Shown piece by piece: positions 1-64,000 of a stretch of 64,000 bases of DNA. A program made the translations under genes and the position numbers. Source of the DNA: Candidatus Krumholzibacteriota bacterium (GTDB taxonomy: Bacteria > Krumholzibacteriota > Krumholzibacteriia > JAJRXK01). The stretch lies in the NCBI GenBank assembly GCA_029262065.1, contig JAJDAC010000027.1, positions 124,001 through 188,000 of the forward strand. Reading direction: 5' to 3'. Within the stretch, counting starts at the first letter, position 1. Every line of letters starts with the position of its first letter. The notes under the pieces are model-generated. The model was given only the letters and a program-made list of their open reading frames with translations. It ran no database searches and was not told where the DNA came from.

Positions 1-719
1 CCGCTCGTGAAGAAAAGATGTTGGTATTCCCCGAAGGCGGCGGAAATTTCCAGCACAACCTGGGCATGATCGTCGACGGCCACACCGGTATTGAACACAG
101 CGTGCCGGTGGCTCCGTTGTACGATGATGTGGTGCAGTTGTGGAGCAACACGAAGGTAGGATACACGCCGACGCTGCTGGTGTCGTACGGCGGTTTGAGT
201 GGCGAACACTGGTTCTATCAGAACGACGAACCCATCTGGCGCAACCAGAAGCTTCTTCGTTTCACACCGCGCGCCGACGTAGAGAGCCGCTCGCGGCGTT
301 TGAACATCCATGCCTACGAGGGCGACTGGCACCATGTAAACGTGGCTGCATCGTGCGACAAACTGGTCCAGGCCGGGGTAGGCGTGAACATGGGCGCGCA
401 CGGTCAACGCCAGGGACTGGGTTGCCATTGGGAACTGTGGGCCCTGAGCCACGGTGGAATGAACGCCCACGATGTACTGCGATGCGGCACTCTGTTTCCG
501 GCCCGCTACATTGGATTGGGCGACGAACTGGGTTCGTTGGAGGCCGGCAAGCTGGCTGACATCGTCCTACTGGCCAAGAATCCGCTGGACGACATCCGCA
601 ACACCGATACGGTGCGAATTGTGATCAAGAACGGCGAGATGTTCGATGGCGACACGATGGATCAGATGTATCCGGTGAAGGCGAAGCGGAAGCCGTTTCT
701 CTGGGAGCTCAACCAGTAG
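1..719 (+). CDS. Amidohydrolase, C-terminal part (truncated by window edge)
   Basis: The reading frame is open to the left edge (it enters at base 3), so this is the last ~239 residues of a longer protein. The final third has the usual end of metal-dependent amidohydrolases: a GxHGQ-type segment, then residues reading GLGDELGSLEAGKLADIVLL and a closing IKNGEMFDGDTM strand. That is the composite beta-sandwich which follows the TIM barrel in imidazolonepropionase/TolB-associated amidohydrolases. The N-terminal HxH metal motif lies outside the window. An ATG at 18 is internal and unlikely to be the real start. Substrate cannot be deduced; a hydrolase of cyclic amide or peptide-like bonds is the family expectation. 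It faces the next gene, with 19 bases between the two ends. Confidence 0.8.
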   Translation, partial: AREEKMLVFPEGGGNFQHNLGMIVDGHTGIEHSVPVAPLYDDVVQLWSNTKVGYTPTLLVSYGGLSGEHWFYQNDEPIWRNQKLLRFTPRADVESRSRRLNIHAYEGDWHHVNVAASCDKLVQAGVGVNMGAHGQRQGLGCHWELWALSHGGMNAHDVLRCGTLFPARYIGLGDELGSLEAGKLADIVLLAKNPLDDIRNTDTVRIVIKNGEMFDGDTMDQMYPVKAKRKPFLWELNQ

Positions 720-738
720 TCGCCAACCTACGTCACGA

Positions 739-2550
739 CTAGGGCCACTTGAGGTAGAGGTCGCCTTCAATCCAGTCAAGGTTGTCGGAGTTGTCGGCGC
801 GATTGGCGTGGAGGGATCGCGTTACCAACTTCCAGACAATTCCGTTGTCGGTGCCGTTGTGTACGAGGGGCGCGGAATTCATTTGGGTTGGATGGCTTGA
901 TTGGCGTTCGCGCGCCTGTGCGAGTACTTCGGCCACGGATATACGTACCACCAATGAATCCCCGTGCATGACACGAATGAAGGGATTCGGACGATCAACC
1001 GCGACGTGCAGTCCCTCCAGCGACGTAGGTGCGCGGGAGAGTTCCGCGCCAATTCGAAAATGGGTATCGAAGCCCGCCACGCTCTGACCCTCGCGCAGTG
1101 TCTGCGAACCAAAACTCAACGTAAGGCCACTTCCGTCTTCGGTACGTTGCCATTTGTCGACTGCCTCCACGCCAACCTCGTGAAGCAACCTGGAAGTGTG
1201 TTCACGGGCCGTGCCGCTCCGATAACTGACGCGGCCGTCGTGCGGCTCGGGCTCGTCCACGGTGGCCCACTGTTCCGCGAATCGTTCGCGGACGAATTCT
1301 GGTCCGTGCCCGGACAACAAGTAGTTCATGACCGCAGTCAACTCGCGGCGATCTTCGAACTCAAGAGTAGTAGCCACGGGAACGGCCTTTTCGTCCACCA
1401 ACATGCCAGCCTTGGCCAGCAATTCATCAAGGCGCGATTCTTGACTTCGCCGTGAAACCGCGTACGCACCCCATGGGCCAAACGTCGTCAGCGCAGCCAC
1501 CACGCAGAGCGTGAGCGGAAACCACCGGATATTTGCTGACCGTGTGATGAGATAGAAGACGCATAACCCGGCGAGCCAAACCGCCAGCACGAACAGAAAA
1601 TACCGATTCTCCGTGATGCCGTATTGATCGACGCGCTTACCCAGGGCCGCCAGAAGCATGCCCAGCGCCGGCAGCATGACGATGTAGAACAACCGGCCGT
1701 AGGTGTCGACCCAGCGGCTTTCCTGCCGTTGGCGCACAGGGTGCAGAAACAACAACGACAGCACACCCAACACCGACACCGAAGACACCAGATACCCGAT
1801 CCATCCGCTGGGCCACTCTCTGGTAACGAGGACCTTGCCCAGGTAGAGAGTAAGGATCACCACGTAAACCGCGACGATCGGCAATAGAATGTACTGCGCG
1901 AAAATGCGAATTCCGGTGGGGTACGTGGTATCGCTTTCGAGCGCGTCGAGATTTTCGGGAATGCCCCCCAGGAAATACATGGTGCCAAACATGATCGATA
2001 CGATGGCCCACAACTGCGGATATCTGATTTCGTCGAAGTTGAGCCCGAACAACTTGTCCAGAGCCAGCAGTGCCACCGCGAAACCCGCGTACAGGACCTG
2101 GGCGAAGAGCTGGGCCGTGAGGAAGCGAAGAAACAGAATCCGGTTGTACTGCCAGAATCCCCGCAGCTGAGATCCCCCTACGAACGGCAGGAACGCGGCC
2201 AACAGGTGCGCGGCCAACGAGTACTGCACAAGGCGCCGAAGAAACACCGGTTGGGGCCAACGAAACATGAGCAGGCCGAACGCAACCAGGGCAACCACCG
2301 CCAGGGCTGGCCAACCCACGTTGGTCCAGATGCTCGGACGGCGTTCTTTCAGCAACGCCAACGCGGCAAGAATGGGTAGGCCCAGTCCGCCGACCAACAA
2401 GAGCCGAAGGCCAAACGAGGTTTCCGAGGGATCGTCAAACGCAAGAGTCGAACCCACGGTGGCGACCGCGGCCGCGGTCACCACCAGAGGGAATCGAACG
2501 GTGACCGCGCGAGCCGACTGACCCACGGTCTGCAAACTGGGAAACCGCAT
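739..2550 (-). CDS. DUF4153-type multi-pass membrane protein
   Basis: A 603-residue protein. The first ~370 residues form about eleven hydrophobic segments with short connecting loops. The block around LFAQVLYAGFAVALLALDKL and the FLGGIPENLDAL segment resemble the DUF4153 family of inner-membrane proteins of unknown function. The last ~200 residues are soluble and probably extracytoplasmic. The ATG lies 6 bases after the stop of the upstream Ig-repeat surface protein, so the two are probably co-transcribed. Nothing in the sequence gives a biochemical role. Confidence 0.75.
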   Translation of the reverse strand: MRFPSLQTVGQSARAVTVRFPLVVTAAAVATVGSTLAFDDPSETSFGLRLLLVGGLGLPILAALALLKERRPSIWTNVGWPALAVVALVAFGLLMFRWPQPVFLRRLVQYSLAAHLLAAFLPFVGGSQLRGFWQYNRILFLRFLTAQLFAQVLYAGFAVALLALDKLFGLNFDEIRYPQLWAIVSIMFGTMYFLGGIPENLDALESDTTYPTGIRIFAQYILLPIVAVYVVILTLYLGKVLVTREWPSGWIGYLVSSVSVLGVLSLLFLHPVRQRQESRWVDTYGRLFYIVMLPALGMLLAALGKRVDQYGITENRYFLFVLAVWLAGLCVFYLITRSANIRWFPLTLCVVAALTTFGPWGAYAVSRRSQESRLDELLAKAGMLVDEKAVPVATTLEFEDRRELTAVMNYLLSGHGPEFVRERFAEQWATVDEPEPHDGRVSYRSGTAREHTSRLLHEVGVEAVDKWQRTEDGSGLTLSFGSQTLREGQSVAGFDTHFRIGAELSRAPTSLEGLHVAVDRPNPFIRVMHGDSLVVRISVAEVLAQARERQSSHPTQMNSAPLVHNGTDNGIVWKLVTRSLHANRADNSDNLDWIEGDLYLKWP

Positions 2551-2556
2551 CGCGCT

Positions 2557-5500
2557 CTATTTCAACAGAGTAATGCGCCGGGCGTCACGGACAGAGCCCG
2601 ATTCGAACTCAACCACGTATACACCACTGGCCACGGTCTGTCCGCGATCATCTGTTCCGTGCCACGTCACGCTATGTTCGCCGGCCGACAACCCCGGCAA
2701 ACCAAAGGTTCGTACCAGCCGTCCCGACAGATCAACGACCCGAAGACGAGCCTCCCCCGGTTCCGCCAACACGAATCTCAGATCAGTGCTGGGGTTGAAC
2801 GGGTTCGGCCAATTCGCCAGCAGCCCGCTTCGGCGTGCCGATATTTGGCCACTACGAAACACAACTGACTCCGACGACATCTCTATACCGCCAACTCGAG
2901 CCACGAGCTGATACCGTAGGTCCTGGCCCAACGGCGCAGTCGAGTCGACCCACGAACTGCGGCCCGATGACCCTGGAACGGAAACGGCCATCTCCATCGC
3001 ACCATTGCCAACATTTCGATAGATGTTGATCTCCGATGGCAGAACTCCGGCCGGTACTTCCCACGTCACTTCCACCCCATTGGGGTGCGGCCGCGCCTCC
3101 AGAGAGAACGAAACCACGGGAACGGGAGTAGTGTCCGAGAAGGTAAGCGGTGGACCGATGTTGAACGGATTCAGGTTGGAGGGCGACTCGCAGTCCACCC
3201 AACCCGGCACCGGCGGATTGAAGCTGCTCGGAGTGGGGGCCCCCAACGAGATCACACCTTCTGCCACACAAGCGGGGTCCGGGGTGATGATAAGCGCCGT
3301 GTGTCTTATCACTTCCACGAAGTCGCCGGACACACAACTGCCCAGGCCCACGATGAAATCGCCAGGCGCGAACGCCACATTGAGCGCGTTGGGTGGGTTC
3401 AGGGAGATCCCCGCCACCACCACACACGGATCGACCTCCACTCGCACCTCGTACACCTCAAATCCGGGAACGCCAAAGACTACGACGTACCAATCGAAAA
3501 TGAAGAACGGCTGAAGGTTCGGGCGTACTCCCGGGAACTCGTCGGGAGACCAGCTCAAGGCAATGGTTGCATCGGCGTCTTCGACTACGATTACCTGAAC
3601 CTCGGCCGTGATCTCGAACGCCCCCGTGGTGGCTCGCAACGTATAGGTACGGCTCTCAGTAGGACTCACCACCAACGACCCCTCCGACGGTTGAGCACCC
3701 TCCCCATCGATACTGACGGTGCCCGACCCCAAGACCACCCAGGAGAGCGTCGAACTCTGCCCGGCACCCAACAACTGGGGACTGGCCGTGAACGACTCGA
3801 TGATGAGAGGTACGACTTCGATGGTCGTGGAGGCGGTACTGGTGCCCGCGGCATTGGTAGCTACGAGTGTGTACTCCGTCGTTTCGGACGGATTGACCAC
3901 CAACTGATCACTGGGACTGCTCGACGTGTAGCCAACGGGCTGGACGGTGGCCGAGTCTGACCCGATGAGATCCCACGACAACACAGCAGACGTTCCCGCG
4001 GCAATCGGTGTGACGTCGGGAGCGAAAGAATTGATAGTCGGTGCCAGCGGCGTGACGTCGACAGTGCGAGTCGTCGTACCCGCCGCGTTGGTACACTCCA
4101 GCACAAACGTGGTGGGCTCGGTCACGAACACCACGAACTCTCCGCCGGCGGCGGCGATGGTTCCAAACCCCGGCTGAAGGTTGGCTGATTGAGCCCCCTG
4201 GATGTCGGCGGTAATGGTAACGGCGTTTTGCGGATACGGTTGCGCATTCGATACGGCCAGCGTTGCGTCGGGCACCTTCCACGTGACCGTCGTCGTAGCG
4301 GAAGTGGAAGTCTCCGCGTTGCTGGCCGAGAGCGTGTATGTGGTTGGACTGGCCGTGGGCGTTACCTGAACACTCCCATCCGGTGGCACCGGCCCCACGT
4401 CGGGCGTAATCCCGATCGAGGACGGGTCAGCCGAAGAAACCGACCACTGTAGTGTGGTAGGAAAACCCCCGTAGACCACGTCGGGGTTGGCTTCAAACAG
4501 GGTCACGGTGGTTGGGGCCAGCGTCACATTGACCGTGGCCATGGAAGTCCCGAACCCGTTCGTCGCCGACAGTGTGTAGCTGGTGCTGGTGGACGGATTG
4601 ACGACAACGGTATCCACGCCAACATCCAACGAACCCACGCCGTTGTCGATCTGAGCGGTATCGACGTTCAGGACTACGTAGCGCAAGGTAACCGCCTGCC
4701 CAAACACGAAGTTGTCGGGCAGGGCGTCGAACACGGCAATGAGCGGCGGCTCGTTCTCGTTCACCTCGATGGCCGCGACCAACGACGTCGTGCCCCATTC
4801 GTTCGTGGCCCTCAGCTCCCAAGACAGTCGATCGATTGGAACAAGGGCACCGCCAAAAGCAACCTGGCCAACACCGGACACGGCATCGACAGCAATTGTG
4901 GTGGCACCACGTACATCCCAGGCGAGACGAGCAGAGCCGTCTACCAGATCCACCGTGAAGCTCTCGACACGAGGTTCTCTGATTACCTCGACCAATACCT
5001 GCGCTGCGTTCGAATCGCTGCCGTTGCTGGCCACGATTTCGTAGACCGTGTCGCTCAGTGGCGAGTCGGTCGAGTTTCCGACCAAGGCAACTGGCGCACC
5101 CTGCAACGTGGCCGAACTGGCCCCCGAGGTTTCCCAGGCCAACTCCAGGTTCCGCCCCTCCACGTGTACATCCACGGAACTGGATACGTGCACTGCGGCG
5201 GGCAGCGTGGCATTCAAGGTCACCCCACCCGCGGGCGCGAACCTGAGCAGGTCGGCTGGATTGTTGCAGCGCCCGTACAGCATGGGCTCACCAATCGACG
5301 CAACCGGACCTACATTGATTCTCAGGTCGTCGACGTCGGTTGCCCCTGCGGGCAACTGCACCAGGTACGTGACCAGTGTGAACGGACTGGCCGACGGGTT
5401 CACACAGTTCAGAAACCCCAGAATCCATTCGTCGGCCGTGGGATTCTGGACGAAGAATGCATTGCTGTTGGGCGTACGACCCAGCACCTGCAGTCGTGGA

Positions 5501-5733
5501 TCCACGGTCACGCCGAACTGGGCGGCCTGAATACCGTCGAGTGGATGAAGTTCGATGTTGTCGGTCACGACGTGCACTTCGACAACGCCGCCGCCGGCCA
5601 AGGTGCCAACGCGCTCGCCGGAGGTGGTCGAAAGGACCACTCCCAGGCCGTTGGGAAGTTCAGAAAAGTCGGCGTGGGCGCACACAGACCAACCCATCAA
5701 CGCCAAGAACAGCGCCAGGACTCGCTTCTTCAT
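2557..5733 (-). CDS. Secreted seven-Ig-repeat surface protein with C-terminal sorting-like domain
   Basis: 1058 residues. Signal peptide at 1-21 (MKKR start, hydrophobic core, AHA cleavage region). Residues ~25-165 form a cohesin-like beta-sandwich. About seven Ig-like repeats of 70-80 residues follow (pattern F-x-A-x-P...G...L-x-W...A-T-N-x-x-G-T). Then come a second cohesin-like region with paired cysteines (~690-860), an FN3-like segment and, from ~970, the NPFNPSTDLRF FlgD/T9SS-like module ending RRITLLK. It is a paralogue of the next gene upstream, which has nine Ig repeats. The protein is probably exported and anchored or released through the C-terminal module. Ligand unknown; adhesion or a structural role is inference. 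A GGGG ribosome-binding stretch precedes the ATG. Confidence 0.85.
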   Translation of the reverse strand: MKKRVLALFLALMGWSVCAHADFSELPNGLGVVLSTTSGERVGTLAGGGVVEVHVVTDNIELHPLDGIQAAQFGVTVDPRLQVLGRTPNSNAFFVQNPTADEWILGFLNCVNPSASPFTLVTYLVQLPAGATDVDDLRINVGPVASIGEPMLYGRCNNPADLLRFAPAGGVTLNATLPAAVHVSSSVDVHVEGRNLELAWETSGASSATLQGAPVALVGNSTDSPLSDTVYEIVASNGSDSNAAQVLVEVIREPRVESFTVDLVDGSARLAWDVRGATTIAVDAVSGVGQVAFGGALVPIDRLSWELRATNEWGTTSLVAAIEVNENEPPLIAVFDALPDNFVFGQAVTLRYVVLNVDTAQIDNGVGSLDVGVDTVVVNPSTSTSYTLSATNGFGTSMATVNVTLAPTTVTLFEANPDVVYGGFPTTLQWSVSSADPSSIGITPDVGPVPPDGSVQVTPTASPTTYTLSASNAETSTSATTTVTWKVPDATLAVSNAQPYPQNAVTITADIQGAQSANLQPGFGTIAAAGGEFVVFVTEPTTFVLECTNAAGTTTRTVDVTPLAPTINSFAPDVTPIAAGTSAVLSWDLIGSDSATVQPVGYTSSSPSDQLVVNPSETTEYTLVATNAAGTSTASTTIEVVPLIIESFTASPQLLGAGQSSTLSWVVLGSGTVSIDGEGAQPSEGSLVVSPTESRTYTLRATTGAFEITAEVQVIVVEDADATIALSWSPDEFPGVRPNLQPFFIFDWYVVVFGVPGFEVYEVRVEVDPCVVVAGISLNPPNALNVAFAPGDFIVGLGSCVSGDFVEVIRHTALIITPDPACVAEGVISLGAPTPSSFNPPVPGWVDCESPSNLNPFNIGPPLTFSDTTPVPVVSFSLEARPHPNGVEVTWEVPAGVLPSEINIYRNVGNGAMEMAVSVPGSSGRSSWVDSTAPLGQDLRYQLVARVGGIEMSSESVVFRSGQISARRSGLLANWPNPFNPSTDLRFVLAEPGEARLRVVDLSGRLVRTFGLPGLSAGEHSVTWHGTDDRGQTVASGVYVVEFESGSVRDARRITLLK

Positions 5734-5765
5734 AGAAAACCCCTAAGAGTTCGGGTGCCAAACGC

Positions 5766-5805
5766 CGCTCGCTCGAACCCAGTTGGGACCCGGTTCGAGC
5801 GAGCG
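5766..5805 (-). terminator. Strong hairpin between the two tandem Ig-repeat genes
   Basis: Arms CGCTCGCTCGAACC and GGTTCGAGCGAGCG pair perfectly over 14 bases with a ~12-base loop. The hairpin lies 9 bases after the stop of the nine-Ig gene and ~30 bases before the start of the seven-Ig gene. No T-tract follows, so it could end transcription, attenuate it, or protect the 3' end of the upstream message. Confidence 0.55.
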
Positions 5806-5814
5806 ACCTATCAA

Positions 5815-8800
5815 CTACTTCAACAACGTGATGCGACCCGAGTCTTGAGTCGCGCCACTTCGGAACTTCACAATGTACACCCCGCTGGCCACGGTTCGGC
5901 CACGTTCATCCTGGCCATTCCAGACCAACGAATGCGGCCCAGCCGACAATCCTGGCCGCACGAATCGACGAACCTCACGACCAGCCACGTCGAAAATCGT
6001 GAGCTCAGCTTCGCCCGCACTCGCCAACACGAACCGAAGCTCGGTGCTGGGATTGAACGGATTGGGCAGGTTGGCCAACAGGCGTGTTCGATTGTTGGGA
6101 GTCAATGACCGCTTGGCTTCCACTTCGGGCGAGGTAACCACCAGGTCGGCAGCGTACACCACCGTGCGATAGCGGTACGTAGTACCGGCTTCCACGTGCT
6201 GGTCTTCCCAGGTTTCCGGCACGTTCAATCCGGAAAACTGAGCCACCGTGCTCATGCTGGCGTTGCCTTCACTTCGTTGGATCTCCAGCGAATTCACAGG
6301 TACATCGCCGTTGATGTCCCACCGGAGTTCAATTCCTGCCGTGGTCTCCGAGGCGGAAAGGCCCACGGAAACGGCGGAGACCGGCGACTCAAGATCGTCG
6401 AGCCGCAACGGACCGCCGACCAGCAGCGGACGGATATCACCCGCGCAGTCCAGATAGGCCGGTACAGGAGGCGACAAACTGGCCGGAGTCGATTCCATGA
6501 TCGACACGCTCTCATTCCGACAGGCTGGGTCGAAGTACACCGCCGTGTACTGGAGCAATGGAATCACATCCAGGAACACACAGAACCCAAGACCCACGAT
6601 CCAGTTGTCGGATCCCTGGCCCACGCCAACCGGTGACGCTCCCGGTGTAATGAACTGGGTGTCGAGCACCAAGAGACAGGGAGGGATGTCCAACGCGAAC
6701 TCGTATCCGTCGACGGGCAGGTCCATGTTGGCCAGCAGCGCGTAGAAGTTGAAGGTCGCTCCCAGTCCGCCAGCCGGCGGCGGACCCTGGGGATCGGTAG
6801 GCGACCAACTCAAGGCCACCGCGGCAGCGTCGGGCAAGACCACCGAAACCGATACGTCGCGGGTTTCGACGAAAGCACCGTTGGATACGCGCAGCCGGTA
6901 GGTACGCGAGAACGAGGGGATGTCTACCAGGGTGCCGACCGCGGGTTGAGGGCCAAAGCCCACTAGCTCGATGTCACCCGCGCCAATGACCTCCCAACTC
7001 AACTCGACCTGCCCGCCCGAAACCACCAACGTTGGGCTCGCCGTGAACCGCTGGATGCGGATGGGAACCACACTCACCACCTGGTTGGCCGTCGCCGATC
7101 CGCCCGAGTTGGTCGCGGTCAGAACGTACTGGGTGGTGGTCACCGGCGTGTCTTCGAACGTTCCCACGGGATCGCTGGTCGTGAACCCCAGGGGCTCAAT
7201 GGTGATGGTGTCGGCCGCCTGCACATTCCACGACAGAGTGGTCGTTTCGCCCAGTACGAACGCCGATGGATCGGCCTGGAAAGAAGCGATGGTGGGGGGG
7301 CGCGGGGCCACGACGACCTGCGCCATCGTAACGCCGGCCGTGCTGGTTGCGGTCAGAACGAACGTCGTCTCTTGCACTATCGAAGTGGTAAACGTGCCGC
7401 CACCAACGTCGATGCTGCCGAAACCCGGCTCAAGCGTAACCGACTCGGCTCCCTGCACCGTTGCGACGAGGTCGAACGCCTGGCCGGGAAACGGATTGGC
7501 AATGGTCGATACGAGAGTCGCAGTGGGTGCCTTGGGAGATACGACCACCGCAGCCGTGCTTGTGCCGGTCGTATTCGTTGCGCTCAGGGTGTACGTGGTC
7601 TGCGTGGGAACCTGCACGCCGAACTGCCCGCCCGATGGATCGATACTCCCGACATCTGGGGAGATATCGGCCGACAGCGCGCCTGCGATCGTGGCCGTCA
7701 AGGTGACCGTGTCGGTAGCAAACGGTTCCAGCTCATCGGCCGACAACTCGACGGTGGGCACGAGCGGCGTAATGGTGACTGTCGCGGAGACGCTGCCCGC
7801 CAGATTGGTGGCCGCAACCGTGAATGTCGTGGGTACGGCCACGTTGGTCACAAACGTACCGTTGATGGGATCAATCGAACCGAACCCGGGTTCGAGCGTG
7901 GCCGACAACGCGTCGGCGATTCCCACGGTCAGCGTGAAGTCTTCACCACCAAATGGCGTGACCGTGCTACTCGATATGGAAACGGAAGGGAGCTTCCACG
8001 TGACGGTAGTCGTGGCACTGTCGGTGCCTTCGGGGTTGGTAGCCGTGATCGTGTACACGGTCCCATCCGCGGGAGGCGTTACGGTAACGATGCCCGAACT
8101 CGACACGAGGCCCACATCCGGAAGGATTTCTATGGTCTCGCCCGAAGTGACGTCCCAACGCAGTTGCGTGGGTGCGCCACCGGCGATCTCGGCCGGAACG
8201 GCTTCAAAGATCACGACCGCGGGCGGTGCCAATTGTACGGCCCTGGTTTCGGTGACCGACCCTTCACTGTTGGTAGCGGTGAGTGTATAGGAGGTGGAAC
8301 CCGTTGGGCCAACCAACACGCTGCCACCCGCCGGATCGACCGAACCAACACCGTTGTCGATACTGGCACTGTCGGCGTTGAACAATCCGTAGTTCAGCGT
8401 AACCTGCGAGCCCCAGTTGAACATCGCGGGGTTGGCCGTGAACTGGGTGATGATCGGAGGGCCGTCAACTCCCTCGACCGAGGTCAGGACGGTAGTGGTA
8501 CCCCATTCGTTGGTCGCCCGAAGTTCATAGACGGCCGACGGGACCAGGTCCGCTACCGCCGTACCAAAGTTGTTCAGGAAACCGGTAGTGCCGTCGATCT
8601 CGATCAGGTTGGCCCCCCGGGAATCCCATCGGAGGCGCACCTTGGTTTGACCACCCGTTTCAAAGATCTCGGCGGTGAAGCTGTCCACGCGGGGCTGCTG
8701 AATAACCAGCACCTGGCGAGCCAATTCCACCGGCGTGCCGCCGCCGACCGAACTGGAAATCTGGTAGTCCGTCGTGACTGTCGGAGTAACAAACATAGAG

Positions 8801-9459
8801 CCCGCCGACGCCACCGGAACTCCGTTGAGCGCGATAGTGTCGGCGCCGAAGGTCTCCCACGCCAACTCGAGTGGTCTTCCTTCCACCAACACCTCGGGGC
8901 TGGCGGACAGGTGCACAATGCTGGCCGCCGATGGATTGATGACCGCGCCGCCGGCATCGTAGAGCCGAAGCAACCGACTCGAGAAACTACAAGGGCCGAA
9001 GGCCGCCGGCTCGGCGATCGAATCCAGGTTGCCTACGTCAATTCTCAGATCGGCCGTAGAAGGTTCGGCCAGCGGAAGCTTCACCACGTAGGTAGCCAGA
9101 ACGTGGGGACCCTCGAAACTGCCCTGGCACTGCAGGAACCCGATCTGCCACTCATCGGGAGTTGGGTTGGCGACGAAGAAAGACCCGGTGGACGCGAACC
9201 GGTTCACCACTTCCAGTCTGGGATCCACCTGAACCGAGAACTGCGCGGTAAGCATGCCGTCGCCCGCTAGATTCAAATCGTCGGTAATGATGTGAACGAG
9301 GGTCGTTTCGCCCGGCAACAATGTGGTGACGCGATCCAACGCGGGAAGCGACGTCGTGACACCGATACCCTGGGGAAGATCGGAAAGCGCTGCCTTGGCC
9401 GGTGCGGAGAGCAGTAGAAAGAGCACAGACGTGAGTACACACGAGGCGAGTAGTCTCAT
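5815..9459 (-). CDS. Secreted nine-Ig-repeat surface protein with C-terminal sorting-like domain
   Basis: 1214 residues. Signal peptide 1-23. A cohesin-like N-terminal domain (to ~165) is followed by nine Ig-like repeats, a cysteine-containing beta-rich domain (~880-1040), an FN3-like segment and the terminal NPFNPSTELRF...VWNGQDERGRTVASGVYIVKF module ending SGRITLLK. Domain order and many motifs (EWGTT, IDNGVGS, TTTVTWK) match the downstream 1058-residue paralogue, so the pair arose by tandem duplication. The extra length is two additional Ig repeats of the PGFGSID subtype. The start is the ATG with AAAGGGG ~10 bases upstream. Confidence 0.85.
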   Translation of the reverse strand: MRLLASCVLTSVLFLLLSAPAKAALSDLPQGIGVTTSLPALDRVTTLLPGETTLVHIITDDLNLAGDGMLTAQFSVQVDPRLEVVNRFASTGSFFVANPTPDEWQIGFLQCQGSFEGPHVLATYVVKLPLAEPSTADLRIDVGNLDSIAEPAAFGPCSFSSRLLRLYDAGGAVINPSAASIVHLSASPEVLVEGRPLELAWETFGADTIALNGVPVASAGSMFVTPTVTTDYQISSSVGGGTPVELARQVLVIQQPRVDSFTAEIFETGGQTKVRLRWDSRGANLIEIDGTTGFLNNFGTAVADLVPSAVYELRATNEWGTTTVLTSVEGVDGPPIITQFTANPAMFNWGSQVTLNYGLFNADSASIDNGVGSVDPAGGSVLVGPTGSTSYTLTATNSEGSVTETRAVQLAPPAVVIFEAVPAEIAGGAPTQLRWDVTSGETIEILPDVGLVSSSGIVTVTPPADGTVYTITATNPEGTDSATTTVTWKLPSVSISSSTVTPFGGEDFTLTVGIADALSATLEPGFGSIDPINGTFVTNVAVPTTFTVAATNLAGSVSATVTITPLVPTVELSADELEPFATDTVTLTATIAGALSADISPDVGSIDPSGGQFGVQVPTQTTYTLSATNTTGTSTAAVVVSPKAPTATLVSTIANPFPGQAFDLVATVQGAESVTLEPGFGSIDVGGGTFTTSIVQETTFVLTATSTAGVTMAQVVVAPRPPTIASFQADPSAFVLGETTTLSWNVQAADTITIEPLGFTTSDPVGTFEDTPVTTTQYVLTATNSGGSATANQVVSVVPIRIQRFTASPTLVVSGGQVELSWEVIGAGDIELVGFGPQPAVGTLVDIPSFSRTYRLRVSNGAFVETRDVSVSVVLPDAAAVALSWSPTDPQGPPPAGGLGATFNFYALLANMDLPVDGYEFALDIPPCLLVLDTQFITPGASPVGVGQGSDNWIVGLGFCVFLDVIPLLQYTAVYFDPACRNESVSIMESTPASLSPPVPAYLDCAGDIRPLLVGGPLRLDDLESPVSAVSVGLSASETTAGIELRWDINGDVPVNSLEIQRSEGNASMSTVAQFSGLNVPETWEDQHVEAGTTYRYRTVVYAADLVVTSPEVEAKRSLTPNNRTRLLANLPNPFNPSTELRFVLASAGEAELTIFDVAGREVRRFVRPGLSAGPHSLVWNGQDERGRTVASGVYIVKFRSGATQDSGRITLLK

Positions 9460-9671
9460 GGCATGGACCCCTTTCGGTGCGCGCGAAAAAGGGAGGGAGA
9501 GATCGCGCGGCAGTCAGGTACGGGCGCAGGGGATCGGCTTCAAGTTTCGCTATCGAGCGTACCACAAAGGCCCAGCGGCAGGGTGTTTCACCCAGGAAGA
9601 AAACGGCGCGAATCGGTCCATTCGAGCCCCGATCACAGATTCGGAAGGTGAAAACAGCCGCGTGGCGCCGG

Positions 9672-11330
9672 TCAGTTGATGTAGCCCAACGCGCGAAGCT
9701 GTTCGCGTTGTTCTTCGGTCAATTCACTGGCCTGGTTTGCCAACTCCGCGCCCAGCCAACGCAGGCCAGGATGATCGGGCGCGGGCGTGTTGCCCGCGTG
9801 CGCGCGAAACGTATCGCGCTTGCTACCGTCTTCACTGATCCACGTGACCGATGCATCGAGAGGGTAGACCGCGAATCGCAAACCTTCGGGAGCCACGATG
9901 CGTGATTCCTGACGATTGCCGTAGGTAACGAACACACCGTCGGTCAGAAGTGACCCCGCCTGCGCCACGGCCCAGGGCTGGCCAAGCCACGCGTACATGT
10001 CCTCGCTCATGCGTCGAGCTCGCTTCGATCGACCGAACCCACGCGACTCATCAATTCTGTTGTTCCGCGACTTTGGATCGTTTTCGAGATCGAACAAGGA
10101 GAACCGGTGGTTGGACAGGTCATGATGGAGATCCCACGTTGGTTTGTGCCAGCGATGCAGCAGGGTTTCGTGACGACTGGTGGACGCGAACCGCCCCGGG
10201 ACGTGACCCTCGGGAAGTGAAGGCGACGAGCCCGTACGCAGCTGGTCACCCCGGTTCACCCCGTCACCAACCGGAAACGTCACGTTGGCCAACGATGCCA
10301 ACGTGGACGCCAGATCTTCCAGCCCCACGCGTTCGTCGATGATCTGCTTGCGAATGCCAATGCCACTGACAATCCAAGGGACCTGCAGTTGCTCGGGGTA
10401 GAGCGTATGGGCATGGCCCCAACTGCCACGCTCCAGAAACTCTTCTCCGTGGTCGGACACGATCACGAATACCGTCTCGGGTCGTATGGCCGTCCACGTG
10501 GCGTGGAACTGGGCGAACGCGTCGTCGACGTAGGCGATTTCCTCGTCGTACTGATTTACCTGATGTTCCATCAGATCGGAAGAGGGAGGATTGTCGATGT
10601 AGTGCTTGTAGTTCTTGTAGCGCATTTCATTGCCACGTGAGACGCGGTCGAACTTCTCATCCCAGGGAGATGGCGCCGCGTACGGCCAGTGAACGTCGTA
10701 CACATGCAGAAACAGGAACACCGGTTTCTCGGTACGAATCTTCTGCCCCCAGGTGAGCGCCTGCTCGAACACTTCCTGCGCCCGGGGAGCCCGGCGTTTG
10801 CCCCAGCCCTTGACCACACCGAAGTCGTGGTAGAAATCAAACCCGCGCTCAAACCCGAACTTGCGCGACGTGTAGAGCGCGGTCACGACAGCACCCGTAC
10901 GATACCCCCCGATCCCAAGATGCTCGGCGAGCATGGGCGCGTCTTCACCAATGGCGAACTGCTCTTCGATGGCGCCGTGCTGAAACGGCAACAAACCACT
11001 GAGCATGGTTGCGTGCGAAGGCAACGTCCAGGGCGAGGGCGCCCACGCGTCGGCAAACCGGGTGCCGTTGGCCGCCAACTGATCGACAAATGGACTGGTG
11101 TCGCGCTCGTATCCGTAGGCGCCCAGGTGATCGGCACGCAGGGTGTCGATGGAAAGCAATACGATGTCGGGTTGGCGCGTTGCCCTGGGTGGGCCCGACG
11201 AATCGGCCGATTCGGCGGTCCCACCACAGCCCACCAGCAGGACCATCACTGCTACCAGGGGAATTCTCCGGTGCCCCAGGGCCGCGGTCAGGCGTCGCGT
11301 GTACGTTCGCAATAGGTATGGAGTGCGCAT
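9672..11330 (-). CDS. Sulfatase-family lipoprotein with Thr at the nucleophile position
   Basis: 552 residues. The N-terminus has a hydrophobic stretch ending LLVGC, a good lipobox, so the mature protein is probably membrane-anchored. The alkaline-phosphatase/sulfatase fold is clear: an SIDTLRADHLGAYGY metal-binding start (D at ~59 and ~62), the SPWTLPSHATMLSG helix, and VSDHGEEFLERGSWGHA with the second metal DH pair. In classical sulfatases the nucleophile is Cys or Ser in C/S-x-P-x-R; here the aligned residues are T-L-P-S-H. A formylglycine sulfatase is therefore unlikely. A phosphodiesterase or phosphoglycerol-transferase-like activity using Thr is more plausible (inference). It is divergent from miaE, whose nearest possible start is 10 bases away. 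Confidence 0.8.
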   Translation of the reverse strand: MRTPYLLRTYTRRLTAALGHRRIPLVAVMVLLVGCGGTAESADSSGPPRATRQPDIVLLSIDTLRADHLGAYGYERDTSPFVDQLAANGTRFADAWAPSPWTLPSHATMLSGLLPFQHGAIEEQFAIGEDAPMLAEHLGIGGYRTGAVVTALYTSRKFGFERGFDFYHDFGVVKGWGKRRAPRAQEVFEQALTWGQKIRTEKPVFLFLHVYDVHWPYAAPSPWDEKFDRVSRGNEMRYKNYKHYIDNPPSSDLMEHQVNQYDEEIAYVDDAFAQFHATWTAIRPETVFVIVSDHGEEFLERGSWGHAHTLYPEQLQVPWIVSGIGIRKQIIDERVGLEDLASTLASLANVTFPVGDGVNRGDQLRTGSSPSLPEGHVPGRFASTSRHETLLHRWHKPTWDLHHDLSNHRFSLFDLENDPKSRNNRIDESRGFGRSKRARRMSEDMYAWLGQPWAVAQAGSLLTDGVFVTYGNRQESRIVAPEGLRFAVYPLDASVTWISEDGSKRDTFRAHAGNTPAPDHPGLRWLGAELANQASELTEEQREQLRALGYIN

Positions 11331-11340
11331 GGGCTACATT

Positions 11341-11985
11341 ATGACAGAATCGAATCGATCTGCCATGGTTTCGCCCTTGTCACCAGTGACCGGTGAGGAT
11401 CACACTCACCGCATGCTTCAACTTCGCCGTCAGACCGATCCCGCCTGGGTGACCACCGTGCTGGCCGATTTCGACCCCTTCCTGCTCGACCACGCGGCGT
11501 GCGAGAGGAAGGCGTCGGCCTCGGCCATGTCGTTCGTTGTCCGCTACGGCGATCGCCCCGCCCTGCTCGACCCACTGATCGCGCTGGCGCGCGAAGAACT
11601 CGAGCACTTCCACCAGGTGTACAGAATCATCGAATCGCGGGGGCTACAGCTATCGGCTGACACCCGCGATCCGTACATCCATGCGCTCAGCGAGCACGTG
11701 CGGTCGGGCCGTGACGAACGGTTGTTGGACCGCCTGCTGATGTTTGGCGTGGTCGAGGCCCGGGGCTGCGAGCGTTTTGGGCTGGTGGGAAAACACCACA
11801 CCGACCCCGAACTCGCAGCCTTCTACCAGGACCTGACCGTTTCGGAGGCTCGTCACCACGGTCTGTTCCTGCGATTGGCCCGCGAATATTTCAGTGTCAA
11901 GACCATCGAAGCACGACTGGACGAGCTACTCGACGTTGAAGCCAAGGTGGTCGCCGGTCTCGACCTTCGCCCCGCGCTACACTGA
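11341..11985 (+). CDS. miaE: tRNA-(ms2io6A)-hydroxylase MiaE
   Basis: A ferritin-like diiron monooxygenase that hydroxylates the isopentenyl group of ms2i6A37 in tRNA. Visible features are the FLLDHAACERKASASAMSFV helix with an iron-ligand Glu, the EELEHFHQVY motif (E-x-x-H), VVEARGCERF and SEARHHGLF (E-x-x-x-H). The length, 214 residues from this ATG, is within the family range. The start is uncertain. The family usually begins close to MLQLRRQTDP, which would be the ATG at 11413 and would leave room for divergent promoters. The frame is also open further upstream. The gene converges on hflX, overlapping its end by 9 bases. Confidence 0.88.
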   Translation: MTESNRSAMVSPLSPVTGEDHTHRMLQLRRQTDPAWVTTVLADFDPFLLDHAACERKASASAMSFVVRYGDRPALLDPLIALAREELEHFHQVYRIIESRGLQLSADTRDPYIHALSEHVRSGRDERLLDRLLMFGVVEARGCERFGLVGKHHTDPELAAFYQDLTVSEARHHGLFLRLAREYFSVKTIEARLDELLDVEAKVVAGLDLRPALH

Positions 11986-13332
11986 CCGGGAACTTGACTC
12001 GGGGCGGTGGCGGGCCACCTCCACTATTTCCACACCAGCCAGCTGCAACAGGCGCCCGTAGTTGGGACCGTTCACGCGCAGACGGACCACCGCGTGGTTG
12101 TCTTCGTATTCGATACTGCTCACGTCGGCCAGTTCGTGTAGCTGCGCCAGCGAGCGCTGCTGATCGTTGGGTACGTTTACCACCAGATGCCGTTCCTCGC
12201 TGCGCAATCGCAACGCGACTTCATCGAGCAACTCATTCACGCCCTCACCGGTCACCGCGCTGGTGAATACGGCATCAGGGTAGGCTTGTGCCAGGCGATC
12301 GCGTACGCCGGGGCTCACGTTATCGACCTTGTTCAACACCAACAGTGTGGGCTTGCGCTCGTCACACACTTCTTTCAGGACCTTGTCGACCGCTTCTATG
12401 TGCGCCTCATCCTCACCCGATGCCGCGTCGACCACGTGAAACAACAGGTCCGCCTCGTTTACTTCGCTGAGGGTAGCTCGAAAGCTCTCAACCAGATGAT
12501 GCGGAATGTTCCGCACGAACCCGACCGTGTCGGTCATGAGAAACATGTGGCCGTCGCTGGTTTCCACGCGGCGCGTCGTGGCGTCGAGTGTGGCGAACAG
12601 CTCATCGCGCACGTAGACGCCCGCTTGCGTGATGTTGTTCATGAGCGAGCTTTTTCCTGCGTTGGTATAGCCCACCAATGCCACGCGGAACTGTTGATCG
12701 CGTTGTTTGTGTTGGGTATCCATCTGCTTGCGAATGCTCGCGAGATCGCGTCGGAGCTGGGAAATACGCTGGCGGATGATGCGACGATCGGTCTCGATCT
12801 GCGTTTCACCCGGACCTCGGGCACCGATTCCACCCGCCTGCCGTTCCAGATGCGTCCACATGCGAGCCAGACGCGGCAGCATGTACTCGTATTGGGCCAG
12901 GCTCACCTGCAGTCGTGACTGACGCGTACGGGCGTGGCGCGCGAAGATGTCGAGAATCAACTCGGTGCGATCCAGCACCCGGCAACACAACAACTTCTCG
13001 AGGTTGCGTCCCTGGGCGGGGGCCAGGTCGTTGTCGAAGATGACCAGGTTGGCCTTCTCGCTTTCCACCAGCATTTTCAGCTGCTCAACCTTGCCCTTGC
13101 CCAACAGGGAGCGCACATCGGGTCGCTCGCGGCGTTGTTCCAGGCGTCCTTTCACCAGGGCGCCGGCCGTTTCGGCCAGCCGCTCCAGTTCGTCCAGATC
13201 AGCCCAACGCGCAGGTGCACCCGGACGGGAACCAGTGATATTCACGCCAACCAGGATCGCGACTTCGCGCGGCTTTTCATCGGCGGGTACATAGAACGCC
13301 CCATCACGGGTCGATTCGGTCGGATTCGTCAA
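11977..13332 (-). CDS. hflX: GTPase HflX (ribosome-associated)
   Basis: 451 residues. HflX binds the large ribosomal subunit and splits stalled ribosomes under stress. Visible features are the N-terminal HflX domain, the GARGPGETQIETDRR glycine-rich signature, a coiled helix, then the G domain: GYTNAGKSSL (G1), DATTR (G2), DTVGF (G3), NKVD (G4) and TSAVTGEG (G5). The start is TTG at 13332. It overlaps the asnB stop as TTGA, with GGAGG six bases before it inside the asnB 3' end, which suggests translational coupling. A longer in-frame extension exists but lies inside asnB and carries no family similarity. Confidence 0.93.
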   Translation of the reverse strand: MTNPTESTRDGAFYVPADEKPREVAILVGVNITGSRPGAPARWADLDELERLAETAGALVKGRLEQRRERPDVRSLLGKGKVEQLKMLVESEKANLVIFDNDLAPAQGRNLEKLLCCRVLDRTELILDIFARHARTRQSRLQVSLAQYEYMLPRLARMWTHLERQAGGIGARGPGETQIETDRRIIRQRISQLRRDLASIRKQMDTQHKQRDQQFRVALVGYTNAGKSSLMNNITQAGVYVRDELFATLDATTRRVETSDGHMFLMTDTVGFVRNIPHHLVESFRATLSEVNEADLLFHVVDAASGEDEAHIEAVDKVLKEVCDERKPTLLVLNKVDNVSPGVRDRLAQAYPDAVFTSAVTGEGVNELLDEVALRLRSEERHLVVNVPNDQQRSLAQLHELADVSSIEYEDNHAVVRLRVNGPNYGRLLQLAGVEIVEVARHRPESSSRSV

Positions 13333-15218
13333 GAAACCTCCTGACCCACCGAAGGGCGGGCCGGTACGCGATTTCGAAACCAAAGCTCGAGCATGAGTAC
13401 CGTCCAGAGGATGGATCCGCGTGATACTCCACTCATATGTTGATCCAGCAGCCGCTTCACATAGGACTGATCGAGCCACCCCTCTTGGGCCAGGCGCGAC
13501 CGGTGCAGAGAGTCTTGCAGCATGCCCTTGAGCGGACCACGCAACCATTGCTCGTGCGGAATGGCGAAACCGGTTTTGGGCTTGGTCAGATGATCGGCCG
13601 GAAGGTGACGCCGGGCTAGTTCGCGCAATACCAGTTTGCCATGGACTCCATCGTTCTTCAGGTTCACCGGCAGGTTCAATCCAAACTCCACGACGCGGTG
13701 ATCCAGCAGAGGCACCCGCATTTCCAGCGAATTCATCATGCTGGCAATGTCGACCTTGCGCAGAATGTCGTTGGGAAGGTAGAGCGCCAGATCCTGGTGC
13801 TGGAAGCGACGAATGCCCCCCTCCAGTTCGAACACGCCACCCGCATCGAGCCCCAATCGCAGACTGTGGTTCGGGTCGGATCCGTCGCGTAAGCGAGGGC
13901 CGGCCAGTCGGCGCTGAATGCGTGCCTCGGTCAATACCAGCGAATCTACCTGGAACTCGCGATCGCTCAGAGCCAGGCGGCGCAGTCGTTGCGCACCCCT
14001 GGCCAAAGGCGGCAGCATGCGGTTCACCGGATCCAGAACCGCGCCCAGGCCCGGCAAACTGGATCGATGCAAGCTCGCCATGTGGCGACGGTAGCCCGCG
14101 AAACCCTCGTCACCACCGTCACCCGAAAGCGCCACCGTCACGTGCCGACGCGCTTCTTCGCACACCAGAAACGTAGGCACGGCCGAAGAGTCGGCGAACG
14201 GTTGCCCGTAGGCGGTAGCCAACCGCGGCACCAGTTCTTCTATGTTCGGGTCGCAGACGATCTCGGTGTGGTCGGTCGCGTACTTCTGGGCTACCTGTTT
14301 TGCCCAGGGCAACTCGTTGTGGGTCTGCTCGGCGAAGCCCACGGAAAATGTCTTCACCGGCTGCGTCGAATGGCGGCTCATGAACGCCACCACCAACCCC
14401 GAATCGATGCCTCCACTGAGAAGCGCGCCAATGGGAACGTCGGCCACCATGCGCATGCGCACCGCATCGTCGAGCAATGACTCCAGGGCGTCGGTGGCCT
14501 CGGGCAATGTGTCGGGCACGTCGGTCTGCGATTCCACCGACCAGAAACTCATGATCTCGGGCGAGGCCAAACCATCAGACAACAGAAGCCCGTGGCCCGG
14601 CAGCAATTCCCGCACATCCTTATATATGGTTCGCGGTGCCACCGTGTAGCCGTAGGTCAGGTAGTCCCCCATGGCCTGTGCGTCCAGGTCCTGGGAAACA
14701 TCGGGGTGCATCAGCACCGCGGGTATCTCGCTGCCGTAGACGAATTGGTTTCCTTGTTCGCAGTAGAACAGCGGCTTGATGCCCAGACGATCGCGCGCCA
14801 TGAACAACGTGTTCTCGTGCCGATCGTGGATGGCGAACGCGAACATTCCGTTCAGCTGGTACACCACGTCGGTGCCCCAGGCCGCGTAGGCCGTCAGCAA
14901 TACCTCGGTATCGCTGCGGGTCCGGAACTCCCAGCCTTTGGCCGCCAACTGGTCTCGCAACTCGGGAAAGTTGTAGATCTCACCGTTGAAGGTGATGGCG
15001 TACCGTCCATCGGCTGACACCATGGGCTGATGCCCGTGCTGGAGGTCGATGATGGACAACCGGGCAAAGGCCATTCCCACGTGCTCGTGGATCTCGACAC
15101 CGGAGTCGTCGGGACCACGATGGTGGAGGACCTGGATCATGCCCCTCAGAATGGGGGAATGAGCGTCGGGGTCGACGCGCCGCCGGTCGCGATGGAGGAA
15201 GCCTGCGATGCCACACAT
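13329..15218 (-). CDS. asnB: Asparagine synthetase B (glutamine-hydrolysing)
   Basis: 629 residues, normal for AsnB. The start is fixed by MCGIAGF, since Cys2 is the glutaminase nucleophile after Met removal. The N-terminal class II amidotransferase domain has HHRGPDDSG, SIIDLQHGHQPM and FNGEIYNFPELR. The C-terminal synthetase domain has the PP-loop GALLSGGIDSG and the SGDGGDEGFAGY motif. It converts aspartate, ATP and glutamine to asparagine. The 5' end overlaps the end of the doxX-like gene by 73 bases and the 3' end overlaps hflX. A paralogue in capsule or glycan modification would look the same, but the context shows no glycan cluster. Confidence 0.92.
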   Translation of the reverse strand: MCGIAGFLHRDRRRVDPDAHSPILRGMIQVLHHRGPDDSGVEIHEHVGMAFARLSIIDLQHGHQPMVSADGRYAITFNGEIYNFPELRDQLAAKGWEFRTRSDTEVLLTAYAAWGTDVVYQLNGMFAFAIHDRHENTLFMARDRLGIKPLFYCEQGNQFVYGSEIPAVLMHPDVSQDLDAQAMGDYLTYGYTVAPRTIYKDVRELLPGHGLLLSDGLASPEIMSFWSVESQTDVPDTLPEATDALESLLDDAVRMRMVADVPIGALLSGGIDSGLVVAFMSRHSTQPVKTFSVGFAEQTHNELPWAKQVAQKYATDHTEIVCDPNIEELVPRLATAYGQPFADSSAVPTFLVCEEARRHVTVALSGDGGDEGFAGYRRHMASLHRSSLPGLGAVLDPVNRMLPPLARGAQRLRRLALSDREFQVDSLVLTEARIQRRLAGPRLRDGSDPNHSLRLGLDAGGVFELEGGIRRFQHQDLALYLPNDILRKVDIASMMNSLEMRVPLLDHRVVEFGLNLPVNLKNDGVHGKLVLRELARRHLPADHLTKPKTGFAIPHEQWLRGPLKGMLQDSLHRSRLAQEGWLDQSYVKRLLDQHMSGVSRGSILWTVLMLELWFRNRVPARPSVGQEVS

Positions 15219-15748
15219 GCATATGAGGTTAGCGGGAAACCGCGGGCGGGGCCAGGGGCTTGACGCTGCGCGGCCCGGGCGACGCGGGCCCGTTTGATGG
15301 GTGTCTCCTGACGGGCCGCGCCCCCCAGGACCATGCCCGCCGAAATGATGAACAGGTTCTTGATGATGTACTGGCCCTCCATCGTCAGTCCGAAGGGAAC
15401 GAGGCCCGCCTGGAACGTAACCTCGGGCAAGAGCACGAGCGGGAGGAGGGTTCCCACCATCTGCACGGCCAGCATGGCCACGCCGATTCGGACCGTGCCC
15501 GGAAAAAGGAAGGCCAGGCCGATCACGACCTCCCACCAGCCCAGAACCACCAACCAGGTAGCACCATCCATCACCGGAAACCAGCCGACCGTGGCCAGTA
15601 CCAAAGGCTCGGCCGGGGACAAGCCAAACGGCTTGAGGGCCCCGAACCATATGAAAACAATACCCATGGAGATGCGAAGGGCGCCCAGGCTCCAACGTTG
15701 CATGAATCGGGCGGCCGCCCGATCGATCCGGTCCAGGGCTGTGCTCAT
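15146..15748 (-). CDS. DoxX-like membrane protein
   Basis: 200 residues with four hydrophobic helices (about residues 25-45, 60-82, 87-105 and 125-145) and the FIWFGALKPFG first-helix motif of the DoxX/SURF4-like family. The family is linked to respiratory and oxidative-stress functions, with no fixed biochemical role. The last ~25 residues extend over the start of asnB in another frame, and the tail after ~residue 150 is low-complexity and probably not structured. It lies in the leftward run with cupin upstream and asnB downstream. Confidence 0.78.
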   Translation of the reverse strand: MSTALDRIDRAAARFMQRWSLGALRISMGIVFIWFGALKPFGLSPAEPLVLATVGWFPVMDGATWLVVLGWWEVVIGLAFLFPGTVRIGVAMLAVQMVGTLLPLVLLPEVTFQAGLVPFGLTMEGQYIIKNLFIISAGMVLGGAARQETPIKRARVARAAQRQAPGPARGFPLTSYACVASQASSIATGGASTPTLIPPF

Positions 15749-15814
15749 GGGAGTTCTCCGTCGTGGTGGGGAATGCGGTCTATTCCCTACAACCGGAAAA
15801 CGGGCGGGCGGGGC

Positions 15815-16156
15815 TCATGGATTCGAAGGAAACTCGCTGGGGACGTAGTCGTACTCCCCCACTCCCTGGACGATCATGAATCGGCAGGCGCCGGCGCCGC
15901 TTCCCTCCACGTAGTGGGCAACGCCCGGTGGCACCGCCACGGTATCGCCAGGATTCAGAACGTGGGTCGCATCGGGGTTGCGGGTGGTCACCCGCATTGG
16001 TCCCTTCATGCAGAAGAACGTATCGGTAATGTTGTTGTGGTAGTGCCAGGGCACGCACTGCCCGGGCGCCAAGGCGAGTAGTCGGACCCGCAGCCCAGGG
16101 GCCTCGGCCAGAGTTTCCCGTTGTTCAGCCGGATAGTCCTTGTCGTGCTCGTCCAT
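15815..16156 (-). CDS. Small single-domain cupin protein
   Basis: 113 residues. Cupin motif 1 is visible as PWHYHNNITDTFFCMKGPM (metal ligands H-x-H and E/D-equivalent), and motif 2 as PGDTVAVPPGVAHYVEG with the final His. Such stand-alone cupins bind one metal and act as sugar isomerases, dioxygenases or sensor domains; the substrate cannot be told here. It lies 66 bases upstream of the doxX-like gene and 27 bases downstream of the DUF1304 gene, probably in one transcript. Confidence 0.82.
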   Translation of the reverse strand: MDEHDKDYPAEQRETLAEAPGLRVRLLALAPGQCVPWHYHNNITDTFFCMKGPMRVTTRNPDATHVLNPGDTVAVPPGVAHYVEGSGAGACRFMIVQGVGEYDYVPSEFPSNP

Positions 16157-16183
16157 GATCTTCCCTTCGCTGCCAAAGAGAAC

Positions 16184-16534
16184 TCACCCCAACAGCAACA
16201 ACCCCAGGCCCACTGCCGCCGGTAGTGCCTGCACAAACAGAATCTTGCGACTCGCCGTGGCCGCCCCGAACAACCCCGCAACAACAACACACGTCAGGAA
16301 GAAAACCTTGATCGCGTGGCCATCGGCGCCCAGGCTCAACCCCCACAACAACCCCGCGGCCAGGAAACCGTTGTACAAACCCTGGTTGGCCGCCAGCACC
16401 TTCGTGGCCGCCGCCCTTTCGTGGCTTTGACCAAACGCGCGCAGCCCCGGCGGCTTGTCCCAAAGGAACATCTCCAACACCAGGAAGTACACGTGCAGTG
16501 CCGCGACCAGGGCGATGATCACGTTGGCGATCAT
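16184..16534 (-). CDS. DUF1304 membrane protein
   Basis: 116 residues with four transmembrane helices. The pattern HVYFLVLEMFLWDKP...FG, NQGLYNGFLAAGL and VFFLTCVVVAGLFGAAT matches the DUF1304 family of small membrane proteins of unknown function. AAAGG lies 6-7 bases before the ATG. It is part of the leftward gene run ending at hflX. Confidence 0.83.
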   Translation of the reverse strand: MIANVIIALVAALHVYFLVLEMFLWDKPPGLRAFGQSHERAAATKVLAANQGLYNGFLAAGLLWGLSLGADGHAIKVFFLTCVVVAGLFGAATASRKILFVQALPAAVGLGLLLLG

Positions 16535-16585
16535 GGATTCACCTTTCGAGAAGACTCGACCTCAGTTGGAAATCAGCGCCGGTCC

Positions 16586-17206
16586 TTATTCGTGACCCCA
16601 CGGGGGTAGCGGTGTTTCAATGGGCTTGGTCAGGTCGAACTCGGCGCGGAACCGGCGGTCGGTTCCCTCACGCCTGAGTCCATAGGCGAACTTGGTGCCC
16701 GGACGAACCTCCATGGTCCAGATATTGGTCGCCGCCGCGGGGATGAGTTGGGCGGTGAATCCATCGGCGTAGAATTCCTGTTCGTTCGACGATCCTGGTT
16801 GCTGGGTGTCACCGCCGTATTGCGTCACCTCGTCTTCGTTTCCGTCTTCGTGACGATGATCGTGCTTCAGGCGCAAACCAGTTTCGGTCCGTGTGATCAC
16901 CCAGGTACGGGAGCGGTTCTCGTCAACGAAGAACGGAATGCGAATCTCGTTGGGACCACACTTGCGAACGTGCATGACCAGGCGAGCCTTGTCGAACTCA
17001 TCGTTGGCTGGTTGATTCTGCACGACCCGGCCCTCGAACGATTCACCGCAGAGGGTTTCGAGCGCCAACCAGAATTGGGCCTGCGAAGAATTCAGGTCCG
17101 ATCCAATCGTTTCGAGGTCCTTGAGTTGGGAAATCGACGAACAACCCGCGGCAATCACGAGGCACGTGACCAAGATGCCGCGCAGGTGCCGGCTTGGATT
17201 CGTCAT
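16586..17206 (-). CDS. Hypothetical lipoprotein
   Basis: 206 residues. The N-terminus reads as a lipoprotein signal with IAAGC at ~18-22. The mature part is charged, with a histidine- and acid-rich stretch (~115-150) containing HDHRHEDGNED. The last third (TNIWTMEVRPGTKFAYGLRR) looks like beta strands. No family was recognised. The ATG overlaps the stop of the upstream DinB-like gene (ATGA), so its translation is probably coupled to it. Confidence 0.7.
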   Translation of the reverse strand: MTNPSRHLRGILVTCLVIAAGCSSISQLKDLETIGSDLNSSQAQFWLALETLCGESFEGRVVQNQPANDEFDKARLVMHVRKCGPNEIRIPFFVDENRSRTWVITRTETGLRLKHDHRHEDGNEDEVTQYGGDTQQPGSSNEQEFYADGFTAQLIPAAATNIWTMEVRPGTKFAYGLRREGTDRRFRAEFDLTKPIETPLPPWGHE

Positions 17207-17673
17207 GACCCGGCTTCCCGCGCCATAAGACTCTCCAACTGGTACGAATGCCGAATCGGATGCATGACGGCGTGTTCGAGCATGGAGTCAATCGTGAACG
17301 GAGAGCCCCAGCGTGCGAGGTACGCCTTGGAATCAGCGACTTCTTCGGATACCTCGCGCAGCGGCTGTTCCCACGCGGCCAGGACCGACTCCATGTATTG
17401 GTCGGCTCGGGCGGCAAGACCCTTCGCGGGCGGATTGGATTCCACGTCGGGTGCGGGGAGATTCAACTGCTCGCACATCCACACCAGGTAGTGAGCCGCG
17501 CAACCCAGCACATGGGCAAGTAGAACCTCTCGCGACGCGTAGCTGGGATCGGTGGTCTCTGGCAACTGAATCCCCGCGGCGTCAGCGCGACGCCACGTAG
17601 CCAGGAATTCGCGCAGGTAACGGGCGTGCAGCGCGACCAACGTCTTGGCGCCGCCGTACCGGTATTCGCTCAT
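17203..17673 (-). CDS. DinB-like four-helix protein
   Basis: 156 residues from the ATG at 17673, chosen because AAAGG lies just upstream and homology-like sequence begins there; a longer frame runs to 17802. Features fit the DinB/YfiT metal-binding superfamily: the REVLLAHVLGCAAHYLVWM helix with a candidate metal His, and the C-terminal HAVMHPIRHSYQLESLM with H-x-x-x-H. Members are thiol- or metal-dependent transferases and stress proteins; the substrate is unknown. It is the first gene of the leftward run and overlaps the next by four bases. Confidence 0.72.
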   Translation of the reverse strand: MSEYRYGGAKTLVALHARYLREFLATWRRADAAGIQLPETTDPSYASREVLLAHVLGCAAHYLVWMCEQLNLPAPDVESNPPAKGLAARADQYMESVLAAWEQPLREVSEEVADSKAYLARWGSPFTIDSMLEHAVMHPIRHSYQLESLMAREAGS

Positions 17674-17708
17674 GCTCGACCTTTCGATGGTGTGATGCGC
17701 CGTCGATT

Positions 17709-18404
17709 CTAGTCGAACGAGGCCTTCAGTGCACCGAAACTGGTTCTCGAAACGGGGACGACAAATGGGCAACCCAAAGTGAAGTATCGCCACCCCGCCC
17801 ATGCAGAGTCGTAGGGTCCATAGAAGCGCACTTCGCCCTCGGGACCACGCAAGGTGATTCCGTTCGTCATGAAGCAGGTCGCAATTTCACAGCCCCCGCA
17901 GGTAGCAGCACGCCCATCCACAACGAGCTTGAAACCGTAGTAGAGCGTATTCGGTACCACAGGCAAAGCTTCACCGGGTGGCATCTGAACGGTGATGATA
18001 GCGCGGCCACGCACTGGGTTGTCGAGGAAATCAACCTCGTAAGTAACTGTGGCTGTTGCTCTCCCACCCCAATAGTCTACTGCGGTCGAAGGTCCGTTCG
18101 TAAAGTCCGCGCTGGGGTACACGACGGCCGGAATACAGCCTTCGGAGCCAGCTCCTCCCCACCAGGGAGGCAGTGCGAGTGGCAACGTGCAGAAATCCAC
18201 GGTTGCTTCAAGCGTGTAGACCGCCGAAAGGCCGGGGGGCATGCGGAACGCCCCCACCAACTCGTTTACCTGAGCAGTGGGATCACAGGGGTTGCCCAGG
18301 TTTTCCCCGCCCCCGGTAGCATCTCCCCAGCCAACGTGAATTTCCTGAGCACGGACGCAGGGTACGCCGATCACAAGCAAGACCAAAATCATCGCAAGTT
18401 TCAC
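17709..18404 (-). CDS. Hypothetical secreted cysteine-containing protein
   Basis: 231 residues from a GTG at 18404, supported by GGAGG seven bases upstream; the longer ATG frame at 18440 lacks this support and adds residues before the signal peptide. Signal peptide ~1-19 (hydrophobic, ending VRA). The mature protein is beta-rich with at least nine cysteines (e.g. ATCGGCEIATCF), suggesting disulfides in an extracytoplasmic protein. No sorting-type C-terminus and no recognised family. Confidence 0.65.
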   Translation of the reverse strand: MKLAMILVLLVIGVPCVRAQEIHVGWGDATGGGENLGNPCDPTAQVNELVGAFRMPPGLSAVYTLEATVDFCTLPLALPPWWGGAGSEGCIPAVVYPSADFTNGPSTAVDYWGGRATATVTYEVDFLDNPVRGRAIITVQMPPGEALPVVPNTLYYGFKLVVDGRAATCGGCEIATCFMTNGITLRGPEGEVRFYGPYDSAWAGWRYFTLGCPFVVPVSRTSFGALKASFD

Positions 18405-18510
18405 CGGTGGACCTCCGGTGTGGGGTTGGAATGTCACCATTTGTCGGCCGAATGTTGGCCGGGCGACGTGTCAAGCATACGCGAATCCGACGGGCTCCGT
18501 GCCGCGAATA

Positions 18511-18548
18511 GTTCACCCGGGTAACCCGTTGAAAACAAACACCGACGT
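18511..18548. repeat. Dispersed intergenic repeat, copy 1
   Basis: This segment contains TTCACCCGGGTAACCCGTTG followed by AAAACAAACACC. Close relatives occur at 42770, 47361 and 49064, all between genes and in the same orientation on this strand. The core ACCCGGGT is an 8-base palindrome. Here it lies between the two small secreted-protein genes. Confidence 0.6.
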
Positions 18549-18559
18549 GGGACCTGCGC

Positions 18560-19120
18560 CTACGTTCCGCGAATCCTATCCAGATATGCCGCCAGGATCT
18601 TCAGATGATCATCGTTGTCACCCAATTGGTGGCAGGTGATCCAAAGGTTGCCCAGCGAAACGATCCGCTTCGTCATCTGAATGCTGTCGATGGCCCGGTA
18701 CTCCACGCCGCCAACCGGTTCATACAGAGGTTTGCTCTTCTCGTTCTCGTACTTCTTCGACCACCACGCATTGCACGATTCCTCCGAATCGAACACGAAT
18801 ACACGCACGACAACCATCCGCGACAAATCGGTGGGGTTCATGTACGTGAAGTCCGCGCATCCGGTAATGCCAATGGGAGTGAGTTGCTCGTACAACTTCT
18901 CGCCGATGGGCTTGAGTGCATCGGGCGCGTTGTCCAGATCCGACAGATCGTCGAACATGATGCCGGTGGGCCCTTCCCACACGCCCGGCACTTCACTGGC
19001 GCGGATGCTCAGGTCGGAGACATCTTCGGTGAAGACGAACGGGGTCTCGTTGGCATCGCCGGGTCCGGCAAGGAAGGTCAGCGGAAGTGCAACGAGAAGA
19101 AGCGTGGTGAACCTGGCCAT
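18560..19120 (-). CDS. Hypothetical secreted protein
   Basis: 186 residues. Signal peptide 1-23 (hydrophobic core ending GDANE). The mature part has two cysteines, a VFTEDVSDLSIRASEVPG opening and a mixed alpha/beta composition. No family recognised. Only a weak ribosome-binding sequence precedes the ATG. It sits in a series of three leftward secreted-protein genes without obvious common function. Confidence 0.62.
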   Translation of the reverse strand: MARFTTLLLVALPLTFLAGPGDANETPFVFTEDVSDLSIRASEVPGVWEGPTGIMFDDLSDLDNAPDALKPIGEKLYEQLTPIGITGCADFTYMNPTDLSRMVVVRVFVFDSEESCNAWWSKKYENEKSKPLYEPVGGVEYRAIDSIQMTKRIVSLGNLWITCHQLGDNDDHLKILAAYLDRIRGT

Positions 19121-19195
19121 TGAAACACTCGTGAGTTGGTGGATTGCGTCGGTTAGGTACGCAAATCCACTAGCATCAAAAATGCCGGTCGAGAG

Positions 19196-19747
19196 TTACT
19201 CCATGCGTTTGAATCGTTGGCGATTGCCCGGTTTCCAGGTAGCTCCACCGTCGCTGGTAACCTCCATGCGGGACTCGAACGAATCCTGGGCAACGTTGAA
19301 CCGTGTGAAGCGCAGTTGTCCCGTTCCGCCGTCGGGCATGGCGTACTCCTGCGAAACGCGCACTTCACCGCCCAGTGGGCCAGTCATGACCCACAACTTC
19401 CCATCAACACCCACCGCGGCCATCTCGATCTTGCGCTCGGCTTCGTTTACGTAGAACAGAATGCCCGAGGCCTGGCCCAGCTCCTCGATTCGGTTTTTGC
19501 CAATGGCCACGCGATCGGGCACGACCCACGAAAACTCGTAGATCGCCGAAACCGTTCGGGCGACGGTTCCGTCGTCCTTCAGAAAATCTGTGGTAGCCTC
19601 CCAGCGGCCAATGGAGGTTCGCAACTCTTCGACCGAGTGCTTCAGTTGAGCATCGTCGGCGTTGTCCTGGGCCCGGGCGAGCCCGGGAATGGTGACCACG
19701 CAAACAACGAGTAGGGCTCGTCGCAGAAACGAATTCAGGTAGTTCAA
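19196..19747 (-). CDS. Secreted DUF1579-like protein
   Basis: 183 residues from a TTG start at 19747 chosen for GGAGAGG six bases upstream; a longer frame starts at 19798. Signal peptide follows directly (LRRALLVVCVVTIPGLARA). The mature protein has GRWEATTDFLKDDGTV, a long central segment and a final FNVAQDSFESRMEVTSDGGATW strand pair. This resembles the lipocalin-like DUF1579 family seen in secreted proteins of unknown role. Family assignment is by pattern only. Confidence 0.62.
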   Translation of the reverse strand: MNYLNSFLRRALLVVCVVTIPGLARAQDNADDAQLKHSVEELRTSIGRWEATTDFLKDDGTVARTVSAIYEFSWVVPDRVAIGKNRIEELGQASGILFYVNEAERKIEMAAVGVDGKLWVMTGPLGGEVRVSQEYAMPDGGTGQLRFTRFNVAQDSFESRMEVTSDGGATWKPGNRQRFKRME

Positions 19748-19867
19748 TGAGGGCCTCTCCAATTGAAACTCTTTGCCCAGAGTGCGACTCGGGAGCATCG
19801 CTCAACGGTGCAACGATAGCAGAACCCGCGTTCTACACCTAATCTGTTGGTAACAAAGGAGTGAAGC

Positions 19868-20959
19868 ATGCGGTTGATTTTTTCGATATTGCTTCCGGTT
19901 CTGCTGGTTGGGGCAACGGCGGTCAACGCAACCACTCTGCAACAACGCGTGACCGATGCGGTGGAACACGAAGCATTGCCCGGCTTGGCCATATATGTAG
20001 TGCCAGCGCGCGGAGAACCGGTGGGCGCGGCCGCCGGTCAAGCCGATCCTGACGGTCGCTCGTTCGCCAGCACCACGCCCGTACGCATTGCCAGCGTCAC
20101 CAAGACCTACGTGGCGGCGACAGTGTTACGTCTATGGGAACAGGGTCGTATCGACCTCGACGCCGCAATATCCCAGCTGGTGGACCAACGCTTCGATGAC
20201 ATCCTCAAGTCGGACGGATACGACACGAAGGCAATCACCGTGCGCCACCTGCTCATGCACACGGCCGGCTTGCCCGACCATGCCGATCAGCAGTACGTGC
20301 AAATCGTGGCCGCCGATCCACAACGAGTCTGGACGCGCGAAGAACAGGTGGCGCTGAACGTAGCCAATCACGATCCGTTGGCCGCACCCGGTGAGGTCTT
20401 TGAATATTCCGACACCGGATATGTATTGCTGGGACACATCATTGAACGGGTCACCCAGAAATCCCTGGCCGCCTCCGTGCGGCACGAACTGGATTTCGAA
20501 TCACTGGGTCTAGAGGCAACCTGGTGGGAAGTAGCGGAGCCCGAGCCGGAAGGACTACCTCGGCGGGCGCACCAGTACGTGGGCAATGAGAACTTTCATC
20601 ACGTGAATGCCTCGGTCGATCTATACGGAGGAGGTGGACTTCTATCCACACCCCGTGACATGGCCCTGTTCTTCGCGGCTCTCCTACGAGGGAAGGTCTT
20701 CGAGAACGCAGACACGTTGAAACTGATGATGGATGCGCCAGGCCACCCCAATCCCGACCAGTACCGCATGGGCTTGTCGCCGCAGACCATGAACGGGCAC
20801 ATCGGCTACGGACACACCGGTTTCTGGGGAACCGCCGTGTACTACTTTCCCGATCTGGATGTAGCCATCGCGGGCGCGGTGCTGGAACAGGGTGGGTTTC
20901 GGACCCTGCTGAAACTCATGGACGAGACATTGATTGAGCTGGAGGTCGCGGAGAACTAG
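19868..20959 (+). CDS. Secreted class C beta-lactamase-fold serine hydrolase
   Basis: 363 residues. Signal peptide 1-21. Catalytic SxxK motif is S76-V-T-K79. The second motif is Y180-S-D182, where the usual Asn of YxN is Asp. The KTG equivalent is HTG (GYGHTGFWG, ~316). The fold is that of esterase EstB, D-aminopeptidase and AmpC-like proteins. Most environmental members are esterases or D-amino-peptide hydrolases, so calling it an antibiotic-resistance gene would be unjustified. AAGGAG lies seven bases before the ATG. It stands alone on this strand. Confidence 0.85.
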   Translation: MRLIFSILLPVLLVGATAVNATTLQQRVTDAVEHEALPGLAIYVVPARGEPVGAAAGQADPDGRSFASTTPVRIASVTKTYVAATVLRLWEQGRIDLDAAISQLVDQRFDDILKSDGYDTKAITVRHLLMHTAGLPDHADQQYVQIVAADPQRVWTREEQVALNVANHDPLAAPGEVFEYSDTGYVLLGHIIERVTQKSLAASVRHELDFESLGLEATWWEVAEPEPEGLPRRAHQYVGNENFHHVNASVDLYGGGGLLSTPRDMALFFAALLRGKVFENADTLKLMMDAPGHPNPDQYRMGLSPQTMNGHIGYGHTGFWGTAVYYFPDLDVAIAGAVLEQGGFRTLLKLMDETLIELEVAEN

Positions 20960-21131
20960 AGCGAAGCTACTTCCGCCCACCCTTGTTCTTCGCGTGAAAC
21001 CACGACAAGCGCTTCACCGCGAACCGGGGCAGACGCCACGAGCTCAGCGGTTTCCGACCACGCGGTACTGCGACCCGCCGATTGAAGCTGACTCGTCGAA
21101 CTGCCTTCGGCATTCCATGATCAAACGGAAT

Positions 21132-21162
21132 CCCGGGGCCCGAACCAAGCTCGGGCCCCGGG
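21132..21162 (-). terminator. Hairpin terminator of the cohesin/dockerin gene
   Basis: Twelve-base arms CCCGGGGCCCGA and TCGGGCCCCGGG with a 7-base loop, five bases beyond the stop of the leftward gene. On that strand the stem is followed by ATTCCGTTTGATC, a weak T-tract. Confidence 0.7.
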
Positions 21163-21167
21163 AAAGG

Positions 21168-23150
21168 CTACTTCAACAGAGTGACACGACCAGAATCTAC
21201 AGCGCCCGCCGCCTCGAGGCGAACAATGTAGGTGCCACTGGCAACGCTGTTGCCGGTGTCGTCCTGGCCATTCCAGGTCACGCTGTGCTCACCGACCGCA
21301 AGGCCCGTGAGGGCGATCGTACGCACCAAGCGTCCAGCCACATCGTAGACTTTCAGCGTTGCATCACCCGCATGTTGCAACGAGAAGCGCAGCTCGGTAC
21401 GAGGGTTGAATGGATTCGGAGTGGCCTGCATGAAATACGTACCGCGCGAGGCAATGTCCTCGGCGGCCGTCACACCAAACACCACATCGGTACCGTTCAA
21501 ACCCATGTCATGACGCAAGCCGACCTCGTCGAACGCCACCACACTCAGAATGTGTACCGGAGCGCTCCGACCGTTGGTTTCGAAGTGGATCAGCACTTCG
21601 CCCGAGTACGCGTTGGACTTGGCGAATCCCAGCCGGACGAATCCCGGGAACTGCGAGTTCGTGGCCACCAGAGCCTCGGACCCCGGCGCCTCGGCCGAGA
21701 CGAAGGACATGCTCGCGGCGTCGTAACTCAGAATCACGTCCAACGCTGCCGCATCTTCCAGGTGCAAGACAACTTCTCCGGCTCCGTACCCCGAACGCGC
21801 GTACACCGTCGGCTTTGTTGCCTCACCGGGTTCTACCGCCAGGATGATACCCACGGCTTTTTGCAGGATAAGAACGATGTCGCCACCATCGATGACTCCG
21901 TCCGAGTTCATATCCGCCGCGCAGAACTCGAGGGCCGTGGGCTGGAGCAAGCCCACCGAAAAGAGCAACGCCCGAATGGCATCGGCCGAATTGACCTCGC
22001 CGTCGGGAACGACGTCACCCTTGTCGCAGCCAGTGGCGATGCTTCCCTCGAGCAAGGCCAGAGGAATGGGCTGCTGCGCCAGATCGAATGCATCGGCATC
22101 CAGGAACGATATGGGCGAATCGCCTGGAGTGCCCGTGGCCACGAACTCCAGGTTCAGCATGTCCAGATCGAACTCGGGAACGTTGACCACGTCCAGCGTT
22201 GCCATGGAAATATCGACCGTACCAATGCCCGCATTGAACTCGAGGAACCAGTTGGCGAACGGCGGAGCCAATGAAACGTTGACCAGGTCGGCCAACGCCG
22301 GATCCCAGCTGAGTAGCAGGTCGAGTCCCGCGAACTCGGCGGGGTTGCCGCTCTTGGCTACGTTCGTGCGGCGCACGGTTACCGGCACCGAAACCGGGCC
22401 CACATCGACCGTGGCCTCGCCAATATCCACCACGAGGCCATTGCCGATATCGGGATTGCATTCGGGTTCGTTGACGCAATTGATCACGAACCGATTCTCA
22501 CGCCAGCGCGCGAAGAAATTCAGATCGAAGTTGTTGTTGGTCTCGGTCCAGGCCAACTCGCCCGGCTGCGACGGCGGGCTCACCGTGTGCATATCAATCA
22601 CAAGGTCGACGTCACCTTGAGGTTGCAGCGTCAGCAAGTCGATTCTCACGACCGAAACCGGGGGGAACGCGGAAACGAACGATCCGGTTCCCACGATGAA
22701 TTCCCCGAAATTCGATGCAACGTTGATGCTGGTAGGGGGAATGAGCTGCAGCCCCAGAACCGCAACCTCGGGAGGAAAGTTCAAACCCGCTTCCCAGGCG
22801 CTCAGACCGTTGGTGAGGTTGTCGCCGGGCCGCCCGTCTTCGCCGAAGTCGATATCGGCCACCAGGTAGACCGTGAACGGGACGAACGCGGGTGTGTTGA
22901 CGTTGAAGTCGTCCCCGGTTCCATCGCTGGCCGTGTTCAACCGCAACTCACCAAACACCCGCGGGGTGTTCGTACCGGCCTTGGGATCGGATTGGGAGAT
23001 AGTGGTCGACCAGGAGTCGGCTCGGGGAACTGCGAACTGTCTAAGCGTGCCGGCGTGTGCGTCGGGACCATCGGCTGCAACAACCGTGACCGGCGTAGCA
23101 AGAAGGGGAAGGATCAGAGACATGATCAGAAGCCCGTGCCAGTGCTTCAC
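21168..23150 (-). CDS. Secreted cohesin-dockerin protein with C-terminal sorting-like domain
   Basis: 660 residues from a GTG at 23150 (AAAGGAAGG five bases upstream); an upstream in-frame ATG has no such support. Signal peptide ~1-25. Order: first cohesin-like domain (~70-225), a CVNEPECNP linker, second cohesin-like domain (~250-380), then a dockerin-like pair of calcium loops (DGEVNSADAIRALLF and DMNSDGVIDGGDIVLILQ), a third cohesin-like region, and NPFNPRTELRFSL to the end SGRVTLLK. It is the closest architectural match to the gene at 25804, on the other side of the O-antigen-ligase-like gene. Cohesin and dockerin in one chain could allow self-association; that is inference. Confidence 0.85.
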   Translation of the reverse strand: MKHWHGLLIMSLILPLLATPVTVVAADGPDAHAGTLRQFAVPRADSWSTTISQSDPKAGTNTPRVFGELRLNTASDGTGDDFNVNTPAFVPFTVYLVADIDFGEDGRPGDNLTNGLSAWEAGLNFPPEVAVLGLQLIPPTSINVASNFGEFIVGTGSFVSAFPPVSVVRIDLLTLQPQGDVDLVIDMHTVSPPSQPGELAWTETNNNFDLNFFARWRENRFVINCVNEPECNPDIGNGLVVDIGEATVDVGPVSVPVTVRRTNVAKSGNPAEFAGLDLLLSWDPALADLVNVSLAPPFANWFLEFNAGIGTVDISMATLDVVNVPEFDLDMLNLEFVATGTPGDSPISFLDADAFDLAQQPIPLALLEGSIATGCDKGDVVPDGEVNSADAIRALLFSVGLLQPTALEFCAADMNSDGVIDGGDIVLILQKAVGIILAVEPGEATKPTVYARSGYGAGEVVLHLEDAAALDVILSYDAASMSFVSAEAPGSEALVATNSQFPGFVRLGFAKSNAYSGEVLIHFETNGRSAPVHILSVVAFDEVGLRHDMGLNGTDVVFGVTAAEDIASRGTYFMQATPNPFNPRTELRFSLQHAGDATLKVYDVAGRLVRTIALTGLAVGEHSVTWNGQDDTGNSVASGTYIVRLEAAGAVDSGRVTLLK

Positions 23151-23332
23151 GTGGGCCTTCCTTTGGGCTGAATTCGAACGTACTCCTTGATGCGGGCGCA
23201 TGATTGCGCTTGGTAGTGCGCTACCAAACTGCTCCTGTTTCCCCCTACTCGTCAAGTACCAGGTGCACCATACTCGTGATCTGAACACGAGCAGCGGGGC
23301 GGAGACCTTGAAGGCATGAAAGGACCGGCATC

Positions 23333-25459
23333 GTGCACCGCTTGAATCTTCGCCACTTCATCGCCAGTACAAGCATGGCCGGTGCTGTCCTGTTCCTACT
23401 CGTGATCCCTGACTTCTTTCAACCCTACGTAACCCCCAGGGTCCTGGCGTTTCGTGTGCTTTCAGGCCTGGTTTTTTCGCTTTGGTTGGCTCTAGCCACA
23501 AGCGATCCGCGGTATCGCGAGGTCCTGCGATGGCCAGGAACCGTGGCCCTGCTGGGCCTGCTTGGTGTAACCGCGGCGGCCACGGCCTTTGGCATCGACC
23601 CGGGCCGCTCGTTTTGGGGCGACTTGGAGCGCACGGGCGGCTGGTTGACGCTTGCTCACCTGGTCGCCTGGTGGATCGCAACCGCAAGTTGCCTGCGCGC
23701 TCAGGATTGGCGGCGTTGGTTGAGTATCGCCACACTGGTGGCCGCGGCAGTGACCACGTTCGGCATCGTCAACCAATGGGTCCAGGGAACCCTGTTATCG
23801 CAACGACTCAGCACACTGAGCGGCAACCCAACATTCTTGGCGTCGTACCTTCTGGTGTGTGCGCCCCTTGCGGTTGTCTTCGCCACGGAGGGCTCGCGAA
23901 GAGTTCGAACACTATTCGCACTGGCTGGCTTGGTCATGGTGGCGGGAGTGTTTCTGACGTTTTCACGCGGTGCGCTGTTGGCGCTTGGTTGCGGGGTCGC
24001 GGTCCCTGGAGTTTGGTGGATATCGAGACAACGCGCACGCACCGTGATCACTACCGTTGGGGTCGCCGTCGTAGCCACCGCGGCGTTGGGACTCGCAGTT
24101 GCTGGCGTGGCCGACGGAAACAACCGAGGCGGATTCGGCCGGGTGTTCCAGATGGGTATGGACTCAAGCTCCGCCCAAATGAGGATTCTGGGCTGGAAAG
24201 CCGCATGGGAAGGTTTCCTGGAACGGCCGCGGTTGGGATGGGGGCCCGAGAACTACTACGCGGTATTCAACGTCCACTTCGATCCTCTGGTCCATACTCT
24301 CAGCGCCGAGGAGTCCCTGCTCGACCGCCCCCACAACCAATTCCTCGAAACGCTGTGTACAACCGGCCCGCTGGGCCTGCTTGCATTCGTGGCCTTGCTG
24401 GCATCTACCGTGGTGACCCTACGTAGAAACACCCTTCCGTTCGCAGTTCGGGGCACACTGCTGGGTTGCACGGTCGCCTACGCGGTAAACCTGTTCTTTC
24501 TGTTCGACACCCTGCTGCCAACCATCGTGTGGCTGGCGCTGCTGGCCTACGCGCACCGGCTGGGGCATCCGTTTCCGGATGGTCCCGAATTGCGTGTACC
24601 AAGGTCCTTGATCGTCGCGGCATTGGTGGCCTGGATTTTCATCGGGTGGCAAACGGGCCTTCGCCCGGCCATTGCAGCCCTGGACACCGCACGGATGGTT
24701 CAATCCCCCTCTGTCTTTACGAGCGTTGAACAGCTCCTCCGCATCGAATCCAGGAACAATTGGAGCCTGGTCTCCCCAGCCATGATGCTGTCCGACCGGC
24801 TACGAAATCAACTGATGGACGGAGACGGATTTTCGACGGACCAGGCGCAGGCCGTGGATCAACTGATCGGGTTCTTCGATCGCGAGTGGACAAGACGACC
24901 CTTGGATGTACGCGTGGGCCTGGAACTCATGGAACTTGGCAACCTGAGATACCTCATGCACGCCAACACCAAAGATCTGGAGCGCGCCGAAGCGAACTAT
25001 CATCGACTGCAATCGATTTCCGCGACGCGTGGTGATGTCCATCTGCTGGCTGCACAATCGAGCGTGGGAGCGGGACGATACGCGCAAGCCCTGGAACGCG
25101 TGGAGCGCGCGCGAAGACTGAACCCACACTGGCCTGACCCCCACTGGTTCGCCGGCGTGTATTCCGTGGAGGCTGGCATGGATACCACCGCTGCCGTGCT
25201 TGACATGCGACGTGCGCTTGCCCTGCGATACAAGGTGAAACCGCCGGACATGATCCACGTGGAGTCGCTGGCCAGGAAAGCCGCGACACCCGAACTGGCC
25301 TGTGAGTTCTGGATAGAATGGACGCGCTTGCATCCCGGCGACCTCGCCGCGTGGAACCGAATCGTGACCCTCGCAACACAACTGGACGACGAACAACTGG
25401 CAACTCGGGCGCAAGACCACGCCAAAGCACTACAGGCCCTGGTACCGACCCAACGATGA
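23333..25459 (+). CDS. O-antigen ligase/polymerase-like membrane protein with C-terminal TPR-like region
   Basis: 708 residues, GTG start with AAAGGA ~7 bases upstream. Residues ~10-430 give about eleven transmembrane segments. The Wzy_C/WaaL signature is present: FLTFSRGALLALG, then a long periplasmic loop with RPRLGWGPENYY and RPHNQFLETLCTTGPLG. From ~470 the protein is soluble and helical with TPR-like pairs (GRYAQALERVERARRLNPHWPDPHW). Wzy/WaaL enzymes transfer or polymerise lipid-linked sugars on the periplasmic face; the TPR tail may bind a partner. It is not in a glycan cluster: both neighbours encode C-terminal-signal surface proteins. Confidence 0.83.
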   Translation: MHRLNLRHFIASTSMAGAVLFLLVIPDFFQPYVTPRVLAFRVLSGLVFSLWLALATSDPRYREVLRWPGTVALLGLLGVTAAATAFGIDPGRSFWGDLERTGGWLTLAHLVAWWIATASCLRAQDWRRWLSIATLVAAAVTTFGIVNQWVQGTLLSQRLSTLSGNPTFLASYLLVCAPLAVVFATEGSRRVRTLFALAGLVMVAGVFLTFSRGALLALGCGVAVPGVWWISRQRARTVITTVGVAVVATAALGLAVAGVADGNNRGGFGRVFQMGMDSSSAQMRILGWKAAWEGFLERPRLGWGPENYYAVFNVHFDPLVHTLSAEESLLDRPHNQFLETLCTTGPLGLLAFVALLASTVVTLRRNTLPFAVRGTLLGCTVAYAVNLFFLFDTLLPTIVWLALLAYAHRLGHPFPDGPELRVPRSLIVAALVAWIFIGWQTGLRPAIAALDTARMVQSPSVFTSVEQLLRIESRNNWSLVSPAMMLSDRLRNQLMDGDGFSTDQAQAVDQLIGFFDREWTRRPLDVRVGLELMELGNLRYLMHANTKDLERAEANYHRLQSISATRGDVHLLAAQSSVGAGRYAQALERVERARRLNPHWPDPHWFAGVYSVEAGMDTTAAVLDMRRALALRYKVKPPDMIHVESLARKAATPELACEFWIEWTRLHPGDLAAWNRIVTLATQLDDEQLATRAQDHAKALQALVPTQR

Positions 25460-25803
25460 CCTGATTTGTTCACCGTATCGTCGCCCATTGGCCCACATCA
25501 CAGGCTTTCGCGTGAAACCACGCCTCCCACGTCACAATTCACTTCTTGACGACCAGCACGATTCGGCCAGAAACTACCCAGGCAATTCCCTCACTTCAGA
25601 AAACACCGAGCGGGCAGTCCCGGGAGCCACGTCTCCATCCTCAGCCACTGCTCCATGCGCATCGGTCCCGCGCATGCCCGCTTGCGAGATTGCTTTCGCC
25701 GTCAACCCGCCCGGTCCTTCCACGCGGTCGACGCAAGCACCATGTCTCTCCGACGAAACGCGATCGAGTCTCGCGGCGCGTCGAACTTCCGCAGGAGCAA
25801 GGT
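25460..25803. other. Non-coding stretch upstream of the second cohesin-dockerin gene
   Basis: 344 bases without a convincing gene. The downstream frame is open here but lacks any protein-like pattern before the signal peptide at 25804. A TTGACG occurs near 25538, but I see no matching -10 element at the expected distance. No hairpin of note. Confidence 0.5.
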
Positions 25804-27714
25804 ATGACCAGAACCATCGCCGCAATTCTCGTCGGCGCTCTTCTCGCTACGCTGGGCGCCCTGACGCCACCACCCGCCGCGCTCGCGCAATCATTCGGAC
25901 TGCCGCTGGGAGACCTCTACCCAACGTTCGTCGAGAACGATCGCGTCTCTACCGCCGACGTCCCCGCGTTCACTCCGTTCGACTGGTACCTCGTCACCGA
26001 GTTCAGCTTCGAAGACGTGGGAATCTCCGGGCAGGATTTCGTGAATGGCATGGGCGGGTGGGAAGCGCGGATCGACATTGACCCCAACATCATTGTCACG
26101 CAGCAAACGCTCCAACCCATCAGCTCGATCAACGTGGGTATCCTGCCCAACTGGATCGTGGGAACGGGTTCGCTGGTTGCTGCGGCTTCGACACCATTCA
26201 CACTCGTCCGGTTCTCGGGGCTACTGGTGAGTTTCGACATCGAGGACCTGGTGGTAGATCTGGGAGCCCCCGTACCATCGTCGTTCGACGTGCTGGGCGG
26301 ACCCGGCCCCGTCCCAGGCTGGGTCGAGTGGGTAGCCAGCGGCGAGTGTGCCGATCCATGCCTGCGACCCTTCGTGGACGCCAGTTCCCGCCTCGTCGTC
26401 AATTGCGTCAATGCACCCGAGTGCAATCCGGTCCAGGGCAACGGGATCGAGATCGCAGTTGGCAACGGTACCGTCGACGTCGGTCCAGTCGAAGTACCCG
26501 TCACGGTGCAGCGAACCACTATTCTCAAGGCGGGTGACCCTTCCCGGCTAGCCGGCCTGGATCTGGTGATCAACTGGGATCCCGCGCTGGCTTCGCTCGA
26601 CGCCGTGTTGCTCGCTCCCGCCACGAACAACTGGTTCATGGAGTACAGTTCGACTGCGGGTACCGTGGACATTTCCATGGCCAGCCTCAGCGAAATCGAC
26701 ACACCGCTCTCACCCCTGGATGTCCTGCGACTGCAGTTCACGGCCACGGGCGTGGAAGGCGAAACACCCTTGAGCGTCGTCGATGCCGACGCGTTCGACG
26801 TCGAGCAAATGCCTATCGACATCACAACAAGCAATGGATCGTTGACCACCGGTTGCGAAAAGGGTGACGTGATCCCCGACGGTGAAGTCAACTCGGCCGA
26901 TGCCATCCGGACCCTCCTGTTCACGGTCGGGACCCTTCAGCCAACACCGCAGGAATTCTGTGCGGCCGACATGAACTCGGACGGGATTATTGACTCGGGC
27001 GACGTGGTGCTGATTCTTCGCCTGGCCGTGGGACTCCCCGCGGCCAAGAACATTGCCTTGATTCAGCCAACTGTGTTCGCACAATCGGGCCCAGAACTAG
27101 GCGACGTTGTTCTCCACGTCGATCAAGTGGCTGGCCTCGAAATGGTCATGAGCTTCGATCCCACGCAGGTAAGCTTCGCTTCAGCCACCGCGCCTGGATC
27201 GGGCGGCTTGATCACGGTCAACAAGGATGACCCGGGCGTCGTTCGCATGGCGTTCGCGAAGTCCAGTCTGTGGCAGGGAGAAATCCACCTGAAGTTCGAC
27301 GTGCAACAGCCGCACAGCGTACTGAACCTGTGGGCAGCGCATGCGTTCGATGAAGCCGGTGCGCGGCACATCGCCGAACTCTGGACCAACACGTTCGTAT
27401 TCGGCGTAACCGCGGCCGATGATACACCCACGGCGGCCAACTCACGTTTCCTTGGCGCCTATCCCAACCCGTTCAATCCCAACACTGAGCTACGATTCTC
27501 GCTGGCCCGGGCGGGCGATGCTTCGCTGAAGGTGTTCGATGCGGCGGGTCGCCAGATCCGGCAGTTCGATCTGCGGGGACTGGCCGAAGGCGAACACAGC
27601 GTTACGTGGAACGGTCGAGACGATCAGGGAGCGACCGTGGCCAGCGGCGCATACCTGATCCAACTGGACGCGGACGGTCGCGTCGACACCGGCCGCGTGG
27701 TCATGCTGAAATAG
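25804..27714 (+). CDS. Secreted cohesin-dockerin protein with C-terminal sorting-like domain
   Basis: 636 residues from the ATG at 25804 (AGGAG seven bases upstream; signal peptide ~1-29 ending ALAQ). Order as in the gene at 21168: first cohesin-like domain (~35-185), CVNAPECNP linker, second cohesin-like domain (~215-345), dockerin-like loops (DGEVNSADAIRTLLF, DMNSDGIIDSGDVVLILR), third cohesin-like domain (~420-530) and NPFNPNTELRFSL to a terminal RVVMLK. The paralogue lies on the opposite strand with the ligase-like gene between them. The protein is probably surface-exposed; its partner is unknown. Confidence 0.86.
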   Translation: MTRTIAAILVGALLATLGALTPPPAALAQSFGLPLGDLYPTFVENDRVSTADVPAFTPFDWYLVTEFSFEDVGISGQDFVNGMGGWEARIDIDPNIIVTQQTLQPISSINVGILPNWIVGTGSLVAAASTPFTLVRFSGLLVSFDIEDLVVDLGAPVPSSFDVLGGPGPVPGWVEWVASGECADPCLRPFVDASSRLVVNCVNAPECNPVQGNGIEIAVGNGTVDVGPVEVPVTVQRTTILKAGDPSRLAGLDLVINWDPALASLDAVLLAPATNNWFMEYSSTAGTVDISMASLSEIDTPLSPLDVLRLQFTATGVEGETPLSVVDADAFDVEQMPIDITTSNGSLTTGCEKGDVIPDGEVNSADAIRTLLFTVGTLQPTPQEFCAADMNSDGIIDSGDVVLILRLAVGLPAAKNIALIQPTVFAQSGPELGDVVLHVDQVAGLEMVMSFDPTQVSFASATAPGSGGLITVNKDDPGVVRMAFAKSSLWQGEIHLKFDVQQPHSVLNLWAAHAFDEAGARHIAELWTNTFVFGVTAADDTPTAANSRFLGAYPNPFNPNTELRFSLARAGDASLKVFDAAGRQIRQFDLRGLAEGEHSVTWNGRDDQGATVASGAYLIQLDADGRVDTGRVVMLK

Positions 27715-27729
27715 CTTCAACACGTCGAA

Positions 27730-27765
27730 GGGCCGGAGCGCAGTTGCAGAAGCGCGCTCCGGCCC
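27730..27765 (+). terminator. Hairpin after the cohesin-dockerin gene
   Basis: Arms GGGCCGGAGCGC and GCGCTCCGGCCC pair over 12 bases around a 12-base loop, starting 16 bases after the stop. There is no T-tract, as with the other GC-rich hairpins here. It separates this gene from the next at 27842. Confidence 0.6.
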
Positions 27766-27841
27766 AGACGTCTGAAAGGCAAGTATTTCCCGCACTCCTA
27801 GCTGCACGACACCTCTGTAATCCGCACCCTGGAGGAACTCG

Positions 27842-30800
27842 ATGATCGGCCGGTTGCTTTTGGCTGGGCTTCTTGTCCTTTCTACCACCGAGGCAACACC
27901 AGCGTGGGCTGAGCCTGACATCCAGGTTGTTCCGTCTACTTCGATCGACGAGTCGCTGTTCACCGGTGAATCGTCCAACCGGTTGCTCACGATCTCAAAC
28001 CTGGGATCGTCCGAGCTGGTCTGGCAAATAGAACGACGACCAACCCTCCCACTGACCGATCTGACACCACCCAACGGACCAGGCCGTGACTTCGACGGCA
28101 CGTTGTTCGTTCCGCCCACGCGGGGTGCGATCATCAGCGCCAACCTGGGAAAACTCGATGGTATCGACATTCTCTGGGACCTCTCACAGGGCCAAGCGCT
28201 GTCCTCGTTCTGGTCGACACTCATTGACGACCTCACATTGCGAGGAGCCAAGGTTACCGAGAAGCAGCAGACCATCACGTCGACGCTACTCGATGGCTTC
28301 GACGTATTCTGGTCCACCGACGTAACTGGGTCCTGGAGTGCGACCGAACGAGCTGTTCTGAAAACGTGGATCGAGAACGGGGGCAGTCTGCTGCTGGGGG
28401 GTGACAACCCAGAAACCGTGGACGCCTTCAACCAGCTACTGCAGGAAGTGGTGAGCGGACTGAAGCTGTCGCCGGTAGACGGGACACCCGGACTGACCAC
28501 CGATATCACGAGCCACCCCACGACCGACGGCGTGGGTGCGATCCTGCTCGACGGAAACGTCGCCCACATCACCGAGATTCTTCCGCCCGCCGGCCGGCTG
28601 TTCGGTGACGTGTCGGGTCTGCCAGCGGGGGCATGGTCGGAGGTGGGCCTTGGAAGAATGATCGTCATTACCGACGAGCTTTTCGCCAACGGTCGCATCG
28701 GCGCAGCCGACGGGCAGCTGTTTGGCAATCAGATCTTCGACTGGTTCAATCGTCTGGGCTGGCTTGCGACCGGGCAGACCGCCGGCACGCTGGCCCCGGC
28801 TGCTTCCGTCACGGTGGACGTGGGCTTCGACGCATTCGGACTAGCCGGCGGCATCTACGAAGCCGAGTTGGTGGTCCTGAGCAACGACGGCGCTCAGAGC
28901 GAAGTCACGGTTCCCGTGACCCTCACCGTGGTTGGGGCTCCCGACATAGCGGTAGAAGGGACACCACTGGATTTTGGCGACGTGGTCGTTGGGGAATCAT
29001 CAACGTTGCCGATCACCGTACGCAATCTGGGGTCGGAGGTGCTGACCGTCACTTCGGTTTCGTTGGGCGACTCCGCGTTCTCGGCCAGTCTCACGGCATT
29101 CACGGTTGCACCCGGCGAGGCCGAGGTCGTGGACGTGACGTTCGTCCCGGCTGCCCCGGGCATGCGGGCAACCGCCCTTCTCATGTCCAGCGACGACCCC
29201 GACGAAGGCACTGTGATTGGGTCCGCTACCGGCACCGGCATCCTGCCCCCAGCCACGATCGAGCTGGCGGCGGGTTTTGCCGCGGGACAGAGTGGAGATG
29301 TTGTCCTGGTGCCGCTCATTGCAACCGACCTTGTTGCGGCGAAGAACGGTGATGCCTCTCGCCTGGCGGGGTTGGATCTGCTGATGGACTGGGATCCGGC
29401 GGTCGCGACATTGCAAGACGTGCTCGTAACACCAGCCACCGCTACATGGGCATTGCAGTTCAACGCCTCGAACGGACAGGTGGACATTGCCACCGCGGGA
29501 CTCGATGTGGTGGACGTGGTGTCCGACGGAGTCGAGTTGCTCCAACTCGAGTTTGTGCTTGGCGGTCCGCCCGCGATCATTCCTTTGATGGTCTCGCAAA
29601 CCCAGTTGTTCGACCTGGACCAGGTGGGCATCGATCACTTGACCGTGGACGGTCAGCTGAGCGTGGTCTCAGCCTCCGACGTATTGCAACTGGCCCTGGG
29701 CAATTCATCGGGACAGCCCGGGCAGATGGTCGACGTACCTTTTTCGGTCCAGCGTCTGTTCGCAGCCAAGGCCGGCGACCCATCCCGACTGGCCGGGATC
29801 GATTTCGAGGCCAGCTGGGACTCCACGGCGGCGGCGTTGGTGGGTATGACGCAGACTTCCGCCACCGCCAATTGGACCGTCTTGTCCAACCCAATGGCGG
29901 GACACGTGGACGTGTCCATGGCCGGACTCGACGTGGTCGACGTTCCCACCACGGGAATCGACATGTTGCATTTGAGTTTCCAACTCTTGGAGGAAGGAAT
30001 CGATACTCCGCTCACGTTGTTCGAAACGCGAGCGTTCGACGTGGTTCAGGAACCCATCGTTCATCAGACGCAGGACGGATTCCTTTCCGCCGATTGCCTC
30101 AAGGGCGACGTCGTTCGCGACGGCGAAATCAACTCCGCCGATGGTATTCGAACGTTGCTGTTTGCCGTTGGGTCCCTGGTGCCGTCGCCACTCGAGCTTT
30201 GCGCGGCCGACATGAACTCGGATGGCGTCATCGACGTTGGGGATGTGGTTTTGGTGCTACAGGCGGCCGTGGGAGAGCTTCCGCCCGCTTCGAGTGAAGT
30301 GCTGTCGCCGCGGGTCTATGCCTTTGCCGCGGGTCTCGACGCCATGCACCTGCGACTGCAGGAATCCGCGGGCGTGGAACTGGAGCTCAGTTTCGACCCC
30401 CAGACCGTTGACTTCATTGGAGCCCAGGCCCTGGGGTCGGGCACATTGGTCGCGGCCAACGAAGTGTCCGACGGATTGGTCCGACTCGGTGTAGCCAGTT
30501 CGCTTGCGCAGGACAGCGAGATCGAATTGCAATTCACCGTGACTGGCTCCCATGCAACCGTTCAAATCTCCAATGCTTCCGCGTTCGACTCCAACGGCGA
30601 GAAGTTACCGTTGGACTTGCTCAACGGCTCGTTCACGTTCGGCGTTACCGCGGCCGACGACGTGCCCACGGTGGGTCCCACTCGCTTGCTGCGCGCCATG
30701 CCCAACCCATTCAACCCCCGCACTCAATTGCGCTTCGTCTTGGCCGCGGCCGGTGACGCAACGCTCGGCATATACAACGTGGCCGGCCGACTGGTACGCA

Positions 30801-30952
30801 GCGTCGTGTTGCACAGCATGCCCGTGGGATCGCACGCCTTGTCGTGGGACGGGCGCGACGATAGTGGGCTGCGGGTTTCAAGTGGCGCGTATATCGTGCG
30901 CCTGGACACCGCGAACGGCACGGACACCACCCGAATCGTCCTTCTCAAGTAG
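27842..30952 (+). CDS. Secreted multi-domain cohesin-dockerin protein with C-terminal sorting-like domain
   Basis: 1036 residues; GGAGG six bases before the ATG. Signal peptide 1-23 (ending PAWA). Residues ~85-300 form a Rossmann-like glutamine-amidotransferase-type fold (DUF4350-like; GFDVFWSTDV, IENGGSLLLGGDN) without an obvious catalytic triad. Around 375-470 is an ASH/HYDIN-type domain (LDFGDVVVGESSTLPITVRN). Two cohesin-like domains (~480-600, 615-735) follow, each with DVVDV before the last strands. Then come dockerin-like loops (DGEINSADGIRTLLF, DMNSDGVIDVGDVVLVLQ), a further cohesin-like region and NPFNPRTQLRFVL to the end TRIVLLK. The 3' end overlaps the facing SRPBCC gene by 8 bases. 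Confidence 0.85.
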   Translation: MIGRLLLAGLLVLSTTEATPAWAEPDIQVVPSTSIDESLFTGESSNRLLTISNLGSSELVWQIERRPTLPLTDLTPPNGPGRDFDGTLFVPPTRGAIISANLGKLDGIDILWDLSQGQALSSFWSTLIDDLTLRGAKVTEKQQTITSTLLDGFDVFWSTDVTGSWSATERAVLKTWIENGGSLLLGGDNPETVDAFNQLLQEVVSGLKLSPVDGTPGLTTDITSHPTTDGVGAILLDGNVAHITEILPPAGRLFGDVSGLPAGAWSEVGLGRMIVITDELFANGRIGAADGQLFGNQIFDWFNRLGWLATGQTAGTLAPAASVTVDVGFDAFGLAGGIYEAELVVLSNDGAQSEVTVPVTLTVVGAPDIAVEGTPLDFGDVVVGESSTLPITVRNLGSEVLTVTSVSLGDSAFSASLTAFTVAPGEAEVVDVTFVPAAPGMRATALLMSSDDPDEGTVIGSATGTGILPPATIELAAGFAAGQSGDVVLVPLIATDLVAAKNGDASRLAGLDLLMDWDPAVATLQDVLVTPATATWALQFNASNGQVDIATAGLDVVDVVSDGVELLQLEFVLGGPPAIIPLMVSQTQLFDLDQVGIDHLTVDGQLSVVSASDVLQLALGNSSGQPGQMVDVPFSVQRLFAAKAGDPSRLAGIDFEASWDSTAAALVGMTQTSATANWTVLSNPMAGHVDVSMAGLDVVDVPTTGIDMLHLSFQLLEEGIDTPLTLFETRAFDVVQEPIVHQTQDGFLSADCLKGDVVRDGEINSADGIRTLLFAVGSLVPSPLELCAADMNSDGVIDVGDVVLVLQAAVGELPPASSEVLSPRVYAFAAGLDAMHLRLQESAGVELELSFDPQTVDFIGAQALGSGTLVAANEVSDGLVRLGVASSLAQDSEIELQFTVTGSHATVQISNASAFDSNGEKLPLDLLNGSFTFGVTAADDVPTVGPTRLLRAMPNPFNPRTQLRFVLAAAGDATLGIYNVAGRLVRSVVLHSMPVGSHALSWDGRDDSGLRVSSGAYIVRLDTANGTDTTRIVLLK

Positions 30953-31409
30953 ACATGGCGGCCACGTAGTCTGCGAATCCCTTCCCGAAGAGCGCCTTCC
31001 ATCCGTCGGCGATGCCCTCCAGTTGAGCGTCATTGATTCTGCCGACGATCGAATCGCTTATGGTCAGGACCGAGCCCTTTCCTTGGGGCGCGAGCGCGAT
31101 CTTCAACATCGATACGTTTGGTCCGCCCCAGTCGGCCGCTGCGTGCCCGACCAGATACAAGCGCGAGCCAGGCGTGACCATTTGTACCGTGTACCAGACG
31201 AGTTCGTTTCCGTCGGGAGTTTCTTCCACCAACGAACCGCCGGCGCGCGTTTCCAGTCGCACCACGCTGCCTTCTCCGGTGGCCCGGAAGTCCGGCAACC
31301 ACCACTTGTCGATCTCCTCGGTCAACGCGCGCCAAGCCTTCTCGGGTGACGCTCGCAGTTCGACTTCGAGTTCGAACTGTCCTATCTGTGCCGGTTCTAC
31401 TGCGGCCAT
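30945..31409 (-). CDS. SRPBCC (AHSA1-like) domain protein
   Basis: 154 residues from the ATG at 31409 (GGAGG four bases upstream). The START/Bet v1-like fold of the AHSA1 group is recognisable from FELEVELRASPEKAWRALTE, the WWLPDF region and a long C-terminal helix (GIADGWKALFGKGFADYV). These proteins bind hydrophobic ligands; the function of most bacterial ones is unknown. The 5' end overlaps the preceding arsR-type gene by 13 bases. The ArsR-SRPBCC pair is a common bacterial two-gene unit. Confidence 0.84.
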   Translation of the reverse strand: MAAVEPAQIGQFELEVELRASPEKAWRALTEEIDKWWLPDFRATGEGSVVRLETRAGGSLVEETPDGNELVWYTVQMVTPGSRLYLVGHAAADWGGPNVSMLKIALAPQGKGSVLTISDSIVGRINDAQLEGIADGWKALFGKGFADYVAAMST

Positions 31410-31732
31410 GGTTCCTCCTGGTCTTCGACGAAACTCTTCAGGCGATTCACAGCCTGGGTGAGGTGACGCACCTGTCCATGGATCCATCGTCCGCAGACAC
31501 GGTCGATGGGTACGGGGTTGATGTAGTTCCAACGATGGCGCCCCTCGCGGCGCACCACCACCAGTCCCGCATCTTCGAGAACGCCCAGATGCTTCATGAC
31601 CGCGGTGCGGCACAGGTCAGAATGCTTTGCTACCAACTCTCCGGTGGTCAGAGGCTCTGACGCCAGATCGTCCAGCAGTGCACGGCGGGTCGGGTCACCC
31701 AGGGCTTTCCATATGAGATCTTCGTTAGTCAT
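31397..31732 (-). CDS. ArsR-family winged-helix repressor
   Basis: 111 residues from the ATG at 31732; an in-frame ATG at 31750 adds six. Winged helix: IWKALGDPTRRALLDDL, the recognition helix CRTAVMKHLGVLEDAGLV and the wing VVVRREGRHRWNYINP. No CxC metal motif is present in the third helix, so it belongs to the non-metal ArsR group that controls an adjacent SRPBCC gene. It precedes and overlaps that gene. A perfect palindrome covers both candidate start codons, which fits autoregulation. Confidence 0.85.
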   Translation of the reverse strand: MTNEDLIWKALGDPTRRALLDDLASEPLTTGELVAKHSDLCRTAVMKHLGVLEDAGLVVVRREGRHRWNYINPVPIDRVCGRWIHGQVRHLTQAVNRLKSFVEDQEEPWPQ

Positions 31733-31750
31733 GTCACTATATGGTGACAT
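31731..31750. promoter_or_regulatory. Palindromic operator candidate at the arsR start
   Basis: ATGTCAC and GTGACAT are perfect 7-base inverted arms separated by TATATG. The site covers both candidate arsR start codons. Its position and symmetry fit binding by a dimeric ArsR protein, with a very short or absent leader on the transcript. Confidence 0.55.
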
Positions 31751-31968
31751 ATATCCAGGGCACAGTCAACCGACTTGATTGGTCTCCGGATGAAATCAGT
31801 AGGTGATTGGGTAGGTGGTCGCGCTGTCAGCCGTGAGAGAAGCTGGACGAGCGCGACCACAGATTGCGCGTGCGCGAGACGCTGCGCAATTCGAAACGCA
31901 CGCCCCCCGTGCCGGAGGACGGCGCTCGCTGATCATCGATCGGAAGAGCTATACCGCGAAGTTGCGAA

Positions 31969-32103
31969 CTAGGCGGAAGTCTCCGGTGCGGTCTCCGTGG
32001 TGCTTTCCTGGGTGTCGGCTTCGGACGACTCGGAAAAGTCCGGCGTGCAACCGTAAAGGGCGATCAAGGAAAGGATCGAGAGCATCGCGATGAACTTGCG
32101 CAT
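31969..32103 (-). CDS. Very small lipoprotein (44 residues)
   Basis: Begins MRKFIAMLSILSLIALYGC: a full lipoprotein signal with Cys at position 19. A 25-residue acidic Ser/Thr/Glu tail without predicted fold follows. GAGG lies ~6 bases before the ATG. Length and composition resemble entericidin-like or small envelope lipoproteins, but no family was recognised. It is followed by ~220 bases without a gene and preceded by another lipoprotein gene. Confidence 0.65.
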   Translation of the reverse strand: MRKFIAMLSILSLIALYGCTPDFSESSEADTQESTTETAPETSA

Positions 32104-32229
32104 CTTTGACCTCGGAGTCAGAAGGAACGTCACTGTCCGAGCACCTGTTGGCACTCGGTCTCACTTATTGTTCACCAAGCATAGACTGTGGCACCAGAAC
32201 AATACAAGCGCCGATGCTCTGTCCGAGGC

Positions 32230-32778
32230 CTAGTGGCCGTTTTCTACGCTTTCGGTGGATGCTTCAGCTTCCTTGATGGCGTCAGACATCGATTCGCCCA
32301 GGTCTTCCATGGCGTCGGCCATACCGTCAGCCATACCCTGCATCGCTTCCTGCATGCCGTCGGCCATGGCTTGACCCATCTGTTCGAAGGCGCCGCCGAA
32401 CATACCCTGCATCATGCTCTGGGTGGTCTGGTCCAGGTCGACCAGCCACTCACCGTTCTTCTCCACGAGAATGGTCGAGAACGAGATGGTCATGGTGGCG
32501 TCTTCTTCGCCGGCTACCACCTTGGTTTCGATCTCGGCGCCGTCGTCGGTCTTCGTCAACTTGCCCAGCGTGAGATCCTTCGGTCGCTTGTCGCTGTCGA
32601 GATTCAGCTTGGCGTTTTCCGACGGCAGGCTCAGTGCCTCGACGGTGGCCGCATCGCCTTCCATGGCGGCATTCCAGAACTGATCGGCAATTTGCTCCGG
32701 GCCAGCACCGCTCTGGGAACAGCCCACGGCAATCAGCGCGAAAAGGCCAACCACGGCGAGTAGGGAGGGAGTGCGCAT
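32230..32778 (-). CDS. Lipoprotein with DUF4878-like domain and Met/Ala/Gly-rich amphipathic tail
   Basis: 182 residues from the ATG at 32778 (GAGG upstream). Signal ending ALIAVGC, Cys ~20. Residues ~25-120 (PEQIADQFWNAAMEGDAATV ... NGEWLVDLDQTT) match the NTF2-like DUF4878 pattern of small lipoproteins. From ~123 a ~50-residue helix repeats M-x-x-G/A-M-A-D-G-M units: QMGQAMADGMQEAMQGMADG then MADAMEDLGESMSDAIKEA. This is strongly amphipathic with one Met or Ala face. The tail may bind membranes or metal (inference). Confidence 0.72.
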   Translation of the reverse strand: MRTPSLLAVVGLFALIAVGCSQSGAGPEQIADQFWNAAMEGDAATVEALSLPSENAKLNLDSDKRPKDLTLGKLTKTDDGAEIETKVVAGEEDATMTISFSTILVEKNGEWLVDLDQTTQSMMQGMFGGAFEQMGQAMADGMQEAMQGMADGMADAMEDLGESMSDAIKEAEASTESVENGH

Positions 32779-32874
32779 TTTGGGATCCTCTTGCAGATAT
32801 GAACCGTAAGCCGGGAAAGAGAACCCGGCCGACAAAAACTCATTGGTCAATTGCAAGGTGTGTGCCGACGGAGA

Positions 32875-33393
32875 TCACTCTGTCGCGGTTGGCGGAAAAA
32901 CGCAGACCATGAGGATCTCGTCGTGCGATTCCCCGTCGACCACGATATAAGCCGGTTCCCTCCCGTATTCAACGAAACCCAGGCTCAGATACAACTCACG
33001 CGCCGACGTGTTGGTTGCGATCACGCCCAGGTATACCTGGCGAAGGCCGGGCATTGCCCTCGACCGGTCGAGAGCGTGTTGCAACAACTCTCGGCCGATG
33101 CCGCGCCCGCGCCAGGCTTCATCGACGTACATTCCCCAGAGAAACGCCTTGTGGGCACGTTTGATTTTCTGTTCGCGTAGCACGCCGACGACGCCCACGA
33201 GGGTTTCGTTGTCGAACGCACCCAGCACGAAGCGTCCCGGTGTGGGGCTCAGTCGTTGCGCCACCTCATCCGGCGATCGACGGCGTTCTTCTTCGTAGCT
33301 CGACGCAAAAGCCGTGGGTTGTTCGGCAAGCCCGCGCAGACGAATGTCCTGGAACCTGTCGGCATGGGTTTGGTCGAGCAGCTGAATGTTCAC
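32875..33393 (-). CDS. GNAT-family N-acetyltransferase
   Basis: 172 residues from a GTG at 33393 (GGGAGG ~10 bases upstream; an in-frame GTG at 33411 is the alternative). The acetyl-CoA-binding motif A is clear: GMYVDEAWRGRGIGRELLQHAL with R/Q-x-x-G-x-G/A, followed by the VYLGVIATNTSARELYLSLGF motif B. It has the length and order of small-molecule or protein N-acetyltransferases; the substrate is unknown. Confidence 0.84.
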   Translation of the reverse strand: MNIQLLDQTHADRFQDIRLRGLAEQPTAFASSYEEERRRSPDEVAQRLSPTPGRFVLGAFDNETLVGVVGVLREQKIKRAHKAFLWGMYVDEAWRGRGIGRELLQHALDRSRAMPGLRQVYLGVIATNTSARELYLSLGFVEYGREPAYIVVDGESHDEILMVCVFPPTATE

Positions 33394-33453
33394 CTCTCGA
33401 CGGCCTCCCACTTCTTGACAACATCCACGCCTGGTCTCACCGGCCTGAAACCC

Positions 33454-35517
33454 CTACTTCAAGAGAACCATCTTGCGCTCGTAGGAACCGCCCGGGAACT
33501 GGAATCGATAGAAATAGATTCCGCTGGCCAGCCGACTGCCGGCATCATCACGGCCGTCCCAACGAGCCGAGTAATTTCCCGCCGTGGCGTAGTTTCGATC
33601 TACCAGAGTGCGCACCAGCGCGCCGGCCGCCGAGTACACCCGCAAACTGGCGTGCCCGGGCTCCACCAAGGAGTACTCGATCCGGGTCTGTGGGTTGAAC
33701 GGATTGGGTACGTTCTGACCCAGACGATCCCGCAACGTCGGGAGATCCGGCGCAGCAGTAGGCGCGTTCACAGTGCCCGTGATGGTCCGTGCACATGGGC
33801 TTCCCTCGTTGAAGAACGCCCGGCTCAGGGTAACGGTGGTCGAGGTTCCGAGCAGCGGCACCAGAAGTTGAACCTCGACCTCGACGAGCGGGAGAGTTCC
33901 CGTCAACGGATTCGCACCCGCGTAAACGACGATGAGCTGCCCCGGCAAGCTGTTCGTGACCACGGAGCCACCGCTCGACAACGTACCCACGTTGGATGCG
34001 CTGTTCATCTGCAGTCTCGATGCGTCGTAGTTCAACGTCAGCTCGTAGCCGAAAATCCCCATCCCCGTAACATCACGGTCGATCTGGACGGGCAAGAGGG
34101 TTGGGCTGAAAGAGAGCAATGTGGCCGTGGGTGCAGAGATGTAGAAGTCACACACATCGATGGTGCCACTCACGTCGCTGGCCCCCACGTTGTCGACCAC
34201 AGAAACCTCGGTTTGGCCTCGGCCGATGGCGGTGAACAAACCAGTGGCGTCGATCGACCCCACTGCACCGTCGACGACGCTCCAGACCAGCGGCGGCACG
34301 GTGATTCCGGACACCCCGAACTGCACTGTCTCCCCCACGACCAGGGTGGCCGTGTTGGGAGATATTGTGATCACGGGGAACGCATTCACAGTGACGAAGC
34401 CGTTGGTATTGGCCGATGGATAGACTTCGTTGAAGAGCGCTTCCTGGATGGTGATGCTGGAAGACGACGTGGCCGTGGGTTCGATCTGAAAGTCCAACAG
34501 GACCAGCGTCCCGGCCGCGGTGAGAGGATTCACACCCGCCATGGAAACAATGATCTGACCCGCCGAGACATTCACGGCCGGGGTCGCCCAGCCCGCACCA
34601 CTGACAAGCGTGCCCGCCGTGGTTACGCCCAACGCGGTGACCCGCGATGCCGTGTACGTCAACCGGAACTCGGCCGATGTGATCGCAAACGGGCCGGGGT
34701 CGGTGATGATCAGGGGAACCTGCACCACATCGCCTGGCGCACCGGCGACGGTGCCGGCGGTCAACCGCAACGCACGCACGTCCACCACGCCACTGGTGGT
34801 GTCCATGAGTCCCATATCGTCGGTCGAAGTTACCGCCACCGCACCTGGAGCAAGACCGTTCAAGACCGCGTCGCCCGCAAAGTCGGCGACCGCGGGATTG
34901 CTGGAAGAATACGTGAACGGCGGCGTGCCCCCGGAAGTTGTGAACGCCAGGGCCTCACCCACCGCGATCTCGCCACTGTTGGGCGAAACGGCAATAACGG
35001 GAAGTGCCGTGGCCGTGAGCAGTCCATTGGTAGTGCCGGTTACCGCGGGCGAACCCTCGTTGAAGAGTGCGTTCGCCAAAGTAAGCGTGGTCGAACCGGC
35101 CGTCGGTCCCAGCGTGAACAGAAGGTTCACCAACGTTCCAGTTCCCGACAGCGGCTGGGTATTCGACCCCACTACCGTCACGGTGCCCGGGCCAAAGCTC
35201 ACCGTAGGCGCAGCCCAACTGTCGGTAAGCGTGCCCGTGCCATCGGTGGTCGCGAATGAGGCTCTCGTCGCCGACCAGGTAATCGTCACTTCGTAGGAGA
35301 CAACTCCCAGCCCGGTCACGTCGTCAACGGTTATGGGAACCGAGACCGTGTCGCCCACGAATCCCGCGCCAGTGCCCACGGACACCGACACGGCCTGCGC
35401 GACGCCGATTCCCATACCGTGGCTGACGATCAAGGCAACCAAGATCATGGCCGCCGTAACGCCGGCCTTCATGCGTTTCGTTCGTAGTACTGTTGTTCTT
35501 GAATTCACGGTCAGCAT
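33454..35517 (-). CDS. Secreted protein with three cohesin-like domains, Ig-like linkers and sorting-like C-terminus
   Basis: 687 residues from the ATG at 35517 (GGGAGG upstream). The signal sequence follows a positively charged start (~24-42, ending AQA). Three cohesin-like domains at ~43-155, ~240-355 and ~455-570 share T-x-x-(A/D)-x-(R/S)-(A/V) and the closing L-x-x-A-x-F-N-E-x-x-P strand (ALFNEGSP, ALFNEVYP, AFFNEGSP). Big_2/Ig-like linkers (PNSGEIAVGEALAFT, PNTATLVVGETVQFG) separate them. The C-terminal NPFNPQTRIEYSL module ends ERKMVLLK. No dockerin is visible. It lies 36 bases downstream of the beta-helix gene, so co-transcription is likely. Confidence 0.84.
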   Translation of the reverse strand: MLTVNSRTTVLRTKRMKAGVTAAMILVALIVSHGMGIGVAQAVSVSVGTGAGFVGDTVSVPITVDDVTGLGVVSYEVTITWSATRASFATTDGTGTLTDSWAAPTVSFGPGTVTVVGSNTQPLSGTGTLVNLLFTLGPTAGSTTLTLANALFNEGSPAVTGTTNGLLTATALPVIAVSPNSGEIAVGEALAFTTSGGTPPFTYSSSNPAVADFAGDAVLNGLAPGAVAVTSTDDMGLMDTTSGVVDVRALRLTAGTVAGAPGDVVQVPLIITDPGPFAITSAEFRLTYTASRVTALGVTTAGTLVSGAGWATPAVNVSAGQIIVSMAGVNPLTAAGTLVLLDFQIEPTATSSSSITIQEALFNEVYPSANTNGFVTVNAFPVITISPNTATLVVGETVQFGVSGITVPPLVWSVVDGAVGSIDATGLFTAIGRGQTEVSVVDNVGASDVSGTIDVCDFYISAPTATLLSFSPTLLPVQIDRDVTGMGIFGYELTLNYDASRLQMNSASNVGTLSSGGSVVTNSLPGQLIVVYAGANPLTGTLPLVEVEVQLLVPLLGTSTTVTLSRAFFNEGSPCARTITGTVNAPTAAPDLPTLRDRLGQNVPNPFNPQTRIEYSLVEPGHASLRVYSAAGALVRTLVDRNYATAGNYSARWDGRDDAGSRLASGIYFYRFQFPGGSYERKMVLLK

Positions 35518-35553
35518 TGGAGGTCCTCCCTTCTGCTGGTGATGGGCCAACCG

Positions 35554-38500
35554 CTATTTCAGAAGAAGCATCTTTCTGGTGGCCTGGTTTCCTCCGGCCT
35601 CGAGGCGGTAGAGATACACTCCGCTGGCCATGGCTCGGCCGGCATCATCCCGACCGTTCCAGGTGACCAGGTGTTCTCCGGCCGCTCGGGGACCTTCCAC
35701 CAAGTGACGCACCGCGCGACCGCGCAGGTCATAGACAACCACCCGCACCTGGGCCTCGTCGCCTACTTCGCCCGGTACCGAAAATACGATGTTGGTCGAA
35801 GGATTGAAGGGGTTCGGTTGGTTCTGATCCAGTCGCCACGACTGCCGTTGCGGTGGTGTACCCGTGGGCCCCGTGGCAATTTCCTGCTCGTTGAGGCGGG
35901 CAAAGATCAGATCGACATCGACGACCGTGGTACCCGCGAGCGTATCGGCGCCGCGAATCAGAAGCTCCACGGCCGGCGCCACGGGAAGGAACTGAGCCGA
36001 AGCCAGGGCAATGCGAACCTCGCCGTCGACCTGGTTCCAGAACACGGTCGCCCCCTGCGCCGCCGGACTCAGAACCACGTCTTCAATGGACACCTGACCT
36101 GGATCGAACGTCAGGCGGTATTCGTGGCCCAGCAGCTCACCCGACCCACTCACGCCGATGGGAACGGAAACCAACTGCCCCGGATCGACCGAGAACGATG
36201 GGAAGCTGACCTGGAAATCTCCAGGCTCACTGCCCGCGTATTTCTCACGTACCGCCGATCCCTTCGTGGGCACCGATTCGAATGCGCACGGAAGAAACGC
36301 GTCCAAGCCAGCCACGTAGCGCAGGATATTGGCTGCATCGAGCGTGCTGTGCAGGCCCGAGCAGTCGACGTCGGCCAGCAGGGTCTGCAAAGGGCTGAGT
36401 GAAATGAGCAGGGCCAGATCTTGCAGGACAAGCGAGGAATCAAAAGCCCGAACGTCGCCATTCAGACTCACATCGCCCAACAACACGTTCTGGATTCCGG
36501 TGGTGTCCCACATGCCGTAGTCGACCATGTCGGTCACCACGTCACCCAGACCACCCGGGTTGTAGAAACCGCCGGTTCCCGTGTCGTCCGAAGCATCCAA
36601 TGGACCGGTTGCGTCGCCCCACCAGTTGTTGGTGGCATCGACCACGAAACTCATGCCCGTGTTCTTGATACCGTGAAACGAATTGCCGTAGATGTCGCAG
36701 TCGTTTACGTGACCCTTGGTAGGATCTCCCGAGGCGCCTACGAAGTTCACGCCAACGCCGTTGTTGGTGAAGGTGCAGTCGTCGACCTGCGGATTGGCGT
36801 TGGTCACGTTGAGCGCGCCGACGGCCGAGCTGTTGGTTGCGTATCGGAACACGCAGTTGGAAAACCGGGTGCTGTCGTCGATCGCCTCGTTCTCGATCTT
36901 CACGCTGCCCCAACGAAGCGTCGAAGGGTCGGTGTCCGTGCCGTCGTTGTTGGTGTCGCCGCCGTAGAAATCGTCCCGGGGGGAAGTAAATACGATCAAC
37001 CCCTCGGGGTCGGGCGTGCCCTCGGCAATGAGACCTCTTCGTACGATGATGTCAACACTGCTGCTGAGCGGTTTGATGACCACCCCCGGCTCGATGCGAA
37101 GAATGGCACCAAGGCCCGCGGTCAGATCACTCACAAGGATGTACGGGATGCTCTCGGTCTGGGCCATGCTGCGCTTCTTCCACAATGCGTCAGATGCCAA
37201 CGTCTCGCCGAGAATGCCCAGAGCGTGATAGGCGTTGTTGGGAAGAAATACGTTGCCCGCGAAGATCGGGTCGGCGCCCAGCGACATGACGATCGGCGTT
37301 GTCAGATGATTGCCGAAGGTCGAGTTCACGATGACCGGTTGGCTGTCACCCTCAATACGAATGCCATAGTTCCAGTTCGTATCGAACGTACAGTTGGAAA
37401 CGGTTGGCGACGCGGTTTGCATGAGCACTGCCTGCCCTTGCCAGCCCGCGTACGACAATATGCATTCGTTCAAAATGCTGTTGGCGTCGTCACTCACGTC
37501 CTGGAAAATGATCTGTTGCCAATCGAACTGGGCGGGTGTCGTGAGACTACCGTCGTTATTGGTATCGGCTGGGTTCCCGTAAGCATCGTCATTGATCGAC
37601 GTGAATACGATTGGGTCGGCCACCGTACCAAACGCCGACAGTGCGCCAGCGACGGTAATGAGACTCTGGAACGGGCCGCCCGAAGTCCTGCCCAGTTTGA
37701 GTACGACACCGGGGGAGATCGTCAGCTTCGCGCCGAAGTTCACGGTCAAGGTGGTGCCAACGAGGGTCCGCGTGATATTCGTGTACCCCGCAACGTTCCA
37801 CTGCGAAACCGTCAGGTCCTGCCCAATAGGCTCACCGATGAGTCCCAGTACGTCGTAGCTGTTGTTGTCGTACACATTGCCGCTGAACGTGGGATTGGCC
37901 AGGATCGACTTGGATATTGGTGCCCGCGACGTCAGTCGGAACAAGTTGTTCTGCACCACTGGATCCGACTGGTTCTGCATCCACAGGCCGTAGTTGTTCA
38001 GTTCGAACTCGCAGTTCTGGATGGTTGGCGACGCCGACTGCATCTCGATGACGCCGCGATTGCCGCTGCTCGCGAAACGGAACAGGCAATTCTCCAGGGT
38101 ACTGTTGGCGTCGATCGTACTGGCGTTGTAACGAATCTGGTTCCAGTTGCCCGATGCCGGTGACGTAGCCGACCCATCGGTATTGCTATCACCGCCAAAC
38201 GAGTCGTCCAGAATGGACGTGTATACCACCAGCTGGTCGGGAGCCACGCCGTTCATGGTGAGTCCACCGTTGCAATCGATGGGTCGTTGGCCGCTCAGCA
38301 CCTTCACTACCACGTCGGGCTCGATGGTCAGCGTCGAACCACTGCCGATGGTCAGCGTACCCAGATGCAGGTATGGGAAGAACTCGGTGAACTGAGGAGG
38401 TCCTCCCACGGTGACCTGTTCCAGGATGGCGTCCTGGGCCAGGGTCTCCGAGAGAATCCCGATGGCGTGGTAGAAATTCTGGTTGAAGGTGTTTCCCGAA

Positions 38501-40377
38501 TACTGGGGATTCGCTACGACCGAGGTGGCCAACGGCACCTCATCGTTGTTGAAGAAGTCGTTGTCGCTGATGATCGGTGAGGCGGTGCCGTCGGTGCGTA
38601 TGCCGGTTTCGTTGGTATTGAACTGGCAATTGGAAATGGTGGGCGCCGAGCTGTTGCACCAAACCGCGCCGCGATAGGCGGTCGATGTCTGCTGCCCACC
38701 GTACGAGAGGACGCAGTGATTCAGGATGCAGGTCAGATCGTCGGACGTGGCCGAGAACTTGATGTAGCCCCACTGTCCATCATCGGGCACCGTAGCTGTT
38801 CCATTGCCCTCGGTGTCGGCCGGATTGCCAACGTCGTCGTCGTACTGCGACGTGAAGACAATCTCGTTGCCGGCGCTGGCATTGGCAATGAATGCGCCCT
38901 GCACATCGATGAACGGATAGGAGCTGGGATTGTTGAATTTCAGCACGACGCCCGGATCGATGGTCAGGGTCGAACCGAACGAGACGATCAGGTTCTCTTC
39001 GAGCCAGTAGGTGATGTTGGTGAACCCCGCGACCGTGCGTTGGGGCAAGCTGCCGTTCACACCAATCGTCTCACCGATGATGCCAATGGCCGACAGGCCA
39101 ACATTGGTGAAGGTGTTGCCGGTGTATGTAGGGTTCGCTGTCACCGACTGGAAGAACGGCGTATTGGTGGTGTTGCTCACCGAACAGTTGCTGATGACCG
39201 AGGCCGATGTTCCCTGTTGCTCGATGCCGTAGGTCGAATCAGAGATGGTCAGGTTGTCCAGAGGCGGGCTCGTATTCACACATCGCACGATGCCTTCAGA
39301 GGTAGTTCCACCAAAGCGAATCGTAGCGAAGGAAACGGAACCGGTACTTCCATCCTGGAATTCGATCTGGCTCCAGTCGCCCTTGGCGGGCGAGGTGGTC
39401 GATCCGTCGTTGTTGGTATCGTTGGGCGTGCCCGCGTTGTCGTCCTTGAACGAGGTGACGATGATCTCATCACCCGGGGTTGCGGTGCCATCCATGATCA
39501 GCGTGCCCTGCACGAAGATATCCACGCCGGCCTTGGGCTTTATGACAATGCTGGGCTCTATGGTAAGGGTGCCACCCGGTGCGATCGTGACATCACTCAG
39601 CAGGATGTAGACGAAGTTGGATATGGGAGAGGCGCCAAGGGTTGCGCCGCGTACCCTGAGGGTGTTGCTGCCGCTCAGCGTCCCGCCCAACAGGCCGATT
39701 GCGTCGAAGCCGTTGTCAGCGGTGGACTCGAAGGCCAGGTTGTCGAACACCGGATCCGCTTCGAGCTCGATGGCAACCGGCACATCGGTCATGGCGTTGA
39801 TCCCGGTGTTGCTCAGAAACGGATCCGATGCTCCGTTGCAGCGAACGCCTTGGTAGGCCGCAGCCAGTTCGCAATTGATGACCGAGGGGCTGGCGTCGTT
39901 ACAGATGATGGCCGCGGTGTTGGACCGTCCCGCGTATTGAATGATGCATTCTTCCAGGGTACTCAGGTCAGAGGCCGTGTCGTTGAACTGGATCCACTTC
40001 CAGTCTCCCGTGGTGGGAACTGTCACTCCCCCGTCGCCGTTGGTGTCGTCTCCGCCCGGCGCGGGTGAATTGTCGTCACGAATCGAAGTGAAATAGATGG
40101 GGGCGATCGACGTTCCAACCGCTTGCAGTTCGCCGTTGATTGTGAGTCCCAAGTTCAAGTTGAATTTCAACACCACGCCGGGATCGATGGTCAGCGTTAC
40201 ACCCGAGTTCACGGTCACGTTGCCCGTGACCTCGTAGATGGCGCCGCCGACGGTGTCGAGGGTGGTGTTGGTGGAAATGGTGCCTGTCAGGATCTTCTGA
40301 GCCCAGCTGTCAGATGGCGCAGACAGGAAGATGGTGACGAGAAGAGCGGCGAGGCTAATCGGACCATAGGAGCGCAT
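35554..40377 (-). CDS. Giant six-repeat beta-helix surface protein with dockerin, cohesin and sorting-like domains
   Basis: 1607 residues; AAAGGA upstream of the ATG; signal peptide 1-26. Six repeats of ~200-210 residues begin with (T/S)LTI(D/E)PGVV(L/I)K near residues 61, 269, 467, 679, 882 and 1089. Each contains an insertion D-D-x-x-G-x-x-x-D-T-N-x-D-G, then a parallel beta-helix segment with I-x-N-C-x-F/L turns. After ~1290 come dockerin-like loops (GDVSLNGDVRAFDSSLVLQD, DVDCSGLHSTLDAANILRY), a cohesin-like domain (~1385-1500) and NPFNPSTNIVFSV to the end RKMLLLK. Right-handed beta-helices of this size are typical of polysaccharide-binding or -cleaving surface proteins; no catalytic residues could be assigned. 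Confidence 0.85.
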   Translation of the reverse strand: MRSYGPISLAALLVTIFLSAPSDSWAQKILTGTISTNTTLDTVGGAIYEVTGNVTVNSGVTLTIDPGVVLKFNLNLGLTINGELQAVGTSIAPIYFTSIRDDNSPAPGGDDTNGDGGVTVPTTGDWKWIQFNDTASDLSTLEECIIQYAGRSNTAAIICNDASPSVINCELAAAYQGVRCNGASDPFLSNTGINAMTDVPVAIELEADPVFDNLAFESTADNGFDAIGLLGGTLSGSNTLRVRGATLGASPISNFVYILLSDVTIAPGGTLTIEPSIVIKPKAGVDIFVQGTLIMDGTATPGDEIIVTSFKDDNAGTPNDTNNDGSTTSPAKGDWSQIEFQDGSTGSVSFATIRFGGTTSEGIVRCVNTSPPLDNLTISDSTYGIEQQGTSASVISNCSVSNTTNTPFFQSVTANPTYTGNTFTNVGLSAIGIIGETIGVNGSLPQRTVAGFTNITYWLEENLIVSFGSTLTIDPGVVLKFNNPSSYPFIDVQGAFIANASAGNEIVFTSQYDDDVGNPADTEGNGTATVPDDGQWGYIKFSATSDDLTCILNHCVLSYGGQQTSTAYRGAVWCNSSAPTISNCQFNTNETGIRTDGTASPIISDNDFFNNDEVPLATSVVANPQYSGNTFNQNFYHAIGILSETLAQDAILEQVTVGGPPQFTEFFPYLHLGTLTIGSGSTLTIEPDVVVKVLSGQRPIDCNGGLTMNGVAPDQLVVYTSILDDSFGGDSNTDGSATSPASGNWNQIRYNASTIDANSTLENCLFRFASSGNRGVIEMQSASPTIQNCEFELNNYGLWMQNQSDPVVQNNLFRLTSRAPISKSILANPTFSGNVYDNNSYDVLGLIGEPIGQDLTVSQWNVAGYTNITRTLVGTTLTVNFGAKLTISPGVVLKLGRTSGGPFQSLITVAGALSAFGTVADPIVFTSINDDAYGNPADTNNDGSLTTPAQFDWQQIIFQDVSDDANSILNECILSYAGWQGQAVLMQTASPTVSNCTFDTNWNYGIRIEGDSQPVIVNSTFGNHLTTPIVMSLGADPIFAGNVFLPNNAYHALGILGETLASDALWKKRSMAQTESIPYILVSDLTAGLGAILRIEPGVVIKPLSSSVDIIVRRGLIAEGTPDPEGLIVFTSPRDDFYGGDTNNDGTDTDPSTLRWGSVKIENEAIDDSTRFSNCVFRYATNSSAVGALNVTNANPQVDDCTFTNNGVGVNFVGASGDPTKGHVNDCDIYGNSFHGIKNTGMSFVVDATNNWWGDATGPLDASDDTGTGGFYNPGGLGDVVTDMVDYGMWDTTGIQNVLLGDVSLNGDVRAFDSSLVLQDLALLISLSPLQTLLADVDCSGLHSTLDAANILRYVAGLDAFLPCAFESVPTKGSAVREKYAGSEPGDFQVSFPSFSVDPGQLVSVPIGVSGSGELLGHEYRLTFDPGQVSIEDVVLSPAAQGATVFWNQVDGEVRIALASAQFLPVAPAVELLIRGADTLAGTTVVDVDLIFARLNEQEIATGPTGTPPQRQSWRLDQNQPNPFNPSTNIVFSVPGEVGDEAQVRVVVYDLRGRAVRHLVEGPRAAGEHLVTWNGRDDAGRAMASGVYLYRLEAGGNQATRKMLLLK

Positions 40378-40663
40378 GGGGGCATCCTTTCGGAGGAATA
40401 CCTGATGGGTCGACTACGTGACGCCCTGCGCGCTGCGCCTGGCACCGTGAACCGAGTGGCGAGAATACGAGGTCCCCGGCCGCAAGCGGGGCAGCAGGGA
40501 AGTGGCGGCCTCGCGCAAGAACTGGCGGGACCGCATCGCACACGAGTGTGTCGGGACTCAGGTATTATGACATACTCGGCGGGTCGGAATCACGTAGACG
40601 TGTCGAAATATGTGACTTGGCGGAAACCCACGGCTCGCGCGCCGTTGCTCCGTCGCCGTAGAG

Positions 40664-41377
40664 CTACCGCGGCTGATCATCCGGAAACATCCCTTTCACA
40701 CTTCCCCAACTCAATGCCTCGGTACCAACCGGCGTTCCACACGCGACCGTCGCCGCGTTGTGCTGCAACCACATCCAGTCCGAAGACGCCGCCGCGGCGT
40801 TCCCTGGGTCTCCCCAGTAGATACTCGGCGACCCATCCGATGCCGTGAATCGGTACGTCTCGCCTTCCAGTGTGAGCACCCCGTCGTAGAAAACCTGCAC
40901 TGCACCGGTAGCTACGTCGACCGTGATGCGGTAGTCGTGAAAGTCATCGCTGGTGGCAACTGCAGCCTCCTCGCCCCGAGTACTTGGCGTGGCCAGCAAG
41001 AAGATGCCGCCTTCTTCGAGGTATAGAATGATTGTCTCGTCGGGCACGGGCTCGATCACGATTCCGCAACCCGTCTGGTTCACGGCGTTGCTCGTTCCGC
41101 CGTTGAAACGAATCCTCGCGTCGACGACCAGTTGGCTGGGCATCTGGATTCGCGTGCCCTTGTGTTCGTACCCCATGAACCGATTGAGCGTGAGCGTTTC
41201 CAGCCGCAGGTAGTTGGGCTGCAGCACCGGATTGAATCCAGAGGTGTCGATCAAGGTGTACTGGCACGACTGGTTGGGCAGCTCGCCGGAGCTTGCCGTC
41301 CAACTTGAATCGAAGGGTTGACCAGCGGCGGGCAGGGCGAGGCATAGCATCACAAACGAGATGAGCAGGGTTCGCAT
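40664..41377 (-). CDS. Secreted LamG/concanavalin-like domain protein
   Basis: 237 residues from the ATG at 41377; signal peptide 1-20 (ending AAGQ). The mature sequence alternates strands typical of a jelly-roll: RLETLTLNRFMGYEHKG, VVDARIRFNGG, FHDYRITVDVATGAVQVFYD, GSPSIYWGD. The YRI-V-D-...-V-x-V-x-x-D-G pattern is that of LamG-like lectin domains. It has no C-terminal sorting module. A ligand-binding role is likely but unspecified. Confidence 0.68.
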   Translation of the reverse strand: MRTLLISFVMLCLALPAAGQPFDSSWTASSGELPNQSCQYTLIDTSGFNPVLQPNYLRLETLTLNRFMGYEHKGTRIQMPSQLVVDARIRFNGGTSNAVNQTGCGIVIEPVPDETIILYLEEGGIFLLATPSTRGEEAAVATSDDFHDYRITVDVATGAVQVFYDGVLTLEGETYRFTASDGSPSIYWGDPGNAAAASSDWMWLQHNAATVACGTPVGTEALSWGSVKGMFPDDQPR

Positions 41378-41798
41378 GGTGTGTCCATTGAACAAGCGTG
41401 GGGTGTAGGTGCCTCGCGTGAGTGCGAGAACCACGGCGGGGGGCGCGCCGTATCTGTTTGGACTACGAAACCCCATCAACGGTTGCAACGGTGACCCAGG
41501 GCCACGGCTTTCTTCTTGCTCAGTTTATTGAGTAAATTACTCAATATACTGAGGAATCTGGTTTTCCGTCCGTAAGGCTATGCAACGAAACCATTTCCAA
41601 AACATCTTCGATCGACTCAACGAGCCTGGCTACTACTGGAGGCAGGGGCCGCAAGGGATGGGACTTCGTTCTGGCGGGAAGAAGTCCGTGGCTACGAGAG
41701 AAATGAATCGCAACCACCGGCCAGCTTTGCTACGTAGACCCTGAGTCGAATCGCTCGCCTCAGCGACACCCGCCACCACCCCAAGTCGTGGATTCACC
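41378..41798. other. Divergent intergenic region with a long palindrome
   Basis: 421 bases between the LamG-like gene (leftward) and the hydrolase gene (rightward). It holds the near-perfect 35-base palindrome at 41519-41553. A 54-codon frame at 41580-41744 begins MQRNHFQNIFDRLNEPGYYW but lacks a proper ribosome-binding site and a recognisable family, so it is not called as a gene. Confidence 0.5.
41519..41553. promoter_or_regulatory. 35-base operator-like palindrome
   Basis: Two 17-base arms around one central A match at 16 of 17 positions; the inner part is TTGAGTAA-A-TTACTCAA and the outer ends are CTCAGT and ACTGAG. It is AT-rich in a GC-rich neighbourhood and has no T-tract, so it is better explained as a binding site for a dimeric repressor (TetR- or MarR-like) than as a terminator. 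The regulator is not encoded next to it. Confidence 0.6.
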
Positions 41799-42725
41799 AT
41801 GGATAGCCGCTTTCTTCGGACCCTGATCCTGGTCCCCATGCTTTGCCTAGCCATCGACGCACTCACTGTCGCCCACGCCCAACCCGAACAGTCCGTGCAC
41901 CGGGCGGATTTTCAACCCGTGACCGACGAAGTGTTCGCGGTCGTCGAGCTGTTCTATGATCTGGACGAAACGCTTCCGCTCGAAACCCGCATCGTCGAAG
42001 AATGGGAAACGGAGTCGGGGCGCTTTGCCAAGCTGGTGTACACGACGCAGTCCGGCGAGCGCGTGCCGGGAGATCTCGTCCGCCCGGTAGGCGGTGGCGG
42101 TCCGTTTCCCGCTGTGCTCCTGCTTCATGGGCTCGGGAACGACCGGGACCGCTGGTGGGAAGACGATCGCCGCTCACTCCCGGAAGGTTTGATCGAGGCC
42201 GGCATTGCGGTCATGACCATCGACCTCCGCTACCACGGCGAACGCAGTGCGCAGAACGACTACGAGTCGCCGGTCTATCTTACTTTCGGCAACGATCTCC
42301 ATGTGCGAAGCCGCGACATGGTCGTGGACTCTACTGTCGATGCCCGACGGGCGCTCCGAGTGCTCCGAGCACGCGAGGATATCGACGCGTCGAGGATTGC
42401 CGTTGTCGGGTACAGCATGGGCGGTTCCATTGCGTGTCGACTTTCGACGTTGGAGCCGGATCTGGCGGCCGCCGTGTTCTGCGCCATGCCCATGAGCACG
42501 CAGGTGACCGCGACCGATCCATTCAACTTCGCAGCTCGTTCGAACGTGCCCACGCGACTCTTGATCGGGCGAACCGATTGGCTGAGCTCACCGGACGACG
42601 CGAACACACTGCTGAAGTTGCTGCGGAACGAAGCGAGCGAGCTGACGCTCTATGAGGCGGGCCATAGGCTGCCGCCGCAGTTTGCGATCGATGCGCGGGA
42701 GTGGTTGTTGAGCCGGCTACGCTGA
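41799..42725 (+). CDS. Secreted alpha/beta hydrolase (dienelactone hydrolase/esterase-like)
   Basis: 308 residues; signal peptide ~1-28 (ending AHAQ). Alpha/beta-hydrolase features: LLLHGLGNDRDRWW oxyanion loop, TIDLRYHGER, and the nucleophile elbow GYSMGG with Ser206. Asp near RTDWLSSPDD and a His in YEAGHRLPP can complete the triad. The arrangement is that of acetyl-xylan-esterase/dienelactone-hydrolase-type esterases acting outside the cytoplasm. The ribosome-binding site is poor. The upstream region holds a strong palindrome that may control it. Confidence 0.83.
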   Translation: MDSRFLRTLILVPMLCLAIDALTVAHAQPEQSVHRADFQPVTDEVFAVVELFYDLDETLPLETRIVEEWETESGRFAKLVYTTQSGERVPGDLVRPVGGGGPFPAVLLLHGLGNDRDRWWEDDRRSLPEGLIEAGIAVMTIDLRYHGERSAQNDYESPVYLTFGNDLHVRSRDMVVDSTVDARRALRVLRAREDIDASRIAVVGYSMGGSIACRLSTLEPDLAAAVFCAMPMSTQVTATDPFNFAARSNVPTRLLIGRTDWLSSPDDANTLLKLLRNEASELTLYEAGHRLPPQFAIDAREWLLSRLR

Positions 42726-42769
42726 CGCGGTCTCTCGCTAGTTGCCCCGCGCTTTCGACCCATCAGATG

Positions 42770-42783
42770 TTCACCCGGGTAAC
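42770..42783. repeat. Dispersed intergenic repeat, copy 2 (core only)
   Basis: TTCACCCGGGTAAC, identical to the first 14 bases of copy 1, lies between the convergent hydrolase and NHL lipoprotein genes. The rest of the repeat is not recognisable here. Confidence 0.45.
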
Positions 42784-42868
42784 ATACTGCGTTAGCGATG
42801 GTTAGGTCCGCCTTCAGCAAACGCCCGGCACCTGGTTCGGCTTGCAGGCCCAGCAGTACGAGCAGTGG

Positions 42869-44023
42869 CTACAGCGGCCTAATCCTCAGCACTCTGTGCC
42901 CCTGCGCATCCGCAACATACACGTAGTCGTAGCGATCCACGAAGATACCGAGCGCGCCCACGAGCGACAGGTCGACTATCGGTTCGACGCCAACCAGTGG
43001 AGGGCCGGAGGCATCACCAGCGAAAGTGGAGATGATGCCGTCCGGTGTCACTCTGCGGATTCGATTCCATTCCAGGATGTACATGTTGCCGTGGCTATCG
43101 AAATCCACGTCTCTCGGATACGAGAGCCTAGCGTCCGTCGCGAGACCTCCGTCACCGTCCACATCGGGATACGGAGGCTCCGCCCCTTCGATGCCGGCCA
43201 CCACCTCAACAATTCCGCCGTGGACGGTCCGTACTGTTTGGCTGAGTACGTCGCAGACGTAGAGTTTTCCGTCGTGAAACGCCATGTGGCCGGGGGAAAC
43301 GTTGTACGCGCTATCCGACTCCTCGAACCAGAATCCGGGAGGCAGTGCACGTTCGATGACGCTGCGTGGCTCTCCTGGATCGTCCACACGAGAAATGTTG
43401 CCCCCCTCCCGAATGTAGACAACCCCGTCTGTGCCTTGCACCACACTGGCAGGTCGCCGCAGCCCGGCACCGAGCGCGAGAGAATGTTCTAACCAAAAAC
43501 CACCACAGTATTTCAGATTGAACTCGGGACCTCCGTAGCAATCCGGATGGAACCTCCCCGCAATGCGCCGTACATACCCTGCTTGGAGATCCAGCTCGAC
43601 CACATGGTGAATACCGGTGACCGCAACCAGGAGCTTGCCGGTGGTTCCCCAAGAAATATGGAAAGGATAGACTGCTGAGCCGGGCATGGGTCCGGTCTCG
43701 GTGATTCCCAGAGACTTGCCAAGTACAACGCGCAGTCCGCCCTGGCCAAAAGAGACAACGCGATGATTGACTGCGTCCGCGACGTAGAGCGTGCCGTCGT
43801 CTCCAACCACCACATCAGCAGGGAGATTGAGCTGAGCAAGGTGAGCAGGGGTACCTTCTGGTGAGGCACCGGATTCGCCCGTTCCGGCAACATGTTCGAC
43901 TCGACTACGAGGATCAGGCGGATCCGGCGGATCAGCCGTTTCACGCAGGCCGGGCTCGACTGCAGGCTCGCATCCGCAACAGCTGAGCAGCATCAAGATG
44001 TAGGGATAACGAAGCGAGAGCAT
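42869..44023 (-). CDS. NHL-repeat lipoprotein (left member of divergent pair)
   Basis: 384 residues from the ATG at 44023 (AAAGGA seven bases upstream; a GTG one codon earlier is possible). Lipoprotein signal ending LSCCGC followed by EPAVEP. Then a proline-rich spacer and about five to six NHL/beta-propeller repeats (LPADVVVGDDGTLYVADAVN, PRDVDFDSHGNMYILEWNRI, ALGIFVDRYDYVYVADAQG). NHL propellers mediate protein or carbohydrate contacts. The +2 Glu and the following AVEP are shared with the divergent neighbour at 44213, which shows common ancestry. Confidence 0.82.
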   Translation of the reverse strand: MLSLRYPYILMLLSCCGCEPAVEPGLRETADPPDPPDPRSRVEHVAGTGESGASPEGTPAHLAQLNLPADVVVGDDGTLYVADAVNHRVVSFGQGGLRVVLGKSLGITETGPMPGSAVYPFHISWGTTGKLLVAVTGIHHVVELDLQAGYVRRIAGRFHPDCYGGPEFNLKYCGGFWLEHSLALGAGLRRPASVVQGTDGVVYIREGGNISRVDDPGEPRSVIERALPPGFWFEESDSAYNVSPGHMAFHDGKLYVCDVLSQTVRTVHGGIVEVVAGIEGAEPPYPDVDGDGGLATDARLSYPRDVDFDSHGNMYILEWNRIRRVTPDGIISTFAGDASGPPLVGVEPIVDLSLVGALGIFVDRYDYVYVADAQGHRVLRIRPL

Positions 44024-44212
44024 CACGGTTTCCTTTGGTTCCGAAGGGCGCAGAACTCAAGAGCGGAATAGCCGTGTACCTGGTCGTCTCCTTTGTGGGT
44101 GGACAATGATCTTACTGAGTGGGAGGTCACGCGGTCAAGTGAGCCGCCCTCGGCTCAACGAATCAGGGCCAGCGCGTTGCCGGCACGGCAAGTTTGTGAC
44201 ACACTTCTTTCC

Positions 44213-45466
44213 ATGCTGACGCACGCAACGCCCCGGCCCCCCTCCAGACACACCGCAGCGTGCCCTGCCCTACTAGGCCTCCTGCTGGCGGTTGGCTGCG
44301 AACAGGCGGTTGAACCAACACCCCCCGCGCCCCATCCACTCTATTCCCGCACCGAGATTCTTCTGGGCAACGGAGAATTCGGAACATCTCCTGACGGCAC
44401 GCCCGCACTACAGGCAAGAACCATGACCCCGTGGCACGTGGCCGTTTCGTCGGCCGGGACCCCGTTTCTGACGGACTTCGAAGGTCATCGTGTCTTCTCG
44501 ATTCTAGACGGACGCATCGTCAGCGTTCTTGGAGGAGGCGGCGAAAACCCCTCGGGACACCCAGCTACCGGGCCCATGCCTGGAGAGTTGGCCTACCCAA
44601 CCCATGTGAACATTGTTGGTGATGATCTTCTCGTAACGGTAGGCGCTAGCCACGCGATCGTGTTGGCAAGCCTCGGTGAGAGCAGAATTGAACTCGTTGC
44701 AGGCGGTGTGGAAGACTGCCTAACTGAGCATTCGAGTTCCTTGATCACCTGCGATGGGCACGGTGGTGAGGGCGACCCTCCAATTGGCAGAACCCTATCG
44801 CACCCGACGTCGACAGCGCTCGACTCGCATGACGATCTCTATGTTAGCGAAGCCCACGGCAACCGGATCGTTCGGTTGAAGAGCACAGCAGACGGGCGGA
44901 GCCTGTCTTGGGAGCAGATTGAGATCGTCGTGCCGAGCAACCCGCCCGGATTTTCTGCCGACGGCCTCCCCGCGCGGGACACGCTCGTTTCGCTCGCCAT
45001 GCGGGACGACAATCCTCGCTTGGCAATAGGCGGTCGCCTGTTGATTCACGACGATGTTGTCTACTTCTGCGACACGGGAAACCACGTAGTGCGCAAGATC
45101 GAGAAGGGAGTCGTGTCGACAATCGCGGGCGGGGGGTTGGGACTGGACCAGGATGGGTTCCCGCTCCCGGGACACACCGGAGACGGAGAGCTAGCTACCC
45201 GGGCGACACTGACATTCCCAACTGATCTCGCTATGGATAGCCAAGGAAATCTCTTTGTCTCGGAGTTCTTCTACATCCGAAAAGTATCTCGCGACGGAAT
45301 CATCAATACGATTGCTGGATCGGATGATCGCATGGCTCCGATCACCGGTGCTGATCCTCTGGGGGTACGGATCGGGCCCATGGGACTTGCAGTGGACGGG
45401 GATGACAACCTGTACGTGAGCGATCTTGCCGCGAGGGGGCTACGCGTCATCTGGCGAAACCGCTAG
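44213..45466 (+). CDS. NHL-repeat lipoprotein (right member of divergent pair)
   Basis: 417 residues from the ATG at 44213; the frame is open upstream but the lipoprotein signal starts here. The signal ends LLAVGC and is followed by EQAVEP and a proline spacer. The NHL-type propeller includes SHPTSTALDSHDDLYVSEAH, LTFPTDLAMDSQGNLFVSEF and GLAVDGDDNLYVSD. The opening NGEFGTSPDGTPALQ parallels GESGASPEGTPAHLA of the left copy. Both probably face the periplasm or the outside. The last four bases overlap the end of the following convergent gene. Confidence 0.82.
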   Translation: MLTHATPRPPSRHTAACPALLGLLLAVGCEQAVEPTPPAPHPLYSRTEILLGNGEFGTSPDGTPALQARTMTPWHVAVSSAGTPFLTDFEGHRVFSILDGRIVSVLGGGGENPSGHPATGPMPGELAYPTHVNIVGDDLLVTVGASHAIVLASLGESRIELVAGGVEDCLTEHSSSLITCDGHGGEGDPPIGRTLSHPTSTALDSHDDLYVSEAHGNRIVRLKSTADGRSLSWEQIEIVVPSNPPGFSADGLPARDTLVSLAMRDDNPRLAIGGRLLIHDDVVYFCDTGNHVVRKIEKGVVSTIAGGGLGLDQDGFPLPGHTGDGELATRATLTFPTDLAMDSQGNLFVSEFFYIRKVSRDGIINTIAGSDDRMAPITGADPLGVRIGPMGLAVDGDDNLYVSDLAARGLRVIWRNR

Positions 45467-46248
45467 GGCTGCCCTCCGAACAAGCCGCGCAACCCAGACA
45501 TACTCGTTCGCGTCGTGGCCACGCCCCTGTTCTCGATCAGCACTTCCGCGCCCCAGGCCGCCTGCCCTTCCCAGGCACTGGGTGCGCACGCGACCAACCA
45601 CAGTTCCATTCTTCCGGGCTTGAGCGGGTCGAGAAGTTGACCCCTTATCGAACTCTCGAAGGACGAACCCTCGTCGTGCGAGTATGAACAGAATCCATCG
45701 CCAACGGAGGTCGAGAGATTCGTGTTTTCGACGTTATCGAAACCTCCGTAGTCTTGGGCAAGGCCGCCCGCCCCCACGATCAGGGTTTCCGACACCGAGA
45801 AGCTGCCATCTGCTTCGGCCAGAACCACCATCGGTACCAACCACACGTGCGGACTGGGGTGAGAATTGGCCACGACCGTCGCCGTCCATTCCGTTTCGCC
45901 CGGTCCGTCGGAACAAACAGCTAGGCGAACAGTCACCCGACCTGGAATCCGGCTATCGGCCAGTTGGCCCCGAACTTCAAACCTGATTTCCTCGCCAGGC
46001 ACCACGGGGGAACTGCAGTCTGCGGTCGCGTTGCCGCTGAGGTTACGAACGTTTTCGTAGTCTGTGATTTCGAACAAATCGAAGGCAACGGAGTCATCTT
46101 CTACGAGGAGTGTAGCCGTGAATCCGAAGTTACCAGGACTGGTCGCATCGACGGAGGTCGGAGTGGTCCATACGTGTGCTTGGCTCTGGGACGACGCGAA
46201 GGATTGCGTGGCAAGCAAGAACAAGAGGACCGTCTTGTACCGTGTCAT
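45463..46248 (-). CDS. Secreted protein made of two ~110-residue repeats
   Basis: 261 residues; GAGG upstream of the ATG; signal peptide ~1-24 (ending SQA). Two halves each begin HVW-x-x-P and share TLLVEDD/TLIVGAG, D-Y-E/F-D-NV-x-N, a Cys near the centre, RGQL-x-D-x-x-x-PGR and a closing V-x-L-x-V-C/W-L-V-A-C strand. They look like two copies of one beta-sandwich domain with a conserved cysteine pair. No family recognised; no sorting module. Confidence 0.68.
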   Translation of the reverse strand: MTRYKTVLLFLLATQSFASSQSQAHVWTTPTSVDATSPGNFGFTATLLVEDDSVAFDLFEITDYENVRNLSGNATADCSSPVVPGEEIRFEVRGQLADSRIPGRVTVRLAVCSDGPGETEWTATVVANSHPSPHVWLVPMVVLAEADGSFSVSETLIVGAGGLAQDYGGFDNVENTNLSTSVGDGFCSYSHDEGSSFESSIRGQLLDPLKPGRMELWLVACAPSAWEGQAAWGAEVLIENRGVATTRTSMSGLRGLFGGQP

Positions 46249-46273
46249 CGGTCATGCCTCACAGTGTGAGGAG

Positions 46274-46813
46274 TCATTGAACGACTCTGATCTTAGGGCC
46301 GCAATGCGAGTATGCACGCATCGAGGTTGCATCGGAACGAGTTTCTGAGTCATCGCCAAGCAATGATGCTACCTCGTCGACCGTCGCGAAGGTCGCGAGA
46401 TACCTCAGGAATCGATACGCGCTCTGCCAGTCGTTCGACCAATTGTGAAGGCGCGTGGACTCTTCTTCGTCGAGATCGGAGGTAGCTGCCTGTGCGTGCT
46501 CTGACAACCAGGTGCGCGCGCGAGTAAGAGTCAGTGCTGCGTTGTCCTCTGGAAAGTTGTCTTCCCATCGCCTCACAGAGCACCAATCGAGCGCAGCAGC
46601 GCGGGTTTGGGGATTCCAGTACAAGGAAGCGAGGGCCACTGGATGACTGTAGCTTCTCCATGGATCTCCGCCTCTCACATGCAGGGTTCCGTCGACGGCG
46701 TCGGTGGACCCTGCGCCAAGCACCCCATCGAGTTCGACCCCATCAATTCGGAAATTGATTTCCCCGCCGCGACACTTGGCCGGCGGTTTCACTGTTCCGA
46801 GTTGTGCGGTCAC
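46274..46813 (-). CDS. Hypothetical protein translationally coupled to higA
   Basis: 179 residues. Start is a GTG overlapping the higA stop (GTGA), so it is read immediately after the antitoxin. The middle is rich in Trp (RRWEDNF, LHNWSNDWQSAYRFL) and probably helical; the last 15 residues are not conserved-looking. No known toxin or immunity family was recognised. The codon-like pattern and the coupling support a real gene, but the region could also be decayed. Confidence 0.5.
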   Translation of the reverse strand: MTAQLGTVKPPAKCRGGEINFRIDGVELDGVLGAGSTDAVDGTLHVRGGDPWRSYSHPVALASLYWNPQTRAAALDWCSVRRWEDNFPEDNAALTLTRARTWLSEHAQAATSDLDEEESTRLHNWSNDWQSAYRFLRYLATFATVDEVASLLGDDSETRSDATSMRAYSHCGPKIRVVQ

Positions 46814-47112
46814 TTCGAACTGTACGGAGACACTTCTTCCTCGAGACGATTGCCCAGACGATCAACTTCTCGGTCCAGATCATAGTCCATCTGTAGCCCC
46901 AACCAAAAATCGGGAGACATGCCAAAGTACTTGGCCAAGCGAAGCGCCGTGTCTGCGGTCACGCGACGCTTCCCTAGAACAATCTCGTTGATACGCCTGG
47001 GTGGAACACCAATGTTGTTTGCGATCTGGTTCTGACTCAGACCCATAGGCTCGAGGAATTCTTCGAGTAGCACTTCACCTGGATGAATCGGTTCCAATTT
47101 CTTTGTAGGCAT
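46810..47112 (-). CDS. higA: HigA-type antitoxin / HTH-XRE repressor
   Basis: 100 residues; GAGGTCAGG lies five bases before the ATG. Typical HigA: PIHPGEVLLEEFLEPMGLSQ, the HTH IANNIGVPPRRINEIVLGKR, then RVTADTALRLAKYFGMSPDFWLGLQ. HigA neutralises HigB and represses its own operon at palindromic sites. The length and HTH are intact. Directly upstream is a higB gene lacking its central part, so HigA here may act only as a repressor. Confidence 0.9.
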   Translation of the reverse strand: MPTKKLEPIHPGEVLLEEFLEPMGLSQNQIANNIGVPPRRINEIVLGKRRVTADTALRLAKYFGMSPDFWLGLQMDYDLDREVDRLGNRLEEEVSPYSSK

Positions 47113-47124
47113 GATTGCCTGACC

Positions 47125-47268
47125 TCAATGGTAGTCGACGATTTCCACGTCGTTTGCATCACCGGATTGCCAACGAAAACAGATTCTCCATTGGTCATTG
47201 ATCCGAATGCTGTATTGCCCGACACAATTCCTCTTCAATCTCTCTTTGTCCCGGAACGAACGGATCAT
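47125..47268 (-). pseudogene. higB: higB toxin gene with internal in-frame deletion
   Basis: This 47-residue frame starts MIRSFRDKE, the usual HigB N-terminus, and then jumps to residues reading GQYSIRINDQWRICFRW and ending EIVDYH, the usual HigB C-terminus. Family members are about 92 residues, so about 45 central residues (helices and first strands of the RelE fold) are missing while the frame is kept. The stop lies 12 bases before higA, the canonical higBA order. The catalytic C-terminal His is retained, but a functional ribosome-dependent mRNA interferase is unlikely. Confidence 0.8.
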
Positions 47269-47277
47269 GAATGCAGT

Positions 47278-47297
47278 TTATAACGTATAACGTTATA
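47278..47297. promoter_or_regulatory. higBA operator candidate
   Basis: A perfect 12-base palindrome TATAACGTTATA (47286-47297) overlaps a second half-site TATAACG (47279-47285). The pair lies 10-30 bases upstream of the higB start, where HigA-type antitoxins bind. The sequence resembles the AACGTT-centred sites known for this antitoxin family. Confidence 0.65.
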
Positions 47298-47360
47298 TGG
47301 CCAGATCATTGTCGGCGCCAAAGCAGCCGATGTACGAAGCCGGTCAAGGTGTGAACCTTA

Positions 47361-47386
47361 TGCACCCGGGTAACCCGTTGCAAGAA
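47361..47386. repeat. Dispersed intergenic repeat, copy 3
   Basis: GCACCCGGGTAACCCGTTG followed by CAAGAA, between the higBA operator and the rightward lipoprotein gene. It matches copy 1 through the core CACCCGGGTAACCCGTTG without a mismatch. Confidence 0.55.
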
Positions 47387-47516
47387 TACGATTTGAGTTT
47401 TCTTCGCGGATCTCACGCGACACAGCCCGGCACATCGCTTGCAGCCACGGGACTCCGTACGGCTATGACCCGTGGGCTTCGAGACCCGGCATCCTCACAG
47501 TAGAGGTATCGCGACG

Positions 47517-49013
47517 ATGCGAGAGCGTTTCGATCGAATTCGGTTCCATCTTCTCTTTCCGCTGCTCATGGCGATGGCCTCGGCGTGCAACCCGACCGTC
47601 GACGCGGAGCTGTATCCGAAACGCATTTTGGTGGAATCGACCGACCTGTTTCGCGGTAACTACGGGAAACCCATGTTCTCCGTTTCCCCCGACAACCGGT
47701 GGCTCTTGTACGCACGCGAGGCACCCGGTGATTCGTTGAGATGGAGCCCGGAGTTCGTACTTCGGCATCTCACCGAGTCCACGGAACGCCTGGTCGAGCC
47801 GACCGAAGTCTACGGAGAAGACTTGTTCGACTTGTACCTGGATCTGGTTCGCTCCCATTGGACCAACGACGGACTCGTACTTGGGATCGACACAAACAAG
47901 TGGGCCATCTTGGAAACCGCGACTGCTCGTGTTCGCCGGCTCGAATGGAAAGACAGGCCAAGGCCTCGGCCCCCAACTGTCCACGAGCGCCACGAACACG
48001 CGGTTGGGATCGCCGGCAAGCAGGGCATTTTCGAGGTAGCTTGGGACGGGGAGTACTTCGGCAAGTACGCGTACCCCGTGCACCGGAACGAGGGCGGTGC
48101 CGCGCATCTGGAACGTACCGGCCCCGACGGCAAAATCGAGCGACTCCATACGAAGACCAGACCTGGCCATTCGTGGTCGATCAATGACCTCACGATTTCG
48201 CCGAACGGTCAGTTCCTCGCGTATCGCGGTACGTTGGGATCGACCCAACCCTTCCCCCGGATCGGGAGCATGGGGCGAAGCTTCCACGCGTTCATCTTCG
48301 ATATCGACCGTGGTCAGGAGCTGTACCTGGGACCGATGCGTAACATGTCTTCGGCACAGTGGAGCGCAGACGGCGGCACCTTCTACTTTGCCGAACTCAA
48401 CCCGTGGCATGAGCGGCAGATCTACGCCGTCGATTTGGATGTGCTTGCCGAACGCGATCCGGACCGAGGTGAGCTATGGGTCCCACCCGAGGATCGGCCT
48501 GTCCCTCCTACGCCGAAACTTCCCAACGTTGGGCCGGTCGTCGAGTATCAACTCGACGGTGTGACCTTCGAGTTCCCAAGTCAGTTCCTACTTTCTGAGC
48601 GACGCGGTCGCGTTGCCACCTTCTGGCACCCATTCAAGCACAGCGCGTGCGATGACGACCCGCTTGATGCAGATCTCTACATGGAGTTCGAAGTTCTCGA
48701 CGGGTTCATCCTCGACATACTGCCCACCGATGTCGCGTTCAACCGAACGGCAAAGGGTTACGACATTCGCATGACGCGCGGTTGGGGCTTGAAGGTCGAG
48801 CTCTCCGATAGCTGTCGATCGGAAGTTTGGTACCGCCCGCTGCAAGGAAACAGAACCCTGAAGATCACGCGCAGAATACCGCGGACGCTTCCACAGGACG
48901 ATCGAGAAGCCCAGTCGATCAACCCGACTTCCCAACTGGGGCGTTACGCCAGCGGCAGAATTTTCGAAGTGATCCGCGACTCGATTCGACAGCCCGAGTT
49001 TGACGGGCGCTGA
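47517..49013 (+). CDS. PD40/TolB-like propeller lipoprotein
   Basis: 498 residues from the ATG at 47517. The signal ends AMASAC, a lipobox-like site. The mature protein has several PD40-type strands (FSVSPDNRWLLYARE, LTISPNGQFLAYRG, AQWSADGGTFYFAELN) typical of TolB-like beta-propellers, then a C-terminal region (~350 on) with EFPSQFLLSERRGRVATFWH and two cysteines. No enzymatic motif. Function unknown. Confidence 0.7.
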   Translation: MRERFDRIRFHLLFPLLMAMASACNPTVDAELYPKRILVESTDLFRGNYGKPMFSVSPDNRWLLYAREAPGDSLRWSPEFVLRHLTESTERLVEPTEVYGEDLFDLYLDLVRSHWTNDGLVLGIDTNKWAILETATARVRRLEWKDRPRPRPPTVHERHEHAVGIAGKQGIFEVAWDGEYFGKYAYPVHRNEGGAAHLERTGPDGKIERLHTKTRPGHSWSINDLTISPNGQFLAYRGTLGSTQPFPRIGSMGRSFHAFIFDIDRGQELYLGPMRNMSSAQWSADGGTFYFAELNPWHERQIYAVDLDVLAERDPDRGELWVPPEDRPVPPTPKLPNVGPVVEYQLDGVTFEFPSQFLLSERRGRVATFWHPFKHSACDDDPLDADLYMEFEVLDGFILDILPTDVAFNRTAKGYDIRMTRGWGLKVELSDSCRSEVWYRPLQGNRTLKITRRIPRTLPQDDREAQSINPTSQLGRYASGRIFEVIRDSIRQPEFDGR

Positions 49014-49063
49014 CTGAGTCCGGTCGCTCCGACGTTGATTCAAGTCAACATCGGGACCACAAA

Positions 49064-49102
49064 TACCCGGGTAACTCGTTGAAAACAAATACCATTGTGG
49101 TG
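49064..49102. repeat. Dispersed intergenic repeat, copy 4
   Basis: TACCCGGGTAACTCGTTG then AAAACAAATACC, between two convergent genes. It differs from copy 1 at few positions through the A-rich part, and the similarity continues into a GTGG-containing flank. Confidence 0.6.
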
Positions 49103-49228
49103 GGAGTAGATGCTGCAGACGCACCGTCACGGACGCTCAACTAATCTGACCGGCGCACGGTCATCAGAGCGGATGACTGTCAGATCGGGCCGCGACTTTC
49201 AAACACATGGATGCCAAGCTCTAGGCGG

Positions 49229-51832
49229 TCAGTCCTGCCACACAATCTTTCGAGTCTGCGCCCAGGTGCCAGAACGTGCCTCCAGAAAGTACGTGCCAGT
49301 TCCCACCCTGCGCCCGGTCGAATCCTGCCCCGTCCACGTGACAGTCTGGGAGTCGGCAGAAAGGACTCCGTCGAACAGAGTCGCAACTCGTCGACCCCGG
49401 AGGTCATAGATCTGTACTCGGACACGCTCTCCGGGCGAACTGACCACCGCTCGAACGACCCCCCGAGCGGGATTGCCACTAGCCAGGCGCAACGTGGACT
49501 GGGCTTCCTTCACCTCGAACGTCAGAGGTCCCGCGGAACCCAGATACGAACCGCCCTGGCTTCGAGCTTCAACGAGAACACTCCAGATTCCCGCGTCGAG
49601 ACGGGTCGTGAACGTCACCGCTCCTGGTCGACTGGATCGAACCTCTCCGAGCACATCTCGAGTGGCCTCCTTGAGCACACGGTGCTGGACTTCGCCGAGG
49701 ATGCTTGTATCCCACGTAAGCTGCACCTGGCTTCCGGATACTTCAGATCGGAGGGCGAACACGGCAACCGAAACGTCGGTGATGTCCTTGAGCACCCTGA
49801 TTCGCCCCGAAAGACCGTTGGCCACGTAGATTCGGCCTCGTGGATCCGCGGCGAGATCCAGAGGGCGCCGAAGAGTCGCTTCAACCGCGGGAAGGTTGTC
49901 ACCGTTGTAGAGCGTGCTGCCGTTGCCAGCCACGGCGGCAATGAACCCGTCGGGGTCGATACGACGCACGCGGTAGTTTCCGGAGTCGGAGAAGTAGAGC
50001 GAGCCGTCGGGACCCATGTACAAGCCCACGGGTACGGAGATCTCGGCCGCGCTCGCTGGACCACCGTCGCCGGAGAACCCACCGGTCCCCGTTCCCACGA
50101 CGGTCGTGATTACGCCGTTGGTGTCTATGTGACGAATCCGGTGTCCCGAGAGTTCCGATATGTAGATCTCGCCGTTGGGAAGCACCAAAAGACCTCCCGG
50201 ACGATTCAAGGAAGCACTCGTGGCGGGCCCGCCATCGCCATGCCCTGAGAACCCACCGTCACCAGCAACGGTCTGAATGAGACCGCCACCGTCGATCATG
50301 CGCACACGATTGTTGTTCGTGTCTGCGATGTACACCGTGCCATGAGCATCCACGAAGATATCCTCCGGCCGGTCGAACGCGGCCGTTTCCGCAGGGCGAC
50401 CGTCACCGTTGTAGTTGTTCTCTCCGGTGCCCGCCACGTGATGTAAGTCACCGTTGGCGTCGATGACGCGGAGCCAGGACCAGGACGTGAGAACGTAGAG
50501 GGAACCGTCCAGGTGGAGCGCCAGATCCTTCGGTCGGCCCAATTGTGCGTCGATGGCGGGGCCGCCGAGGCCAACCGTACCATCAGTTCCGTTGCCAGCG
50601 ATCGTCGACACGAACCCATCGGCATCTATCTGACGGACCCGATTGTTCGAGACGTCGGCTACGAACGCCGTGCCGTCTTCGGCAAACACGATGTCCGATG
50701 GATCCTCGAAGCTAGCCTGGCTGATGTGTAGGCCATCTCCACCGTACCCAAAGGTACCGTTTCCGGCGAACGTGGAGACGGTTCCGTCGGGGTGAATGCG
50801 TCGGATTCGGTAAGTTGTGGTATCGGTGACCAGAAGGCTCCCGTCAGCCAGGTACTCGAGGTCACTGATCTTGCCGAACTGTGCCAGGGTGGCGGGACCA
50901 CCGTCTCCGGAGTAGCCGAGTGAGCCGGTGCCTGCGATGGTGGTGATGATTCCCTGGGAATCGACGTACCGAACGACACCGTTCCACGCATCGCCAATGG
51001 CCAGGCCACCGTTGGAATCCAGAGCCACCGCACACGGTTGACCGATCTTGGCCGAGGTGGCAGGACCGCCATCTCCCGTGTTCTCGACCGTGAAGCCAGT
51101 CCCGGCGATCGTATCGATCGTGCCGTCCAGCTCGACCCGACGAATCCGCCCATCGCTGGAGTCGGCAACGTAGATGCGACCCGCGCTGTCGAGAACGATA
51201 TCCTTGGGCGACTGGAATCGAGCGGCCAGCGCGGGGCCGCCGTCGCCGTACCCGCCGGTACCTGGCGTACCATCGCCGGCCACGTCGGTGAGAATGCCTT
51301 GGGGATCGATCTTGCGGACGCCGCCAAACTGCGTGAAGAAGAGACTGCCGTCACCCGCGAGCGCTGCTTCGAAGGGCGTCTGGAGAGTCCCCAGCACGGC
51401 GGGGCCGCCCGAGCCCATGGATCCGCTCACACCCCACTGTCCGGCGATCGTGTGGATGGTGCCGTCGGGGTCGATTCTGCGGATCACATCCGATAGCGTG
51501 TCGCACACGATCACGCCGCCGTCTTGGTCCACAGCGATTCCATTGGACGCAGCTAGATAAGCTTCGCTCGCTTCCCCTCCATTGTCTTCAACAAGCAGCG
51601 GTGGCAACCGGCCGGCGACCGTTTCGATGAGTCCCGACTCGATCTTGCGGACGACCTTGTTCGCGGTGAGATACACGGCGCCGGATGCGTCGACCGCCAT
51701 GTGGGAAACCCAGACCGTCGTTTCCGTGGCGGGGACGTTGCTCGGCAGGCCGCCACCGATGTACGTGTCGATGCGGAACTCGCTTGGCCCAGCCAACAGC
51801 GCGGCCACGATCATGTAGACGCTTTGGTGCAT
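49229..51832 (-). CDS. Twelve-repeat NHL propeller protein with variant FlgD-like C-terminus
   Basis: 867 residues from the ATG at 51832 (GGGA six bases upstream); a TTG two codons earlier is the alternative. Short signal sequence. Twelve NHL-type repeats follow (pattern I-x-T-V/I-A-G-x-G...G-D-G-G-P-A...L-x-x-P-x-x-(I/L)...D-G-x-(I/L)-Y-(V/I)-(A/S)-D), enough for two six-bladed propellers. After an Ig-like segment comes a FlgD/Ig module (SGNPARGVVRAVVSSPGERV, TWTGQDSTGRRVGTGTYFLEA). It lacks NPFNP and ends RKIVWQD rather than LLK. It may be a ligand-binding surface protein. Confidence 0.84.
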   Translation of the reverse strand: MHQSVYMIVAALLAGPSEFRIDTYIGGGLPSNVPATETTVWVSHMAVDASGAVYLTANKVVRKIESGLIETVAGRLPPLLVEDNGGEASEAYLAASNGIAVDQDGGVIVCDTLSDVIRRIDPDGTIHTIAGQWGVSGSMGSGGPAVLGTLQTPFEAALAGDGSLFFTQFGGVRKIDPQGILTDVAGDGTPGTGGYGDGGPALAARFQSPKDIVLDSAGRIYVADSSDGRIRRVELDGTIDTIAGTGFTVENTGDGGPATSAKIGQPCAVALDSNGGLAIGDAWNGVVRYVDSQGIITTIAGTGSLGYSGDGGPATLAQFGKISDLEYLADGSLLVTDTTTYRIRRIHPDGTVSTFAGNGTFGYGGDGLHISQASFEDPSDIVFAEDGTAFVADVSNNRVRQIDADGFVSTIAGNGTDGTVGLGGPAIDAQLGRPKDLALHLDGSLYVLTSWSWLRVIDANGDLHHVAGTGENNYNGDGRPAETAAFDRPEDIFVDAHGTVYIADTNNNRVRMIDGGGLIQTVAGDGGFSGHGDGGPATSASLNRPGGLLVLPNGEIYISELSGHRIRHIDTNGVITTVVGTGTGGFSGDGGPASAAEISVPVGLYMGPDGSLYFSDSGNYRVRRIDPDGFIAAVAGNGSTLYNGDNLPAVEATLRRPLDLAADPRGRIYVANGLSGRIRVLKDITDVSVAVFALRSEVSGSQVQLTWDTSILGEVQHRVLKEATRDVLGEVRSSRPGAVTFTTRLDAGIWSVLVEARSQGGSYLGSAGPLTFEVKEAQSTLRLASGNPARGVVRAVVSSPGERVRVQIYDLRGRRVATLFDGVLSADSQTVTWTGQDSTGRRVGTGTYFLEARSGTWAQTRKIVWQD

Positions 51833-51905
51833 ACTCAATCCCGCTGCGGCTACAGAAAAGGATAGGAAACGAGGCGCTCGCAGCCCACGGTACTCTCTCT
51901 TCAGC

Positions 51906-53867
51906 CTACCGCTCCAACAACCGATTCAGCTCTTCCCACCGCTTCATCTTCCCGTCCAACGTCGCCTGAGCTTTGGCGGCCTTCTTCGCCAGGTCCGCCA
52001 TCTCCCGCCCGCTGGCTGAGCCCATTTGTCCGCCCAACGTTTCCACGTCGACCTCGAGGAATGAAATCTCTTCCTCCAGGTCAGCCACTTCGCGTCGTAG
52101 CTTCCGCAGTTCGTTCTTGCTGAGCTGCCGCTTCGTCTTCGCCTTCGTGTCAACCGGAGTTGACGCTGCGGACGGAGCCGTTGGGACGGACTTCTTCGAC
52201 ACCTTCTCCACCGGTTCAGCAACCGTAACGGAGGCCGACTTCTTCTCCCGCTCCGCCGCCATCCGGTACTTGTAGTCGTCATAGTTGCCCAGGAACTGCC
52301 GCATACCCCCGGTGCCCCCACCGGCCACACTCTCGAACGCGAAGATCCGATTGCATATCCGATTCAGGAAATACCGATCATGACTCACCACCACGATGGT
52401 CCCATGGAACGCCACCAACGCGTCTTCCAACGCTTCGCGCGTATCGGTATCCAGATGGTTCGTAGGCTCATCCAGCAACAACGTGTTGTGCTTCTCCATG
52501 ATGAGCTTCAGCAGGGTAATACGCGCACGCTCTCCCCCACTGAACGTGCCTACCTTCTGCTCCACCATGTTGTCGTCGAATCCAAACGCCCCCAGCAGCG
52601 AACGCAGATCGCCTTCTGGGGCCAACGGCTCCAACACGCGCAGTTCATCAATGGGTGTATGCCCGTCGCTGGTGAGCGTCAGGTTCTGGTCGTAGTACCC
52701 CAGATCGACATTTCCACCGGTAACCACGCGTCCCGCCGAGGGCTCCAGCTCGCGCGTGAGCAATCGCAACAACGTGGTCTTGCCGGTACCGTTGGGCCCC
52801 AGGATCCCGATCTTGTCGTTCTTCAACACCTGGAAATCCACGTCGCGGAACAACGTCAGCGCTTCGAACGAGCGCCCGATACCGTGCGCCTCGAATACAA
52901 CACTCGAACTCTCACGACGCGGCTTCAGGTTGAACTTGTACCGACGCCCCTCGTTCGGCGGCGCCTCCATCCGGTCCAGCCGATCCAGCTGCTTGCGCCG
53001 GCTCTTGGCCTGATTGGTGCGCTGACCCGCGATGTTCTTGCGAATGAACGCCTCGGTGCGCTCGATGTGATCCTTCTGCGCCAGGTAGTGCTTGTTCCAC
53101 GACTCCTTCTGCTCTTCCCATTGCTTGTGGAACTTGGTGTAGCCGCCCACGAATCGGTTCAACCGACCGTTCACCAGGTGCAACGTGTACTGCGTAACGT
53201 TGTCCAAAAAAGTGCGATCATGGCTGATCGCCACCAACGCACCCGGCCGGTCGGCGAAGTGCGATTCCAACCACTCGCGCGCTTCCAGATCCAGATGGTT
53301 CGTGGGCTCATCGATGAGCAACACATCGTGCGGCGCCAACAACGTGGCCGCCAACGCGGCGCGGCGTTTCTGACCACCACTGAAAGTGGCTACCGGTTGG
53401 GCGAACCGGTCGGCACCAAAACCCAACCCGTGCAGTGCGGCCTCGGTACGCGAGTCCATGGTGTAGCCGTCGGCCGACTCGAACCGCTCATGCAACCGGC
53501 CGTACTCTTCCATGAGCTCGGGGCTGGAATCGCCGCTGCCCATGCGGTCGGTCAATTCCCCAAGGCGCGCCTCTACGGCCTGCAAATCGCCAAACGCTTC
53601 CTTGCGCACGGCATCCAACAATCCCTCGGAAGAATCGAGTTCGGTATCCTGCGGCAGGTACCCCACCGATATCCGCGCGGCCCGCTGCAGACTGCCCCGC
53701 ACCGGTTGCAGCAACCCGGCCATCAGGCGCATGAGGGTAGTCTTGCCGGCACCGTTCATGCCGACCAAGCCGTACCTCTCGCCCGCGTGTACGGTGAGGT
53801 TTTCTTCCTTGAGGATGGTCTGGCGACCGTAGTCGAAACCCAGACCCTGCAATGTAATGAGAGACAC
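51906..53867 (-). CDS. ABC-F family ATPase (Uup/YdiF-like)
   Basis: 653 residues; GTG start directly abutting the stop of the upstream ATPase gene. Two ABC domains: Walker A GMNGAGKTTL and GPNGTGKTTLL, signatures FSGGQKRRAAL and FSGGERARITL, Walker B with LLIDEPTNHLD and LLLDEPTNHLD. A charged inter-domain linker (~240-310) and a C-terminal coiled coil (~575-653) of the Uup/CTD type are present. ABC-F proteins act on ribosomes or in recombination-linked repair rather than transport; there is no membrane domain. Which ABC-F subclass it is cannot be settled here. Confidence 0.9.
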   Translation of the reverse strand: MSLITLQGLGFDYGRQTILKEENLTVHAGERYGLVGMNGAGKTTLMRLMAGLLQPVRGSLQRAARISVGYLPQDTELDSSEGLLDAVRKEAFGDLQAVEARLGELTDRMGSGDSSPELMEEYGRLHERFESADGYTMDSRTEAALHGLGFGADRFAQPVATFSGGQKRRAALAATLLAPHDVLLIDEPTNHLDLEAREWLESHFADRPGALVAISHDRTFLDNVTQYTLHLVNGRLNRFVGGYTKFHKQWEEQKESWNKHYLAQKDHIERTEAFIRKNIAGQRTNQAKSRRKQLDRLDRMEAPPNEGRRYKFNLKPRRESSSVVFEAHGIGRSFEALTLFRDVDFQVLKNDKIGILGPNGTGKTTLLRLLTRELEPSAGRVVTGGNVDLGYYDQNLTLTSDGHTPIDELRVLEPLAPEGDLRSLLGAFGFDDNMVEQKVGTFSGGERARITLLKLIMEKHNTLLLDEPTNHLDTDTREALEDALVAFHGTIVVVSHDRYFLNRICNRIFAFESVAGGGTGGMRQFLGNYDDYKYRMAAEREKKSASVTVAEPVEKVSKKSVPTAPSAASTPVDTKAKTKRQLSKNELRKLRREVADLEEEISFLEVDVETLGGQMGSASGREMADLAKKAAKAQATLDGKMKRWEELNRLLER

Positions 53868-55004
53868 TCAGGTCATCCGGCGCTGTAGCCAAAGTCCGAA
53901 GAAGGGGTCCACGAACGAGATGTGTTTGTCCTGCTTCTGAAGAATCTCGCGATCGGTAAGGGTTCGCAAGTTCTTGCTCACGGTGCTGGGCGAACCCAAC
54001 CCCAGCTGGAAAACCATCTGCTGGGAGTGTAACCGTTCGGTGTGTCCCTGCGCGATGGCCAGTACCAGATTGCGCTGGTGGGGGGCAAGCTGGTCCCACT
54101 GCGATTTGTACGCGTACGCACCGGCCTCCAGAACGTGCGACAGCGCGGCCCGGAGGTCGGCGTCGCTGGCCGCTCCCTTGGCCCGTGCTTCCTCGAACAA
54201 AGAATGCGCCAGGATCTGGGCGTTGTGGGGAACCGAACGGGAGAACTCAAGCAGGCCAAACAGTATGTCCGGATCCACCGAGACGCCCAGATCGCGGAAG
54301 CGACGCTCGAACCCCACCACCAGCTCCTCGGCCGGAATGGGATCCAACCGTACCGAATCGGCCAGTCGATAGAACGGGCTGCGCGGCTGGTTGAAGTGCT
54401 TTTCCGCCGTGGCGTCTTTGCGCAATACGAACACGTACGCCACGTGCCGGTGCTTGCGAATGACCTGCGCCAGGCTCTGCAGCAACTGCGTGTCACCAAC
54501 GCTGAGCAGATCTTCGAAATCGTCGAACACCACCACGATGGGCTTGTCGGCCGCTTCGGCCATCACCGCCGGGGCGTTGAGTATGCGCTCGACCAGCACG
54601 CGTATGTCGCGCTCGCGATCCCACAGATCCAGTTGAAGTCCGGGCTTTCCACTTCCGGTGACCACGACCCGCGGCACGATGGTGGGCACCAACTGCTGCA
54701 CCGCCTCCTGCATGGCCTCGACCGTACTGGTGGGAGCCAGGGTCAGGGCCGAGGCATAGATCTCGGCAAAACGCCGGGTGTTGATGGCCGGAAACAGGTC
54801 CACATATATGGCCTGGGCCCAGCGGGAATCGGGGTGGTGCAGGGCCGCCTGGAGCAGCGCGGTCTTGCCGGTACCCCGGGGGGCCACCATGGCAAAATTG
54901 CGAGCTTCACCAAACATGCGCACGATTTCCGCCAGCTCGTGCTGACGGCCGATGAGCGCCTCCGGGTCGAGCGGTCGGCGGAACCTGAAAGGGTTGTCTG
55001 ACAT
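53868..55004 (-). CDS. Archaeal-type AAA ATPase with winged-helix C-terminus
   Basis: 378 residues. The N-terminal NTPase has EALIGRQHELAEIVRMF (box II), Walker A APRGTGKTALL and Walker B VVVFDDFEDLL, with sensor-like segment AYVFVLRKD. The C-terminal part (~310-378) is a winged helix (LGSPSTVSKNLRTLTDREIL). This is the ATPase_2/AAA_16 group, widespread in archaea and some bacteria and related to Orc1/Cdc6 and STAND proteins. Its cellular role is unknown. It is immediately followed by the ABC-F gene and preceded, four bases away, by a hypothetical gene. Confidence 0.82.
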   Translation of the reverse strand: MSDNPFRFRRPLDPEALIGRQHELAEIVRMFGEARNFAMVAPRGTGKTALLQAALHHPDSRWAQAIYVDLFPAINTRRFAEIYASALTLAPTSTVEAMQEAVQQLVPTIVPRVVVTGSGKPGLQLDLWDRERDIRVLVERILNAPAVMAEAADKPIVVVFDDFEDLLSVGDTQLLQSLAQVIRKHRHVAYVFVLRKDATAEKHFNQPRSPFYRLADSVRLDPIPAEELVVGFERRFRDLGVSVDPDILFGLLEFSRSVPHNAQILAHSLFEEARAKGAASDADLRAALSHVLEAGAYAYKSQWDQLAPHQRNLVLAIAQGHTERLHSQQMVFQLGLGSPSTVSKNLRTLTDREILQKQDKHISFVDPFFGLWLQRRMT

Positions 55005-55008
55005 TAGG

Positions 55009-55416
55009 TTACGCGACTTCCGGGGTGGTCCTGGCCACCCGGGGAAAGTGGCCGACTGCGAGATTGTTGTACATCATGTTGGCCAGAAAGGCGATGCGCC
55101 AATTGGTGAAGTGCTCCAAAAGCAACTTGCCATGGCCATCCGGGTAAAGTATAAACCAGTGTGTTCCTGAGCGGAGCACAGACAACGGACTTCCTACCAA
55201 GGGGTTCCGGGGTCTGCCGTTCAAAATGGAGGGACGGGTCAGGTAGCGTGGGGCACCCGAGTCGTCTTCTCCTGCCAGATCGCTGGAAATACGGTCGGCC
55301 TGAATGTCGACGGATGCGACATAGGCATGGCCTTCCAAGCAGGATCGCGGCCTCCGCTCAGGACGTATTTCCGGATCTTTGAATTCGGTTTCCGGTAGCA
55401 GAACGTGGTTAGCCAC
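55009..55416 (-). CDS. Hypothetical protein upstream of the AAA ATPase gene
   Basis: 135 residues from a GTG at 55416; no good ribosome-binding site, so the start is uncertain. The C-terminal half (SGTHWFILYPDGHGKLLLEH, FTNWRIAFLANMMYNN) looks protein-like and codon use supports translation on this strand. The stop lies four bases before the ATPase start, suggesting one operon with the ATPase and ABC-F genes. A plus-strand terminator stem begins six bases upstream of its start. Confidence 0.5.
   Translation of the reverse strand: MANHVLLPETEFKDPEIRPERRPRSCLEGHAYVASVDIQADRISSDLAGEDDSGAPRYLTRPSILNGRPRNPLVGSPLSVLRSGTHWFILYPDGHGKLLLEHFTNWRIAFLANMMYNNLAVGHFPRVARTTPEVA
55127..55155 (+). promoter_or_regulatory. 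Plus-strand sigma70-type promoter candidate
   Basis: TTGCCA (55127-55132) and TATAAA (55150-55155) are separated by exactly 17 bases. It lies inside the leftward hypothetical gene and points toward the plus-strand terminator at 55422. Confidence 0.4.
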
Positions 55417-55456
55417 CGGTTAGCGGGGGATGGTCTTAGACCGTTCCCCGCTTTTT
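55162..55456 (+). ncRNA. Candidate antisense RNA
   Basis: Bounded by the promoter candidate at 55127-55155 and an intrinsic terminator at 55422-55456; about 295 bases. No convincing plus-strand reading frame lies between them. It would be antisense to most of the hypothetical gene at 55009-55416. It does not show the conserved blocks of RNase P RNA, tmRNA, 6S RNA or SRP RNA. Confidence 0.3.
55422..55456 (+). terminator. Intrinsic terminator on the plus strand
   Basis: A 14-base-pair stem (AGCGGGGGATGGTC with GACCGTTCCCCGCT, two G-T pairs) with a three-base loop, followed by TTTTTCGTTTTG. It is the most canonical intrinsic terminator in the window, yet no plus-strand gene ends before it. Confidence 0.75.
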
Positions 55457-55478
55457 CGTTTTGTGGGCGCTCAGCGCG

Positions 55479-55505
55479 CACAAAATAAATCCCGCGAAGC
55501 GGGAT
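55479..55505 (-). terminator. Intrinsic terminator of the metallophosphoesterase gene
   Basis: On the minus strand ATCCCGC-TTC-GCGGGAT is followed by TTATTTTGTG. It lies 22 bases beyond the stop of the leftward phosphoesterase gene. Confidence 0.7.
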
Positions 55506-55526
55506 CGCGGGCCTAGGGATGGCGCC

Positions 55527-56246
55527 CTATTTCCCCACCCTCAACCGTCGAGCCAGGTACTCGGGCAGGCCCGCATCCAGAATGAACCCGGCCGCCCGCT
55601 CCACGTCGTATTCCACGCGTCGCAGGTCCAACTGGCCCGATTCCAGGTCGATCAGGGCGTACGCCGCCCGCGGATCGCCATCACGTGGCTGGCCCACGCT
55701 GCCGGCGTTGATCAGGTAGCGCTTCTCGCGTGAGAGCTCCACGGTCAACGGCCCGGCCTTGGCCCGCTCACCGTCGAACACGTACTGCTGGTGGGTATGC
55801 CCACAAACGCAGATCCAGTGGTCGCTCTCGGCCAGCGACTCAATAGCCGCGTGCATCTGATCGAGTCCCAGGATGTACTCGTCACGATCGTAGGGCGATC
55901 CGTGCACGGCCAACACATCCTTGCCAATGCTGCGTTGGGGAGGAAAGTCGGCGATGAACTTCATTTCGTCGTCGCTCAACTGAGCCCGATTGAACTCGAT
56001 GGCCGTCTCGGCCATGGTGTTGAAGCGCCCCGTGGGCAGGTCGAGCAACCGCGCCTCGTGGTTGCCCTGCAGATGCTCGATTGGCAGGTCGGCCAGAATA
56101 TTGAGACAGCCGTGCGGGTCGGGGCCGTAGCCCACCACATCGCCCAGCGAAACCAGCTGGTCGAACTGCTGCGCACGAAGGTCTTCGAGCACAGCCTCGA
56201 GAGCCGGCACGTTGGCGTGGATGTCGGTCAGAATGCCCAGTCGCAT
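55527..56246 (-). CDS. Calcineurin-like metallophosphoesterase (YfcE/MJ0936-like)
   Basis: 239 residues. All five metallophosphoesterase motifs are visible: D-x-H (DIHANVPAL), GDVVGYGPDP, GNHEARL, HGSP and GHTHQ. The length and order match the small single-domain phosphodiesterases of the YfcE/MJ0936 group, which hydrolyse cyclic or small phosphodiesters with two divalent metals in the cytoplasm. Its substrate in this organism is unknown. Confidence 0.88.
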   Translation of the reverse strand: MRLGILTDIHANVPALEAVLEDLRAQQFDQLVSLGDVVGYGPDPHGCLNILADLPIEHLQGNHEARLLDLPTGRFNTMAETAIEFNRAQLSDDEMKFIADFPPQRSIGKDVLAVHGSPYDRDEYILGLDQMHAAIESLAESDHWICVCGHTHQQYVFDGERAKAGPLTVELSREKRYLINAGSVGQPRDGDPRAAYALIDLESGQLDLRRVEYDVERAAGFILDAGLPEYLARRLRVGK

Positions 56247-56393
56247 GGCGGATTCTATGGTAGGAATTGGCGAAGTGGTGAAGTGGCCGAGACTTTAGCA
56301 CACCATGGGAAACCGCGGGAAACCATTCGGCGGCACGGGGTTTGCCCTGTTTCGAACGACACGACCGCCCTCATTTGAACCCTCTTTTCGGAG

Positions 56394-57125
56394 ATGCAAC
56401 ACGTGCGGCGATGGCTGGTTGGACACCGCGGAAATTCGGCCCACGAGCCCGAGAACACGCACGCTGGTTTCGCCAGCGCGGTGGCCGCGGGTGCGCATGC
56501 CATTGAGACTGACCTTCGCCTCAGCCGCGACGGTCACGTGGTTCTATACCATGATGACGTCCTGGAGCGCCTGACCGCACACTCTGGAAGCGTGGAAACA
56601 TTGACCGTGGCCGAACTGACCCATCTTTCGGTGCGCCACCCCAACGGCCGCGAAGACCACATCCCCACGCTGACCGATACACTACGAAAATTCGAAGATC
56701 GCGCCTGGTTCTACCTGGAACTCAAGTCCGACGGTCAGGGTCGCGCCAACCCGCACAACGCCGCGCTGCTCGACGCCACGTTGGCCGCGGTGGAGCCGAC
56801 CACGTCCCACGTTCTGGCCAGCTTCGACGCCGACCTGGTACGCGGTGCGATCGAAGCCCAGCGCGCCGCCGCGCTCATCGTAGATCGGTGGGAGGCCCTG
56901 GCCGTGCTCACCGAACGCGAGATCAAAGCGCTGCGCGCGATAAGTCTACGCCATGACCTCATCGACGCGCGCGCCGCGAAACAGATTCTCGAATGGGACA
57001 TTGCACTATGGGCCTGGACCATCGATGAACGCGAAGAAGCCACGCGCGTTCTGGATCTGGGCTGCGAAGCCATCTGCACCAACAACGTGACCGAGTTTGG
57101 CCACTGGTGGAAACAGGACGCATGA
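56394..57125 (+). CDS. Glycerophosphodiester phosphodiesterase
   Basis: 243 residues from the ATG at 56394. GGAG abuts this ATG, and a GTG at 56403 with better spacing is a plausible real start. GDPD motifs: VGHRGNSAHEPENT (HRG, E-x-x), ETDLRLSRDGHVVLYHDD, LELK and a final W-T-I-D. It releases glycerol-3-phosphate from glycerophosphodiesters. No signal peptide, so the enzyme is cytoplasmic. The stop overlaps the glpD start, giving a direct two-step route into central metabolism. Confidence 0.9.
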   Translation: MQHVRRWLVGHRGNSAHEPENTHAGFASAVAAGAHAIETDLRLSRDGHVVLYHDDVLERLTAHSGSVETLTVAELTHLSVRHPNGREDHIPTLTDTLRKFEDRAWFYLELKSDGQGRANPHNAALLDATLAAVEPTTSHVLASFDADLVRGAIEAQRAAALIVDRWEALAVLTEREIKALRAISLRHDLIDARAAKQILEWDIALWAWTIDEREEATRVLDLGCEAICTNNVTEFGHWWKQDA

Positions 57126-58705
57126 ACATCAACCGAAACACCAACCTGCTGCAGGACACCCGATTCGACCTGGTCATCGTGGGAGGCGGCATCCAAGGAT
57201 GCGGCATTGCCCGCGACGCGGCCCTGCGCGGCCTCAAGGTAGCTCTGTTGGAGAAGGGCGACTTCGCCCAAGCTACCAGTAGCGCATCGAGCAAGTTGGT
57301 CCACGGTGGGCTGCGCTACCTCGAACACTTCCGATTCGGCCTGGTACGCGAGAGTTTGCACGAACGTCAGATTCTTCTGCGCACCGCGCCTCATCTGGTG
57401 CGTCCGCTGCCGTTCCTGGTTCCTCTGTATGACCACAGTCCCCACGGCAAATGGAAACTGCGGGCGGGTCTGACGCTATACGACATGCTGGCCCGCGGCG
57501 GCGTGACTTCCAAGAAAGAGCGACTCCCGGCCCACAAATGGCTGTCGGCCCCCGAAGTCATCAAACTGGAACCGCGTCTGAACCCCACCGGACTACACGG
57601 CGCGTTCCTATACTATGACGCCCAGATGAACGACGCCCGGCTGGTACTGGAAAACGCTATCGGCGCACGTGAGTCGGGAGCCATGGTCTACAACCAGGTC
57701 GAGGTAGAGGCACTACTCGAGCGCAGTCAGCGCGTGGTAGGTGTTCGCGCCCGCGACCTGCGTTCCGGCCAGCCGCTCAACATCGAGGCGCAACTGGTAG
57801 TGAACGCAGCGGGGCCCTGGTACGGCAACGTGCAACAGATGCAACAACTGTCGGCGCCAAGACGTGTACGGTGGAGCCGCGGTTCGCACCTGATCGTACC
57901 TTCGCTCACGCGTAGTCACGCTCTGCTGCTGAACGCCAAGAGCGACGGACGCGTGTTCTTCGTCATGCCCTGGAAAGGCCATTCACTGCTGGGCACGACC
58001 GAGGTCGAGCACACCGATTCCCTCGACGCCGTACACGCAACACCGGCCGAGATCCGCTACCTGCTGGAAGAGACCGGCCACTTCGTGAACAACGCAAATC
58101 TAACGGCGGAAGATGTCGTGGCTTCGTTTGCCGGTGTACGTGCACTGCACGCCGACAGCAAGGAAACCCTGGGAGAAGTGAGCCGGGCCAGTCAGATCCA
58201 CCTGGAAAGCCCTGGCCTGCTGGGCGTGTTGGGGGGCAAGTACACCACCTACCGCGCAGTGAGCGAGAAGGTGGTGGACCGCTGTCTACGTATCCTGGAA
58301 CGCTCGCACATGAACGAGGCAACTACGGCCACGCAACCATTGCCCGGCGGCGATATCCCCGACATGTCAGCCTACTTCGCCATGGCCGAAGGCATTCTGG
58401 TGAAACGGTACAACGTGGAGCCACCTTCTCTGCGATACCTGCTGGGAACCTACGGCACACGCCACGATCGCATCCTGAAGCTGATCGACGAAGACCCCAG
58501 CCGGGCCGAGCCGCTGGAGTCGGGCCGTCCTTTCCTGCGCGCCGAGCTGGTGTACGCGGTACGCGAAGAAATGGCCACCTGCCTGGACGATATTCTTTGG
58601 CGTCGCACGTACCGGGGGCACCTGGGCCCCTTGAGCGATGAAGCCCGTCGTGCCTGGGAAGATGCCTTCCGCCACGCGGTGGACAGCGTGGTTACCGTAG
58701 CCTGA
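57122..58705 (+). CDS. glpD: Glycerol-3-phosphate dehydrogenase (FAD, quinone-linked)
   Basis: 527 residues; ATG at 57122 overlaps the GDPD stop (ATGA) with AGGA upstream. FAD-binding Rossmann motif VIVGGGIQGCGIARDA, the GlpD signature SSKLVHGGLRYLEHFRFGLV, and PWKGHSLLGTTEVEH in the substrate region; the C-terminal DUF4880-free cap domain is present. It oxidises glycerol-3-phosphate to dihydroxyacetone phosphate at the inner membrane. Coupling to GDPD indicates use of phospholipid-derived glycerol phosphate. Confidence 0.94.
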   Translation: MNINRNTNLLQDTRFDLVIVGGGIQGCGIARDAALRGLKVALLEKGDFAQATSSASSKLVHGGLRYLEHFRFGLVRESLHERQILLRTAPHLVRPLPFLVPLYDHSPHGKWKLRAGLTLYDMLARGGVTSKKERLPAHKWLSAPEVIKLEPRLNPTGLHGAFLYYDAQMNDARLVLENAIGARESGAMVYNQVEVEALLERSQRVVGVRARDLRSGQPLNIEAQLVVNAAGPWYGNVQQMQQLSAPRRVRWSRGSHLIVPSLTRSHALLLNAKSDGRVFFVMPWKGHSLLGTTEVEHTDSLDAVHATPAEIRYLLEETGHFVNNANLTAEDVVASFAGVRALHADSKETLGEVSRASQIHLESPGLLGVLGGKYTTYRAVSEKVVDRCLRILERSHMNEATTATQPLPGGDIPDMSAYFAMAEGILVKRYNVEPPSLRYLLGTYGTRHDRILKLIDEDPSRAEPLESGRPFLRAELVYAVREEMATCLDDILWRRTYRGHLGPLSDEARRAWEDAFRHAVDSVVTVA

Positions 58706-58724
58706 ACAACGCCCACCAAAGAAA

Positions 58725-58755
58725 ACGGGGAGGAAGCCCTCGGCTCCCTCCCCGT
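58725..58755 (-). terminator. Hairpin terminator between convergent glpD and lipoprotein genes
   Basis: ACGGGGAGG pairs with CCTCCCCGT and the stem extends inward with AGCC/GGCT. On the minus strand it is followed by TTTTCTTTGG, so it best serves the leftward lipoprotein gene; it may also stop glpD transcripts. Confidence 0.7.
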
Positions 58756-58781
58756 CTCTGCGTCACCCAAACATCTCTGCG

Positions 58782-60650
58782 TTACAGAGGAATCGGAGTG
58801 CCGTCTTCGTCGATCCACATGTTGCCGTTGCCGTCGAAACACACCGGCGTAATGGTCGCCAGGTTGTTGCGCTCAACCCGTAGCGTTCCACAGCCACTGC
58901 CGTCAGGATTCACGACCATGTCGCCCACGACCGTGAGGTCGTCGTTGGGATCCATGTAGGTGAAGTCCCACAGACCACTGCCGTCTTCCTGCCACACCAA
59001 CAGGTAGTCCAACGTTTCGTCGTTGGGACCACTGGCCGCACCCGACAGCGTCGCGGTGGCGGGATTCCAGGTCATGGTGAAGGTACTGGTGCCATCTTCG
59101 GTTACTTCCGAACCGCTCACCGTGCTGGTGCCGTCGGAGTTCTCGTTGGTGGCCACGGTCAGCGTGCGCGTGGTCTGATCGGCGTAGGTGGCCTCGATGG
59201 TGTACGAGCGCTCGCCCGTGTCATCGTTGCTCATGCCGCTCTGCGCTACCTGCGTGGGATCGCTACCCGCGGGGAAGGTGGTGGTCACGTCGAACGAGTT
59301 GTCGTTCTCGTCGAACGTACCGGCCACTACCGTACCGTCGCGACGCATCTCGTCGAGCGTGGCTACGCCCGCGCCGTCCCAGGTGATGTCGCGCTCGAAG
59401 TCGGTGCCGTCGGAGAAGGTCACGTCCATGGAGGCCGTGCCACCGGCGTTGCAGTCGTGGGTCACCGTCTGCTGCAGCGACTGGGCTTCCCAACCGGCGG
59501 GGAAGTTGGCCGTACGCGAGAAGGTACCACTACAAGGCTCTTCGCCCTGAAGCACCGGCTCGGCCGGCATGTAGCTCTCGGTCGCGGTGGGTGTGCCGCC
59601 CGCGTCGGTCTGACCGTCGAAGGTCACGGTGCGCGACACCGAAGCGAACAGGTCGTCCTCTTCGTTGTCCAGAAGCACCAGGTTCGCCACGATGGTCGAC
59701 ACAACCTGCTGCAGACGATCGTTGGTGGGGGCAGCCGTGAACGTCGCGGTTACGCGCACCGAATCATTGTCGCGGATACCGTCAGCTTCGCCTTCGGTCT
59801 CTTCCGCGGCGCTGATGGCGGTGATCGCACCATTGATCCAGTTTTGCGTGGAAGCGAGCATCCAGATGACCTCGTCGTTTTCCACATCCAGCATCCCTAC
59901 GTCCATGGTCAGCTGATTGGTCTGACGATCAATCAGGCCCACGACGAAGTCGATGGTCTCGGTAAGGGCTACCACCGCGTTGTCGATGATCTCGTCACCC
60001 TGGGTAGGCGCGACCTGCACCGTGGTTACTCGCCCAGTGCGCAGACGCGTGACGGTTTCGAACGACCGCATGATGTCGTCTTCTGCGGTGGCGGTACCAA
60101 CCGTGTCTACCTCGAAGGTGCTCGCGATCGACTCGACGAGGCCCACGTCGTAGGTTTCGGTCACCGTGACCCGCACCACGTTGTTGGTCAGATCGTCGAT
60201 GCATGTCTCGCGCACACCACCTTCGGTATTGACGCTTTCACAGGCGCGCTTGGCCGCTGCGTAGTGCTTGGCCACCATCGCACGAACGCCAGGCAACTGA
60301 CGCTCCATGGGTAGGTTGTCGCGGTAGGTGCTGAGCGTAGCCACCACCTGCGAGCTAACGCCCGAGTAGTCATCGATGCCTTCCAGGTCGCTGACGGCGC
60401 CGAAAGTCTCGAAGTTGCCCGCTGCGCTCGTGAGCGGGTTCTCCACGTCGTCGAGCATCGACTCGGTGGAGGCAATCTGTTGCATGGCGGCGGCAGTATT
60501 TGCCGCCTTCGCCGCTTCAATAGCTTCGGGAGCCACTTGCGGACCGGTGCTGTCGTCGCCACAACCAATGGCGAAGCAGCAGACGATGGCCAGCGCCAGA
60601 GCCGCCCAACGACGCGGTGTTTCGCTACCGCTGCGAGAAAGAACAGTCAT
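58782..60650 (-). CDS. Large hypothetical beta-rich lipoprotein
   Basis: 622 residues; GGAGAA before the ATG. Lipoprotein signal ending CFAIGC (~30) followed by GDDSTGP. Residues ~35-135 are helical; the rest alternates acidic and Thr-rich strands. Several segments share the pattern T-x-(E/T)-x-x-x-D-x-T-x-x-x-T (TFDENDNSFDVTTTFPAG, EATYADQTTRTLTVATNENS), suggesting MORN-like or stacked beta repeats. The end has DGNGNMWIDEDGTPIPL. Function unknown; probably periplasmic or outer-membrane. Confidence 0.72.
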   Translation of the reverse strand: MTVLSRSGSETPRRWAALALAIVCCFAIGCGDDSTGPQVAPEAIEAAKAANTAAAMQQIASTESMLDDVENPLTSAAGNFETFGAVSDLEGIDDYSGVSSQVVATLSTYRDNLPMERQLPGVRAMVAKHYAAAKRACESVNTEGGVRETCIDDLTNNVVRVTVTETYDVGLVESIASTFEVDTVGTATAEDDIMRSFETVTRLRTGRVTTVQVAPTQGDEIIDNAVVALTETIDFVVGLIDRQTNQLTMDVGMLDVENDEVIWMLASTQNWINGAITAISAAEETEGEADGIRDNDSVRVTATFTAAPTNDRLQQVVSTIVANLVLLDNEEDDLFASVSRTVTFDGQTDAGGTPTATESYMPAEPVLQGEEPCSGTFSRTANFPAGWEAQSLQQTVTHDCNAGGTASMDVTFSDGTDFERDITWDGAGVATLDEMRRDGTVVAGTFDENDNSFDVTTTFPAGSDPTQVAQSGMSNDDTGERSYTIEATYADQTTRTLTVATNENSDGTSTVSGSEVTEDGTSTFTMTWNPATATLSGAASGPNDETLDYLLVWQEDGSGLWDFTYMDPNDDLTVVGDMVVNPDGSGCGTLRVERNNLATITPVCFDGNGNMWIDEDGTPIPL

Positions 60651-60805
60651 GGGGTTCTCCTGATATGCCGATAATGAATGCGCGGGAAGTGCGCGTTCTT
60701 CGCGGCTGTCCTATCGAGGGCCGCGACCTGTCGCTGCCGCCCTTACAAGTCACAGGCCAGAAATTGGGAGATGACCCCAGGCGAGGAACGGCCTACAAAT
60801 AGAGA

Positions 60806-60835
60806 AGCCCGGTGAACGCGAACGTCCACCGGGCT
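60806..60835 (-). terminator. Leader hairpin upstream of the large lipoprotein gene
   Basis: AGCCCGGTG and CACCGGGCT pair over nine bases with a 12-base loop. On the minus strand TTCTCTATTTG follows, so it could terminate leftward read-through or act as an attenuator in the 155-base leader of the lipoprotein gene. Confidence 0.45.
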
Positions 60836-60964
60836 CTGTACGGACCCTACGCTCTCACCCCTGCATGACAGCGTGGCCCGAACCCGATATCGGCGGCGGG
60901 GGAGCCGCCAGAAATCTTTGGGGTAGGTCTATTCTGACAAATTGGGACAGAAAGTGGAAGCGAA

Positions 60965-60987
60965 AAATACTTAGTAGTATAGTATTT
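60965..60987. promoter_or_regulatory. Operator-like palindrome upstream of the TrmB-type gene
   Basis: AAATACT and AGTATTT are perfect inverted arms separated by nine bases (TAGTAGTAT). The left part also contains TACTTAGTA, like the TACT-N3-AGTA sites bound by TrmB proteins, and the area is AT-rich enough to include promoter elements. It lies ~100 bases before the regulator gene. Confidence 0.5.
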
Positions 60988-61085
60988 AAAGGCGACGCAC
61001 AGGGGGCACTTCCGAGGTCCCCCGCTGGCCTCCTGTCGCCAACAGCTGGTTCTCACCTCGGCGGAGAGACTACTAAGTCGTTGTT

Positions 61086-61907
61086 ATGACAGTACCTGCA
61101 ACCCCAGGCCGACGCGGCAATCTCGACGGAATTCCCGAGACGATTGCCGAAGGTCTTCAGCATCTGGGCCTCACGGCCTACGAAATCCGCGTGTACCAGG
61201 CCATCCTGAAGCACCCCCGCAGTCGCGTGCCCGAGATCGCCCGGTTCAGCAAGGTGCCCCAGCCCAAGGTGTATTCCACCATCAAGAGGCTGATCGAACG
61301 GGGGCTATGTGAAAGCCACCTGGGGCCCATCAACCAGTACAGCGTGCTCGATCCCGAAGACGCATTCGCGCCGCTGTTGGATTTCACCGCTCAACGTCAG
61401 AGCGACGCCACCATGGCCATCAGTGCGTTGCAGAAACTGCACAACGAATCTTCGCAGGGTCTATCGCGTCGTGAAGGTCGCCTGAAGATGTTTCAGGGCA
61501 AACCCGCGGCCAATCGGAACTTCAAGTTCCTGGTCTCCACCGCCGAGTCGTACATCGACATCGTGGCGCGATTGCCCCTGGTGGCCCAGGACGACGACGA
61601 CACGATTCACGAAAAACTCGAACAGGGTATTGCAGTGCGCATGCTATGCGAGCTGAACGGCCCGATGGCCGATGCAGACCGCGAAAGCCTGACCAAATCG
61701 AAAGCCAATGGCGCGCAGATACGAACCATCGACAAGGTTCCCATGCGGTTGGGCATCTTCGACAACAAGATCACCATTCTACCCATGGTGGATCCCGCGG
61801 CGGGGCAAGGCGACGGCTTTGTCATGTTGGAAATCCGCAACACGGGCCTGTCGGAGAGTTTTCGCAACGTATACGAGTTGCTCTGGGCCCTGGGAAAAGA
61901 CTTCTAG
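61086..61907 (+). CDS. TrmB-family transcriptional regulator
   Basis: 273 residues. The N-terminal winged helix reads LGLTAYEIRVYQAILKHPRS, IARFSKVPQPKVYSTIKRLIERGL, the TrmB-type HTH. The C-terminal region (~130-270) is a PLD-like sugar- or effector-binding fold (IDIVARLPLVAQDDDD, GIFDNKITILPMVDP). TrmB regulators are most common in archaea, where they respond to sugars; bacterial ones are less well studied. No ribosome-binding site sits right before the ATG, so a short leader or leaderless message is possible. Its last four bases overlap the facing DUF3465 gene. Confidence 0.85.
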   Translation: MTVPATPGRRGNLDGIPETIAEGLQHLGLTAYEIRVYQAILKHPRSRVPEIARFSKVPQPKVYSTIKRLIERGLCESHLGPINQYSVLDPEDAFAPLLDFTAQRQSDATMAISALQKLHNESSQGLSRREGRLKMFQGKPAANRNFKFLVSTAESYIDIVARLPLVAQDDDDTIHEKLEQGIAVRMLCELNGPMADADRESLTKSKANGAQIRTIDKVPMRLGIFDNKITILPMVDPAAGQGDGFVMLEIRNTGLSESFRNVYELLWALGKDF

Positions 61908-62380
61908 CGATATTCCTGACCGTTATGACGAATCCACCCACCGGGCCGACGTCCTCGGGGGTCGTGGTGTGTCCAGTGAATCACGCCGCCCTGTTCGTTC
62001 CATTCGTACTGGCCTCGTAGCTGAACCAAGTCGCCGCGCCCGAGCGGGACGCGCTGCGCCAGGTCTATGTTGTGCGACACCAGGACGGTGTGACCCGCCG
62101 GTAGTTTCAGGATGAACCGCTGATGACGGCTGCCTTCGTTGTCATCGCTCAACGTACGATCGACCGTGCCGGCGACTTCGACCACCACTTCCGAACGGCG
62201 ATCAGCAAACGCATCGAGAACGGCTCGTTCGCCGCCGGCGATCGCAGTGCTCGTGTTCCCGTTCGTCGTCGTGGAGGCCGGCGTTTGCGCCTGGTCCTCG
62301 CCCAGGAAGAACTGGTATCCGAACCACCCCACGATGATCAACACGATGACCCAACCGGGTAGCTTGCGACGGCGCCTCAT
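61904..62380 (-). CDS. DUF3465 membrane-anchored protein
   Basis: 158 residues from the ATG at 62380, one base after the stop of the upstream ATPase gene (TGACATG). One N-terminal transmembrane helix (WVIVLIIVGWFGYQFFL), a Thr-rich linker, then the DUF3465 domain: HQRFILKLPAGHTVLVSHNI, an OB-like strand set, and the end GGVIHWTHHDPRGRRPGGWI. DUF3465 proteins are small exported or anchored OB-fold proteins, probably nucleic-acid or ligand binding; the role is unknown. Confidence 0.85.
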   Translation of the reverse strand: MRRRRKLPGWVIVLIIVGWFGYQFFLGEDQAQTPASTTTNGNTSTAIAGGERAVLDAFADRRSEVVVEVAGTVDRTLSDDNEGSRHQRFILKLPAGHTVLVSHNIDLAQRVPLGRGDLVQLRGQYEWNEQGGVIHWTHHDPRGRRPGGWIRHNGQEYR

Positions 62381-62381
62381 G

Positions 62382-64000
62382 TCAGTAGGCCTTCTCGGCA
62401 ATGCCGCTGCCGTCCACTCGCCAGGGCGCCCAGGCCAGAGCCAACGTGTCGATGGTCAGATCCGACTTGCGCAGGTTTACGGCAATCTCCTGCGCCTCGA
62501 AGTTCTCGGGCACGAGTTCGTCCTGTAGTTCGGCAAGCTTGCCCTTGAACTCTTCCTCGAGCCCGGCCAGTTTCGTGGTCAGCGTTTCGAGTTTCTCGCG
62601 GGCGCGCGCGATGTCTTCTTTTTCCTTACCCACACGCCCGGCCGACCGCATGCTCGTGGACGCGCGCCGCACGTTACCCACGCTGCCCAGCTTGCGACCG
62701 AACAGCGCACCCAGCACGGTGGTGCCAATATCCATCGCGGTCTTCAGTTTCTGCTGGCTGGCCTGCGTTGATTCTCGCTCCACGCGGTGCTCGGCGGTTT
62801 GAATCTGCTCTTTGATGCGAGCAACCTTGGGTGCGTACTTGGCTCGTAGTTTCTCCATTTGCAGGTCGCGATGCTCGTGCAGCGCGTTCGTCAGCCGCGC
62901 CTGGAAGTCACGCTGTGACTCGTCCGCCTCGGAGGTGAGCTTCAACGCCTTGCACTGGTACACGACGAGGGGACGGTTCTGGTACAGGTGCGTTTTCAGT
63001 TTCTTGTCCCAGGTCTTGTAGCGCTTGGGGTCGGTCGCAGCCGATGGGACGGGGGCGAATTCGAACCCATCTTCGGCTTCGTCGACCAAGGCCATGCTTT
63101 CGCCCAGCACTTCGCTGGCTTCCCACGGATCGGTAGGAACCTTCTTGTCACCCAGCGGAACGAACAGAGCCACGTCTTCCCAGGTGTCGACCTTGGCGGT
63201 CGACTTGGCGTAGTGGATGGTGCATTGGGCGAAGAGACCCGGCCGATAGAGAAGGCGATGCTCTCGCGATGCGCCGCCCTGCACCGGGAAGAAACGTTCG
63301 ATGACGTCCGGTGGTACGATGGGGCGCGGCTTGGAAGGGGCAGTGACTTTCTCCACGGCAGCGGGAGATGCGGCCATGGGGGTCGAGGCAGTTGCCCCCG
63401 CACTCTGCCCGGGCTTGCTTCCAGATTGCGCGAGGAATTCTGCCTTCCTCGGGTCCATGAGCCGCTCAATGTGCTGGCGCGTCATGGGCCCGCCCAGGTA
63501 CGACAGCACCCAACGCGTATGAAAGATTTCCGGGCCGTCTTCGTGCACATTGTTCATCAGGAACACACGCTTGCCCAAGCCCGCCAGTGTCTGCTCCATC
63601 TTGGCCTTGTCGAATCCCTCGCCGCCGGAACTGGCCGCCGCGCCTTCCAGACCTTCCAGGACCCGCGCCTTGTCACGCTCGGTCTGAAGACGTCCCAGAA
63701 ACCAGGTGCCGATGTTCGAAAGACCCTTGTAGTCCAGGTCCACGGGGTTCTGCGTGGACAACACCACGCCCACGCCGTAGGCACGCGCCTGCTTCAACAG
63801 CGTAAGCATGGGCCTTTTCGAAGGGGGATTGGCGGTGGGCGGGAAGTAACCGAACACTTCGTCCATGTATAGAATAGCCCGCAAAGAACTGGAACCCGCC
63901 TGCGACCGCGTCCAACTGAGAAACTCGTTGAGCAACAGCGTCACGAAGAACATGCGCTCTTCTTCGGACAGGTGCGCAATGGAAACCACCGCCACCCGCG
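62382..64000 (-). CDS. HerA-like/DUF87 ATPase, C-terminal part (truncated by window edge)
   Basis: Open to the right edge; ~538 residues are visible. Walker B and the following strand are ILYMDEVFGYFPPTANPP, then LKQARAYGVGVVLSTQNPVD and TWFLGRLQTERDKARVLEGL, as in HerA/FtsK-VirD4-like hexameric ATPases. Walker A lies outside. A Pro/Ala-rich linker (~200-235), a second domain (~240-360), a charged coiled coil (~390-500 with a glycine-rich hydrophobic break) and an unassigned end follow. A DNA- or protein-translocating hexamer is the family expectation. It is coupled to the DUF3465 gene. Confidence 0.82.
   Translation of the reverse strand, partial: RVAVVSIAHLSEEERMFFVTLLLNEFLSWTRSQAGSSSLRAILYMDEVFGYFPPTANPPSKRPMLTLLKQARAYGVGVVLSTQNPVDLDYKGLSNIGTWFLGRLQTERDKARVLEGLEGAAASSGGEGFDKAKMEQTLAGLGKRVFLMNNVHEDGPEIFHTRWVLSYLGGPMTRQHIERLMDPRKAEFLAQSGSKPGQSAGATASTPMAASPAAVEKVTAPSKPRPIVPPDVIERFFPVQGGASREHRLLYRPGLFAQCTIHYAKSTAKVDTWEDVALFVPLGDKKVPTDPWEASEVLGESMALVDEAEDGFEFAPVPSAATDPKRYKTWDKKLKTHLYQNRPLVVYQCKALKLTSEADESQRDFQARLTNALHEHRDLQMEKLRAKYAPKVARIKEQIQTAEHRVERESTQASQQKLKTAMDIGTTVLGALFGRKLGSVGNVRRASTSMRSAGRVGKEKEDIARAREKLETLTTKLAGLEEEFKGKLAELQDELVPENFEAQEIAVNLRKSDLTIDTLALAWAPWRVDGSGIAEKAY

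Follow-up and report, generated by a model that had tools for sequence, protein, structure and literature searches.

The question raised by this locus is whether cohesins and dockerins encoded together in a group of secreted proteins form a surface assembly other than a cellulosome, and which chain would bind which. Cohesin-dockerin pairing is known chiefly from cellulosomes. We have analyzed a stretch of 64,000 nucleotides (G000:C27:124001-188000, referred to here as the window) from a genome of 5.77 Mb in 59 contigs, and compared it with a phylum sample of 80 genomes belonging to one class only. Five proteins of the window were studied, P0001, P0003, P0004, P0005 and P0006 (Table 1).

Table 1. 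Location of the five proteins and their modules in the window.
Feature	Coordinates	Strand	Description and evidence
P0001	21168..23288	-	secreted N-domain, cohesin, dockerin, divergent cohesin-like, FlgD/T9SS tail
P0001 cohesin (coh1)	22038..22445	-	profile match to solved cohesins, 4.7e-11
P0001 dockerin, conserved Cys pair	21834..22034	-	profile match to solved dockerins
P0001 divergent cohesin-like domain (coh2)	21477..21818	-	hhalign to coh1 95%, 1.8e-8
P0003	25804..27714	+	architecture as in P0001
P0003 cohesin (coh1)	26437..26844	+	profile, AlphaFold2, Foldseek
P0003 dockerin	26848..27048	+	Pfam, profile; pLDDT about 86-94
P0003 divergent cohesin-like domain (coh2)	27061..27402	+	model, hhalign to coh1
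P0003 FlgD_ig/T9SS type A sorting tail	27451..27711	+	Pfam, TIGR04183
P0004	27842..30952	+	HYDIN/choice_anch_D Ig domain, two cohesins, dockerin, divergent cohesin-like, FlgD tail
P0004 first cohesin (coh0)	29243..29659	+	alignment with coh1 family; second match in P0004
P0004 second cohesin (coh1)	29672..30085	+	coh1 alignment, profile
P0004 dockerin	30089..30289	+	Pfam, alignment, profile
P0004 divergent cohesin-like domain (coh2)	30302..30640	+	hhalign to coh1
P0005	33454..35517	-	three cohesins, Big_2 domains, FlgD tail; second gene of conserved pair
P0006	35554..40377	-	beta-helix surface protein, dockerin, divergent cohesin-like, FlgD tail; first gene of conserved pair
P0006 dockerin	36277..36489	-	profile match to solved dockerins (4uyp 3.6e-11)
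P0006 divergent cohesin-like domain	35842..36219	-	hhalign to P0005 family 2.8e-5, prob 74%; blastp
P0006 FlgD_ig/T9SS tail	35557..35817	-	Pfam, TIGR04183

Cohesins and dockerins on one chain

P0001, P0003 and P0004 have in common the order coh1, dockerin, short coh2 and FlgD_ig tail, and are 45-52% identical to each other over the ~350 residues preceding the tail. Their single-sequence Pfam scores were marginal, both for the dockerin (22.6, 23.0 and 20.8 bits, respectively, with a cut-off of 22.9) and for the cohesin (17.4, 23.3 and 14.8 bits, cut-off 24.1), so the case for these modules rests on profiles and conservation. A profile of nine dockerin segments matched the solved cellulosomal dockerin 2y3n (2.3e-6) plus several others, and a profile of ten coh1-type segments matched solved cohesins. 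The coh2 profile is related to that of coh1 and no match to a solved cohesin was found for it by sequence, hence we consider coh2 a divergent relative; it also matched PkwA at 5.8e-4.

The model of P0003 obtained with AlphaFold2 (14 sequences) had a pLDDT of about 82-97 across most of the coh1-dockerin-coh2 segment, with three helices in the dockerin and low values in the N-terminal 200 residues. In a Foldseek search with this model the top PDB match was the Archaeoglobus non-cellulosomal cohesin 2xdh (TM 0.81 by target length), and many clostridial cohesins ranked below it. Together with the cohesin profile matches, this rules out a plain Ig fold for coh1. The modules are cohesins and dockerins, not plain Ig folds, with coh2 and the cohesin-like domain of P0006 related to cohesins at the level of profiles only. 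The original prediction had placed both kinds of module in P0001, P0003, P0004 and P0006, and all four do carry them, with the qualification that Pfam is marginal for the first three and that the dockerin of P0006 (see below) is detected only by profile.

This architecture is found three times in the window, with further copies on contigs C44 and C48 of the same genome. Counted among the relatives, the one-chain type appears in families f1 (G003 and G002) and f5 (G070 and G072). A Wzy_C gene (O-antigen ligase-like, with TPR) is located at 23333-25459, between the paralogues P0001 and P0003, and three NHL-repeat proteins are encoded at 42869-44026, 44093-45466 and 49229-51838, the last one with a FlgD tail.

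A conserved pair of beta-helix and triple-cohesin genes

P0005 (698 aa, its likely start being the ATG at 35517, which is preceded by a purine-rich stretch) was predicted to have three cohesins and no dockerin. The cohesins are clear by Pfam (65.6 bits, 7e-18), and no dockerin was found in it by the same search. P0006 contains a right-handed beta-helix of ~1,260 residues. Its dockerin had no match in single-sequence Pfam, and a profile of 8 P0006-related segments identified the solved ScaB dockerin 4uyp; for its cohesin-like domain, no match to a solved cohesin was found by sequence.

We searched the whole class and read the loci. Both types of gene were found in seven genomes (G000, G009, G010, G018, G026, G070 and G071, from families f1, f3, f4 and f5), and in every one of them the P0006-type gene lies immediately upstream of the P0005-type gene and is encoded by the same strand. 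In four of them (the window, L051, L052 and L096) the next open frame starts straight after the TAG stop and in the same frame. The P0006-type proteins are 57-62% identical across about 1,160-1,610 residues in three genomes. Besides, in G048 a truncated cohesin gene comes after a more distant P0006 relative, the P0005-type gene of G019 is cut by the contig end, and for a P0006-type segment in G003 no P0005-type gene was found among the matches listed or directly downstream.

Judging from this gene order, P0006 and P0005 form a conserved two-gene unit that is probably co-transcribed. The conserved adjacency points to pairing between chains, and supports a functional linkage of the two proteins rather than their contact. 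We regard the pair as a stronger finding than the one-chain architecture. It also corrects the original prediction, in which no scaffoldin gene was recognised nearby: P0005, adjoining P0006, is a scaffoldin-like protein. A read-through model of P0006-P0005 (TAG as Gly, 11 sequences) gave the dockerin with low confidence (pLDDT about 30-50), and Foldseek on this model returned mostly generic Ig-chain matches, with cohesins further down the list.

Cohesins and dockerins were found at other loci too. Four relatives (G036, G032, G024 and G018; L056-L059) have a separate cluster with a gene for a single-cohesin secreted protein and, downstream, one for an S8 subtilase-type peptidase (930-945 aa) with dockerin and FlgD tail. 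On contig C41 of the window genome (L017) two dockerin-bearing proteins adjoin, one a clear M43 peptidase and the other with weak metallopeptidase matches. In G064, a 1579-aa protein (L099:81-4817, possibly a contaminant contig) has a strong dockerin, with a cohesin-like segment after it and a tail of the T9SS type. A dockerin scan of named genomes detected only non-close relatives, and the four that were read had no evident cohesin.

Dockerin loops and relative conservation

The dockerins consist of two duplicated calcium-loop/helix repeats, as in dockerin type I, with loops that deviate at one ligand position. Ligand position 3 of loop 1 is occupied by V or I in P0001, P0003 and P0004, and position 9 by Arg in P0006. 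Calcium-dependent binding to cohesins is a prediction here. Two Cys, one ahead of each loop, are invariant in nine sequences (P0001, P0003, P0004, L040, L046, L016, L020, L044 and L041), and a disulfide between them is possible.

Averaged over mutually related pairs, with no statistical test applied, identity was 49% for the dockerin, 26% for coh1, 26% for coh2 and 43% for FlgD across 28 pairs of one-chain proteins, and 70% for the dockerin, 60% for the preceding 400 residues (the end of the beta-helix), 42% for the cohesin-like domain and 52% for FlgD across 21 P0006-type pairs. The dockerin was the module with the highest identity in 23 of the 28 one-chain pairs. This pattern fits a dockerin under binding constraint. 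We also examined the recognition residues to which the original prediction had pointed. Positions 10, 11, 14, 17 and 18 of loop 1, the putative recognition sites, were mostly steady inside each of the two dockerin families and different between them (SAILL in 4/5 versus A[YF]SLQ in 4/4), which suggests two specificities.

Export

The C-terminal FlgD/T9SS-like module predicted for P0001, P0003, P0004 and P0006 was recovered by Pfam (FlgD_ig), and TIGR04183 (T9SS type A) was above the cut-off in all five proteins. A 2354-aa frame of the genome matches SprA_N, so that both parts expected for T9SS type A cargo, a C-terminal sorting domain and a secretion apparatus (here SprA), are represented, and the five proteins would be exported by this route. 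At least 150 FlgD_ig matches were found in the genome, with scores for 150 out of 300 candidates. This number rules out the tail as a feature special to the five proteins, and with SprA present it looks like the organism's general export tag.

Possible assemblies

We propose, with about even confidence, a non-cellulosomal, T9SS-exported cohesin-dockerin assembly at the cell surface, with P0006 and P0005 as partners and P0001, P0003 and P0004 as adaptor-like chains. The P0006 dockerin would bind the P0005 cohesins, and up to three beta-helix proteins might be held on one small P0005 scaffold. In the adaptor-like proteins, the dockerin would pair with a cohesin of another chain, either a sibling or another protein, and the first cohesin would receive another dockerin, the short coh2 being more likely a spacer than a receptor. 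What we observed are the modules and their common arrangement, the conserved order of the genes, the presence of SprA and the relative conservation, and from these we infer co-transcription, export route, binding, partner choice and surface location. Against this assembly we have counted the loop 1 lacking a position-3 ligand in P0001, P0003 and P0004, the Arg in that of P0006, and the P0006-type segment of G003, for which no P0005-type gene was seen among the matches listed or directly downstream. A larger version, in which a T9SS-exported lattice that plays no part in the breakdown of polysaccharides uses the pair to display giant beta-helix proteins on the three-cohesin scaffold while the one-chain proteins polymerise around it, appears unlikely to us.

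The same ligand-poor loop 1 would suit a dockerin that binds no cohesin and, stabilised by calcium, acts as a structural spacer from one beta-sandwich domain to the next, the chains being ordinary modular T9SS surface proteins. The invariant Cys pair could lock such a fold, and many proteins end in a cassette with this same order of dockerin, cohesin-like domain and FlgD. We consider this rather doubtful, however, since no other module is as well conserved as the dockerin, its recognition positions are steady, and a cohesin gene is kept beside the P0006-family gene. If the dockerin does bind, it might fold back onto its own chain, on coh1 or, via a short linker, on coh2; the two modules do adjoin on one chain in two families, and the coh1-dockerin-coh2 segment of P0003 was modelled mostly with high pLDDT. 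Yet the linkers on both sides look short and both coh1 and coh2 are far less conserved than the dockerin, which disfavours coh2 in particular as its receptor, and we find such a clasp very improbable. A special case of the proposed assembly is head-to-tail association, where the dockerin of P0001, P0003 or P0004 would bind coh1 of the next chain to build a fibre or lattice. Three paralogues with very similar dockerins are clustered, both partners are present on one chain and coh1 is a good cohesin, but its weak conservation leaves this special case with a low probability. Of the surface lattice or clasp originally predicted, therefore, a self-associating assembly is possible and the clasp with coh2 is disfavoured.

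In this small and sparsely sampled phylum, the conserved, adjacent genes for a dockerin protein and a triple-cohesin protein offer a defined pair for expression and testing, and pairs of the P0006-P0005 type could supply new orthogonal pairs for protein engineering.

Comparison with known systems

A cellulosome has dockerin-bearing cellulases on a scaffoldin that contains a cellulose-binding module (CBM). We found no GH9 in the genome, and Pfam detected no CBM in any of the five proteins. Among the further dockerin proteins of the genome that were read, Pfam identified peptidase-like, PL14-like and VWA proteins and some devoid of an enzyme domain, none of them a cellulase. Given the lack of GH9 and the nature of these dockerin proteins, the assembly is not a cellulosome, although it may work in a scaffold-like way.

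Having both modules on one chain is less unusual than originally assumed, when cohesin and dockerin were said to be on different proteins in cellulosomes. Adaptor scaffoldins such as ScaB of A. cellulolyticus combine cohesins and one dockerin in a single chain and join two assembly levels (PMC4959524), and the chains described here likewise carry both modules. Unlike adaptor scaffoldins, they have a T9SS-type tail, a divergent cohesin-like domain after the dockerin and no detected CBM, in a genome where GH9 was not found. In the same way, some proteins of ANME archaea combine one dockerin with up to five cohesins (PMC9012536), and neither these nor the Archaeoglobus non-cellulosomal proteins, to whose cohesin 2xdh the coh1 fold is close, are tied to cellulose. 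The system described here differs from both: it belongs to a bacterium, its export tails are of the T9SS type, and it includes the conserved pair of beta-helix and triple-cohesin genes. In Cloacimonadota a surface cohesin-dockerin complex has been inferred (PMC8542988), and Candidatus Stygibacter of that group resembles the present case in having dockerin proteins together with a cohesin scaffold whose C-terminal domain is for attachment to the surface. Its scaffoldin is a protein of 3,755 aa with carbohydrate-binding domains, accompanied by dockerin-bearing enzymes, whereas here the counterparts are a 698-aa three-cohesin protein and a beta-helix protein.
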